This document shows positions 1-64,000 of a stretch of 64,000 nucleotides of DNA, piece by piece. Both the position numbers and the translations under genes were made by a program. This stretch comes from Sisyra terminalis (lineage: Eukaryota; Arthropoda; Insecta; Neuroptera; Sisyridae). The stretch is taken from contig OY292280.1 of assembly GCA_958496175.1 (NCBI GenBank), positions 11,222,001 to 11,286,000 on the forward strand. Direction: 5' to 3'. The notes beneath the pieces are model-generated. The model saw only the letters and a list, made by a program, of their open reading frames with translations. It ran no database searches and had not been told where the DNA came from. How positions within the stretch are numbered: the first letter of the stretch is position 1; each line of letters opens with the position of its first letter.

Positions 1-21
1 TAGAAAAACATTTTTTTTTAA

Positions 22-1030
22 ATTCCACTTTATTGATCAATGTACTCTCCTCCAACTTTTCGTTACTTTTTAAATAAAATTATTTGTCTTTACTCTCAGA
101 ATAAGCCTCAATTTCGGCAATCACTTCTTCATTTGAGCCAATTTTTTTCCCTGGAGCATCTTTTTCATGTCTGCAGAAAGCCAGTAGTCGCTGGGGGCCA
201 AATCTGGAAAATATTTTGGGGAGGAGGAAATTCAAAACGTTATTCATCCAATTTAACCGTTGTTTTCATCGACGTGTGGCATGGTGCATAGTCTTGGTGA
301 AACCAAACTTTTTTCTTTTGCATTTGGGGTTGTTTTTTCTTGATTTCTGCACGCAACCAATTCAATAATGCCATGTAATATTCGCTATTGATAGTTTTGC
401 CTTTCTCAAGATAGTCAATGAACAAAAATCCATGCGTGTCCCATAATACGGATGCCAAAACCTTGCGAACCGACTTTTTGGTCGCATTGGACGACTTTCA
501 CTGGCTGTTGTGCACTCAGCAGACGATCTTCTTGATTCAGGAATGTAATGGTGGATTCAGGTTTCGTCCATTATTACATATCGACGTAAAAATATTTTTT
601 ATTTTGCTTAAACAGCTCCAAACAGTGCTCTGAATCTTCAACGTTGTTTTCGGTTCGATGTAAGCAATCGCGGTACCCATTTTGAAAACAATTTCCGCAT
701 GCTTAAATTTTCATGTACAATTGTGAAAACACTATCTTCCGATATCTTCAACTTGTCACCTATTACACGCAACTTCATTTTACGGTCTTTTAAAAAAAAA
801 TTGTGGATATTTTTTATGTTTTCCGGTTCAACTGCTGATTTTGGGCGACCAGAGCGTTCAGCATTATCAGTGCTTTTACGACCGCGTTTAAGCTCACTAT
901 ACTATTCAATAATAGTTGACTTACCAGGTACAGAGTCCCCATACTTATCAAGCCACTGTTTGGCTTCAACAGTATTTTTCCCCATCAAAAATCAGTGCTT
1001 AATCAATACAAGAAATTCCTTTCTATCCAT
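22..1030 (-). pseudogene. mariner transposase pseudogene
   Basis: A nearly full-length but dead mariner-family (Tc1/mariner) transposase. Read on the minus strand it starts at 1030 with MDRKEFLVLIKH and shows the family's helix-turn-helix region (KQWLDKYGDS, near 960-930), the block SEYYMALLNWL (about 390), the second catalytic Asp in WFHQDYAPCH (about 310-280) and the third in PDLAPSDYW (about 205-180). The frame is broken by in-frame stops at the 12th codon and near 905, by a stop near 640-630 and by several small frameshifts. The length (about 1 kb) matches a usual ~345-residue transposase. I could not define terminal inverted repeats; the left end may run off the window. Family assignment is secure from the motifs; it cannot encode an active enzyme. 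Confidence 0.9.
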
Positions 1031-1224
1031 GGTCTTTGATTCTTGAGATGGCTTTGAGATAAGATTTTTTTTATCCCGAAAATACATCTACTTTTTCACT
1101 AACTTATTATTCAAAAAACCAAAAATAAAATGATTCATTTATCAAATACAATTACAAACAAAAAATTTTAAAGCCAGAAAACATGCAAATCTTTGCTCGC
1201 TGTACAAAGAAAAAACAATTTAAA

Positions 1225-1400
1225 CTTTTTAAGAGAACGAAAAATTTTAATTACGCTACCGTGGATTAAGTGATGTATTATCCACACTTCCAACAAACCG
1301 CGCATCCCCATATAATAGGGAAGAAATGTTATGCATATTTGTGTGGAGATGATGACATATCACGCACACAAGGGACATAAGAACATATACCTAGTAAATG
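1225..1400. repeat. ACCGTGG two-hairpin dispersed repeat, copy 1
   Basis: About 150 bp beginning near GAACGAAAAATTTTA. It contains two short inverted repeats: GTGGAT/ATCCAC around the loop with AAGTGATG, and TTGTGTG/CACACAA around GAGATGATGACATATCA. The same block recurs near 2.8, 3.05, 14.5, 15.6 and 15.8 kb. No coding frame is conserved between copies. Confidence 0.7.
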
Positions 1401-1850
1401 ATATGCTATTGATGCAATTTTGTAGGAACTAGAACAAATAATAGTCCAAAAATTCCAAATCTAGAGAATAAAAGCTTTTGTAGAATTACCAATATTAATC
1501 AATTATTAATTTTGAAGAATTAATTGATATAAAAGTATAAGGGTTTTTAAATGACATTACATTGACTTCAAAATCACCTGAATTAGATTTTTGTCTTCTA
1601 AGAATGAAAATTTATAAATTTGCCAGGAAATAGTAGAAGATATTAGACTAATTATAATTCAATAAAATATTTACATACAAGGAAAGAAAATCGTTTTCTT
1701 TTATTTCAAAAAAAAAAAAAACGAAATTCTTTTCCTAAAATTCAGTAGGTTCTTACCGTAAATAAAGATATTCAGAAGTCTAGAGGTATATAGTTTTGAG
1801 TAATTAGCCACTAAGAAAAAGGCATTTATTTTCTATGATTATTGAAGAGT
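1401..1850. other. AT-rich spacer, no gene seen
   Basis: Nothing beyond AT-rich sequence and an A-run near 1710 can be supported here. Confidence 0.5.
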
Positions 1851-2105
1851 AATCCAAATAAGATTTTTTCTTTCGCTGACTTTGAACAGTTATACTGTGT
1901 ATACAATATATAAAATATATTGCAGTCCAATTTATGTAGTATAATTTAACACAATAATATACAAAATCAATACAATAATATACAAATTTAATATAATAAT
2001 ATACAAATTTAATATAATAATATATAAACTTAATATAACCATATATAAAAAAATCATACCTCCAACATAAATTTGAACAGAAGTTCAAACAAAAATATTC
2101 GTGAC

Positions 2106-2161
2106 GTATTACCCAGATACGTATTTCGATTGCCAAGCAACCTTCATCAGTGGTCATCAAG
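2106..2161 (-). ncRNA. Type I hammerhead ribozyme motif
   Basis: On the minus strand CTGATGA (2150-2144), a stem II hairpin of 6 bp with one G-U pair and a 3-nt loop, GAAA (2127-2124), then TACGTATC before the presumed cleavage site. Stem I begins CCA/TGG. Stem III is the self-complementary TACGTA, as in minimal hammerheads that act as dimers. Confidence 0.7.
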
Positions 2162-2260
2162 TAGCTTGGATCACTCCGTAACTTCTATGTGATGATTCAC
2201 ACTTGATGATGATTCACTTTAGTGAATCATCACATAGAAGTTACGGAGTGATCCAAGCTA

Positions 2261-2316
2261 CTTGATGACCACTGATGAAGGTTGCTTGGCAATCGAAATA
2301 CGTATCTGGGTAATAC
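2261..2316 (+). ncRNA. Type I hammerhead ribozyme motif
   Basis: Mirror copy of the preceding motif: CTGATGA at 2272-2278, GAAA at 2295-2298, expected cleavage after ATC at 2306. All core bases match the CUGANGA...GAAA...UH consensus. Confidence 0.7.
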
Positions 2317-2809
2317 GTCACGAATATTTTTGTTTGAACTTCTGTTCAAATTTATGTTGGAGGTATGATTTTTTTATATATTGTTATATTAAGTTTATAT
2401 ATTATTATATTAAATTTGTATATTATTATATTAAATTTGTATATTATTGTATTGATTTTGTATATTATTGTGTTAAATTATACTACATAAATTGGACTGC
2501 AATATATTTTATATATTGTATACACAGTATTGAAGAGTGTTTTATTCCCATTTGCAGATTTATAAATAGCAGAACTTTAGTAATATTCTTTTCAAAGCTC
2601 AGAAAAAATGATTAGCACAAAGAGTTATATAAACTTATTTACAACAACAGATATTAATCAATAAGATTAGCATTATTATCTAACATTATTTATTCGGTAC
2701 AAACAAAAAACAAATCGATATATTTACCTAATAAAATAAGCAAATAATAAGTTTATGCTCAAGAATGTTCAAAATCTAAGCTCATCAAAAAAAATATCAA
2801 AACAATTTT

Positions 2810-3175
2810 TTTCCGGGAACGAAAAATTTCATTCAAGCTACCGTGGATTAAATGATGTCTTATCCACACTTCCAACAAGACGCACACCCTTATATAATTG
2901 AGGGATATACGTTATGTATATTTGTGTGGAGAAAATAATATATCACTCACACAAGTAACACAAGATTGTCAAGTAAAAATTTTGCCATTTAAAAGATTTT
3001 TATAAATAATAAAAAAAAAAAATTAGAAGCCAAAATTTTATTTGCACTTCCGTGGATTAAGTGATGCTTTATCCACACTTCCAACAAGACGTACACCCTT
3101 ATACAATAGGGAAGGTATGTTATGGGCATGTATGTGGAGATGATGGCATATCATACACACAAGATCATGTACCAA
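2810..3175. repeat. ACCGTGG two-hairpin repeat, copies 2 and 3 in tandem
   Basis: Two copies of the ~150-bp block (about 2815-2965 and 3035-3170), both in the same orientation as copy 1 and separated by about 70 bp of A-rich sequence. Confidence 0.7.
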
Positions 3176-3266
3176 GTAAAAGTTTTGCCGTTTATAAAAT
3201 TTTGTAGAAACTAAAACAAATAATATCCCAGATGCCCAATCTGGGGAATATCCAATTCATAAAAGC

Positions 3267-3482
3267 AGTAGCGCAGCATGGTGGATGCAAAAAGCGTTAT
3301 GGTCACGGGCGGCACATGAAAATAGGGCGGCATATCGATATTGATATTTCCGTAGAATATTTTGCTTTGTGAAAGAATAGATTCTTAAATTTGTACAGAA
3401 TTTTTTCTTGGCTAATGGTTATGATAGGGGGAGGTGAATTTTCGTTTGACCCCGGGCGGCGAATCGCTCGCTACACCACTAA
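3267..3482. mobile_element. hAT-like MITE
   Basis: A GC-richer island bounded by CAGTAGCGCAGCATGG on the left and CGCTACACCACT on the right. These are imperfect inverted termini of the CAGTGGYGTAGC type common in hAT elements. The interior has repeated GGGCGGC words. No coding capacity; I could not fix the target duplication. Confidence 0.55.
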
Positions 3483-3920
3483 ACAATAGTTCGATTCCAA
3501 AACGAAAGAATTTGTTTTCTTTAAAATCGGAATCAATTAAAACCTCGAAGAATTTAATCCATGCTTTTGCACTAATTTAATGAGTAGCGATAAAAAAATT
3601 TTGGAGATAAAAAAGCCATAAAACCAAATAAATACTCTAATTGCAACTATGAAAATTTTTCGTCATGATATTTTGCGCAGTATTTACCAACGAATTGGAA
3701 AAAGTATAATATATTATATTGAATTAATTTTCCCAAAAAAAAAAAAAAAAAATACTGAATTATTCATTTTTTTTTCAAAATAGATATCTCTCTTCATTGG
3801 AATCACTTAAATATGAACCAAAAATCTTTTACACAATTCCTAATGAGGTCCTACAAGTACAATAGAAAAGAAACTATTATTTTACTAAGAAAACTCCCTA
3901 GTCCTTTTTTAGTCTCTTTT
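3483..3920. other. AT-rich spacer, no gene seen
   Basis: A long A-run near 3730-3750 and otherwise unremarkable AT-rich sequence. Confidence 0.5.
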
Positions 3921-4077
3921 TAATCAAAATAAGATATTTTCGTTGACTTTGAACAGTTATACTGTGTATACAATATATAGGATATATTGCGGTCCAATTT
4001 ATGTAGTATAATTTAATATAATTATAAATATAAATCACACCATATACATAAATTTCAACAGAAGTTCAAACAAAAAT

Positions 4078-4131
4078 ATTGCCCAGATACGTATTTCGAT
4101 TGCCAAGCAATCTTCCTCAGTGGTCATCAAG
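4078..4131 (-). ncRNA. Type I hammerhead ribozyme motif
   Basis: Minus strand CTGAGGA (4120-4114), stem II GATTGC/GCAATC with loop TTG, GAAA (4097-4094), TACGTATC. CTGAGGA satisfies CUGANGA. Confidence 0.7.
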
Positions 4132-4229
4132 TAGTTTGGATCACTCCGTAACTTCTTTGTGATGATTCTTTGTTGATTCTTTAATGCTTTTTGAATCACC
4201 ACAAAGCAATTACGGAGTGATCCAAACTA

Positions 4230-4285
4230 CTTGATGACCACTGAAGAAGATAGCCTGGCAATCGAAATACGTATCTGGGTAATAC
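4230..4285 (+). ncRNA. Hammerhead ribozyme motif, weakened stem II
   Basis: CTGAAGA at 4241-4247 and GAAA at 4264-4267 are intact. Stem II (GATAGC/GCAATC) has one internal mismatch, so activity is less likely than in the mirror copy. Confidence 0.55.
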
Positions 4286-4411
4286 GTCACAAATATTTTT
4301 GTTTGAACTTCGGTTCAAATTTATTTTTATGGTATGATTTTTATATGTTATTATATTAAATTATACTAAATAAATTGGACCGCAATATATCCTATATATT
4401 GTATACACAGT

Positions 4412-5639
4412 CCCTTATTAGTAACTACGGAAATGAGCGCAACGGCACTCTAAACCGATTTCCAAAAACCAAATTTTAACTGATCTGATTTATATATTTT
4501 AATAATGGCAAACCAAGAATTATATGAAATATTTTTATTTTAAATTATGTTATAATCATTAATATTAAACGAAGGTTTTAGGTCTTTGGATTTCAATTGC
4601 CAAGCAATTAATTGTAAGAATTTCTTTTAATTTGGTGTAATGATTCACAGAATCATAATACAAAGTGCTTAGAAGTTTAATACGGCTAAAAGTGGTTGGC
4701 AGTTGAAATACGTAAGTTAAGATATTTTAGCAGTAGTTTAGTTTGTTTCTTAGGGATAATTTTTTTTGGGTTCCAATGCGTAAAACTCGTATAGTAATAT
4801 ATTTTTTTAAATATTGTTTACTGTTTGAAGACAACGACAAATATGTAAGTTAATTTGAACAAAGAAGAATTGAAAATGCAGCGAATGCACCCTCGCTGGA
4901 CCACAAAACCAATTTTATTTTCCCATAAAAATTAGAGCCGCTCAAATTTCTTAAAGTAATTTTTCAATTGTTTCTATATAGCAATTTTCACACGCTTTCG
5001 GCACGTTTCTGATGGCCGTGTAAACAGAAACCGTACTATATCGAATCGAGTTGATTTTCGTTCGCATTACGTCATAATATTAATAAGCCTCAAATGAAAT
5101 ATTTTATAATTATTCGTGTAATTATTCGTTGTTTTATGGTTTACGGCTTGGGGCCGACGCGACGTTTGATTCAAAATTGATTTGCGGCCGTTTCTTTTCA
5201 ATTAACAATTGAAATCAAATCGCTTTACTAGTGCAAATAAGCGTTCTTTTGTTTTGATCGGCGCACCACCACGCATGTGCCAGACATTTGTAAAACAAAT
5301 GAATCAATTTTGACTGTCGCAACAATGAGATTGGAACGAATGTCTTAAAATTCAAGGGAAATTCACACGATAGATTTATTTTGCCGATAAGTTGAGGAAT
5401 GAATGTTGAAAAGTTTTCATGGTTAATTATTTTGGTTTTACGACCCTAAACGGTACATATTTCAGATAAAAATTGATGTATTAGATTAGCGAAAATGCAA
5501 TGGGAAAACATTACTAAATGGGAAAAGCATGTTTGTTGCAAGTAATCGATTATTCTAAGATCTAGACTTAGAATTGTTGGTGCGTTTTATAATTGAAACA
5601 TTTCCCAAAACTTGATTTCAATAACATTATAAAAAAGTA
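4412..5639. other. Intronic sequence with one decayed family A fragment
   Basis: Around 4590-4720 the words CAATTGCCAAGCAATTAA and GGCAGTTGAAATACGTAA are degenerate remains of the family A arms. The stretch 5010-5340 is less AT-rich than its surroundings but has no readable exon or known motif. Confidence 0.4.
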
Positions 5640-5990
5640 GATAACATTTGTCGAATATTGTTTAATCTATGCAAAACACCTCGTCCGATATTTCAACTTC
5701 ATCAGGCGAATTTATTGTATCAATAATTTTTAGTCTTCTTTACTAAAAGTGCCTGAAGAAGTCAAAATCTAATCAAATGTTGAACTTAAACAAAATAGTA
5801 CTCCAATTATTGTTTTAATTTTCCTTTGCTATCAATCCTCCCTTGTCTATTTATTTATTCTTTATATGGCAGAATCATACAATTCTTTCATAATTAATTT
5901 TCAATTCCCAAGCTTAAATTTTTACTAAATACTAAGCACTATTTGGAAAAAAAGGAAGTTTAGTTTTATCTTATTATATAACTTACTATA
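5640..5990. mobile_element. Decayed hammerhead-type foldback
   Basis: Minus-strand CTGATGAAGTTG near 5720-5705 faces plus-strand CCTGAAGAAGTC near 5752. The layout is like the intact pairs, but GAAA is missing in both. The right half and its flank (about 5735-5990) recur at 7845-8060. Confidence 0.45.
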
Positions 5991-6139
5991 GTATTAAATT
6001 TTCCTGGATGAACTGTTTGCGGTCATTTTAGTTTTGATTTTTTTTCGTTAATCTTGATAGTATTCTGTATTCATTTTCGGTATGCTTTGAAAATTTATTT
6101 ATTAAAACAAAGGAATGTTTATGCAAACAATACCATTTC

Positions 6140-6895
6140 GGTATAATCTAGACTAGTCCGACTAGACATCCAACTTTCAACACCATTCACGGTCCGACTT
6201 TAGATCCAACTTCGAAAGTCAGACCACTAGTTGGACTGCAAGTCGGACAACTAGTTAAATCTTCTAGTTAGATCGCCTAAATGATTCCACTAGACATCCA
6301 ATTTCCAACACCATTCACGGTCCGACTTTAGATCCAACTTCGAAAGTCAGACCACTAGATGAATTGCAAATTGGACAACTAGTTGAATCTTCTAGTTAGA
6401 TCGCCTAAATGATCCGACTAAACATCCAACTTCCAACACAATTCACGGTCCAACTTTAGATCCAACTTCGAAAGTCAGACCACTAGATGAATTGCAAGTT
6501 GGACAACTAGTTGAATCTTCTAGTTAGATCGCCTAAATGATCCAACTAGACATCAAACTTCCAACACCATTCACGGTCCGACTTTAGATCCAACTTCAGT
6601 CAGACCACTAATTGAACTGCAAGTCGGACAACTAGTTGAATCTTCTAGTTAGATCGCCTAAATGATCCGACTAGACATCCAACTTCCAACACCATTCACG
6701 GTCCGACTTTAGATCCAACTTCAGTCAGACCACTAGTTGAACTGCAAGTCGGACAACTAGTTGAATCTTCTAGTTAGATCGCCTAAATGATCCAACTAGA
6801 CATCCAACTTCCAACACCATTCACGGTCCAACTTTAGATCCAACTTCGAAAGTCAAACCACTAGTTGGACTGCAAGTCGGAACGTGAATGGCCTG
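6140..6895. repeat. Tandem array, six units of 125-128 bp
   Basis: The word CACGGTCC (or TCCA) starts at 6188, 6316, 6444, 6572, 6697 and 6822, giving spacings of 128, 128, 128, 125 and 125 bp. The shorter units lack three bases inside the CTTCGAAAGTCAG segment. Units differ by only a few substitutions. No reading frame is maintained. Confidence 0.95.
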
Positions 6896-6961
6896 CTTAA
6901 ATATAATAGATGTTCTAAAATACTAGATGATATATAAATTTATTGCATTTCCGTATGAAAC

Positions 6962-7632
6962 ATAAGCTTGGATCAGGAACGTCGAAATTTTCAGAACTGA
7001 AAAGAACTATTTCGAATGGTTTCGTAATTATTCCTGTACGTATTGTTCACTCGAATGCAATTTGTACGTAAACTTTGACAAACGCCAGAAATGAAGAAGC
7101 GACCATTATTTTCAAATATGTATTTATATTGTAATATGTAAAATAAAAAATTTCGGCTCAAGTCCATTTTAGCACACGCACAATCTGGCAACGTTGCTTT
7201 TTCGATTTTGTTTTTATTATAATTCGCGATTTTTTTGATGATTTAATTCTAATATGGTATAATTCTCTCTTTTGTGGCTAAATTATTATTATGGACCGAT
7301 TTAATCGCGAATTAAATTAAAAACAAACTCGAAAATGCAACGTTGCTAGATTGTGAGTGTGCTAAAATGGACTTGTACCAAATTTTCTAAATAAAGTTTA
7401 CTTTTTTATGGGAAAAACTGTGATGTATTATTATTAATGAAAGGAAACTCCAAAACATTTGCGAAATGAAAAATATACTTAGGTAATATTTATTGTCGCA
7501 TTATTGAACTGTTTAATTTTTATGTTCTGTTATTTATATTTGATAATACATATTTGAAAATAACCGTCGCTTATAATTACGGAACCATTCGAAACAGTTC
7601 TCAAATTTTGACGTTCCTGATCCAAGCTTATA
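6962..7632. mobile_element. AAGCTTGGATCAG foldback element, copy 1, with nested MITE
   Basis: Inverted termini ATAAGCTTGGATCAGG at the left and CCTGATCCAAGCTTAT at the right. A second copy lies in opposite orientation at 37.87-38.61 kb. Both carry the AACGTTGC MITE at the same internal place, so the MITE was present before the copies separated. Confidence 0.85.
7155..7379. mobile_element. AACGTTGC palindromic MITE
   Basis: Ends GGCTCAAGT and ACTTGTACC; the interior is a palindrome around repeated GCAACGTTGC words and TTAATTCGCGATT. It is flanked by AAAATTTC (7147-7154) and AAATTTTC (7380-7387), an 8-bp target duplication with one difference. 8 bp fits hAT-type or P-type transposition. Confidence 0.85.
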
Positions 7633-7844
7633 CCACCATTTCAATTTCACCACGGTTGTTAGGACGCCTATTCCCAAAGAGCGTAATACGCAGACGCGTA
7701 CAGACATAAGAAACACTGTGATAGTTTTATGTTCTTCTCTTTGAACTGTCGCTTTTTCGTTTCATGAATTTTCAAGTCACAACAATGCTAAAGAAGTTTT
7801 CACTTCAAAAAAATTGCCAATTATTGTGTGAATGATTTTATGTT

Positions 7845-8060
7845 TATTTTACTAAAAGTGCCTGAAGAAGTCAAAAGTACTCAATTTATTGTTTTTGTCA
7901 TCTTTTATCAAAAATCTTCCCTTGTTTACTTAATTATTCCTTATATGGCAAAATGAAACATTTCCACCTTAATTTATTTTAAATTTTTAAGCCAATCGAC
8001 TCTGATTACTGAAAAACTAAGCAGTATTTGTACCAAAAAAAAAAAAAAAGGTGTATAATT
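7845..8060. repeat. Direct duplicate of the 5735-5990 segment
   Basis: Shares TTTTACTAAAAGTGCCTG and the following T-rich stretch, including TTATATGGCA, with the copy at 5.74 kb. Confidence 0.6.
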
Positions 8061-8079
8061 TTTTTCGAGTTTGAGCGGT

Positions 8080-8560
8080 TTATTTGGGGAAATTTGGTGA
8101 ATTTTCTTGAATGGTTTTTGATTGAGTAGTGGAAAAGAGCGCATGGATAGCGTTCGTTGAGACGACGTATGTCTGTCTGTCGAGATTTTCGTCGAAAATG
8201 TTCCCTCAGTGATTTCTAAATTTGTTTGTTTACACTATATTGAACGGCTGGTGCTAGAACCAGCCTTACACTTGTACCCATTATAAATACAAGAGACATG
8301 TTTGCGTATCAGATGAGCATTTTTCTCTCTCAACGCGTCCCGTTTTATCCCGTTTTATCCCGACTCGATTCATGCTAACTGTGTCCCGCCCCCGCTTACA
8401 CCAACCACATAAAAATCTCGCAACATACCCAAAAATCTTGCAAACAAACCAACAAACAAATCGAACCCATTTTACCCGCCTTTCCCCTACATTTAAACCG
8501 CGTTAACTCCTTAATTTAACCATTGCGTTAAATTCACTGTTCTCCACTTTCCTGAGTATG
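8080..8560. promoter_or_regulatory. GC-richer island inside the yorkie intron
   Basis: This stretch, with words such as GAGACGACGTATGTC, CAACGCGTCCCGTTTTATC (repeated) and GTCCCGCCCCCGC, is much less AT-rich than the repeats around it and is not obviously repetitive. It could be an alternative promoter, a non-coding first exon or an enhancer of yorkie. No start codon with a convincing frame and no WW or TEAD-binding sequence is present. Confidence 0.25.
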
Positions 8561-9189
8561 ATTTTCCCGGTTTATATTTCGCCAGATAAAATGATAATCC
8601 AAGGTACGTTTTCTAATCGAAGGACAGTCCAAAAATAAACGTGGAATTAATATTTGAATATTTTTATCCCAGTTTTTATTATCAAAGACGCTTTCGGAAG
8701 ACTCGCGCGTTCTTTCCCCATTATATAAATAATAATTATATGTTATATACATATGGTTATGTGTATATATATTTTTTTTTATTTTAAGAAATAAAAGCGT
8801 GACGCTCCAAATGCGTGAAGGTTGAACATTGAATGATTTGCGAATTAATCTATTAATTTGTTCGTCATTAAAATGAAACTAGCAAAAATAATGAATTTTA
8901 CTTGGAAAATGTTTAATTATTTAAGTGTTTTGTTGCTAATTTCATCGGTGTTAACACTCGGCGGCCATTTTCGCTTGTCAATTGTTTTCAAGAAGTTGGT
9001 ATGAGTATTAAGCGGCAACATGAAAAATTCAATATTCTGATTCATTCAATAATTTCAGACCAAATCACAAATGTTTTAATTCAATAAAAAGTCTAAGAAT
9101 AAATGGTCTACTTGGAAAAATTAATACACTAATAAAAATAACAGAACATCATTTAGTGACAGCGACTTCGTCTACGTGACACAAACTTT
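8561..9189. other. Intronic sequence, no gene seen
   Basis: AT-rich sequence. GGCGGCCATTTTCGC near 8960 contains a GCCATTTT word like a YY1/Pho site; nothing else is supported. Confidence 0.35.
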
Positions 9190-11045
9190 TAGAACGCCAA
9201 AATGATATGGTCTTATTCATACTATATGAAACTTAGTTATTTTCGAATCGCATGCGCATTAAAAAGATAGTTTTTCGCAGAAAATTAGTTCATTTTTAAT
9301 ATTGATTTTACTACTTTTAAAAAATCAAAACATCCACTAAAAAAAAGTTTCTTTTTCACCACAATAAAAACGTTCTTCCTAATAAACTAAACCCAAATTT
9401 GTGTATAATTTTTCCCCAAAAATATTTGCCACTTTTTGGAAAAACTATAACTCCGTTTTTATTAATATCTTAACTATTACTTATCGAAATATTTTGGTCT
9501 TATTCAAACTATATAAAACCAAGTTATGGCTCATGTTCCTTTTAGAACCGTCAAATCTGACAACGATGCGTTTTTGACTTTGTTTTTAATGTAATTCGCA
9601 AATAAATTGGCCCATAATGAAAATTTCGTCTCAATAGAGAAAATTATATCATATTATATATGAATTTATAAAAAATTAACAAAAAAATCGCGAATTTAAT
9701 TTAATAGTCAAACATGTAACGTTGCCAGATTTGACGATTCGAAAAAGGAATTAAATCCGACTTATTTTCAAACCGCATGCGCATAAAATGAAAGCTTTTC
9801 GCAGAAAATTTGTCATTTTCTTAAATAATTCTAATACTTTTCAATTATCAAGGCAACCTCGAAGAAAAATGTTCTTTTTTCACGACAATAAAATCGTTCT
9901 TCCTCGTAAACTAAACCTAAATTTGTGCATAGTTTTTCCCCAAAAATATTTATAATTTTTTGGAAAACTATAACGACGTTTTTATTAACATCTTAATTAT
10001 TACTTATCGAAATATTATGGTCTTATTCAAAATATATAAAATCAAGTTATGGCTCATGTTCCTTTTAGAACCGTCAAATCTGGCAACGATGCGTTTTCGA
10101 CTTTGTTTTTTGTTTAATTCGCAAATAAATCGGCCCATAATGAAAATTTCATTTCAATAGAGAAAATTATATCATATTAGATATGAATTTATAAAAAATT
10201 AACAAAAAAATCGCGAATTTAATTTAATAATCAAACATGTAACGTTGCCAGATTTGACGATTCGAAAAAGGAATTAAATCCGACTTATTTTCAAACCGCA
10301 TGCGCATAAAATGAAAGCTTTTCGCAGAAAATTTGTCATTTTCTTAAATAATTCTAATACTTTTCAATTATCAAGGCAACCTCGAAGAAAAAGTTTCTTT
10401 TTTCACCACAATAAAATCGTTCTTCCTAGTAAACTAAACCCAAATTTGTGCATAATTTTTCCCCAAAAATATTTATCATTTTTTGGAAAAACTATAACTC
10501 TGTTTTTATTAATATCGTAACTATTACTTATCGAAATATTTTGGTCTTATTCAAACTATATAAAATCAAGTTATGGCTCATGTTCCTTTTAGAACCGTCA
10601 AATCTGGCAACGATGCGTTTTAGACTTTGTTTTTAATGTAATTCGCAAATAAAACGGCCCATAATGAAAATTTCGTCTCTATAGAGAAACAGATATCATA
10701 TTAGATATGAATTTACAAAAAATACACGTAAAAATCGCGAATTAAATTTAATAATCGAACATGCAACGTTGCCAGATTTGAAGATTCGAAACAGGACATG
10801 AATCCGACATATTATCAAACCGCATGCGCATAAAATGATAGTTTTTCGCAGAAAATTTGTCATTTTCTTTAATAATTCTAATACTTTTCAATTATCAAGG
10901 CAACCTCGAAGAAAAAGTTTATTTTTTCCCCACAATAAAATCGTTCTTCCTCGTAAACTAAACCCAAATTTCTGCATAATTTTTCCCCAAAAATATTTGC
11001 CACTTTTTGGAAAAACTATAACTATGTTTTGATCAATATCTTAAC
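9190..11045. repeat. Tandem array, about 524-bp units (3.6 copies)
   Basis: The anchor GCATGCGCAT occurs at 9250, 9775, 10298 and 10822 (spacings 525, 523, 524). Each junction between units contains an AACGTTGC-type MITE copy, except ahead of the first anchor, where the unit runs through without it. Confidence 0.92.
9528..9758. mobile_element. AACGTTGC-type MITE inside the 524-bp unit
   Basis: Begins GGCTCATGTTCC and ends GGAATTAAATCC, a diverged form of the MITE at 7155. Equivalent copies lie at about 10053-10282 and 10577-10806, carried as part of the tandem unit. Confidence 0.75.
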
Positions 11046-11749
11046 TTTTACATATCGAATATTTTTCAGATTTTTGCATTTCATTCTTGAGATATTTTGC
11101 GATCGTTTATTAATAGGACCTTCTTAAGATGAAGGTTAAGAATCGATCAATTAATTTCTATATATTTCGGTTGTGATTTACATAGTTTAAATCTTTTTCA
11201 AAGGAGGCGCTGACTCCATGGACAAACCACCTTATTGAGACAATAAAGAACAGTACACATCGGAAAAACTACTTTCCATTTTTACTTTTGGCTTCCTTGT
11301 TTTGATTACACAGGAAATCGTTTGTCTCTTCCGATTTTTGCCTATAAATTTTTGTATCACATTAACATTTTGCAAACTCATTATATTCATAATTTGGGCG
11401 TTTAATCGTTATAGATAATCACGAAATTAATTATAAATTAATATTAATTAGTTGTTATCATGAGCTAATTGTATCAATTATTAGTGTTTGAAACATATTT
11501 TTGGAAGAAATAGATTTTTTGGGGTTGTGCCTGTTATTTTGTAACCAAAAGGAAATGTTTTGTTTTCTTTTGATATGAGTTTGGAGGGTTTATGGCTTTG
11601 TTTCTTTGTCCTTTTTTATAAAGTTTTAAAGAACAATGAAGCCTACACAGGAATCATTTTAAGTTTGTTTCGATTTGGTTTCAAATGCCAGAGACCATAA
11701 AAATCGGTGCTATTCAAATGCCATTGTACAAATGGTTAGCGATTTTTTT
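11046..11749. other. Intronic sequence, no gene seen
   Basis: AT-rich, no repeat match within the window and no readable frame. Confidence 0.4.
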
Positions 11750-12200
11750 TCCGTTCGAAAATCGTGAAAAACGGAAATGAAGAAAAAACAGTGACGTATT
11801 AGGAAAAAATTAACCTTGAAAGGCGCAGGCGCTACGTTAAGTCGTTTAGTTTTTGTTTCTGTCACTGTTGCGCTGGAGGGACATTTCCGTTTTCTCTTTG
11901 TTTCGTGTTGGATGTAACAGTGAAGCGAGACAACAAATATTATCTGTTTTATTAAATATAGATATACGATAAGTGTTGGGTTTAGTGACGTGCCCGGTAG
12001 TGGGGGGGTTGACTGCGATACTTGACTTCAGTGGTGGGGGGAACTTAAGTTAGTTGATGTGTGCGCGGGAAGGGGGCGCACTAGGAAGGACTGAGACAGA
12101 TAAGAGGCAATATTACAAGTTAAGTAGGTTTTATACGAGAGAAACGTTGCACTTTTCCATATGGTTGAATGAAATAGGAAATTGTGGGGAATTGATTCCA
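11750..12200. promoter_or_regulatory. Second GC-richer island in the yorkie intron
   Basis: Contains an inverted pair around ACGGAAATG / CATTTCCGT, a G-rich tract (GTAGTGGGGGGGTTG) and GCGCGGGAAGGGGGCGCAC. The composition contrasts with the flanks and the stretch is not repeated elsewhere in the window. A candidate promoter or enhancer only; no coding exon is readable. Confidence 0.25.
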
Positions 12201-12882
12201 AAAAAAGATAGAAGTTAGAAGGTAAAAGTTACAACAACGTTGCTTAGTTTTCCGTATGTTTTAAATTCACTATCTAATATTGTAGTAAATAAAGGTCATC
12301 TTGACTTCAAATCGATTCAATGTTGTATAATATTAAAATATACAAATTAATTGAAAAATTTTCATTGGAAAAAAACATTTTCCGTAATTCTATCGACAAT
12401 TTCCATAATGTTTTCTATTTCTTTCAGGAAAAATGTATTATAAGCAATTCCAAATTAGTCAAATAAGTATTCAGCTGTGGAAAAAAAAATCAAATTTATT
12501 CCTAAATCATTATTCCAATACATACTTTTCGACTGTCAATTCAATCATTTAGCTAAAAAACATTCAATAAAATTAATCGTCGATTATACATTGTATATAA
12601 TCTTTTTTTATGGGTTACACCATACGGCAAAAGTCTATGACCACTTGACCAATAATTGTTTTTCAAATGTATAAAAAAGTTTTCTTCAAATAACTTTTAC
12701 CCCAACTATCAATTTTCTCGAATTTTCCCGAAAAAAAAAATCGAATTTTTCATAATTTGCAGAAAACATAACTCGACGTATACGTAAATGATGGGTACTC
12801 GAGAATTCTTTTGAACATCGAAGCTTTTAAACGAAAATTTCATATTTGAATTTATTTTCAAGAAATAATTAATGTTAACAAA
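12201..12882. other. AT-rich spacer, no gene seen
   Basis: Nothing recognised on either strand. Confidence 0.45.
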
Positions 12883-14243
12883 TCTATTATTATAAAGAGG
12901 AAAGATTTGATTGTTTGTTTGCTTTGAATAGGCTCCGAAACTACTTGACCGATTTGAAAAATTCTTTCACTGTTAGAAAGCTACACTACTTCCGGTGAAC
13001 ATAGGCTATATTCAATTTTCAAAAAAGTTAGGAATCCATACTAAAACTCCAATAATGTGTAAAAAAAATACCAAAAACTTTCTTACATCGCGTGCGCTGG
13101 TGATTTAAATAAAGAACGAAACAACCGAATTTAATGAAACTTTATATTAAGATACAACACAATTACCCACACACGTTAGGCTATTTATCATTCCATAAAA
13201 ATAATAAGGGAATATACCCCCTACGTAAAAACTGAGGGATGAAAAAAAAATTACTTTAGATAGGCGAGTTATATATCATTGGAAAAGTATTTAAAAGTTA
13301 AAAAATGATCTGTGTTAATATTTTTATTTGAACTAATAAAAAGCACAGTAATTTAATTTAAAGTACAAAAAATTGCCTTTTTGAAATATAAATGTTTTTA
13401 TAGATTATAATCTGACAGTAAACTTTTTTTTTTACAAAATTGTTGTAAATAGATTCTTAGGATTGCTCAGTAAGGAAATATTAACGAAAAAAATGTAATA
13501 GTAATAATAATAATAATAAAGCTTAAAGTAAATACGTTTCTAAAACCATGCTTATATAAAATAATGTATTTATATACCCTCTCTGACTGATGAAATTTTA
13601 ATAATCCGTGTATTCCTTATAGGAAGTAGGCATGTGATAAGATTTTTTTTTTGATAATTCCTACCCTAACGAACAAGGGTGGATTCAGGATTTTTTTCTT
13701 GGGGGGAACAATATCTTTTATTTGCAAGTACGTTAAAGGAATCACAAAAAAGTTCGCAATTCCAGCCAGAAATCATCATAATAATAAATAATCATATCAT
13801 CATAATGATAAAAGAAATTTAAAATCCCCTTCCAGAGCAAAAGGCATACGCCAAATCGTGTATGGTGAACTCTGGACTATCCAATATGGTTTAATTATAT
13901 AATTGAAATTCAGATATGTCAATAATAAGTTTAAATATACATAATGGTTATACATGATTGTGGAAGAACTGGGTTTCGTGCCATTGTACAAATTTCAATT
14001 TCGCGGTTGTGTTGTACAGTGCAATAGTGTAATAGTTTTTGGAAAAAGGTTCATTCGGGAATCGAAAAAGGGAGATGGGGTTATTTTGATAACTTTCGAT
14101 ATTTTTTAGTCATAATTAAGACCGAATTTATTGAACTTGGCGATATTTTTTATTTGATGTATGATGTAGTATGATTATATATTTCGTAAAAGAATAAGAA
14201 AAATAAAACACGTTACGCAGCCGAAGTCGCGGGGATCAGCTAG
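12883..14243 (+). mobile_element. Non-autonomous Helitron-like element
   Basis: Starts with TCTATTATTATAAAGAGG followed by a segment of the type CTACTTGACCGATTTGAAA, a layout typical of insect Helitron 5' ends. It finishes with a GC-rich hairpin region (GCAGCCGAAGTCGCGGGG) and terminal CTAG at 14240-14243, followed by T. No helicase sequence is present. Boundaries follow the TC...CTAG rule and were not tested against a family consensus. Confidence 0.6.
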
Positions 14244-14519
14244 TTATTAATATTCGTTACAACGATACAAATCAACGTGATAGAACCTGTTGATTTTTGT
14301 TTTTGGTTTCATACTTTTAACTAGGAGTGTACTAAAAAAAACAGTAAATGATAAAACAATATGGAAAATTTGTTCACTTACAAATAATCTAATTTGTCGC
14401 TATGATTAATACCAAAAATTAATCTGTAAATGATTTCACTAGAATTGTTAAAGCTTTTATTATGCAACCGATTTGGTATATCTAATTTTTCGAGAGGAAA
14501 CATTATTTCAATTTTTTGG

Positions 14520-14665
14520 GTACGTAAAATTTCATGCATGCTACCGTGGGATAAGCGACGTCTGTTCCACACATCCAACGACTTTCACGTTCGTACATGA
14601 TAGGCGAGATACGTTATGTACATATGTGTAGACATGATGACATATCACACGCATAAACGACGCAA
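14520..14665. repeat. ACCGTGG two-hairpin repeat, copy 4
   Basis: Diverged copy with ACCGTGGGATAAGCGACGTC and a weaker second hairpin. Confidence 0.6.
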
Positions 14666-14942
14666 TAAGACCTGTATGAAAAAATATTAGTTTAGTATTC
14701 TAAAACCAGGGAATTTAAATTTTAATTTTTACACCTGCCTTATGAGGTTTGTTAGAGTTTGTTTATCAAAAATATTACGTAATTTGGTACAAAGGCAATC
14801 ATTCCACTTAAAAAAATCAACACTATCTATCTTCTTCTTTTTTTAAGCCATTCCAAATTCAGGATTAAATGCTTTTGTATATTTTTTTTTATATAAGAAG
14901 ATAATTCAGGTTTAAGATCGGTTTTTATTTAATATTTTTATT

Positions 14943-14996
14943 ATTCAATTAGCTACGTTTCGTTACGTATCGTAACTTCATCAGGCTTCTTGATTC
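14943..14996 (-). ncRNA. Type I hammerhead ribozyme motif
   Basis: Minus strand CTGATGA (14984-14978), stem II GTTAC/GTAAC around GATAC, GAAAC (14961-14957), GTA cleavage triplet. Stem I is AGC/GCT, a 2x2 internal loop and TCAA/TTGA, a canonical internal-loop layout. Confidence 0.8.
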
Positions 14997-15257
14997 ACAA
15001 TAATAAAATATTTTCAATTTAAATTCAATAAATTTAATTAAATTTATTGTTATTATTACACGATATTCATGTAAACGTTAGAAATGGATTTATTTTATTA
15101 AATCGATTTTCAAAATCAATAAATTAATCATAAAAATCGATTTGTTGACAAAACTAAGATCATAATACACAAAAATTAAACTTTTAATGAACAATTGATT
15201 GTAAATAAGAATAAATTAAATTTAATTAAATTTAAATTGAAAATATTTTATTTTTGT

Positions 15258-15311
15258 GAATCAAGAAGCCTGATGAAGTTACGATACATAACGAAACGTA
15301 GCTAATTGAAT
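15258..15311 (+). ncRNA. Type I hammerhead ribozyme motif
   Basis: CTGATGA 15270-15276, stem II GTTA/TAAC with a 7-nt loop, GAAAC from 15293, GTA at 15298-15300, then GCT pairing with AGC upstream. Mirror of the copy at 14.95 kb. Confidence 0.8.
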
Positions 15312-15599
15312 AATAAAAATATTATATAAAAAAACCGATCTTAAACAACCTGAATTGTCTTCTTATTTAAAAAAATAAAAGCTGAGATCTGAATTTTATC
15401 ATCTGCTTCTGTTTACTTTGAAATCAATTTTATATTTAAGATTTTAATCATAGAATTGCATTCGAAAATGCATCGAATTTCTAAGGTATGAACCAAAAAT
15501 AAAATGATACATTTACCGAAACAATTACAAAGAAATAATTTTAAAGCCAGAAAGCATGCAAATCTTGACTCATTGTTGAAAAAAAAATTAATTCAAACT

Positions 15600-15960
15600 T
15601 TTTCTGAGAACGAAAAATTTTAATCACGCTACCGTGGATTAAGTGATGTATTATCCACACTTCTTACAGGGCGCGCGTTCTCATTCATTAAGATATCTAG
15701 GATGTAAGCAAAAAATAAAATAATATATTTACCAAATATAATAAGAAAAAAATATATTTTAAGATGAACTTTTTTTTTTAAATTTTTGCTGGGCGTTAAA
15801 AAAAATCAAAGGTAAAATTTTATGCACGCTACCGTGGATTAAGTGATGTGTTATCCTCAGTTCCAACACGATGTATACCTTTTTATAATAGGGGAGATAT
15901 GTAATGCATATATATGTGGAGATAATGGCATATCACTCACACAAATTACACTGGATCATA
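15600..15960. repeat. ACCGTGG two-hairpin repeat, copies 5 and 6
   Basis: A truncated copy near 15605-15690 and a full one near 15815-15955, same orientation, about 200 bp apart. Confidence 0.65.
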
Positions 15961-16890
15961 CCGGACAATATAGTTACCCAATTTTATGGTGATTAAGCGA
16001 TAGTAAATTTTTATACATTATGTATAAAACATCCCTAAAAATTTCAACATACATTTACCACCATACCAATTCGAAATTATTTCGTAGAAAAAAAATGCCA
16101 CTTGAAAAAAAATTACTTGTTCCCTGGAAAAGTTTCTTTTGGCTCTTTTAACCGAAAATATTTTTGTATAGTTTGCAGAAGAAATGAACCCTGAGGGATG
16201 AAATCTTTGACTCAATTTTTATCAAAAGTTTAACCCAAAATTGCAACACATAAATGTTAAGGATTGTGTAAACAGTATACAATATAGAGTGCACCAATTT
16301 TTTATTTATAACATAATTAAATTGATTTTTTTGCTAGAAAATTGGGAAATAAATATTTTTAATGTATAATCTGACGTCATCTCTTATTACGCGTAAAGTG
16401 CTTGCCATGTAAAAAACGTATAAACAAAACCTTCTTGATAACAATAAAGTGCTCATTGCAATAAAAACATATAAAGTGATCAACTTTCGTTGCTAATCGG
16501 TTCAAATAATTGTTTGTTTCATAATGAAAATAATAAAAAATATTTTCAAAGTTACCAACAAAAAAAAAATCCTACAAAAATTCCAATACGTTGTTCTAAA
16601 TAAAATTAGTAACATTTTACTAAAATAACATAGAAGTCACTATAGAATAACATTCACGTGGCTAAGTAGTTTACATTTTTGAAGTTATACTTCTTTAGCG
16701 GTGGTATGAAAAATTAACCAGATTTTTGATAAAACGTGACGTCATTCAGGCATTACCGGAACATTATAAAGCATTGGGTTAATAACATTTTATTTTAATT
16801 ACGCCAAGTAAATGTAGTTTCTCGCAGAATTAAGTACACAAACCGTTTTTTTGTATTCCTCGGGGTTCTACTGTAATTTCATATCTAAAT
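15961..16890. other. Intronic spacer, no gene seen
   Basis: AT-rich. The palindromic word GAAGTTATACTTC near 16681 recurs at 37448 and, as GAAGTATAACTTC, near 39027; its meaning is unknown. Confidence 0.35.
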
Positions 16891-17060
16891 TTCGATATTT
16901 GTGTAAACATTAGAAATGAATTTATTGTATTAAATCGATTTTCAAAATCAATAAATTAGTCATAAAAATCGATTTGTTGACAAAACAAAGATCATAATAC
17001 ACAAAAATTAAATTTTCAATGAACAATTGATTATAAATAAGAATAAATTGATTAGTTTTT
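16890..17060. repeat. Shared central module of the hammerhead foldbacks
   Basis: Matches the middle of the family M element (TTAAATCGATTTTCAAAATC through GAACAATTGATT) with a few differences. A third copy lies inside family A copy E at 43.5 kb, in the opposite orientation. It shows exchange of segments between ribozyme-bearing families. Confidence 0.75.
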
Positions 17061-17254
17061 AATCATTTTTTTTAATTTTTCATAGTTACAATCATAGTAA
17101 TAATAATTCAAACTTATAATTTACTAATTTATATTCTCTTGTGTATACAATATATAGAATATATTGCGATCCAATTTATGTAGTATAATTTAATATAAAA
17201 ATCTAACCATAAACATAAATTTGAACAGAAGTTCAAACAAAAATATTCGTGACG

Positions 17255-17309
17255 TATTGCCCAGATACGTATTTCGATTGCCAAGCAATCTTCCTCAGTG
17301 GTCATCAAG
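17255..17309 (-). ncRNA. Type I hammerhead ribozyme motif
   Basis: Minus strand CTGAGGA (17298-17292), 6-bp stem II GATTGC/GCAATC, GAAA (17275-17272), TACGTATC. Confidence 0.7.
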
Positions 17310-17407
17310 TAGTTTGGATCATTCCGTAACTGCTTTATGATGATTCTTTATTAATTATTTAATGGTTTATGAATCATCACAAAGCAGTTACGGAATGATC
17401 CAAACTA

Positions 17408-17463
17408 CTTGATGATCACTGAGGAAGATTGCTTGACAATCGAAATACGTATCTGGGCAATAC
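17408..17463 (+). ncRNA. Type I hammerhead ribozyme motif
   Basis: CTGAGGA 17419-17425, stem II GATTG/CAATC (5 bp), GAAA 17442-17445, TACGTATC, cleavage expected before TGGGC. Confidence 0.65.
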
Positions 17464-17639
17464 GTCACAAATATTTTTGTTTGAACTTTTGTTCAAATTT
17501 ATGTTTATGGTATGATTGTTATATATTACTAGATTAAATTATACTACATAAGTTGGACCGCAATACATTCAATATATTATATACACAGTATAACTGTTCA
17601 AAGTCAGCGGAAAAAAAATTATTTTGATTATATTCTCTT

Positions 17640-17740
17640 GTTTTAAGAATTTTATTCTTTGGTTTTATCCGTCATTTCGTCGATTTCCCGACTTCTTCAG
17701 ATATATTACCAAAAAAAAGTCGGGAAACCGATGAGACGTC
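17640..17740. mobile_element. Decayed hammerhead pair of the CTGAAGA type
   Basis: Minus-strand CTGAAGAAGTCG near 17700-17689 with GTCG/CGAC and GAAA is followed closely by a plus-strand partial core (GTCGGGAAACCGATGAGAC near 17719). A related pair is at 37.25-37.44 kb. Confidence 0.5.
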
Positions 17741-17809
17741 ATACAAAAATAAATATGAAATAAATTATGGTTCACCTCTGAACGAAATTTTTGTATGTAA
17801 AAATGAGTT

Positions 17810-18600
17810 GAACGCAACTCTAGGACTCTAGTCGCTTTTAAAACAGTCAAATCTGGCAACGTTACATTTTCGATTTTGCTTTTTTTATTCATTCGGATTT
17901 TTTTTTGTTAATTCAGTTCTAATAGTGTATAGTTTTTTTTCGTGAATAAATTTTTATTATGGGTCGATTTATTCGCGAATTATATTACTAGTAAAGTAAA
18001 AAATGCAACTTTGTCAGATATTAACAGCTTTAAATCGATTTGAGCCAATAATAGATCTCAATTGAATTCGTATTTTGCCCCGTTTAATAATACAGCTGAT
18101 CTCACGACTCCCACTTCATTACATTATGTTCTTTTCAACGCTCACCTGGTGGCGATAATATTTTTGGGCTCATGTGTACTTTAGTATACCCACAATCCGG
18201 CGACGTTGCATTTTCGACTTTGTTTTTAATTTAATTCGCGATTTTTTTGATGATTTAATTCTAATATGGTATAATTCTTTCTTTTGTGGCAAAATTTTCA
18301 TTATGGACCGATTTAATCGCGAATTAAATTAAAAACAAACTCGAAAATGCAACGTTGCCAGATTGTGGGTGTGCTTAAGTACACATGAGCCCAAAATTAT
18401 TATCACCACCTGGTGAGCATTGAAAAGAACATAATGTAATGAAGTGGTAGTCGTGAGATCAGCTGTTTTAAGAAACGGGGCAAAATACAAATTCAATTGA
18501 GATCTATTATTGGCTCAAATTGATTTAAGGCAATTAATATCTGACAACGTTGCATTTTTTACTTTACTAGTAACATAATTCCCGAATAAATCGATGAGCT
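17810..18600. mobile_element. Large composite palindrome with central AACGTTGC MITE
   Basis: Two arms, about 17820-18164 and 18391-18600, mirror each other through GAGCCAATAATAGATCTCAA, GCTGATCTCACGACT and AACATAATGTAATGAAGTGG. The centre (18165-18390) is an AACGTTGC MITE. The outer arms contain further diverged MITE halves, so it grew by nesting. Confidence 0.8.
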
Positions 18601-18903
18601 TAATTTTATATCATTAGTTTATTTAGCTTTCGATGTATTTTAATCGTATTTTTCAATATTGGTTCATTTAACTAGTTCAACACTTAATACCGGTTATTGT
18701 CCAATCATAGACCCAGAAAAATTATAAATGAGTATTTCATTGACAGTTGAGGTAATATAGTAAAAAAAGTGTAGTTCATTTAATATTATAGTGTGTGTAT
18801 TGAAAGATCGAAGTTTGATCGACTTTGATTAAAAAAAAATCGATTATTTTTGGGAGAATCGATTATCAAGTATAACTGGAATCGATTTTGTTGTTTTTGA
18901 TGA

Positions 18904-23651
<4,748 letters not shown>

Positions 23652-26600
23652 ATTTTAAACAAAAAAAAAATAAAAATAAAATATTTTTAGTCTTTCACTC
23701 ATAAAACCAACAAACGCCAGCACTCTATAATTCGACAATGAAAATAATCACGACGTTAGAAATTTCGAAAAAAACAAATGAATACGAATGAAAACAAAAT
23801 GGGTGCTAAATATAAGAAAATAACGAGTGCCTTGTTATAACGTTTTTTTTTTGAAAAACAAAATGGTTGTGCATCGTTTCTATTACAGTGCCTTAAATAT
23901 ACTGTGAAAAATTATCAAAAATGTAAACGTTTAATTTTTTGTTTATGAAATTATTTGCTGTTATGTTTGCAAGACTGTCAAATGCTCATTTATATATTTT
24001 TTTAAATAAAATGATGATACCCTGCCCGTAATTGGCGAGGTGGGGAAATTAGAGCAAAAAAAACAAAATACTATCAAGCAAATTCAATTTTGTTTTTATC
24101 AATGCATAAAAATTCAATTGAGTTAGTTTAAAAATTATACGATTATTAATTTATAAAACATTTAATTGGAATTTTTTATAAAAAGAAAAAAAAACAAAGC
24201 ATTTGCTCAATTTTTTACGTTTTAAATAATATTTTTTAAAAAGAAGCAATATTGATGGACTTTTTTGTAATTTAAATATTAAAATTTATATAGAGGTCCT
24301 TTCGTTTCATTATTTTATTATTGCGACAAGGACAAATACAATATAGATGTTATAATGAAGAAAATTATATATTTAAGCGACAAGATCAACGATTGTGAAA
24401 ATTGCAACACTGTTTTCGAACCAAACAAAAAACGATCGGCCTTTTCCAACAATTTTCCAATCGTTAATCTTAGCGCATATTCTGTCGATTAAGCACGACC
24501 TTAAATATTTGTATAAAATTTAGCCAATAGTAATAAATCATCCTAAAAGCCGTCCTTAAAAATGCCTTAAAACAAACTTAATAATCAAATCTTATATTTA
24601 ACGAATAAGCACTTTTAAACACAATCAAGATGAGAAAACGAGAAAATCGTCGTGAAAATCGTTTATCCATACCGTCCAAAATGATGCCTTAATATAAATT
24701 TTTATAAACGACGGTATATTTCAGCTCACTTAAATTATTTAAAAAAATAAAACAAGTTAAATAAAAAAAAATATAGATTATTAAACAATTTTGATAAATT
24801 TTATAATGAAAATCATTTTATCGTGTATTTAAAGATAATTATTATAATTAATTATTATTACTATCGTTAAGAATCCAATTTTGTGTGCAAAAATCTAGGT
24901 TTAAATTATATTGTATTACTTATATATTTTCTTGGTGTATTTATACAAATATTTGGAATTAATATTGAAATAATAAAAGATTCGTAGTTTAAAATAATAA
25001 CTAATAAAGTTTACCAAAATGGTTTAACTTAGGTGTTTAGAATAACTTCATTAAACTCGAATCAAAATAAGTACTACAATAATAACTTACGGTAATGATT
25101 GATATGATAATTAAATAAAGCAAAATTTGATAATCCAACAGGAAAAATAATTGATTTAGTGTTAAAAAATATTTTAAACATCAAAATTTCGTTTAAATAT
25201 TAAAATTATCAGCATATACTTCTATATTACAACTGTTAATTTTCTATAAGATAAATTTATTGTTTTGTTTTTTAATTTGCTGATAAAAACCAACTCAAAT
25301 CGTATTATATAATAAACGTTCTAATCTCGATAAATTTACTTGTCTAAATTGTTAGCATTGCAATTATTTTATTGCAAAAATATTAAAAATGTAATCGAAA
25401 CTTTCGAATATTTTGGAACGTCAATTGATGTGGAAATATGTTTCGTACAACTTCCGGTGGTTGACGTCTAGAATACATGGATTTACTAGATAGATACGAA
25501 AATTGAGCCAGTTCACCTCATTTTATGAGCCATTTATCAAACTAATATGATAATTTATAAAAATAAATGTGTAACATTGTTGGAATTGAAAGTTCAGACT
25601 GTTTTTATATAGATTTATAAAATTTCTGAGTCGTTAAATGTTAATATTACTTCAAAAGTTTAACGGGGATGTACAAGAAATATATGGAAGAATTTGAAGC
25701 CCAAAAATTCTATTATTTACTTCAACAATTAAAATTATTGTCGAAGTCTCAAATATTTTCAAGCATTTGGCTACAAATCCATTGCAGATGAATGAATTGT
25801 AGAATGTACAATGTAGAATGAATTCCAAGTTCCCCAAATGTCCATTAAAAAAAATATGAAATAATAACTTTACTTTCCAACTATTTGAAGCGTTTATTTT
25901 TATAGTAGAGTAAACTATTATTGGCTTAAATCTATATATATAACGGTCATTATGAAGGTCCGACCGAAACTGGTTTTTTCGGCCGAAAGTCAGACCATAT
26001 TCATTATATATGAAATCAAATGATTCTTTCCTGAATTATATAACAAGTAGCTGGTTTCACGAATTTTAAGGAATTCTAATATTTCTACATATATTGTTTT
26101 ATAAATAATGGAGGAAAAATTAATTTGTACGAAATTCAACAGTTTGGTTTGATTAGTTTTTTAAAGTAAGTAAAGAGGGGGCATATGTCGCATCTTTGTT
26201 TTGGTAATAACGCGAAAACAATTGGGGGATTGTTGTAAAGTATATGTTTAGTTTAAGGGTGAATCAATTCGTAATGTTCGACATATAAAATTATTTCAAT
26301 ATTATATTTCTATACTTCTATAATAAGACTAACAAAATTATAAATTTAGACTTTTGTTAATATAATTTAAACCTCATAACTCCGACACTCAAACTTGGAT
26401 TCTTCACCCCTATAATATTATTATACTTATACATTTTATTGTCTTTCGTTTTTCAATCTCAATTTGAAATAACCGCCTTACCTTGTGCGTGCGCACATTT
26501 GAGACATGTATTTGTTCTATTTTTTATCTTCATACTAATTGTTATGATTAGATATTTTAATAAATTTGTGTTAATCAAGTGAAAAACTCGCTTTTTTCAC

Positions 26601-28565
26601 TCGATTAATCAAACTCTAACTTTGGAAAATTGCACAATTTAGACGCAGTACTACTCAAGGAAAATGATAATGAGGGTAGTAATTTCTGTTGTCTGATTGT
26701 TAGAGAAAAATTGTCAACATTAACCGATTTTTATATCCCAATATAACAAACGAATAACGTGTGACAATTGCGCTTGTGCAACGTTCATTTTCCACATTGC
26801 GCATGCGCGCAAACCAAAAGAATTCAGTTGGGATATTCATTGAAAATGAATAGAATTTTTATTGTAAATAGTTTCCCTGTTTTTTTTCATTTTTTTTTAT
26901 CATTCCTCTTCCCTCGACTCCTTGTCATTTAACATTTGATATTTGCGCGAATTTAACTGTGATTGGAATCACCAATAGGGTGGTTGAGAAAATATACCAC
27001 GCCATTTTTTTTTTGAAACGTGAAAAATAAGTTTACTACTTTTATGGGTGATCAAATTTATAGAAATTAAGTTGAATTTTTGTTCAAAAACTTATTATTT
27101 TCTTTATCATTCTTTGGTGGTTCCAATTCGTCGTGTGCCTTTTTTGAAAAAATCATGCATTTAAAAATAATTTAACATTTCTTTTTCTCCCATTTTACCC
27201 TTAATACTCTTAATGCCACAAATCGAAACACCAACGTTTGTTAATCGAATGGAAAGTGTCATGCGCTCGTTTAGTAAGTCACGCCTATTGCGCCGACGCT
27301 TTTCACTCGATTTGAAAATGGTACTAAGAAAGTTAATTCCTTTTAAAAGAAAATTGAACTCGTTGTATATTTTTCATAATTGTTAATAGTTTTAAGTAAA
27401 TTATTATTAATCAAAAAGTATATATTTAAAACAAATGTGTGCTTTCGTGAAAGCACACACATCATATATGCAAATTGCATGAAATTTATTAACGCAGCTA
27501 TTTTGTATGTAACAGATAATTACATTTTTGGTTAAATTGACGAAAATTAATCAAACAAAAATGCTCAGTATTTAAAGAAAAAAAAAATGGGAAAAAATAG
27601 GAATAATAAAAAAAATTATTATATATATATAAGAATATATATAGAACCTAAGAAATTTTTGATTGACAATGTTATTTTTTAAGTCTTATACATAATACAT
27701 ATATGAAGAAAATAAAGATATGTCTAGTTTAATTTTTTATTCATAGTTTTCATTTTACATATCCAAAAAATCCATGAAACCAACAAAATTATACTATGGT
27801 AATAAATCAAAAAAATAATGCAAAATTCAATCAAAAGCTCAACAGTTTTTGGTACTTTTAAAAGCTTTATTTATAACTAACATTTGGTAAAAAAAAAATT
27901 GGCAAATTTTGATCAAACAAATCACAAAAAGTTTTGAGTTCTAATAAATGATTAAAAATAAATTGATGTCCAAAAATTACTGTTTAAATCCGTTGAATTG
28001 CTGGTTTGCTTGAAAAAATACACAATTCAGCGTTGTATGTTGAAGCAAATAATTAATTCAACGGAATTGAACATTTTTTCCAGTGAAAAAAACATATCCG
28101 AAAAAAAAACTATAACTCTATGAGTTTGAATCAAAATTAAGCAAAAAAAAATCACATTAATAAAAAAATCATTTTGGTAAAAAATCACAAATCTTAAATT
28201 TAAATAAACTCTTTGAGCTTTATTAAAAACTTAGAATTATTGCACGGAAATTGATATCCGAACCCCAGCGAATCGAAATTGTTGTAAAAATCCGTTGAAT
28301 TCCTTTTTCCTCTTTGCAATCACGGCTGATCCGATTAATCTCATAAATATTCCCACAATTTAACAAAGTAACATTTAATTTAATTAGTTGTGATTACTTC
28401 AACAATTCAACAGCTTTTTTTTCTGAGGAAAATACCAATTTCTGCAGAGAATCAAATCCAAAAAAAAAAAATAACTATAGTTGATGATTTCGAAATAAAA
28501 CAATAACGCAACAGAATATTGGTTTAAAACTAATATAAAGCAAGCAAATTTCAAAAAAAATGGGA
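23652..28565. other. Yorkie 3' UTR and intergenic region
   Basis: Very AT-rich with many AATAAA words, so I cannot choose the yorkie polyadenylation site. No frame, RNA gene or repeat copy from elsewhere in the window is seen. A CA-rich inverted pair (TGTGTGCTTTC/GAAAGCACACA) lies near 27435-27465, and CGCATGCGCGCAAACC near 26801. Confidence 0.5.
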
Positions 28566-29969
28566 TTAATTTACGATTTTTTCACGCCACTGGTTCACAC
28601 GACTGATGATTTCTTCCATGTGGTTGATACGATTTTGGCGATTATTCGGATTTCGCTTTGCCCAGTAGTCATCAAAATCTTTGAGAGCCGATTGCGTTAA
28701 ATTTAGCGAAGATCCCAATGTAATTTGATTATCGGAACAATGTCCCGAATTGTCTTCCTCCATATTTGGATGGGGTGGACTACTTTTGGCTCTTTGGCTG
28801 GTGTTTTCCGATTGTTCATGGTTCAACGTAGCTTTCTCGGCCAGAAAATCGGCTAGAAGTGATTCCCGGAAACTGGCGACCAGAAGAATCGCCGATTCGT
28901 ATTCCTCGGCGGGCATTACTTCTTCAGGTGCGTCGATTTGAGTTGATGTTGCTAGTGGTTGAAAGTCTTTATTTGGTGCATTTTTGAATATTCCTTTTCG
29001 GTAAAACTTGTCAGTGATTTTCTTACAGCGATTACCAAAATTGGGGTCAGCCAGTAGTTGTTGCATTTGAATAAAGTCGGTTTCGACTGGTTTTAGACTA
29101 TCCAAAACTGGTTCGTAGGTTGGAACATTGGGATTCGGTGGTTCCAGAACACGATTTTCTGGGGTTACCGTATTTGATTGGGTAACAGGAGTCAAAGGGG
29201 TTTTCGGAACAGTTTTCATTCCAGATTTGTTCCGAATATTACGTTTCACGATTTTAGAACGTCTTCTGATAAATTGAGTCGGAGCAAAATCTTCATCATC
29301 ATCAAATTGGTCATCACTTGCTTTTGTAAGATCTGTCGCTTGATTTTCTTGATTTTCCTTAACTTCCGCATCGTACACTACCATTTGCATTTGATTTTGG
29401 GGTTTATCCGCAGGTTTTTTGTTCACACCGCCGGAAACACTTGGCCGTTGCGGAAAATGTGCATCGATTTTAGTTTGCTTTTTGTCCGCCAACTTTTCCG
29501 GATCGTCTCTTTTCTTTTCCGGAAAAAGTTTCTGGCAGAAGTACGACTTAATCCCTTTGTTCAATATCAACCATGTTTGTTCCTTGCTTATAGTTTTCCT
29601 CAGAGTAGAATACCTTCTTCGCGTTTCCCGAATCAATTTTTGGGCTTCGATTAGCTGGGTGTTGAGATCTCCCATTGTGTTTAAATCCAAAAGGATACTA
29701 GCAACGTCTTTCGACTCATAATTCACTGAATCACTAGGAACTTTGATAACAATCCCCACATTCGCCTTCGAATTCTCATCCTCGTTTTCCATCGTTGCCG
29801 ACGTATTCATTTTCTCGTAAATTTTTGAAGTTTTCAGACGCCAATTGTTATAGGTAACGACAGGAAGTTTCTCGATTCGAAAAGTTCTTTTTCGCGAAAA
29901 CTTAAACGAAAATAGCGCACTGTTATTACGCGTCCAGGTACCAAAACGCATGGTATCCTTTCGCAACAA
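28566..29969 (-). CDS. Single-exon gene of unknown function with PIP-box-like motif
   Basis: An uninterrupted frame of 467 codons; I do not recognise the family. If translated from the first ATG (29969) the first 53 residues are basic and could be 5' UTR. The ATG at 29810 (MNTSATMENED) has the better AAA-ATG context and would give 414 residues. Visible features (numbering from the first ATG): an amphipathic, probably helical stretch near residues 90-130; QTKIDAHF at 165-172, which fits the PCNA-interacting pattern Q-x-x-I-x-x-aromatic-like; an acidic run DDDED near 220 followed by a basic stretch RRRSKIVKRNIR; Ser/Pro- and Gln-rich low-complexity sequence; and a C-terminal charged helix. Codon use is less AT-biased than the flanks, which supports a real gene. 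It lies tail-to-tail with yorkie. A nuclear, replication-linked role is only a guess from the PIP-like motif and basic patch. Confidence 0.75.
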   Translation of the reverse strand: MLRKDTMRFGTWTRNNSALFSFKFSRKRTFRIEKLPVVTYNNWRLKTSKIYEKMNTSATMENEDENSKANVGIVIKVPSDSVNYESKDVASILLDLNTMGDLNTQLIEAQKLIRETRRRYSTLRKTISKEQTWLILNKGIKSYFCQKLFPEKKRDDPEKLADKKQTKIDAHFPQRPSVSGGVNKKPADKPQNQMQMVVYDAEVKENQENQATDLTKASDDQFDDDEDFAPTQFIRRRSKIVKRNIRNKSGMKTVPKTPLTPVTQSNTVTPENRVLEPPNPNVPTYEPVLDSLKPVETDFIQMQQLLADPNFGNRCKKITDKFYRKGIFKNAPNKDFQPLATSTQIDAPEEVMPAEEYESAILLVASFRESLLADFLAEKATLNHEQSENTSQRAKSSPPHPNMEEDNSGHCSDNQITLGSSLNLTQSALKDFDDYWAKRNPNNRQNRINHMEEIISRVNQWREKIVN

Positions 29970-30660
29970 TAGAACTATTCAATTCCGTTCCTTTCGAATT
30001 CGTATTCTCGACTGAATTCTCCAAATAACGTTGCAGTTCTTCTTATGTAATTTCTTAAATAAACGCCCCTTATACTTATTGTATCCTTTTTTGATTTGCA
30101 TTAAGAAGGAAAGAAGGAAACATTGTTTTGACTAGCTGGTCCCCTTCTTGAGAATAGTTTTATGATCTACACTTACAAGTAAGTATCTTACACACTACTA
30201 CTAGAATACTTGCTTCACATATATACCCTCATTGGTTTCCAGCGGCTCCAGCATTGAATTTATTCAAAAACAATCGAAACATTCTTGTTCCTTTTATTAA
30301 ATTATGTATTCCATTAAAATATTAAACATATATTTCCCTTTCAGTAAGTTCAATTAATTCCCAATTTTGTATCACTTTTCACATGTTTAAAATGCAACAA
30401 TTTGGGTTAAAACCATTCAGCAACAATGAAAACTATCCACTTCTTAAGTTCGATTGGATGCACCGGAAAATGAACCATTAACGTTTAGCAAGAACTAAAA
30501 TATTAATAGATATTTTTTGACCAAAATCGGGTAAAAATATTGCAAAATATTCACAAAATTAGCCGAGTATTAAACCCCTTTACAATTGAGTTAATGCATT
30601 AAAAGCTTATCACTTAGTACGAGTTAGATCAGAACAATACTAATGTAGTTGTAAAAGTGT
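29970..30660. other. Presumed promoter side of the unknown gene, then spacer
   Basis: The first 80 bases are less AT-rich and may hold the 5' UTR of the minus-strand gene. The rest is AT-rich with nothing recognised. Confidence 0.35.
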
Positions 30661-31110
30661 ATAATCAAAATAAGATTTTTTCGCTGACTTTGAACAGTTA
30701 TACTGTGTATACAATATATAAAATAAATTGCAGTCCAATTTATGTAGTATAATTTAATATAATAATATATAAAAATCATACCACCAACATAAATTTGAAC
30801 AGAAATTCAAACAAAAATATTTGTGACGTATTGCCCAGATACGTATTTCGATTGCCAAACGATCTTCCTCAGTGGTCATCAAGTAGTTTGGATCACTCCG
30901 TAACTGCTTTGTGATGATTCACAAAGCATTAAAGAATCAACAAAGAATCATCACAAAGCAGTTACGAAGTGATCCAAACTACTTGATGACCAATATTTTT
31001 GACTAATATTTTTGTTTGATCATCTGTTAATGGTATGATTTTTATATTTTATTATATTAAATTATACTACATAAATTGGACTGCAATATATTTTATATAT
31101 TGTATACACA
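30661..31110. mobile_element. Palindromic foldback element (family A, copy 4), right arm deleted
   Basis: Has the left outer TIR from AATCAAAATAAGA and ends ATTGTATACACA. The right arm has lost its hammerhead: CTTGATGACCA runs straight into ATATTTTTGAC near 30993. Confidence 0.8.
30830..30885 (-). ncRNA. Hammerhead ribozyme motif, one stem II mismatch
   Basis: Minus strand CTGAGGA (30872-30866) and GAAA (30849-30846) intact; stem II GATCGT/GGCAATC has one mismatch. Confidence 0.55.
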
Positions 31111-32229
31111 TTGTAAAAGTGGTTCAAAAATCGTGGATAACTCAAAAAGTAAGTAATCAAAAGGTATCAAAAAATTGCTTTTGAACTTTTGTTTTTCACG
31201 AATTACTAAATTCATAATTTAATTCCCATATGCTAATTGAGGTTCAATAGATACTAATTCCAGGAAATTAAGCAAATTTTCACCCTTTCCAGGGTGGAAA
31301 AAGATCTTTGCCCTGAATAGTTTGGCGCTGAATTCAAAAAACGCAAAGAACAATGTCAACAATAGGGTACACATCCTAGTGATTCCTTGATGTAATATAT
31401 TCCATATATTTTTGGATATCTTCAAAATTGAATCTTTAAGAAAATAATATAGGAAAATTCATTCATTTAGGAAGGTTTCTTCTAAATCGTAAGCATACTA
31501 GATTGTTTTTGATAAGTATGACGTATTTCGACTACCAGGATTCGCATGGGGCTTTAAATGTAATAAGTTCTACGGTTTTTATGGCGTAATATGGCATAAC
31601 TTTCTCTTTTGGTGATAAATTTTCATTATGAGTCGAATTATTTGCGATATAAATAAAATACAAAGTAGAAAATGCAACTTTGCCAGATTTGACGGTTTAA
31701 AAAGGGATGTAAGCCAATTATACTGATTAGGGTAATCTTTTAAATAAAAGGTTTCCAAATTTATTTGAAATATTGAGAAATAAACAATAAATAATTATAT
31801 TTTTATATCGTTATGTATATTTTCAACTATGAAATTCAACTGGGTATTTTTTTAAGCAAATTTGACCTCCGTAAGTTACTAGTATGTATATAATTGGGAT
31901 TAAAACTAAAGAGAACCAAACTATTGTTTTTAGTGCAACTATTTAATAGTGTTAAGATTTATTATATTTGGGATTCCTCTATTGAAATGATGAAAAAGGT
32001 ATTGATTTTCGAATATCAAAATCACCATATGCAATTATAAAAAAAAATTGATAATAAATGAAGTATATTTTAAGTAGATAACTTTAATAACAGGCCAAAT
32101 GTAAATAAAAATCAAATATAATCAAAATATACTAATAAAATTCATCAAAAATCAATCGTTTGCCACAAATAAGTAATAAAACAAACAATATTCGTCAAAA
32201 CATAGCGCAATTAGTGTAAAACGAATATT
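31111..32229. other. Intergenic spacer with a half MITE
   Basis: Around 31600-31715 there is a remnant of the AACGTTGC family (AATGCAACTTTGCCAGATTT, then GACGGTTTAAAAAGG). Otherwise nothing is recognised. Confidence 0.4.
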
Positions 32230-34583
32230 AGAACGGTTCGGAATTTCAGAAAGCTCTTCGAAACTTTCTTTTGTTTAATTGTTGCAACAGCCAGCATAAG
32301 CTAACATTTCAACTGTCATAACTTTGCTGAAAACTTAGACAATAAGAAAATTTAAACTTTTTTGCTTTTTAAAATTTAATTTTCAAGTTTTGGCTATGAG
32401 AAGCAAAAAAAATCATTAAAATTGCTTTGGTAAAATGAAAATGTAAACAAATATGGTCATTCCCCTGGCGTGTTTATAGGACAAAAACATCTGTAAAAGG
32501 ACATTTGAACTATTTAATATATTTGCTGATGTATGGTATTTTAATAATTATTTGAAGGTTAAGTGTGAGTATATTTTTATATATTTTTTTTCGAATAGTA
32601 GAGGATTTACCATTGTTGAAATTGGAGAAGTGTTTTTTTTTTGTTTTTGTGGCTAGTAAATGATTGACTAATTGTTTTAAGTAGGCGTAAATATATACTA
32701 GAACGGTTCGGAATTTCAGAAAGCTCTCAAAACTTTCTTTTGTTTAATTGTTGCAATAGCCACCATAAGATTTCATTTCAATTGTCATAATTTTGCTGAA
32801 AACTTAAACAATTAAATTATTGAAACTTTTTTGCTTTTTAAATTTGAATTTTCAAGTTTTCGCTATGAAAAGCAAAAAAAATCAATTAAAATTGCTTTGG
32901 TAAAATGAAAATGTAAACAAATATGGTCATTCCCCTGGCGTGTTTATAGGACAAAAACATCTGTAAAAGGACATTTGAACTATTTAATATATTTGCTGAT
33001 GTATGGTATTTGAATAATTATTTGAAGGTTAAGTGTGAGTATATTTTTATATATTTTTTTTCGGGTAGTAGGAGGATTTACCATTGTTGAAATTGAAGAA
33101 CTGTTCTTTTTTTTGTTTTTGTGGCTGGCAAATGATTGACTAATTGTTTTAAGTAGGCGTAAATATATACTAGAACGGTTCGGAATTTCAGAAAGCTCTC
33201 AAAACTTTCTTTTGTTTAATTGTTGCAACAGCCACCATAAGATAACATTTTAACTGTCATAACTTTGCTGAAAACTGAAACAATTAAATTATTTAAACTT
33301 TTTTGCTTTTTAAAAATCAATTTTCAAGTTTTGGATATGAGAAGCAAAAAAAATAATTAAAATTGCTTTGGTAAAATAAAAATGTAAACAAATATGGTCA
33401 TTCCCCTGGCGTGTTTATAGGACAAAAACATCTGTAAAAGGACATTTGCACTATTTAATATATTTGCTGATGTATGGTATTTGAATAATTATTTGAAGGT
33501 TAAGTGTGAGTATATTTTTATATATTTTTTTTCGGGTAGTAGGAGGATTTACCATTGTTGAAATTGAAGAACTGTTCTTTTTTTTGTTTTTGTGGCTGGC
33601 AAATGATTGACTAATTGTTTTAAGTAGGCGTAAATATATACTAGAACGGTTCGGAATTTCAGAAAGCTCTCAAAACTTTCTTTTGTTTAATTGTTGCAAC
33701 AGCCACCATAAGATAACATTTTAACTGTCATAACTTTGCTGAAAACTTAAACAATTAAATTATTTAAACTTTTTTGCTTTTTAAAATTGAATTTTCAAGT
33801 TTTGGCTATGAAAAGCAAAAAAATCATTAAAAATTTCATTGGTGAAATGAAAATGCAAACAAATATGGTCACTCCCCTGGCGTGTTTATAGGACAAAAAC
33901 ATCTGTAAAAGGACATTTGCACTATTTAATATATTTGCTGGTGTATGGTATTTGAATAATTATTTGAAGGTTAAGTGTGAGTATATTTTTATATATTTTT
34001 TTTCGGGTAGTAGGAGGATTTACCATTGTTGAAATTGAAGAACTGTTCTTTTTTTTGTTTTTGTGGCTGGCAATTGATTGACTAATTGTTTTAAGTAGGC
34101 GTAAATATATACTAGAACGGTTCGGAATTTCAGAAAGCTCTCAAAACTTTCTTTTGTTTAATTGTTGCAACAGCCACCATAAGATAACATTTTAACTGTC
34201 ATAACTTTGCTGAAAACTAAAACAATTAAATTATTTAAACTTTTTTGCCTTTTAAATTTGAATTTTCAAGTTTTCGCTTTGAAAAGCAAAAGAAATCAAT
34301 TATAATTGCATTGGTAAAATGAAAATGTAAACAAATATGGTCATTCCCCTGGCGTGTTTATAGGACAAAAACATCTGTAAAAGGACATTTGCACTATTTA
34401 ATATATTTGCTGATGTATGGTATTTGAATAATTATTTGAAGGTTAAGTGTGAGTATATTTTTATATATTTTTTTTCGGGTAGTAGCAGGATTTACCATTG
34501 TTGAAATTGGAGAACTGTTTTTTTTTTTTGTTTTAGTGGCTGGCAAATGATTGACTAATTGTTTTAAGTAGGCGTAAATATTA
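32230..34583. repeat. Tandem array, five units of about 471 bp
   Basis: AGAACGGTTCGGAATTTCAG starts at 32230, 32700, 33172, 33643 and 34114, and the last unit ends near 34583, so units are 469-472 bp. Internal landmarks repeat in each unit, for example CCCCTGGCGTGTTTATAGG and TGATGTATGGTATTT. Units 2 to 4 are the most alike. No frame is shared by all units. The array lies about 460 bp upstream of the Ero1 start codon. Confidence 0.95.
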
Positions 34584-35043
34584 ATAAGAGTTGTCATTAT
34601 AGAGGTAATTAAGAGAATTATGTTTTACGTAGATTATTATTATACATAATGTACTGTGTTTTTTTAAATATTTTTGTTGTGTTAATTCAAGGTCAAGAAG
34701 AGCACGTTTTTATCGATCTGTCAAAAATCATATGTAGCGTACATGCAATGTCAAGTGGGGGTTTTATTTTAGCAAAATATGCGAATTTTTGACTTAAACC
34801 TGACGAAATGCTTTTGTGATTTGCTACGTTTCGGTCGGGTATTATTTGTGTACGTTGGGGTTGATTTTTGGGGGGTGGAAATTTGAAAAAAAAAAATTTG
34901 ACAGATGACCAATCGTCACCCATGTAAAACGACTACGTGTTTTATCATACATATGTGTTGTACCAATGAAATATACTTAGTTCGCTTCCAATTTCTAATC
35001 AGCGTTTAGTTCGATAGCAAATAGCTAGTTTAGTTTCAAATTA
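34584..35043 (+). promoter_or_regulatory. Ero1 upstream region
   Basis: Between the tandem array and the Ero1 ATG. Contains GATGACCAATCGTCACC (a CCAAT word) and ACGACTACGTGTT about 125 bp upstream of the ATG. These recall ER-stress promoter words, but the spacing does not fit a strict ERSE. No clear TATA box. Confidence 0.3.
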
Positions 35044-38000
35044 ATGACCAGTACAATGGCGTACACGGTTTTATCATTTATTGTTTTATTACTCACGGTT
35101 TTCACCTCGACCAATGGATTTTTCAACAACCCTACTTCACCGGAGAAAATCGAGGCTTGTTTTTGTCAGGTAATTATCTAGTTTTAGTGCTCACGAAAAA
35201 CCACTTAGGAAATTCTTTATTACAGTTACGAGGAGTGTTGGACGATTGCTCCTGCAACGTAGACACTGTCGACCATTTCAACAACGACCGAATCTATCCC
35301 AGGATACAAAGCCTTTTAGTAAACGATTACTTTAGATTCTACAAAGTCAATTTACACAAACCATGTCCATTTTGGTCGGACGATAGTCGGTGTGCTATTC
35401 GTTATTGTCATGTGGAACCATGCCACGAAAACGACATCCCATACGGTCTAAAAGACCTTAAAGAAAAGCCCCACGAAAAGTACACCCGCGAAATTGGATG
35501 TGGAGAAGACCACAACGAAGCGCTTGGCTATTTAAACAAAACCATAAGTCCAGCAGCATACGAAGAATTTGCTTTGTGGCAAAAATATGACGATGCCCAA
35601 GATAACTTTTGTATCAACGATAATGAAGAAGATTCCGAAGCGGAATACGTTGATTTGCTTCTAAATCCTGAACGATACACCGGCTATAAAGGCAAATCAG
35701 CACACCGCATTTGGAGGAGCATATACCAAGAAAATTGCTTTCGACCAAAGAAAAGCTTCAACACTCATATTTTAACAGAAAATGTCAACAATATGTGTCT
35801 AGAAAAACGGGTTTTCTATCGGGTTATATCTGGACTTCACGCTAGCATTAACATTCACCTTTGTTCTAAATACCTACTTTCAGGTATATACAAAATATTT
35901 TTACACTCTTTCTTCATTTTGCTTAAGGGGCATTCAAGCACCACATCTTTCCTTATTTTTACAATAAATTGGTTGTGTCCATATTAGGGTGATTTTTTTT
36001 TGACTTTTTTTGGTCCCATCGTGAAATTTTGTTGGAAATACCAAAAAAAAAATTCTCTGAAAGTTTGAGCCCTTAATATTAATTTTAAGTTCTCGACCAA
36101 GACGTGTAAAGATTTCCCATTGAAAATACACGGAAACTCTGATTTTTTATTTTTAAATTTCTATATCTCAGTGGCATTTCATGGGATCGCTTTTACCGAA
36201 GATGTTTTTTTCTCAGAATTAAACGCTCTACAAAAGTGCCCATTGCGACAAAGTCGTAACTCACACCGGTGAGGTAGTACGGGCCACTGAACCTGATTTT
36301 TCCATAAAATTCGCGTTTTTTTGCATTTATCTCGTAAATAACGAGAGCTACGGAAAAATTATAAATGAAAAACTTGTAGAGAATTTGATTTTCTACAAAA
36401 AAGGTCCTGTAGACCAAATCGCTAAGATCAATTTTAAACGAGATATTAAGCCTTGAATTGATTTTTCTGTGAAATTTTTGCCGATCATTGATTTATAGTT
36501 TAAATCAATTGCTTTCGGGTGAAGGTCCTTTCTGAAAAATAATTTTGTATTGTGTTTCTTATCAATTATACTAACACTAGGGTAACTTACAACAAATGTC
36601 GCATTCGTATGGTCTTTCCCCACTGTAAAAAAAACGCGAATTTTATGGAAAAATCAGGTTCAGTGGCCCGTACTACCTCACCGGTGTGAGTTACGACTTT
36701 GTCGCAATGGGCACTTTTGTAGAGCGTTTAATTCTGAGAAAAAAACATCTTCGGTAAAAGCGATCCCATGAAATGCCGCTGAGATATAGAAATTTAAAAA
36801 TAAAAAATCAGAGTTTCCGTGTATTTTCAATGGGAAATCTTTACACGTCTTGGTCGAGGACTTAAAATTAATATTAAGGGCTCAAACTTTCAGGGATTTT
36901 TTCTTTTTGGTATTTCCAACAATATTTCACGATGGGACCAAAAAGAAAGTAAAAAAAAATCACCCTAATCCATATTTTACATAATTTTATTTATTTTTAG
37001 TAGGAAAGTGGACAAGAAATACTTCATATTAAGAAGCCTGATGAAGGTCTAATAAAAGACCGAAACTTGTCGCAAAATTAATAATTAGTACATGGATCTA
37101 CATCCTTTCTTGTCCACTTTCCTACTAAAAATAAATAAAACTTATTTTTACATTTCGTTACTTGAAATGCTTTAAAAATCTACTCAATGCCCCACATGAT
37201 TATGTAGTTCGTAATTATATTCTCTTTTTGTTAGGATTTTTGTACTATACGTTTTATCGGTTTCCCGACTTCTTCAGGTACTAATATAATTCCTCATAAC
37301 ACAATTTTACTGTCAATTACAACAGTTGGAAGACAGACTGGTATACGAAACCTACCCATTCAGGAAAGGCTACTAAATTACAAATCAAATCATCATAAAG
37401 AAGTCAGGAAACTGATAAAAAAAAATCGGTGTGTGTACTTATGTACATGTGTAGGAAGTTATACTTCTTTGGTATAGTGAAAAAGATGTTTTCAATCCAT
37501 TGCCGTAACCTTTTCCCAGTTATAAAGGGTTTGTGACAACTAGAAAATGGTACAATTATAAAAAAAAAGTTGTTTTTAATATCACAATACATAATAAACA
37601 AACGTGTTGCGGCAGACATGGACAAAGAATATTCAGTTTAAACTCATCAATTTTTTTGGAATACAAATATAATCATTATTATCTCAAATTTGAACTATCA
37701 TGTCATTTATTTCAACTGTTACTTCGATTTTATTCAATCGTTAATTTTTGCTATTTGTCAACTGTGTCAGTGTTGGGCTGTGAATATTTCACGGAACGTT
37801 ACTGGTATTCAAATAAATGATTAAACAGTCAATTATGTATGTATACAGTTGTCTGTTTGTACATTTGGTATAAGCTTGGATCAGGAACGTCGAAATTTGA
37901 GAACTGTTTCAAATTGTTTCGTAATTATTTCTTCCCGTATTGTTCACTCGAATTTGTACGTAAATTTTGACATATGCCAGAAATGAAGAAGCGACGATTA

Positions 38001-39892
38001 TTTTTAAATATGTATTATCAAATATATATAACAGAACATAAAAATTAAACAGTTCAATAATGCGACAATAAATATTACCTAAGTATATTTTTCATTTCGC
38101 AAATGTTTTGGACTTTCCTTACATTAATAATAATACATCATAGTTGTTCACAAATTTTTTTCCATAAAAAAGTAAACTTTATTTAGAAAATTTGGTTCAA
38201 GTTCATTTTAGCACACCCACAATCTGGCAACGTTGCATTTTCGAGTTTGTTTTTAATTTAATTCGCGATTTAATCGGTCCATAATAAAAATTTAGCCACA
38301 AAAGAGAGAATTATACCATATTAGAATTAAATCATCAAAAAAATCGCGAATTCAATTAAAAAAAAGTCGAAAATGCAATGTTGCCAGATTGTGGGTGTGC
38401 TAAAATAGACTTGAGCCGAAACTTTAATTTTACGTATTACAATATAAATACAAATTTGAAAATAACCGTCGCTTCTTCAATTCTGGCATATGTCAAAGTT
38501 TACGTACAAATTGTATTCGAGTGAACAATACGTACAGGAAGAATTACGAAACCATTCGAAATAGTTCTCTTCAGTTCTGAAAATTTCGACGTTTCTGATC
38601 CAAGCTTATACATTTTACAGTCATTTTGATTTCATTCAATCAATTGTCAATTTTTACCATTTATCAATTGTGTCAGTATTGGAAGGTGAATATTTCACGG
38701 AAGTTACTAGTTGTGTATTAATATGGATATTGTTTAAACTAAAATTTGAAAATATGTAGGTCGAATATATCTATGTTCCAAATAAAAAATACAAGTGACT
38801 TTTAGCCTTTTGTAAACTTCGTATATGGTTCGGGATTGTTCGGGACAATTGAGTCCGGTTCGTTTGAGTTTGAAGGTTGAGTCCGCTTCCGACAAACGAA
38901 AAATATGCAAGCACTGAAATAGACTCAATAGTCTTTTAGTGGTTGCAGTACTATGCAAATCGCTCTCAAAAATCGACCAGCTTTCAGCTGTCGTAGCGTC
39001 GTTGTTTTATTACGCCCCTTGAGAAGTATAACTTCAAAAAATCCTAGAAAGACGAGGATATAAATAATTACTAAACTATGGAAAAGAACTATCAAGTTAT
39101 TAAATAGTTACAATGTTTTTGTTTTGTAGAAAAGAAAGATTTTACGTTTGTTCCAAATGGGGAATGGGGTCCAAATAACGATGAGTTTCGTAGACGGTTT
39201 CATCCGGCGGAAACGAACGGCGAGGGGCCACAATGGCTCCGAAACTTATACTTCATTTATTTACTAGAATTACGGGCACTAGCCAAAGTGGCGCCGTACT
39301 TAGCCAATGAAAAATTCTTCACGGGAAACTCCCAAGCCGATCTGGACGTGCGGGACGCCGTTTTTGACTTTTTAAGCGTCGTTCAGTAAATAGCCCGTTT
39401 TTAGCTGCATTTGAAAAATCGCTATGAATGGATCTTATTTTTCAGATCTTTTCCGGAACATTTCAACGAAAGTTCGATGTTCAACAATGGGAACAATCCG
39501 AATAAGCTTAAGGAGGAATTTCGGCTGCATTTTCAAAATATTTCTCGAATTATGGACTGTGTCGGCTGTGATAAATGCAAATTATGGGGAAAACTACAGG
39601 TTTTACTCTTTTTTTTTAAAAATTTTTATGATTTTATTTGTTATGTATCATTAGGTGCATGGATTGGGTACTGCATTGAAAATTTTGTTTTCTGGAAAAT
39701 TTGATATTGGTACAAATACGATTGAAACCAAAAGAAAATTCCAACTAGATCGAAGCGAAATTGTTTCATTATTTAATGCCTTTGGACGGTAAATTTATAA
39801 AAAAAAAAATATTCCAAAGTTATCAATGGTTTTTTTCCAGGTTATCGACGAGTATTTACGAGCTTGAAGAGTTTCGAAGATTGGGTGTTTAA
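35044..39892 (+). CDS. Ero1: Endoplasmic reticulum oxidoreductin 1
   Basis: Flavin-dependent thiol oxidase that reoxidises protein disulfide isomerase in the ER lumen. Exons: 35044-35169, 35226-35883, 39130-39385, 39446-39599, 39655-39788, 39841-39892, together 1380 nt or 459 residues plus stop, the usual size. The N-terminus is a signal peptide ([10 protein letters not shown] core). [19 protein letters not shown] and [16 protein letters not shown] follow; CAIRYC is the outer shuttle Cxxxx[17 protein letters not shown] is the conserved FAD-side helix, and [14 protein letters not shown] in exon 4 holds the inner active-site CxxC. The protein ends in [24 protein letters not shown], as in other Ero1 proteins. 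Intron 2 (3.25 kb) is packed with palindromic elements; the others are 52-66 bp. An ATAAA-type polyadenylation word lies about 30 bp after the stop. The gene converges on the PH-domain gene, with 165 bp between stop codons. Confidence 0.97.
35985..36967. mobile_element. TAGGGTGA foldback transposon carrying a zinc-finger gene fragment
   Basis: Ends TAGGGTGATTTTT and AAATCACCCTA, with arms of about 340-500 bp that mirror each other. Flanked by GTCCATAT (35977-35984) and ATCCATAT (36968-36975), an 8-bp duplication with one change. The centre holds a captured fragment (36504-36624). TIR and 8-bp duplication suggest hAT-type mobilisation; there is no transposase. Confidence 0.9.
36504..36624 (-). 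pseudogene. Captured fragment of the ZAD zinc-finger gene
   Basis: CTTTCGGGTGAAGGTCC through TCTTTCCCCACTGT is nearly identical to 57239-57353 of the zinc-finger gene. It includes parts of two finger exons and the intron between them. The intron shows that capture was at the DNA level. Here it is truncated at its right side compared with the copy at 56119-56272 and lies in the Ero1 intron. Confidence 0.88.
36985..37140. mobile_element. 156-bp inverted-repeat element built around a hammerhead
   Basis: Perfect 35-bp inverted arms (36985-37019 and 37106-37140), starting TTTTATTTATTTTTAGTAGG on the left. They enclose one hammerhead. No other copy is seen in the window. Confidence 0.9.
37027..37083 (+). 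ncRNA. Type I hammerhead ribozyme motif
   Basis: CTGATGA 37038-37044, perfect stem II GGTCT/AGACC with loop AATAAA, GAAAC from 37072, then TT and the GTC triplet. Stem I is GC/GC, an internal loop and ATTAA/TTAAT. Confidence 0.82.
37240..37440. mobile_element. Decayed CTGAAGA-type hammerhead foldback
   Basis: Minus-strand CTGAAGAAGTCGGG near 37277-37264, with stem II TCGG/CCGA and stem I GTAC/GTAC but AAAA in place of GAAA. It faces a plus-strand AAGAAGTCAGGAAACTGAT near 37397. Same family as 17.65 kb. Confidence 0.5.
37869..38612. mobile_element. AAGCTTGGATCAG foldback element, copy 2, with nested MITE
   Basis: Reverse-orientation relative of 6962-7632, from TATAAGCTTGGATCAGG to TTCTGATCCAAGCTTATA. 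It is flanked by ~100-bp direct repeats (37700-37810 and 38615-38715, both containing GTGAATATTTCACGGAA), which suggests a larger duplication. Confidence 0.85.
38194..38417. mobile_element. AACGTTGC palindromic MITE
   Basis: Ends GGTTCAAGTT and ACTTGAGCC, flanked by GAAAATTT (38186-38193) and GAAACTTT (38418-38425). Confidence 0.85.
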
Positions 39893-40057
39893 CGTGGAAA
39901 CCATCGAACTTCAACTACGAAAATAAACTCGATTACGATACATCACATTAATTTTTAAGATATTTTGGTTTTTTGTAAATAAGAAAAATACTCTATTTAT
40001 ATATTTAAATGTTATTTTTTTTAAGAAATACATTAAAAAATTTATAGTATAAAAGAC

Positions 40058-43000
40058 TTATATATTAAACCTGCGTCTGTGTAAAAACGATGTAGATTTG
40101 GGTAAAATTTGAAATTGGCCAATGTCGTCATAATGTTCTTCGTCCGGTTCTTCGGTGGCGCTTGCGTAATAGGTGCCAGTGCCGACTTCGTCGTAAATAT
40201 ACGACTCGTTTGATAATCTTGCAGGTATCTGATTGGATTCCGTTTCCACATCCATGTACAAACCTTCATTTTCCTGGTCGATGTCATCGGGTGGTTGTGG
40301 TAAACGTCGCAAATTTTTTTTGCTCACCGTACAAGTGGGCGCCGTTTGCATGGTAGTTTTCGCCCGATTTATGCACGCCACCCATTGCTGCATATCTTTG
40401 GGCGTTAGTGCCATCAACTGATACGATTTATTTCCCTCAACAATCGAAATCAACTCGAAAGATGACAACTTTTTGTCATCCTTCGTCCCCATTAATGGAC
40501 TAGCTCGGTAGTCCAACATATTTAAGAATTTATTTGGTTTATCGTCCTTTTCACTTCCATAAAACAGCAACCAAATGTCCAAAAGTCCAACGAAATATTT
40601 TCGAGAAACTTCAACGTACAAAAATACTTTTTCTTTTCGGTTGAGAAGTCCAATCTAAAATGTTTCAAAAGTTAATTATACTTCTAATTACCTTCTTTGT
40701 TTAAAAGGATTATTTATGGCATTATTTGATTCATTTAAATTTCAGATGTTCGAAAAGTAGGAAATAATTATTTAATTCCCGATTTTTTTACTAATAAAGT
40801 TCACGGACGATGAAAAATCGTTGGAAGTTCTCAGAAGATATTTCAGCTTTAGACGTTTTATTTTCCAAATTGGCAACCTTCCGATGTCTATTGCAACTTC
40901 ATCAGGCATTTTGGATCACTATCTCATCTAATTAAATGATTTTGGACTGAAACTAAAACGTTTTTGTGATCCAGGACGCCTGATGAAGTTGCAATAGACA
41001 ACGAAACGTCGCCTAATTAAGTAACCTGAGTTTACTTCTTCAATTTAATAATCAAAACTTTGACTACTATGGCCTTTACTCTATTAAAATTGGATTTTAC
41101 GTCGTATTTTTGAAAGTTATCCTTGAGAAGGTTGTGAATTGATTTCTGGTGTTTTAAGAATGTTGGTTGGAATGGAAAGAGTTTAAAATCCGGTTTGTAT
41201 CTTCAAAAACACTTTAGATGTAGTTTATACAATATATATAATACAATTGACAAAAGTAAACTATAACTTGGCAATCGAAATACGTATCTGAGCAACACGT
41301 CAATAATTGTTTGACTTATTGTTCAAATTTATGTTTATAGTTTACTTTTGTAAATTACATTACATAAATAAGATATTATATACACCGTATAACTGTTCAA
41401 AACCAGTGAAAAAATAATTATTTTCGATACATATACGTAAAGTGAGGTTTTCTAGTAGGATGAAATTGATGCACGAGCTAAAGGGACTGATCATACACAA
41501 CGAGATCGAGTTCGCTGTGTACCCCCACGAGGCCGCCAGGCGAGTGGGGGTAGGCGCACGAGATCAAGTTGTGTATGATCAGTCCCTTTAGCAAGTGTCT
41601 CAATTTCGTCCTACTAGGTACCTCACTTTAAGTATAAGTATCGAACAAAATTTTTTGTAACGACTGCTTCTAAAGTTCAACAGAAAGAGATTGAGAAATA
41701 AATTATTGTTATTTATATATGAAAAATTTCAACTCTATAGTAAGAATAATTTATAGAAAATTTATGAATAAAAACAACATTTTAGTTTAAACTACAGTCT
41801 AAATAATTACCTATATTAATTATTTCTTATCAAAGTTTATTTAAGTATCAATTTATTTTACTTTTTCGCAGTTATTTACTTTCGCGCACGCTTTCTCTAC
41901 TTTCACGCACGCTTGCCACCACGGCTCTTTACTCCCGCCACACAACGCACAAAAGTTCAACTTTAAAAGCAGTCGTTACAAAAAACTAATTTGACTTTAC
42001 ATTAAATTTTTTTTGCAAGAACAATTTAAAAAAAATTATACGAAAAGTTAATTTTCTCGAACGTTAGAATGTATACATAAAAACTGTTTAAATTGATGAA
42101 TAGTTTTACAATGGCTTGAAATAGTTAAAATAGTTTTGAATTAGGTTTTCATTAAATTTCCTTATTTTCACTATTTCTATATTATTATTAGCATTTGCTA
42201 TCCCTGTTAAAAGAAGGGATTTTGAAATCATTATTTCTAATGGGTTGAAACGATTTCTAATGGGTTTTTGAACATTAAAACGTCTATAAATGGCGAAAAT
42301 GCAACTGTAATATAGATTGAATGCTAAGAAATTAGTTCTAAAGCTCGATATTTACTTTTTTAATTATTATTTACCACCGCCTTATGACTGCTAAGGTCTT
42401 TAGCAACTCTAGGGTGAATAAAAATCGATAAATATCGAAAATTTATCGATTCAAGGATCGAACCGAACATCTACTAGTTTTGGAGCGGCCACCTAGACCA
42501 CTCGGCCATCAGTAGGCTGATTTTTCACTCAGGCGTGATTTAAATTGTAAAATAACTAGTTAATTCCTTTACTTACTTTTACCGCCATTGTGCATAACTG
42601 TTGTGCGGATAAATTATCGTATTTACAAATTTTTAAATTTCGTTCTATCGGTTCGATTGATTCTATTACTATTTTTGAGTTAATTGAATCCGGATTTTCG
42701 TAGGATTGATCTTCATTTTCGTTGGGATCGATATATTCGTTTGATTTGGAGTTGTCAGCCAAAACGTATTCGTTAATCGTTGAATTCGTTTCTGAAAAAT
42801 AAATTAAATGAGTTTTTTTTGCAAAAAATATCATTAGTTACTTTCCTGTTGAATTTTTTTTGTTTCTGTTCAAAATCTGGGGAATTATAACAATTGTTAA
42901 AACAATTGTAACAATTGTTATGTCCTTGTAGTTAATTAATTTATGGTTTTATAATTCAAAATTGAAACATTATGAATTGCAAAAAGGCAAAGTAATTATT

Positions 43001-44840
43001 TTGAACTGTTATTTTGTAATTATATATTTTGTTGTATAAGAAGTTTAAATAAAATGTTCAATAATCAAAATAAGATTTTTTCGCTGACTTTGAACAGTTG
43101 TACTGTGTATACAATATATCGAATATATTGTGGTCCAATTTATGTAGTATAATTTAATATAATAATATAAAAAAATCATACCATAAACATAAATTTGAGC
43201 AAAAGTTCAAACAAAAATATTCGTGACGTATTACCCAGATACGTATTTCGATTGCCAAGCAATCTTCCTCAGTGGTCACTAAGTAGTTTTGATCACTCCG
43301 TAACTGCTTTGTGATGATTCTCTGATGCTTTGTGAATAATCACAAACCAGTTACGGAGTGATCCAAACTACTTGATGACCACTGAGGAAGATTGCTTGGC
43401 AATCTAAATACGTATCTGAGCAATACGTCACAAATATTTTTGTTTGAACTTCTGTTCAAATTTATGTTCATGGTATGATTTTTATATATTATTATTGTAA
43501 CTATGAAAAATAAAAAAAAATTATCAAAAACTAATCAATTTATTCTTATTAATAATCAATTGTTCATTAAAAGTTTAATTTTTGTGTATTATGATCTTAG
43601 TTTTGTCAACAAATCGATTTTTATGATTAATTTATTGATTTTGAAAATCGATTCTTCTGACTCTTTGTTGATTCTTTAATGGTTTGTGAATCATCACAAA
43701 TCAGTTACGGAGTGATCCAAACTACTTGATGACCACTGAGGAAGATCGTTTGGCAATCAAAATACGTATCTGGGCAATACGTCACGAATATTTTCGTTTG
43801 AACTTCTGTTCAAATTTATGTTGGTGGTATGATTTTTATATATTATTTTATTAAATTATACTACATAAATTGGACCGCAATATATCCTATATATTGTATG
43901 CACAAAATGTTCAATGTTTTTTAAGTTAATGTGGCATGTCATTTCTTTAGGAATAAGTTTTAGCAAAATTTTTTTCATTCAAATTAATAGATTGATCCTT
44001 GATTCATAGGTGAATCATATGTAACAGAAATGAGGAAATTCAACTCTTGGTAAATACATCAAGGGTATTGGGTAATTGAAATACGTATCTGGATGAAATC
44101 CAGTATAATATTTTTTACTATTTATAACAATTAGTATTTGATAAATAATTAATGCAAAGATAGATATTTTGTATAAAATTGAATGGAAATTTAAAAAAAA
44201 GAGGCAAAATTGAGTTTAAATGAAGAGTTGTTGGTTTTTATGGGGAAAACCCTATAAAATTTTTATCTAAAACATTTGATATAGAAATGCAATTGGCGGT
44301 GTTTTGAATTCATTTTGAATGCACTTTTGCCCGAAAGATGTTAAAATAATACCAAAACCGATTTTGAATATAGAAACAAAGGTTTTTTTTTAGAAGCATA
44401 CAAACCTTCGATACTAATCTTTTGCATATTTAAATAGTGGCCAAAATCAGCATCCGCTTGGGTTTTCTTAATTAATAGATTTGCTTGTTCTTGTATCGGT
44501 GGAGGTAATTTGTGCATGATTGATGTCAAAAAATCACACATTTCTGAAAATTGAAAACAATTATTCATAGTCTTTATCAGTCCTGTACGAACGATACCGG
44601 AAATTACTCAAAATGATTATTTTTTTAAATGAAATAAAAATAACAAAAAACCAACTTCCGTTGATATCTCATCGAAATTGAATCATTAATAAGTAGTAAT
44701 AAAAATCAAATTTTATTGAACTAATCAAATTGTCTTGAGTTTGATAATTAATCGATTGATTTTTTTCACTTTTTCCACTTACCTCTGAGTAAATTACTCA
44801 AATTGAATAAATGATTATCGCTATTATGGTCATTTTCCAT
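40058..44840 (-). CDS. PH-domain adaptor, SKAP-like
   Basis: Exons (5' to 3'): 44840-44783, 44543-44406, 42791-42577, 40654-40058; 1008 nt, 335 residues. All junctions are GT-AG and keep frame. Residues 1-65 (from MENDHNSDNH, then NLLREMCDFLTSIMHKL) look like a helical N-terminal region. The middle is acidic with tyrosine motifs (NEYIDPNE, SYENPD). The last exon encodes a PH domain from IGLLNRKEK to the C-terminal helix with WVACINRAK, followed by LYMDV, YIYDEV and YDDI tyrosine sites. This order matches Src kinase-associated phosphoproteins, but the SH3 domain they end with is absent. Such proteins link membrane phosphoinositides and tyrosine kinases to actin and adhesion. Another PH adaptor (for example AFAP-like) is possible. 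The start was chosen because it is the first ATG in frame, preceded by CTTCAAA. Confidence 0.75.
40860..41040. mobile_element. Hammerhead foldback in the last intron (family O)
   Basis: Left arm on the minus strand (CTGATGAAGTTGCAATAGAC near 40917-40898) and intact right arm on the plus strand, about 60 bp apart. The left one has lost its GAAA. Confidence 0.75.
40966..41021 (+). ncRNA. Type I hammerhead ribozyme motif
   Basis: CTGATGA 40980-40986, stem II GTTG/CAAC with loop CAATAGA, GAAAC from 41003, GTC triplet. Stem I is short (GC/GC), so activity as a dimer is more plausible than as a monomer. Confidence 0.65.
41218..41425. mobile_element. Family A fragment without CTGANGA
   Basis: Has GGCAATCGAAATACGTATCT (41272-41291) and the ATAACTGTTCAAA terminus but no left hammerhead half. 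Confidence 0.6.
41426..41992 (-). mobile_element. Composite ACGACTGC TIR / AAAGTGAGGT foldback element, copy 2
   Basis: Reverse-oriented partner of 22738-23330, with the same junction TTGTAACGACTGCTTC next to GTATCGAACAAAATT. Confidence 0.8.
42440..42525 (-). repeat. tRNA-like sequence (SINE head or tRNA pseudogene)
   Basis: Minus strand TGGCCGAGTGG (42508-42498) matches an A box of Leu/Ser-type tRNAs, and GGTTCGATCC (42464-42455) matches a B box, with tRNA-like spacing. The acceptor stem does not pair well, so a functional tRNA is unlikely; an AT-rich tail follows. Confidence 0.6.
43060..43905. mobile_element. Palindromic foldback element (family A, copy 5), rearranged
   Basis: One left arm and two right arms. 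The second right arm (43665-43900) is separated by the 190-bp module shared with 15.06 and 16.9 kb. In the right arms GAAA has become TAAA and AAAA, so only the left ribozyme core is intact. Confidence 0.8.
43229..43284 (-). ncRNA. Type I hammerhead ribozyme motif
   Basis: Minus strand CTGAGGA (43272-43266), stem II GATTGC/GCAATC, GAAA (43249-43246), TACGTATC. Confidence 0.7.
43895..44110. repeat. Segment duplicated at 51.29-51.50 kb
   Basis: GCACAAAATGTTCAATG through GGTAATTGAAATACGTATCT recurs after family A copy 6, so the copies expanded together with their flank. Confidence 0.8.
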
Positions 44841-45678
44841 TTTGAAGCCTGAAGAAAACTAAATTTCTTTCCAAAACAATCTCTCAATTACTATCTCATT
44901 TAATATGCACTTGGTTCAATTAAGTTTAATTACTAATGAGAAATGATAAACGCACAGCGAATTTCGCACAATTAAAATTTCACTTAGTCTTCCGACAAAA
45001 CAAAAAACGTAAGAAAAATTAAAATAATTAAAAACTTTTTTTTTCTTATTTGTTTAGAAAATTTCTTAAGGAAGTTTCACGTAAAAGTTTAATTGTTCAT
45101 GTTGCTGCTTCAAGTGTGTATTAATAAATGAAACCTCCTGCAATGATAATTGAATTAATTTGGATTTATGATTGTAGGGAGGAACCATTTAATGATACAA
45201 TCAATTGAAAATAATTAAATTGAAAAAAAATTGATAAAAATGATCATGAAAATTTTTTTTTGTCATTCAAACCGTTATTTTTGCATAAAAATACAATTTT
45301 CTTAGGAAAATATTAATTTTTCTGGTTTTGAACAACGCCATCTAGCGAGAAAAGATTTATACCAAAAAGAGGTTTAAGTCTTGAGTGGATGAATTCATGC
45401 CTTGCTTATAATGGAAACTCATCAGTGAGAAAACGAAAAACGTATAAGAAAGTATTTGATGAATTTAAATTTAAAAAAAAACACTACGTTCAACTCAAAA
45501 CACCAATTTCCTAAGAGCTTTTCGACTAAGGAAACCTAAAAAACAAGGATAACTGTTAATATTTTATGCTTAAAGGAAAAGAAATCATTCATAAGAAGTT
45601 TAAAAAAAACGATCGAAACTTTGGTTTCAGCTACATGAAGATATATGTTGGTCATTAAAACTAATATTTAAAAAAATC
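44841..45678. other. Upstream region of the PH-domain gene
   Basis: AT-rich. CGCTAGATGGCGTTG (minus strand, about 45355-45341) is one of several TAGATGGCG words in this part of the window. No gene seen. Confidence 0.4.
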
Positions 45679-45902
45679 GGCTCAAGTGTACTTTAGCACA
45701 CCCACAATCTGACAACGCTGCATTTTCGACTTTGTTTTTAATTTAATTCGCGATATTTTTGTTATTTCAATGCTAATATGGTGTAATTCTCTCTTTTGTG
45801 GTTAATTTTTCATTATGGACCGATTTAATCACGTATTAAATTAAAAAATAGTCGAAAATGCAACGTTGTCAGATTGTGGGTGTGTTATAGTAAACATGAG
45901 CC
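45679..45902. mobile_element. AACGTTGC palindromic MITE
   Basis: GGCTCAAGTG to ACATGAGCC, flanked by AAAAAATC and AAAAATTC. Confidence 0.85.
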
Positions 45903-45968
45903 AAAAATTCTTGAGATTTGCTGATAATCGAAAAAAAAAACGATCGAAATATTTAGAATATTCTGTAA

Positions 45969-46527
45969 CTAGTAGTTGCCCGTTGCATTCGCAACTAAAG
46001 GTTTTATCTCAATAAATTGTTTAATATGAGATAATGTAGAGTTAATCAACAATCAAAATTTTAAATTTAATAATCAGTGTTGTTAATATAAAAAAAACTT
46101 TATCTAAAATTATATTAAGAAATAAAATATAAGTGTTTCTTTTTTTATATGATTTTATTAACATTTTAAATAGCGTTATTTCACTAAATTAGTATGAAAG
46201 TTTAATACTTATGTAGTACTTATACTAAATAGGCGATTTTAAATTTTGGTTCGTTTTTCAACAATCAAACTTTTTAAAATCTATTTTATTTTATGAACCA
46301 ATGGTTGTGATCTGGAGTAATTATATATTCGGAAGAAAAGCATTAAGGTAGCAATTTTTTGCCATATATTTGCCATATACTGTCAATTCAAATATAAAAT
46401 CTTTCATACTAACTTTTTTTCGGTATTTAGAACAATTTGAAAATCAATTATTGTTATTGAAAATAAATAAAATATTCGTATTTACTTCCACGTTTTCCAT
46501 CTATTTCCAACAATTTTGTATAAACAA
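45969..46527 (-). mobile_element. Helitron-like 3' part
   Basis: On the minus strand the sequence ends GCAACGGGCAACTACTAG followed by T, a hairpin plus CTAG as in Helitron 3' ends. The internal segment (for example GAACCAATGGTTGTGATCTG) resembles 62.9-63.2 kb. The 5' part is interrupted by the next element. Confidence 0.55.
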
Positions 46528-47597
46528 TAGGGTGTCCGTTATTTCCCAAATTATTTTTTTTACAGTGATCGCCCCCTGAATTTTTAGTTTAAGATATAAA
46601 AAAAATTATCCAATACAATTAAGCTCTTAATTTCTTGATTATACCGTGCGGGAATCATGTTACTTTTACCATTTAAATAACATGGGATTATTTGACTTTT
46701 TACTTTTAATTTTTTTTCTCAGAAACAAATGGATCAAAAAATTTAAGATTAAATTATTCTGACGTAAAATTTAACGCTCTACAAAAAAGGTTTCTTATGA
46801 ATTTTCGATTAAATCACTTCATTAAAAGTTATTCAACATTTAACTTGTGCCTAATATAAATCTTGCAATATTTTCAACTTTTTGCTCATTTTTACTTTTT
46901 AAACTATAAAATTATTGGAAGAGAAGATAAAAATTATTATCATTAGAGCGCCAGTGATTATTTGTGTTAATTTTATGGCTTGAATTGAAAATGGAACAAA
47001 AAATCATTTTTTGATAATTAAAACAGGTGACATAAGATCCGAATTCGCTATAGTCGTGAAATTCAATTTATCCAGCATAAATTTTCGTACTTTAATCAAT
47101 ATTTTGTACCTACGAAGTGAATTTTATACTAATTAATGAGACTATCGACAAAAGTTCAATTAAAATTCGAATTTTTACCATTTCCTCTGACGCCATCTAT
47201 GAGAAATTTCTTAGTACTTGTAGTCAACAAATTAAATGTTGAATAAATTACAAAAAAAAAAATTAATCAAATTAATTCAAGTTAAATGTTGAATAACTTT
47301 TAATGGAGTGATTTAACCGAAAATTCATATGAGACCTTTTTTGTAGAGAGTTAAATTTTACGTCAGAATAATTTGATCATAAATCATTTCATTCATTTGT
47401 TTCTGAGAAAAAAAATTAAAAGTAAAAAGTCAAATAATCCCATGTTATTTAAATGGTAAAAGTAACATGATTCCGGCACGGTTTAATCAATAAATTAAGA
47501 GCTTAATTGTATTGGATAATTTTTGTTGTATCTTAAACTAAAAATTCAGGGGGCGATCGCTGTAAAAAAATCAATTTGGGATATAACGGACACCCTA
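46528..47597. mobile_element. TAGGGTGTCC foldback transposon
   Basis: Ends TAGGGTGTCCGTTAT and ATAACGGACACCCTA, long mirrored arms (ATTCAGGGGGCGATC and others), flanked by ATAAACAA and ATGTACAA (8 bp, two differences). Terminus and target size resemble the TAGGGTGA family. Confidence 0.88.
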
Positions 47598-48681
47598 ATG
47601 TACAACGTCCAAATGTTCGAAATCGAATAGCCTTTCAGTCATGTTAACTAACATAAAAAAGGTCATTATTTTTTTTCGTTTTACATTTGTATTTTCAAAT
47701 ATAATTGCACATTTGTGTCGATAAAATTTGGAAAGTGTTTTCCTTATACGATGCAGATATATAATAAGAAAGGGTTTTTGAAAATTATTCCCCTAAAAGA
47801 GTGAAAAACGGTAGCCAAGTTTGTAAGGGATAACGTTTAATAAATAATCGAAATTTCAAATTTAATAACCAATCAAAGCTCGTTAAAAGCGAAACGTTAT
47901 TACTGCTTAATATAAAACAAATTTGACTTATTATTAGAAACAAAAACTTAGGGTCTGCTTAAAAATTTAAACTCTGATAAGTAGATATATCTGAAAAGGT
48001 TAAGTTAAGTTTATAAGTGAGCATTATGTTTTTTGGCTTTCACATATTGTAAACCTGAAAATCCGAAATACGTATTCACAAATAAATACATTAGTGAGTG
48101 AGTACCCTTACCAACATTTTGAATGTGTAAGTGGGGATAACAGAGCGCATGCGCATAGCCCATTCTGCACTATAAGATTATTTGAACTAAAGCTATTACG
48201 AGTTATTACCAGAAAAGTAGTCAAAAAACATCAAAAGTTTTTTAAGTCCTTAATCTCTTTTTTCGATATTATTGATTAACATTATAATATTTAATAATTT
48301 ATATAATTTATATTGGTGACATCAAATTGGTCAGCTAGAATTAAAAAAATATTATAACAAAGGAGATTGAAAAGTTTAGATGTTTTTCGACTAATTTCAC
48401 AAATTTATACTTAAATTTATAAAAAAACAATTCTATTCGAATTCTATCGAGATCGAATTAAAATATAAATTTAATAATCTTTAACATCTACCAATATATA
48501 TTGTAACATAAAGGCGTTTTTGGGATTTTGTTGACAAATATTTAAAGGACATATATTGGTGAATATAATTTGAATTTTTCCGAGAAACTTAAATGGAAAT
48601 GAAATTGAGAAATTTTTATATAATTAAATTGACATTAAATTTTATTATAAAACTACACTTTGTTAACAATTTTTATTATAG
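47598..48681. other. Intergenic spacer, no gene seen
   Basis: AT-rich without supportable features. Confidence 0.4.
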
Positions 48682-49614
48682 TAGGGTAGAGTGGGGCTTA
48701 AAAGTCCGCGGATGTAAAGGTCCACCATGGGTATCTAAAATACAAGGGGCATATTGCTCTATTTAACTATAATAGTAGGGATGAGGAAGTATAATAAGCA
48801 ATTTGAGAGGCCACCCAGGTAGTTAAGCTACATCACAGATAGGAAATTTACGAAGGCACCTGGATATTTTAACGAAAGTAAAATTTTTAATTATTATTAT
48901 TTTTGGTTTCCAGCAGTAATATTGCTTTGACTTGACTAAAACATAATTTAATAGTATATGAGATTTAGTGGTATTTCAGGATTTATTATTAGTTTTTAGC
49001 TAATTTAAACAGTAAACTAGTTATAACCTAGTAACACTTCAACATAACTGGGGTAAAAAGGTCCACGTGGACCTATTCCTTACCCAACCACGTGAAGGTT
49101 GGATTCAACGCAATATTTGGTAGCAATGGGTCCATGAAAACTATATTTCTTATATAGGAAATTATGAATTTGATTAAGTTAAGATAAAGATTTTAAAAAA
49201 ATATTACTTTTGTCACAATTGATGTCAATATTATTATAATGAAAAAAGAGTTTTAAGTTATGTTAATAATTACAGTAATAAAATTTTCCAAACGAAAATC
49301 CAGAAATATTTCATTGATTCAAATACTGTTATTAATTCATAACACCGGTCAGATACTTAAAATAAATACAGGACCTTTTTGCCCCTTAGCCGTCCCTTTT
49401 GCTCCTACTAAGGGGCAAAGAGAGACAAACGACAAGATCTAGAAGAAATGTCCAATGACAAACTTCTATATGGATGATTCCATTAAAAATTAAATTAAAC
49501 ATGGCCAGATATTTGTTTATTTGGCTTGTATTATACGTTTCAAATTAATAGGGTTGGTTTTCACAATATATTACAGAATAGTAAAATTGGACCTTTAAAC
49601 CCCACCGTACCCTA
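48682..49614 (+). mobile_element. TIR transposon (TAGGGTAGAGTGGG), uninterrupted copy
   Basis: Ends TAGGGTAGAGTGGGGCTTAA and TTTAAACCCCACCGTACCCT. Relative of 21386-22577 without the nested MITE. No transposase frame. Confidence 0.8.
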
Positions 49615-49644
49615 ATTTAGACACTTAACATAAATATGGTTGTT

Positions 49645-49815
49645 TTCATAAACAACTCATATTTCTTAAAGACAGATGATTATGGCGTAGACTTCTGCTT
49701 GGAATACTGTGGGCATTTTGCCCAGGCCTGTGAATATTCGTTTCCTGGGATTTGCCCCCCATATTCCAGCGCCTACGCCATCATTTGTCTTTGATCCGTC
49801 AGTGAACCAAGCTGA
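49645..49815 (-). pseudogene. Non-LTR retrotransposon RNase H remnant
   Basis: Minus strand translates to WFTDGSKTNDGVGAGIWG, then VFQAEVYAIIICL, with a stop and drift after it. TDGSK, GAGIW and FQAE-AI are signature blocks of the RNase H domain of jockey/R1-like elements. Only this piece survives. Confidence 0.82.
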
Positions 49816-50804
49816 GTTTATACTTTTGTCTCAGTAAATTTATCTTTTAAAACTATTTAAAATCTTATTTATTGACAATAATTCAGAGTTTAGTTTTATT
49901 TTTATCTCATAGGTGGCACTACAAACTTAAGCTGTTTCGAATGGAATTAAAGTGGTAACAGTTCACTCTTCATAACATAGATGGCGCAACAAACTTAAGA
50001 GCTTTGGTTAATATACTTACTATTTTATATTGTTAAAATTGAACAATTATTTGAGTTATTAAAGGCAAATTACAACAAAAAGCAATACTTGATAAATGTG
50101 GCATAATGATTTCATTATTTCTTTCCTTTTGTAAATAAGTATGAAAAAGCTATTTGACCATATTATTCTTATGATACGAAAATTGTACGATTGACAAGTT
50201 ATAAACTTATTTTGAAATTTACAATAAATATTTTAATTTCCTTTTTCATCATTCGATTTTCAAAAATCAATACGATGGCATTTGATTACAGTAAAGTAGA
50301 ATAGTATTTGCTCATATGTAAATCAGGCTGAAATTTCATTCATTTAACTAATTATTCGATGATGGAGGGAATTTTACAAATTGAAAAAATTAGATAACAG
50401 TATTAAAATGTTTCCATGTTTTTCGACAACTTTTCCGGGTGCAACATGGAGTGGCCAGGCTTAAAACTTATGTACTAATAATTCTCATGAGACTTAATAC
50501 AAAAAAAAAATATATTTTTCTATAGAAGTAATTGGTATATCCTGCTAATTTCTCTTTTTTTTTTGATTTTTAATGCAATAATATTTAATAAGAATTAGTA
50601 AGTAAAGTAAGTAACAAAGTATATTAAAATGTTTTTCAACCGAATTTTACTATCGAATATATAGGTTTTATATATTTTTGGTAACATAATTATTTCGATC
50701 GAGAAGTCCTCAATTTTTAAGAATTCATATGTGAATATCTGATTATAGTGAATCGCACCTGAGTTGAATTAAGTTTAACAAAAAAAAAACCTTGCAACCT
50801 TTCA
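49816..50804. other. Intergenic spacer
   Basis: Contains ACATAGATGGCGCAAC near 49975 and a related ATAGGTGGCACTAC near 49911. No gene seen. Confidence 0.4.
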
Positions 50805-50965
50805 AAATAAAATTTTTTCGCTGACTTTGAACATTTAAACTGTGTATACAACATATAGGATATATTGCGGTCCAATTTATGTAGTATAATTTAATATAAT
50901 AATATATAAAAATCATACCATAAACATAAATTTGAGCAAAAGTTCAAACAAAAATATTCGTGACG

Positions 50966-51020
50966 TATTGCCCAGATACGTATTTCGATTGCCAAGCAAT
51001 CTTCATCAGTGGTCATCAAG
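50966..51020 (-). ncRNA. Type I hammerhead ribozyme motif
   Basis: Minus strand CTGATGA (51009-51003), stem II GATTGC/GCAATC, GAAA (50986-50983), TACGTATC. The best-preserved minus copy of family A. Confidence 0.75.
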
Positions 51021-51117
51021 TAGTTTAGATCACTCCGTAACTGCTTCGTGTTGATTCTTTGTTGATTCTTTAATGCTTTGTGAATCATCACAAAGCAGTT
51101 ACGGAGTGATCCAAACT

Positions 51118-51174
51118 ACTTGATGACCACTGAGGAAGATTGCTTGGCAATCGAAATACGTATCTGGGCAATAC
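51118..51174 (+). ncRNA. Type I hammerhead ribozyme motif
   Basis: CTGAGGA 51130-51136, stem II GATTGC/GCAATC, GAAA 51153-51156, TACGTATC before TGGGC. Confidence 0.72.
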
Positions 51175-51293
51175 GTCACGAATATTTTGTTTGAACTTCT
51201 GTTCAAATTTATGTGTATGGTATGATTTTTATATATTGTTATATTAAATTATATTACATAAATTGGACCGCAATATATCCTATATATTGTATG

Positions 51294-51994
51294 CACAAAA
51301 TGTTCAATGTTTTTTAAGTTAATGTGGCATGTCATTTCTTTAGGAATAAGTGTTAGCAATATTTTTTTCATTCAAATTAATAGATTGATCCTTGATTCAT
51401 AGGTGAATCATATGTAACAGTAATGAGGAAATTCAACTCTTGGTAAATACATCAAGGGTATAGGGTAATTGAAATACGTATCTGGACGAAATAACGTTAT
51501 TCCACTAAGACCACTAAGTTTCGAATTCCACTAATTTGTGAGCCTTTAGGGTCAATTTCACATCGCCCGTTTTGACCCAGCTATTCAAAAAGGTCGTTAT
51601 AAGCGTTGTGTACTGATGAGCGAAAACAATGACGTCATGAATCATATGTTCGTCACCAAAATGGGCATTGAGGACACTTAACGGAACGTACCCTTAGGAA
51701 TATCACAGGGGTGCCATAATTTTTCTAGGGTATAGGGTTTAATTCAAAAGGCAAACCTGCAGAAATTGAAATTAAAATAATTCGTTTTTTTAGCATTTTT
51801 CTATTAAAAATATTGAGTAACAAGAATTTTATAAAAACAAAAAAAATGTCAAAATAATTTAGTGAATAGGAGCAACACGTAACCTTACTAACATAAATAG
51901 TAACAATTTTTGTCCTAATTTAAAAGTAATAAGAATAAAAAAGTAAATTTTATACAATTTGGTATACAATTTAATTTCTAAAAACCATATAATT
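51294..51994. other. Downstream region of the zinc-finger gene
   Basis: 51294-51500 duplicates 43895-44110. The following ~240 bases are less AT-rich (GACGTCATGAATCATATG, CACAGGGGTGCC) but not coding. AT-rich sequence up to the stop codon presumably holds the 3' UTR. Confidence 0.4.
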
Positions 51995-54900
51995 TTATAT
52001 ATCAGATACTGAAGTCGAATTCTCTTTGTGTGTTTGTCGATGTTTAAACAAACGATCCCGACGACAAAAAGATGCACCTTATATAATATTAGTTAATAAT
52101 TATTAGGGTGATTTTTTTTTTGACTTTTTTTGGTCCCATCGTGAGAGTTTGTTGGAAATACCAAAAAAAAAAAATCCCTGAAAGTTTGAGCCCTTAATAT
52201 TAATTTTAAGTCCTCGACCAAGACGTGTAAAGATTTCCCATTGAAAATACACGGAAACTCTGATTTTTTACTTTTAAATTTCTATATCTCAGCGGCATTT
52301 CATGGGATCGTTTTTACCGAAGATGGTTTTTTCTCAGAATTAAATGCTCTACAAAAGTGCCCATTGCGAAAAAGTCGTAACTCACACCGATGAGGTAGTA
52401 CGGGCCAATGAACCTAATTTTTCCATAAAATTCGTGTTTTTTTGTATTTATCTCGCAAATAACAAGAGCTACGGAAAAATTATAAATAAAAAAACTTGTA
52501 GAGAATTTGATTTCCTACAAAAAAGGTCCTGTAGACCAAATCGCTTCGATCAATTTTAAACGAGATATTAAGCCTTGAATTGATTTTTCTGTGAAATTTT
52601 TGCCGATCATTGATTTAAACTTTAAATCAATTTAAACAAATCAATGATCGGCAAAAATTTCACAGAAAAATCAATTCAAGGCTTAATATCTCGTTTAATA
52701 TTGATCGAAGCGATTTGGTCTACAGGACCTTTTTTGTAGGAAATCAAATTCTCTACAAGATTTTTGTTTATAATTTTTCCGTAGCTCTTGTTATTTACGA
52801 AATAAATACAAAAAAACGCGAATTTTATGGAAAAATCAGGTTCAGTGGCCCGTACTACCTCACCGGTGTGAGTTACGACTTTGTTGCAATGGGCACTTTT
52901 GTAGAGCGTTTAATTCTGAGAAAAAACCATCTTCGGTAAAAGCGATCCCATGAAATGCCGCTGAGATATAGAAATTTAAAAATAAAAAATCAGAGTTTCC
53001 GTGTATTTTCAATGGGAAATCTTTACACGTCTTGGTCGAGGACTTAAAATTAATATTAAGGGCTCAAACTTTCAGGGATTTTTTTTTTTGGGTATTTCCA
53101 ACAAAATTTCACGATGGAACCAAAAAAAGTCAAAAAAAGTAAAAAAAAAAAACACCCTTATAATTATAGTATTATTTTATTTGAGAATAAATTAAAAATT
53201 TATTAACTTACCACATATTTCACAAACGTGTGGCTTTTGGCTGGTATGTGTTAATTTGTGTTGCTTTAAACGGTCCCTATAGGGGAAAGATTTATCTGAA
53301 ATATCAGAATTTTATATTTGTATCTGTCTATTTATTTAACTTAGAAAATTGTTTGAAAACTAGAACTTACTACAAACGTCGCACGTGTATGGTCTCTCAC
53401 TAGTATGAATTCTTATATGTCGTCTAAGGTCATGCGCATACGTAAATGATTTATCTGAAATATAATATTTTTGTACTTGTCTTTCGAAGTATTTAAGTAG
53501 AAAAAATATAAATTGAATGTTTTACCACAAATTGAGCAAGTCAACATATTGCTTAAATTATGCACTCGTTTATGATAGGCTAGTGAATTTTTCCGTTTAA
53601 AAGATTTAGCTAAAATATAAATAGATCAATCATAATCTTATTTCTACCAATTAAATTAGAAAAAAAAAAATAAGAACTTACAACAAACATTGCACACGTG
53701 TGGTTTTTCTTCTGTATGCAATAGTTTATGGGTAGTCAATGCACCAGCTAGCATAAACGCTGTACCTAAAAAAAAAAACAAACTTTATTACTTTTTTCTT
53801 CTTATCGATTATTTTGATTTAATTAGTCGGTGGTTCATTTAGGTATTATACGCAAAGCAAATTATAGGATAACTAATGGAAATCGAAACATTGGCTGATC
53901 ATTTTTGGAACAAATTATTTTCGGTATCTCTATCAAAAATGGAGTCCATGATAAGCCATAAAATTGCAGCGTTTTTCTGATTTTATATTAAAAAAGATTA
54001 AGATTTCGTTTTATTCTTTTATTAATACAATTCTAAGATCATCTAGAAGAATAATTGTCCAACAGAAATTGTCTAATATATTGATTTTTGAATCTCTTTA
54101 ACCTATTTTTGAGGATTGGGGATCAAATACTTGATTAAAAATTGCCACGAAATATTGGATTAATTCTAATAGTCTAGTAGTCGGAGAGCCAGTAACACAA
54201 GTTTCATGAAGTGTTTGATGCACCTTGAAATTTTGTAAGAATAGTATCTATAGGATGAAAAGTAGGAATACCAGTGTTTGCATAACCCAACCCGGGACAC
54301 CAGTTACTGCGCATGGGTGAAAGGTGTAATAAAATATAAGTCCAAAAAAAGTGTTTGATTCACAGGCCAACAAACATTAATCGAAAGTTTAGGTAATTTT
54401 AAATCAGAATCCAAGATGGCAGACACTTTTGAAGGGGTTTACATATAATTAATGCCCTCCAAAGTTGATTTTTTTTTAATACAAAATGAAGTGTTTGATT
54501 CACTCTGAAATTTGAACAGCTTATTAATTAAATATTTAAGATTTTAATAACAAAAAGCCAGACAGTTTTGTTGGGGTTTAACTATCGGCAGACGTAAATT
54601 TTTTTATTTAAAATAGAAAGAGATAGGCTGCGTATGGTTGGCGGAGTGAGCGAGAGGGCCGATCACCGCTGTAGCTGACTTTGTATTGCTTTTTCAAACT
54701 TGTGAAATTCGAATAGCATAACCGGTGATAATCTATAATATAATGTAATGCCGAATCACATTAGAAATCCGTCAAAAATATAATTTAAAGTACTGTGATG
54801 TGATTTTACCATTAGAAGTGTCTTCTAACGAAGGTTATCACCGGTTATGCTATTGGAATTTTACAAGTTTGAAAAAGCAATACAAAGTAGGTAGATTACT

Positions 54901-57900
54901 TTGTAGTACATCTTGGATTCTGATTTAAAATTACCTAAACTTTCGATTAACGTTTGTTGGCCTGTGAATCAAACACTTTTTTTGGCTTATATTTTATTAT
55001 GCCTTTCACCCACGCGCAGTACCTGGTGTCCCGGGTTGGGTTATGCAAACACAGGTATTCCTACTTCTCATCCCATAGATACTATCCTTACAAAATTTCA
55101 AGGTGCATCAAACACTTCATGAAAATTGTGTTACTGGTTCTTGGACTATAGAATTCCCACTCCAGAAAAGTGTAGTGATCGAGTTTATGCTAAAAGATAA
55201 ATGTTTCAGGAAAAAAGTTCAAAAATTTTACTAAAAGGAAACATACCACAAACATCGCAAACATATGGTCGCTCACCAGTATGGGTACGTATATGTGTCC
55301 TTAAATTAGACGGCATGCTATATGATTTAGCTGAAATATATGAAGTAAAATTAGATTTTTTGCTGACTTTGAACTGTTTATAATATGTATAAAATATATT
55401 GTGGTCTTATTTATGTAATACAATTTACAAAAGGAAACTATAACTTGGCAATTGAAATACGTATTTGGGCAATACGTCAGTACTTCATTTCTAGAAACAT
55501 TTATTCAAATTTATGTTTATATTTTACTTTGGTAAATTGTTTTACATAAGACCACAATATATTTTAAATTTTGTATAAACAGTAGGGTGATTTTTTTTTT
55601 TGACTTTTTTTTTTTTTGGTCCCATCGTGAAATTTTGTTGGAACTAGCAAAAAAAAATCCCTGAAAGTTTGAGCCCTTAATATTAATTTTAAGTCCTCGA
55701 CCAAGACGTGTAAAGATTTCCCATTGAAAATACACGGAAACTTTGATTTTTTACTTTTAAATTTCTATATCTCAGCGGAATTTCATGGGATCGCTTTTAC
55801 CGAAGATGGTTTTTTCTCAGAATTAAACGCTCTACAAAAGTGCCCATTGCGACAAAGTCGTAACTCACACCGATGAGGTAGTACGGGCCACTGAACCTGA
55901 TTTTTCCATAAAATTCGCGTTTTTTTTTGCATTTATCTCGTAAATAACAAGAGCTAAGGAAAAATTATAAATGAAAAACTTGTAGAGAATTTGATTTCCT
56001 ACAAAAAAAGTCCTGTAGACCAATTCGCTAAGATCAATATTAAACGAGATATTAAGCCTTGAATTGATTTTTCTGTGAAATTTTTGCCGATCATTGATTT
56101 ATAGTTTAAATCAATTGCTTTCGAGTGAAGGTCCTTTCTGAAAAATAATTTTGCATTGTGTTTCTTATCAATTATACTAACACTAGGGTAACTTACAACA
56201 AATGTCGCATTCGTATGGTCTTTCCCCACTGTGAGTCATTTGATTTTGCTTCAAATTATCGCTTCTAAAAATTGTTTTGATTTATAGTTTAAATCAATGA
56301 TCGGCAAAAATTTCACAGAAAAATCAATTCAAGGCTTAATATCTCGTTTAATATTGATCTTAGCGATTTGGTCCACAGGAACTTTTTTGTAGGAAATCAA
56401 ATTCTCTACAAGTTTTTTGTTTATAATTTTTCCGTAGCTCTTGTTATTTACGAGATAAATGCAAAAAAACGCGAATTTTATGGAAAAATCAGGTTCAGTG
56501 GCCCGTACTACCTCACCGGTGTGAGTTACGACTTTGTCGCAATGGGCACTTTTGTAGAGCGTTTAATTCTGAGAAAAAAACATCTTCGGTAAAAGCGATC
56601 CCATGAAATGTCGCTGAGATATAGAAATTTAAAAATAAAAAAACAGAGTTTCCGTGTATTTTCAATGGGAAATCTTTACACGTCTTGGTCGAGGACTTAA
56701 AATTAATATTAAGGGCTCAAACTTTCAGAGAATTTTTTTTTTTTGGTATTTCCAACAAAATTTCACGATGGGACCAAAAAAAGTAAAAAAAAATCACCCT
56801 AATAAACAGTATAAGAAATTAGTATATTATTTCATTCTTTTTAATAATTTTAAGAGAAAAACCAGAATACGACTTACTGCAAATGTTGCAGACATACGGC
56901 TTTTTAGTTTGGTGGATGTTCTTATGATTTTTTAAGTTTGAATGAGTCCTAAAGGATTTACCTGTAATAAAAAAAAATAATTAATAAAACTGAAAAATAA
57001 GCACAAATATTACAACTTACCACAGGTTTCGCACACATGTGATTTCTGGCCAGAATGGATAATCATGTGCTGTGTTAAGGTATCTTTTCGAGTGAAGCAC
57101 TTTCCTAAAATATAATAAAGTTATGAATTTTTTTTTTCCAATTTTATCAAAGGAAAAACGTCTGCTATCCCTTACCACAAACATTACAAACGTGTGGTTT
57201 ATCACCAGTGTGAATAAGGGCATGTAAAGTTAGTTTGTGCTTTCGAGTGAAGGTCCTTTCTGAAAAATAATTTTGCACTGTGTTTTTTATCAATTATACT
57301 AACACTAGGGTTACTTACTACAAATGTCGCATTCGTATGGTCTTTCGCCACTGTGAGTCATTTGGTGTTGCTTCAAATTATCGCTTCTAAAAAATTTTTT
57401 GTCTAAAAAATAATAAAATTTTAATTTTTTTTTTTTTTTTATATCCTAACTGGTGAAAAAATATTTTTAGTTTTGTTACTTACTACAAAAGTTGCACGCG
57501 TGCTGTTTCTCGCCACTGTGAATCAGCATATGTCTACGTAAAAGGATTTGGGTTGCAAGTTTTGTGTTACAAATTTTACACACGCAATCTTCTTTATCAT
57601 TTTCTGTATTGTTTAATTCAAATCTCCATTCTATAAATAAAATCAGCACATAAAATTACAAATAATTAGAGTAATTGGAAGCATTTTTTCTTAGAATGGA
57701 AAACAAATTTTTTTTTTGAAGCTGTTTTGAAATGAAGATTTTCGACCATTCACTGGCAAAAACTGTGGTTTTTGGAAAGAAGAATATATATTAGACTGAT
57801 TCAAAAAAAAAATGATGATTTTTTTTTCTTAATTATATCGAAAATATTGTTGGAAATGACAAAAAAAAATCCTGTGAAAGTTTAAGCTCTTAATATTAAG

Positions 57901-60787
57901 TATTAAGAGATGCCGCATCGCAAATTTCGATTTTCCATTTAAATAACATGGGAACAATATTCTCTTGCACTTTGGAATTTTATAGTTCACGTTGGTGACA
58001 ATATTTCGGAATGACCAAGGTATATTCTTGTAGAAAATTAAACGATCTACAAAAAAGGTCTCTAACATGTTTTTGATATATTTATTCCTTCAAAAGTTAT
58101 TCGAGGTCAAAGTTGAACTAAAAAGAAATTTTAATATTTTTTCAATTTTTTGATGCAACCATCAATTTTATGAGAAAATTTTATAGGACATTTTTTGTAG
58201 AGCACTTTTTTTCCTATAACTTATCTCTATAAAAGTTTTTGATATTTTTCACAGGTCCTAAGTTATTTAGTTAAAATAAAAAAAATATTTTTTATGTTAA
58301 AAATATAATAATTCAGGGAATATTAATTTAAAACAATAAAATTACGAATATTTTCAGTTTAATGCAAATAACTTAGGACCTGTGAAAAATAACAAAAACT
58401 TTTATAGAGATAAGTTATATAAAAAAAAGTGCTCTACAAAAAATGTCCTATAAAATTTTCTCATAAATTGATGGTTGCGTCAAAAAATTGAAAAAATATT
58501 AAAATTTCTTTTTAGTTCAACTTTGACCTCGAATAACTTTTCAAAGAATAAATATATCAAAAACTTGTACGAGACCTTTTTTGTAGATCGTTCAATTTTA
58601 TAGAAGAATATACCTTGGTCATTCCGAAATATTGTCACCAACGTGAGCTATAAAATTCCAAAGTGCAAGCGAATATTGTTCCCATGTTATTTAAATGGAA
58701 AATGGAAATTTGCGATGCGGCACCTCTTAATACTAATATTAAGAGCTTAAACTTTCACAGGATTTTTTTTTGTCATTCCCAACAATATTTTCGATATAAT
58801 TAAGAAAAAAAAATCATCATTTTTTTGAATCAGTTTTAATATCTTGTTTAATATTGATCGAAGCGATTTGGTCTACAGGACCTTTTTTGTAGGAAATCAA
58901 ATTCTCTACAAGTTTTTTATTTATAATTTTTCCGTAGCTCTTGTTAGTTACGAGATAAATTCAAAAAAACGCGAATTTTATGGAAAAATCAGGTTCAGTG
59001 GCCCGTACTACCTCACCGATGTGAGTTTCGACTTTGTCGCAATGGGCATTTTTGTAGAGCGTTTAATTCTGAGAAAAAACCATCTTCGGTAAAAGCGATC
59101 CCATGAAATGCCGCTGAGATATAGAAATTTAAATATAAAAAATCAGTGTTTCCATGTATTTTCAATGGGAAATCTTTACACGTCTTGGTCGAGGACTTAA
59201 AATTAATATTACGGGCTCAAACTTTCAGCGAATTTTTTTTTTTGGTATTTCCAACAAAATTTCACGATGGGACCAAAAAAAATCACCCTAATATATATAT
59301 TCTTCTTCCAATTAATTAACCAGGAAGTCCAACATAACATGATTATCGGCTGTGAATAACACAGCCGAAAAATTAACCCAAATTTTACCTTCTTTAACTG
59401 CTTTAATATTATCCTCAATGTCAATTTCCGATTTAATGTCTAACCCGCTTGATTCAATTAGGGGTTGTTGTAGGTCCTCTTCCTCTATTTTCATAAAAAA
59501 TAATTACGAACAATTAATTTTCATTTGCTATGCTAATAAGGCAAAGTTTATAAGGGTCATACCTTTCTTAATTTCAAAATTATCGTCCTTAAACTTAATT
59601 TCAGATTTGATATCGTCATAATTGATAATATATAGATTAGACTTTGGCACTGCTTCACAGGTTACATACGATTGTAATAAATTTTTTCTTCGGTCAAATT
59701 GTAGTTTAAATTCGTAGTATGCTTGAATTTTGGCTGCACAAATGAAACATAAACTTTCGCATCCCTTCGCGGTATCTGGAATCTTTTAAAATTGATATTA
59801 GTTGGGGAAATTTATGAATGTTTTGATGTAAAACCCAAATATCAGCACCCAGAAATATTTGCGGTAAAAAAAAGGAATGCGTACTATTCCAGGCGCAAGC
59901 ACACCAACCCGGGAGATCTTTTTCAGATATTCAAAGTACTAGGATATAATTCGATAATAGGAAAATCGTTAAAAGAACTTCCAAGAAAATGGATAATCTT
60001 TTTTTTTTCAGAAATATTAAATACCATAAATGGAATGGCAATTCATCACATAACAGTTACGAAGCGATCCTATACTACTTAATGACCACTGAAGATGATT
60101 ACTTAGCAATCGAAATACGTTAGACTTGCATTTGTTGGAGCTTTTGTTCAAATTTATGATTCAAGTTAACTTTTGTTAGTTATATAACATAACATTGGCG
60201 TTTTTCAGGAAAGTATATCGAAACTATTTTTGAATCTATTCCAAAATAATTGAATTACTTTACTATGATAATTCTGTAGAGCAATCAAATTGCTCGATAA
60301 CCAAATATGTTTGGTGTTCAATATCCATCAACATCCATAATAGAAACCAATACCACGTGTTTAACTAAACATGAAATTCAACTTAAGAAAAGTACTAATA
60401 CGATTTTCCATTTCTTTTAATTCAATTACTGAGGTATTGGGCAAAATGGCAATGATTATTTCTAATTCCAAACACGGCTTCAATAAATACGAGGATTTCA
60501 ATTATCATAAATGATTTTTTAGTTGAAGTACAAATGACAATATACTACGAATTTATCAAGATTTATGCACTAATATTCTGAATATTAGTTGTCTCACTTA
60601 GAACTTTCACGAAAACCCTAGTAAAAACGTGAAATAATCATCCACTTACATGCAAAAAGTCTAATTTTTCCAAAACATCCGCCATGGATAATTCGCCAAA
60701 ATCGGCTAAATGCTCCCGTACAGATATTGGGAACTTATTCTTTTCTAAACAAATCAGACATCCTTTTTCTTGTCGAGAATTTGACAT
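51995..60787 (-). CDS. ZAD / C2H2 zinc-finger protein, 11 fingers (two frame lesions)
   Basis: Coding exons 5' to 3': 60787-60650, 59782-59563, 59484-59389, 57629-57484, 57402-57319, 57259-57177, 57104-57021, 56961-56878, 55330-55247, 53765-53682, 53609-53526, 53454-53371, 53295-53212, 52077-51995. Exons 1-2 encode a ZAD (CLIC near residue 10, CFIC in exon 2), a dimerising zinc domain of insect transcription factors. Exons 2-3 give an acidic linker. Exon 4 has finger 1 ([21 protein letters not shown]) and the Cys pair of finger 2. Each later exon supplies the His half of one finger, a linker (HTGEKP-like) and the next Cys pair; the last ends [15 protein letters not shown] and stop. Exon 57177-57259 is 83 nt instead of 84, and exon 4 is one base short; both break the frame in homopolymers. 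With those two bases the total would be 1440 nt, 479 residues. A DNA-binding regulator by family; target unknown. Confidence 0.85.
52104..53159. mobile_element. TAGGGTGA foldback transposon in the last intron
   Basis: Near-perfect palindrome centred at 52.62 kb. Flanked by exact ATAATTAT on both sides (52096-52103 and 53160-53167). Removing it and one duplication leaves an intron of about 80 bp like the others in the gene. Confidence 0.93.
53766..54165. other. Intron sequence, no feature
   Basis: AT-rich intron of the zinc-finger gene before the next palindrome. Confidence 0.4.
54166..55160. mobile_element. Foldback transposon, about 1 kb
   Basis: The left arm (from TAGTCTAGTAGTCGGAGAGC) mirrors the right (ending AGAATTCCCACTCC, arm through GGTGCATCAAACACTTCATG). 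Inner arms pair through ATAACCGGTGATAA/TTATCACCGGTTAT. A GC-rich patch (GGTTGGCGGAGTGAGCGAG) lies only in the left half. Confidence 0.8.
55350..55582. mobile_element. Family A fragment split by a later insertion
   Basis: GACTTTGAACTGTTTATAAT and GGCAATTGAAATACGTAT (about 55447) are family A words without CTGANGA. The TAGGGTGA element inserted at its right edge, and the remainder (ATAAACAGTATAAG) continues at 56802. Confidence 0.65.
55583..56801. mobile_element. TAGGGTGA foldback transposon with captured zinc-finger fragment
   Basis: Exact 8-bp duplication ATAAACAG at 55575-55582 and 56802-56809. Long mirrored arms; the centre (56119-56272) is host-gene sequence. Confidence 0.93.
56119..56272 (-). 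pseudogene. Captured two-exon fragment of the host zinc-finger gene
   Basis: About 154 bp nearly identical to 57239-57391: the end of one finger exon, the whole intron and almost all of the next finger exon. On both sides it is bordered by TGATTTATAGTTTAAATCAA, which looks like a duplication made at capture. Confidence 0.92.
57793..58838. mobile_element. ATGATGATTTTT foldback transposon
   Basis: Palindrome centred near 58.31 kb, ends ACTGATTCAAAAAAA and TTTTTTTGAATCAGT. The internal order (GTTGGAAATGACAAAAAAAA, then AGCTCTTAATATTAAG) parallels the TAGGGTGA arms, so it is a diverged sister family. Confidence 0.82.
58839..59290. mobile_element. TAGGGTGA element, right half only
   Basis: Begins inside the arm (TTTTAATATCTTGTTTAATA) and ends AAATCACCCTA at 59290. 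The left half is missing where it abuts the previous palindrome. Confidence 0.8.
59783..60649. other. First intron of the zinc-finger gene
   Basis: Near 60065-60115 it holds a decayed family A hammerhead (CTGAAGATGATTACTTAGC, then AATCGAAATACG) on the plus strand. Nothing else is recognised. Confidence 0.5.
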
Positions 60788-61310
60788 ATTTGTAAGGAAT
60801 TACTTAATTTTCCAAAACAAATATATTTTTATTGAAATAATTGAAATAAAATGTAATTTTCCTGGTGTAAACTTCCACGTGGCACGCGTAATTTCCGTTA
60901 AACGGACGTAGCACCAAATCGCACCGCTTGGTTCGGTTTTTTACCACCAGATAGCGCTGCTGCCTCAGTTGAAAAGAACCGCGAAAATTTGAATCTTGCA
61001 ACCTCTAATTATCGTTTATTAATAAAGCAAAAGTAAATTAACACAATTTTACTCTATTTGTGTGACAAATATCCTTTTAATAAGTAAATAAAGACGAAAT
61101 ATGATTAATATCCCCCATATACTTCGTATTGCCTATTTTGAAGCATTCAGTTTTTATCAACCAATTTTAATAGACGTACGTTAGTAAAATTACGCGCGAG
61201 TCATTAGTTCCAAATGTGGCCACACTAAAAAGCGCCTTCCGTTTTGCAGCCATTTTGAAGCAGAATTTCAGAGCACATTTCGAGAGCTAATGAAAATTGT
61301 TTAATTCAGG
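60788..61310. promoter_or_regulatory. Divergent promoter region and first non-coding exon
   Basis: Separates the minus-strand zinc-finger gene from the plus-strand small gene. ACCACCAGATAGCGCTGC near 60943-60960 resembles the CTCF consensus CCAC-AG-GGC. TTTTGCAGCCATTTTGAAG (61242-61260) has a GCCATTTT word. A 5' non-coding exon of the plus-strand gene probably ends at about 61310 (AATTCAG before GTAATATTT). Confidence 0.45.
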
Positions 61311-61831
61311 TAATATTTCATTTTTTTTTTTGTTAAATATTGCTATTTATTATTAATTGGTATTAAATGTTTTTAAACAAATGCTTTTATGTAATTATAA
61401 TTGATTGGAAAATAGAATTTGATCAAATTAAAGGTTTTTTCAAATAGTAGTTAAGAAAACGTGGAAAAAAATTATGGAGATTGATTTTATTTTGCAATGT
61501 TTTACTGTAATAACCGCTTTAAAAGGATTATGGTTCTTAGTAAATTTTCAATTTTCATTGACTACATTTTTAAATAATTGAATTCTCATGTTTATTCAAA
61601 TAAAATATATTGTGGTCTTATTTATATATATTACATTAATAAGAGCAAACTATGAACATCAATTTGAACAAAAGCTTAAACAAATGTATTTCTGTCGTAT
61701 TTCGATTGCCAAGCAATCAGTGGTCGTCAAATAGTATTGGATCGCTCCGAACTACTAATTTGAACTTCTAGGATGCAAAGTTTCCAAAACTTTTTCAAAA
61801 TTTTCCAGTAATTTTGGTAATGTTTTTTCAG
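61311..61831. other. 5' UTR intron of the small plus-strand gene
   Basis: Donor near 61311 and acceptor TTTTTTCAG ending at 61831. Contains a family A fragment at about 61600-61775 (GTATTTCGATTGCCAAGCAA). Confidence 0.55.
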
Positions 61832-61832
61832 A

Positions 61833-62240
61833 ATGGCGGAGGCATCTACATCCCAGAGTGGGGCACTTAAGAAAAGGCTTCCAACTGCTTTTACTTTACA
61901 TGTTGAATTTCATAGTTTGTATGAAACTGTTCCGGCCATTATCTCCATCAACCATGTCATGAATGGCTCATGCATAGACATCGAAATATTGCCCAAACAG
62001 GAACCATATTCTTTCAACTTGTACATCGCAACCCCAAAAAGTGAAGGAATAATTGACTTGACGGGAAATGCCCAAGTCGCTGTGGGATACGGATTTGTTA
62101 AAGAGTTATCCGAAAAATTAAAAAAACGCGTAACTTTAAAGTTACAAATTAATTTATTTGGGCGATACCATATGTGGTACAACATCAAAAAAAAGATACG
62201 CACTCTAATGCAGCAGAATCCACATATGTTTGTTCGTTAA
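61833..62240 (+). CDS. Small protein, possibly proteasome assembly chaperone 4 (PSMG4)
   Basis: 135 residues in one coding exon; the ATG follows the splice acceptor by one base (CAG-A-ATGG, good context). The last 50 residues follow the PSMG4 pattern: an L-x-x-K-L helix (FVKELSEKLKKRV), a strand (LKLQINL), then an amphipathic helix ending IRTLMQQNPHMF, where PSMG4 proteins have I-x-x-x-M-x-x-x-P-x-x-F. The N-terminal half is predicted strand-rich (FTLHVEFHSL, CIDIEIL, FNLYIATP), also as in the PAC3/PAC4 fold. If right, it acts in the cytosol with PAC3 to build the proteasome alpha ring. The match is by pattern and length only, and I am not certain. Polyadenylation signal AATAAA at 62276-62281. 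No signal peptide or membrane segment. Confidence 0.7.
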   Translation: MAEASTSQSGALKKRLPTAFTLHVEFHSLYETVPAIISINHVMNGSCIDIEILPKQEPYSFNLYIATPKSEGIIDLTGNAQVAVGYGFVKELSEKLKKRVTLKLQINLFGRYHMWYNIKKKIRTLMQQNPHMFVR

Positions 62241-62284
62241 ATATCTGCTATATTATATTTTCATGATTATTGTATAATAAACTT

Positions 62285-62542
62285 ATTGAATTCAATAAAT
62301 AACTTCGTAAATATTTGGAAACTTAATTTTTTCTCTGTCCCAAATCTCCTTATACCTATTTAAAGTTTTGTATACAAATTTAAAATTAAGTGAACTATTA
62401 AATTAATTAATAATTATATATACAAAAAAATATATTTCTTAATTCGAAACATTTTTAGTATTAAATACACAGCTTACCTATCAGAATAAACTTCAAAGGG
62501 GGGTAAAAGTTAATGATTTAATCATAATCCTTTGTATCCTTA
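62285..62542. other. Intergenic spacer
   Basis: AT-rich, nothing recognised. Confidence 0.4.
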
Positions 62543-63245
62543 TCTATACATATAAATAAAATTGGAATTTCTGTAATATTGAAATAACCATTTTTTACTA
62601 CATGTATATATAAGTAATACGGTACATATACCAAAATAACATTTTTTTAAAATTTTTGTCTGTCTGTCTGTTCCGGCTAATCTCTGAAATGGCTGAACCG
62701 ATTTTGACGCAACTTTTATTGGCAGGTAGCTGATGTAATAAGAAGTGACTTAGGTTACTTTTATTTTAGATATAAAAAATCTTTTATTTTAGCAAAATAA
62801 AGTAATGTTGCAATTGAACAATCAACAATCGAAATTTTCAATTTAATGAGTGTAATAAATAAATAATTAATTAATAATAAGTTCCAGTTTTTGTTGTATC
62901 ATTTTAATAACAGAATTTTAAATAACGTCATTTCACTTCATTAGTATGAAAGTTTATGTAGTAGGTACTTATACCAAATACCAAAGAGGCAGTTTTTAAT
63001 TTGGTTTGTTTTTCAATAATCAAACTTTTTAAAATCTAATTTTTATGAACCAATGATTGTGACCTGGAGCAATTATATATTCTGCTAAAAACATTACGGG
63101 AGCAATTTTTTGTCATATATTTCATTATCAATTAAAATATAAAATCTTCCAAAATAACTTTTCTTCGGTATTTAGAACAATTTGAAAACCAATTATTGTT
63201 ATTGAAATTAAATCTACATAAACAACACTACAATTTTATATATGT
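62543..63245 (+). mobile_element. Helitron-like 5' part
   Basis: Begins TCTATACATATAAATAAAAT, a typical insect Helitron 5' start, and has GTCTGTCTGTCTGTTCCGG with GGCTGAACCGATTTTGACGC. The distal part resembles 46.0-46.5 kb. No clear CTAG end found. Confidence 0.55.
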
Positions 63246-63271
63246 AGATAAAAGATAGATTATTCATTGTT

Positions 63272-63530
63272 TATTTAACTCAGAGGTTGTCAGAGGTGGC
63301 CAACCCGCGGACCACAAAAAGCACTTTTGACAATTTTTTCGACCCGCGATATGCATCAGGCTTTCATAAAATGTATACCTTTTATAATGACCAAATTGGT
63401 GAAAACCGAAATATTAAAATAATTACAGTGGATCTAAATTTAGTATGGAGAATTTGAGATATAACTTCAAAAGAAGCTCCCGGAGTTATGATACATTTCC
63501 GAAGTGGTCCGCAATATCATTTGTATAGGT
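63272..63530 (+). mobile_element. hAT-like terminus
   Basis: GTCAGAGGTGGCCAACCCGC is the CAGRGGTGGCCAACC terminus common to many hAT elements. The matching right end is not evident. Confidence 0.5.
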
Positions 63531-64000
63531 CACCCTGATTTCATGTATGCTGATTTTTCAATATCTTAAAAAAGAACATATTTTTTAATTAAAAAATCCA
63601 ATTTATGAATGTCCGTTTATTTATTTTAATCGGTTTTCCTCTGAATGCTACATTTATCATTAATAATTAATCGTAAATAAACAACCTTTTCTTCTGAAGA
63701 AAAATTAGTTGAGCTTGATTACAAAGTTTCTATCAAATCAGTAAAGCTGTTTTTAAATTAGAACCATAAGTGAAATCAGAATCAAATATTGGTACAACTA
63801 TTTAAATTGGACTTGTTTGTGACCTTTATACTTTTTTTTTTTTGGTGAAACACTAAGATGTACCTGAAAACAAAATATTATCAAAATCAATAAACCTGTT
63901 CTTCAATCACACGGTAGAATTCCGGTAGACAAATATTAAAGTACAATTTTTTGACCTTAGCTCCATAATGCCCATTATTGTGAGCAAAACCGAATAAATT
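63531..64000. other. AT-rich end of window, no gene seen
   Basis: No readable frame or repeat copy. Confidence 0.4.

Follow-up and report, generated by a model that had tools for sequence, protein, structure and literature searches.

Head-to-head hammerhead motifs of Sisyra terminalis probably reside in pseudo-LTRs of Penelope-like elements

Hammerhead-bearing elements in the window

The window is a stretch of 64,000 nt from Sisyra terminalis (GCA_958496175.1, contig OY292280.1, positions 11,222,001-11,286,000 of the forward strand). The 19 hammerhead sites aligned in it comprise 12 of family A, two of B (about 15 kb), one of C (37.0 kb), two of D (40.9 kb) and two of E (17.7 and 37.25 kb). 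Most of their carriers are head-to-head pairs of repeats of about 115-310 bp with a tail of about 40 bp at one end (Table 1).

Table 1. Elements and hammerhead motifs, numbered from the first nucleotide of the window.
Feature	Position	Strand	Remarks
A2 element	1840..2538		tail left 1851-1891; antisense repeat 1892-2198; sense repeat 2224-2527
A2 target duplication	1840-1850, 2528-2538		11 bp, TATTGAAGAGT
A2 left-arm hammerhead	2112..2160	-	aligned, strict-descriptor search
A2 right-arm hammerhead	2262..2310	+	aligned, strict-descriptor search
A4 element	3922..4411		tail left
A4 duplication			imperfect 14 bp, AGTCCTTTTTTAGT/AGTCCCTTATTAGT; weak, 28/300 random pairs equal
A4 left-arm hammerhead	4082..4130	-
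A4 right-arm hammerhead	4231..4279	+	one stem II mismatch
B element	14893..15366		arms 14893-15039 (-), 15210-15366 (+)
B centre			165 bp, common to 16.9-17.1 kb and 43.5 kb
B tail	15367..15405	+	about 40 bp, by eye; opposite arm in two other genomic copies
B left-arm hammerhead	14947..14994	-	minimum-energy fold
B right-arm hammerhead	15260..15307	+	strict descriptor, folding
A17 element	17130..17640		tail right; duplication TATATTCTCTTG 17130-17141, 17629-17640
A17 left-arm hammerhead	17260..17308	-
A17 right-arm hammerhead	17409..17457	+	stem II closing pair lost
Type E hammerhead-like sequence	17660..17710	-	doubtful
A30 element	30649..31121		tail left; duplication TTGTAAAAGTG 30649-30659, 31111-31121
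A30 left-arm hammerhead	30834..30882	-	one stem II mismatch
A30 right arm			ribozyme lost
C element	36981..37145		sense hammerhead 37028-37080 (+); left inverted arm truncated
Type E degenerate hammerhead	37238..37287	-	G12 changed
D, old B relative	40863..41022		hammerhead-like 40866-40915 (-, GGAA for GAAA), 40970-41018 (+)
Diverged A copy	41222..41427		ribozyme truncated; tail right; duplication not found
A43 element	43051..43915		tail left; one inverted and two direct repeats, insert of about 170 bp between the direct pair; duplication AAAATGTTCAAT 43051-43062, 43904-43915
A43 intact hammerhead	43234..43282	-
A43 hammerhead	43372..43420	+	G12 to T
A43 hammerhead	43726..43774	+	G12 to A, stem II mismatch
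A51 element	50802..51297		tail left; duplication not found; right flank common to A43
A51 left-arm hammerhead	50971..51019	-
A51 right-arm hammerhead	51120..51168	+
Diverged A copy	55336..55591		ribozyme truncated; tail left; duplication not found
Lone old A repeat	60043..60161	+	cleavage-site side of ribozyme deleted
Lone old A repeat	61646..61756	-	cleavage-site side of ribozyme deleted

Sequence of the motif and its families

The motifs are hammerhead-type sequences and exceed chance expectation. A strict descriptor matches ten sites in the window, whereas a first-order Markov model predicts 0.015 per window (3 matches in 200 windows), and all ten contain the type I core CUGANGA / GAA / UH with three helices. 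The sequence-only reading of this DNA, which had reported CTGANGA, a self-complementary stem II, GAAA and UH at many sites, is borne out. Eight of the 12 A sites and both B sites pass the descriptor; within A, G12 is broken at 43382+ and 43736+, and stem II carries a mismatch at 43736+, 4241+, 17419+ and 30872-.

In all 19 aligned sites A9 and G10.1 are separated by an extra A, a feature that the earlier reading did not mention. This base is replaced by T at window position 60074 and in one copy outside the window (L077:7400), and it is absent from two others (L088:5474 and L070:8913). Stem III is minimal, with 0-2 bp around a palindromic ACGU. In family A it reads ATACGTAT (2 bp plus ACGU), while family B has ACGT only, so that closure inside a single molecule is impossible.

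The Rfam hammerhead models, proposed earlier as a check, gave no match in the window, and two short stretches likewise stayed blank up to E 10. A genome search with RF00163 was also without match, as were its controls. We think that Rfam is silent on these motifs because they are minimal, with their short stem III, palindromic ACGU and extra A. The extra A together with a minimal stem III may be the reason that standard models overlook ribozymes of this kind.

By sequence comparison, the element types that carry the motif are fewer than the five or more claimed before. D is related to B but has diverged (75-81% identity over 64 bp), C can be aligned with B around the core, and type E is a poor hammerhead candidate; constrained folding of its 17.7-kb copy found no hammerhead fold, and the 37.25-kb copy has lost G12. 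With a model built from B, C and D, family A is not recovered; a single A row is matched, at E 0.58.

Folding and conservation

Family B folds as a hammerhead. In its left arm the minimum-energy fold is the hammerhead fold (z -3.70, none of 200 shuffles as good), and the right arm adopts it unprompted (z -2.34, 5/200 shuffles). For single-arm A transcripts the hammerhead fold lies 3-6 kcal/mol above the minimum, and A folds no better than shuffles (45/200 and 99/200). The folds of C and D were matched by 20 and 138 of 200 shuffles, respectively.

Between families stem II differs but stays paired (68.5% vs 51.5% in shuffles, 0/500), and changes on both sides occupy seven cells vs 2.5 in shuffles (2/500). 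Two other between-family measures, namely pairs with a both-side change and further pair types, were indistinguishable from shuffles. Within A no compensatory change was found in the stems across 26 rows, which are paired to 93.0% vs 93.2% in shuffles. The sequence-only reading had named missing covariance-model hits and uncompensated stem II changes as grounds for giving up the motif. Both were encountered, the first with Rfam and the second within A; we nevertheless judge that the motif stands, because compensation is seen between families.

An alternative is that the hammerheads cleave at no stage and persist in the repeats as inert relics; the variability of single columns bears on this. 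Among 26 distinct A copies N7 (G17 T7 A2), the sole unconstrained position of the core, tops all 57 columns in variability; in 11 B rows it comes third, and with B, C and D pooled it ranks only 12th of 58 columns. Core columns vary less than the rest (1/12 vs 58/193, small numbers). These patterns, the perfect hammerhead fold of B, the compensation between families and an intact ribozyme in the repeat behind an open frame (see below) all speak against relics. The opposite is suggested by the missing Rfam match, the non-hammerhead minimum-energy fold of A, a stem II that varies comparably to the rest of the repeat (4/12 vs 58/193 variable columns) and G12, the fourth most variable column of A. 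In addition, an anole Penelope-like element (PLE) with a dead ribozyme still inserts in vitro (PMC11167929). On balance we hold relics to be unlikely, but a serious alternative.

Ribozyme activity is a prediction, with cleavage expected at ATC^T in A and at GTA^G in B. Folding of the whole A2 transcript predicts a single hairpin of -487 kcal/mol, and in such a transcript of the full palindrome the ribozyme would be hidden. The earlier statement that either strand yields one sense ribozyme is correct by symmetry, but such a transcript contains the antisense arm as well.

Repeat architecture, tails and target duplications

The orientation of same-family neighbours up to 1 kb apart (A, C, and B including D) was counted in the window and the next 200 kb. 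As had been stated before, head-to-head pairs dominate: 22 pairs are head-to-head, four tandem and none tail-to-tail, and at least one of the tandem cases stems from one repeat broken into two parts. The frequent head-to-head arrangement and the junction palindrome are those of pseudo-LTRs. The head-to-head junction is asymmetric, with a spacer of the type GATTCTTTGTTGATTCTTTAATG (by eye) that is common to separate insertions; relative to the tail it has one orientation at 4.1 and 51.0 kb and the opposite one at 17.3 and 30.9 kb.

The A tail of about 41 bp sits on the left arm in six and on the right arm in two elements of the window; by eye, B has a tail of about 40 bp and C a shorter one. 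Genome-wide, a 33-nt tail query (up to 3 mismatches) finds 2,978 A tails and its reversed control none. We fetched 30 tail loci, the first listed exact matches on a single contig, and in 26 of them an inverted partner lies no more than 1.5 kb away, with no room for the ORF between. The sequence beyond the tail differs among the 30 loci, save for a flank common to two of them (L105 and L107). A target duplication score of at least 9 was reached by 16 of the 26 paired loci, compared to 10 of 650 mismatched flank pairs. Among the eight A elements of the window four duplications are clear, that of A4 is weak and three have none. For B and C a scripted search without the tail revealed no duplication above chance (86/300 and 28/300). 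Candidate B and C duplications beyond the tail, and AT-rich target sites, were noted by eye.

The earlier reading took the carriers for foldback DNA elements whose layout it did not know to be described. Foldback or MITE-type transposons with a captured hammerhead, mobilized by a transposase acting on inverted ends, would fit the near-perfect inverted arms (up to 309 bp at 100%), and further foldback families, in which the descriptor finds no ribozyme, lie at 36.0, 52.1, 55.6 and 57.9 kb. However, instead of symmetric ends and a duplication of fixed length, A has a tail of about 40 bp at one end only, on either side, and duplications varying from about 9 to 14 bp. Its repeat also adjoins a GIY-YIG frame, which speaks strongly against such transposons for A. 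We regard this origin as highly improbable. The layout has in fact been published: in PLEs, pseudo-LTRs lie head-to-head around a palindromic junction, are flanked by target duplications and can bear one tail (PMC3846280).

The parent element

A hand-composed GIY-YIG endonuclease peptide, which itself passes PF01541, was used as probe. Genome-wide it gave 150 scored matches among 1,127 candidates, 19 of the 150 with open frames of 819-854 aa. The PF01541 profile has a single match in the genome, which we take for SLX1.

For one copy with an 839-aa frame the sequence covered is the 601 bp that follow the endonuclease. A repeat of family A lies in this stretch; its hammerhead is intact, and over 312 bp the repeat shares 97.4% identity with the A2 right arm (about 2.2 kb). 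No more than about 300 bp separate the endonuclease match from the starts of repeat and ribozyme; the ORF stops inside this downstream repeat, and the sense ribozyme begins 20 nt later. The earlier proposal to look for PLE enzymes with the same flanks therefore proved positive for A, in which GIY-YIG ORF and ribozyme repeat belong to the same element in the copy read. On contig C1, where tails and cores are listed as exact copies only, a small fraction of the total, one of 45 endonuclease matches is followed on the same strand by a tail at 568 bp; below 11.7 Mb one of ten matches has a ribozyme core 306 bp downstream and a second an antisense core 863 bp upstream (all by eye).

From these sequences we conclude that the parent of family A, which has an 839-aa frame including a GIY-YIG endonuclease, is very probably a Penelope-like element. 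The layout of family A is the known PLE layout, and elements of this class are very abundant in this genome, with 10,454 family-A ribozyme cores. The A elements are very probably PLE insertions reduced to their pseudo-LTRs, and the likeliest reading of B, C and D is that they represent such remnants of related elements. B and C look like A in architecture; the link to an ORF is established for A alone.

Non-LTR retrozymes, i.e. circular-RNA retroelements with hammerheads, arranged here in inverted instead of tandem order, are a further candidate. Metazoan retrozymes also have type I hammerheads, a short palindromic stem III (in axolotl with a palindromic tetraloop) and units of 170-400 nt (PMC7229834), similar to the A repeat of about 217-307 bp. 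However, they are direct tandem repeats without ORF, expressed as circles, while inverted pairs prevail here and the A repeat is part of a protein-coding element. We give this origin very little credence.

Possible mechanism

We propose that the A pseudo-LTR carries a sense minimal type I hammerhead with extra A, two-pair stem III and ACGU loop, and that B has the bare ACGU palindrome in place of stem III. By analogy with published PLE studies, a transcript of tandem units would hold several ribozymes in cis and could be cut, probably aided by base pairing of two copies at the palindromic stem III. The PLE protein would nick AT-rich DNA and initiate synthesis within the tail, and the palindromic 5' end of the repeat would act as its own primer, creating a second, inverted repeat. 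In the resulting palindromes the two ribozymes would lie on opposite strands, where pairing in cis is impossible, and each would be masked by the antisense arm in a read-through transcript. They may therefore be mostly passengers, their use being limited to transcripts starting between the arms or to action in trans. The head-to-head ribozymes look like a by-product of PLE insertion and not like a new element class.

More tentatively, the palindromes might form a non-autonomous PLE family in which the whole unit amplifies, the 839-aa protein copying its hairpin RNA in trans. We rate this below even chance; it is suggested by the junction that separate insertions share in both orientations to the tail, and by the 26 of 30 tail copies with a close inverted partner. 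If true, the unit would be recognised at its tail and transcripts from either strand would be templates. With the ribozyme switched off by the palindrome, the inverted layout would shield the template RNA from self-cutting.

Comparison with known systems

Among published systems, PLEs of the Penelope/Poseidon type come closest. A single GIY-YIG ORF of about 840 aa is also found in the Pen families of Adineta vaga (PMC3846280) and in Poseidon of Anolis (PMC11167929), and Penelope/Poseidon-type PLEs share the head-to-head pseudo-LTRs with junction palindrome, the optional tail of 30-40 bp on one arm, the target duplications and, as judged by eye in Sisyra, the AT-rich targets. They differ in that here most sampled tail copies are repeat pairs without space for the ORF and that one additional A stands in the ribozyme core. 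Hammerheads have already been described from PLE pseudo-LTRs (PMC7761336; PMC11167929); the A. vaga text does not mention them (PMC3846280). The Anolis PLE has a hammerhead in or at the repeat as well. There the ORF start overlaps the ribozyme, whereas in the Sisyra copy the ORF ends just before the ribozyme of the downstream repeat. The anole ribozyme is dispensable for insertion and cleaves only with the protein present (PMC11167929).

The minimal type I PLE hammerheads acting as dimers (Lunse 2017; Cervera and de la Pena 2014), as cited in PMC7761336, have the same very short stem III and palindromic loop. In contrast, the inverted pairs of Sisyra bar two sense copies per transcript; the extra A after A9 may be a further difference. 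Given the open PLE-type frames (19/150), the 10,454 A cores and the 2,978 tails, this genome is a test bed for the role of PLE hammerheads, in which direct and inverted repeats can be compared.

Hammerhead-like sites and their sequences

The CTGANGA motif occurs 19 and 16 times on the two strands of the window, and the 19 sites in which a ribozyme frame is plausible were aligned. A strict descriptor that requires an exact core, GAAA, at least four pairs in stem II and three in stem I, U16.1 H17 and a short stem III finds 10 window sites, which are 8/12 of family A, the commonest repeat type carrying such sites, and 2/2 of family B, located at 15 kb. The same descriptor finds three sites in total in 200 first-order Markov sequences of window length (0.015 per window). 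The observed number is far above chance, though the 10 sites count as no more than two independent sequences, those of A and B. The approximately 14 hammerhead-like sites proposed by the sequence-only reading are thus present. Its assignment to at least five element types which share little was rejected, because families B, C (37.0 kb) and D (40.9 kb) can be aligned.

The family A ribozyme reads ACCA CUGANGA A GAUUGC UUG GCAAUC GAAA UACGUA UC UGGG, its stem III being formed by A-U and U-A and capped by the palindromic ACGU. The family B ribozyme reads AGC CUGAUGA A GUUACG AUA CGUAAC GAAA CGU A GCU; here stem III is just the palindromic ACGU, which can pair only with that of another molecule or another copy. 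Each of the 19 window sites has one additional A inserted after A9, ahead of G10.1. Elsewhere this residue is absent in two copies and replaced by T in two. De la Pena and Flores reportedly described in 2001 a viroid hammerhead with an additional residue at that place.

Folding and covariation, for and against

Energy minimisation folds the B ribozyme into the hammerhead, which comprises stem I, an internal loop, an outer stem I and stem II. For one arm this fold reaches -13.7 kcal/mol (z -3.70, 0/200 shuffles as good), and for the other z is -2.34 (5/200 shuffles). For C and D, 20/200 and 138/200 shuffles are as good as the native fold. In family A the hammerhead fold lies 3-6 kcal/mol above the minimum, and folding is not better than in shuffled sequences (45/200 and 99/200).

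Across the families, whose letters differ, stem II is 68.5% paired against 51.5% in shuffles (0/500 as high), and its covariation is 0.370 against 0.170 (0/500). The numbers of pairs changed on both sides (283/500) and of further pair types (68/500) were not outstanding. The 16 B, C and D sequences contain seven cells with changes on both sides where 2.5 are expected (2/500), and 80.3% are paired compared to 75.3% after shuffling (0/500); again pairs changed on both sides (71/500) and further types (402/500) do not stand out. Compensation in stem II, which the sequence-only reading had expected of real ribozymes, is therefore seen between families, where pairing is kept, and not within family A, where no compensatory change was found among the copies.

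N7 is the sole unconstrained residue of the core. Of the 57 columns compared across 26 distinct A copies no other varies as much; N7 ranks third in 11 B rows, but only 12th of 58 in the pooled B, C and D set. These A counts of N7 and of pairs use 30 of 33 copies, since the 3' part is missing at window positions 60074 and 61685 and at L070:7076 in the next 200 kb. In 12 of 15 aligned window repeats, stem II of family A varies like the rest of the repeat (4/12 columns versus 58/193), and the constrained core columns are less variable (1/12, which are small numbers). The single variable one is G12, which in the larger A set ranks fourth for variability. We read the family A pattern as an active source accompanied by many decaying copies.

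A covariance model built from B, C and D recovers, by construction, its own 16 sequences. In pieces of the next 200 kb it finds further copies at L070 and L071 (at least 44.5 bits), L078:9921 (36.6) and L077:7800 (26.4), with weaker matches at L079 and L077. It fails on family A, of which one row is matched at E 0.58. The search with the Rfam hammerhead models that the sequence-only reading had recommended gave no covariance-model match; it was run without a positive control, and the controls of the genome search were equally silent.

Families B and C each have a tail of their own, the B tail being found on either arm, and by eye there are likely duplications past both tails. A scripted duplication test that predates the recognition of the tails was negative for B (86/300) and C (28/300). 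Within 1.4 kb at L077:6916-8312 a family-A repeat is surrounded by as many as five ribozyme-like sites in mixed orientation, which form a further subfamily (covariance-model E 0.0008 to 0.28).

Ends and arrangement of the family-A insertions

Family A insertions have unlike ends, with a tail of about 41 bp on a single arm. Six window elements carry it on the left arm, two on the right arm. Target duplications of differing length are clear for TATTGAAGAGT, TATATTCTCTTG, TTGTAAAAGTG and AAAATGTTCAAT (1-4/300 random pairs as good), weak for the element A4 (28/300) and not found in three window elements.

With three mismatches at most, the family-A core occurs 10,454 times in the searched assembly (376.6 Mb, 11 contigs) and the tail 2,978 times; both reversed patterns gave 0. 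Neither core nor tail patterns were found in viral contigs, and the core pattern was not found in GTDB genome contigs. Thirty tail loci, the first listed exact matches and all on one contig, were sampled. The sequence following the tail is unlike between copies, apart from a flank common to the loci L105 and L107, so that the 30 loci are not fully independent; this flank recurs near position 17,400 of the next 200 kb. An inverted partner lies within 1.5 kb in 26/30 loci, and since only 1.5 kb of flank was fetched, more distant partners, for example around an intact ORF, would escape. The duplication score is at least 9 in 16/26 paired loci compared to 10/650 mismatched flank pairs, and 28 ribozymes (exact core, at least 5/6 stem II pairs) are spread over 18/30 loci. 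Among BLAST pieces of at least 60 bp from families A, C and B (D counted with B), with neighbours of one family up to 1 kb apart, 22 neighbours in 264 kb are head-to-head, four tandem and none tail-to-tail, so the proposed head-to-head pairing holds for most.

Three family-A insertions, at 16962-17408 of the joined next 200 kb and in L105 and L107, have common arms and flanks, as though one insertion was copied inside a larger repeat. The right flanks of A43 and A51 are alike (43904-44000, 51293-51380), yet a target duplication is present in A43 alone, so either element may have arisen from its counterpart by duplication or recombination. Each arm of the family-A element at L076:1214-2065 (G000:C7:11357214-11358065) ends in a tail, and the flanks outside the tails are inverted too, the palindrome extending into the surrounding DNA. 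An ORF in the A2 repeat was rejected as coding, as it has no Pfam match and by our reading the frame is lost in other A copies.

The parent element of family A

A PF01541 profile search of the whole genome gave a single match, which we take to be SLX1, and a regular expression for the endonuclease motifs of Penelope-like elements (PLEs) found nothing in the window or in the 200 kb that follow. The genome was probed with a hand-composed 56-aa PLE endonuclease-like peptide, itself a PF01541 match, which gave 150 scored matches among 1,127 candidates. By hand count 19 of the 150 lie in open frames of 819-854 aa. The many identical scores among these frames suggest recent copies, and the parent PLE looks to have been active recently.

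For one frame of 839 aa the 601 bp past the endonuclease match were read. The frame continues for 282 nt and stops within a family-A repeat, which is 97.4% identical to the right arm of A2 over 312 bp, and an intact ribozyme core starts 20 nt past the stop codon. The sequence-only reading had suggested a search for Penelope-like reverse transcriptases with the same flanks; a PLE-type endonuclease frame with such a flank is thereby at hand. This order identifies family A, judging by one downstream repeat and the endonuclease end of the frame, as the pseudo-LTR (terminal repeat) of a PLE. By hand count of coordinates, 1/45 endonuclease matches on contig C1 is followed on its own strand, after 568 bp, by an exact tail. 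Of the 10 matches below 11.7 Mb of C1, one is followed after 306 bp by an exact core and a second is preceded by an antisense core at a distance of 863 bp; as these lists hold exact copies only, the true share of endonuclease-repeat pairs is not derivable from them. A reverse-transcriptase frame at L085:883-2961 (about 691-692 aa) was rejected as a PLE, because by our reading YADD and an A-rich end make it LINE-like.

The sequence-only reading had regarded the carriers as foldback DNA elements. The one-sided tail, the varying duplications and the linked endonuclease frame instead make family A a retroelement. That family A represents PLE pseudo-LTR insertions, and B, C and D most likely likewise, we regard as highly probable.

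The order ORF, repeat, ribozyme was seen in one copy. Transcripts of direct repeats would carry sense ribozymes in cis and could be cut, perhaps as dimers. Copying would begin within the tail, and self-priming may produce the inverted arm. Each palindrome has its two ribozymes on opposite strands, and the fold computed for a full-length A2 transcript is a near-perfect hairpin (-487 kcal/mol), for which reason the ribozyme should, according to this model, be silent there.

Other repeats and rejected candidates

A separate foldback family of about 1 kb is represented by 32 BLAST pieces in the 200 kb that follow the window, and the descriptor found no ribozyme site in its window copies. Several weak Rfam micro-RNA matches fall on a second palindromic family. 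The Rfam micro-RNA matches in the window were rejected as such, being long hairpins of palindromes. An AT-rich unit of about 200 bp appears as if captured twice, in the B element and in A43, and is absent from the following 200 kb. A broad hammerhead pattern matched 68 stretches of viral contigs; only 4/68 have at least four stem II pairs, two of these being identical, and with other support absent the matches were taken as chance. The protein-domain search found an ERO1 exon and a WW-domain protein which is presumably yorkie-like; the two point to an animal host, probably an insect.

Further repeats in the window
Feature	Position	Remark
Foldback family, about 1 kb	52115-53138, 35995-36958, 55595-56792, 58836-59285	arms 94-98% complementary
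Second palindromic family	17850-18594, 21896-22120, 38191-38424, 45679-45912, 7143-7366, 9554-10778	core GGCAACGTTGCATTTTCG
AT-rich unit, about 200 bp	16893-17096	adjoining A17
AT-rich unit, piece	15045-15209	in B
AT-rich unit, piece	43490-43665	between A43 direct repeats
Tandem array, 471 bp x 5	32225-34581	
Tandem array, 128 bp x 5.7	6157-6881	

Comparison with known Penelope-like elements

No open-licence paper was recognised as stating a layout of ribozymes in foldback or palindromic elements. New details are possibly the extra A, the abundant ORF-less inverted pairs and the shared asymmetric junctions, the last of which suggest that inverted pairs are amplified as a unit.

The stem III of family A, two pairs and the palindromic ACGU, resembles the two pairs plus tetraloop that PMC7229834 likens to invertebrate hammerheads; the same paper describes for the axolotl hammerhead a palindromic tetraloop atop a one-pair helix III. 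In the Adineta vaga PLE, according to PMC3846280, pseudo-LTRs bound an 842-aa ORF next to an inverted pseudo-LTR, with duplications of 8 to 10 bp, an optional 31-bp tail on one inverted pseudo-LTR and palindromes at the inverted junction. The paper gives head-to-head as the most frequent inverted order and self-priming as its likely cause. Head-to-head repeats, a one-arm tail and variable duplications are also found here, and A43 has the inverted-direct-cargo-direct order described there. For an Anolis PLE PMC11167929 explains the tail as the stretch between two reverse-transcription starts, names AT-rich targets and places a hammerhead at the boundary of pseudo-LTR and ORF; minimal hammerheads in PLE pseudo-LTRs are reviewed in PMC7761336. 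The layout which the sequence-only reading held to be undescribed thus matches the PLE anatomy printed in these three papers, and head-to-head hammerheads follow from two published facts, inverted pseudo-LTR pairs and hammerheads in PLE pseudo-LTRs.
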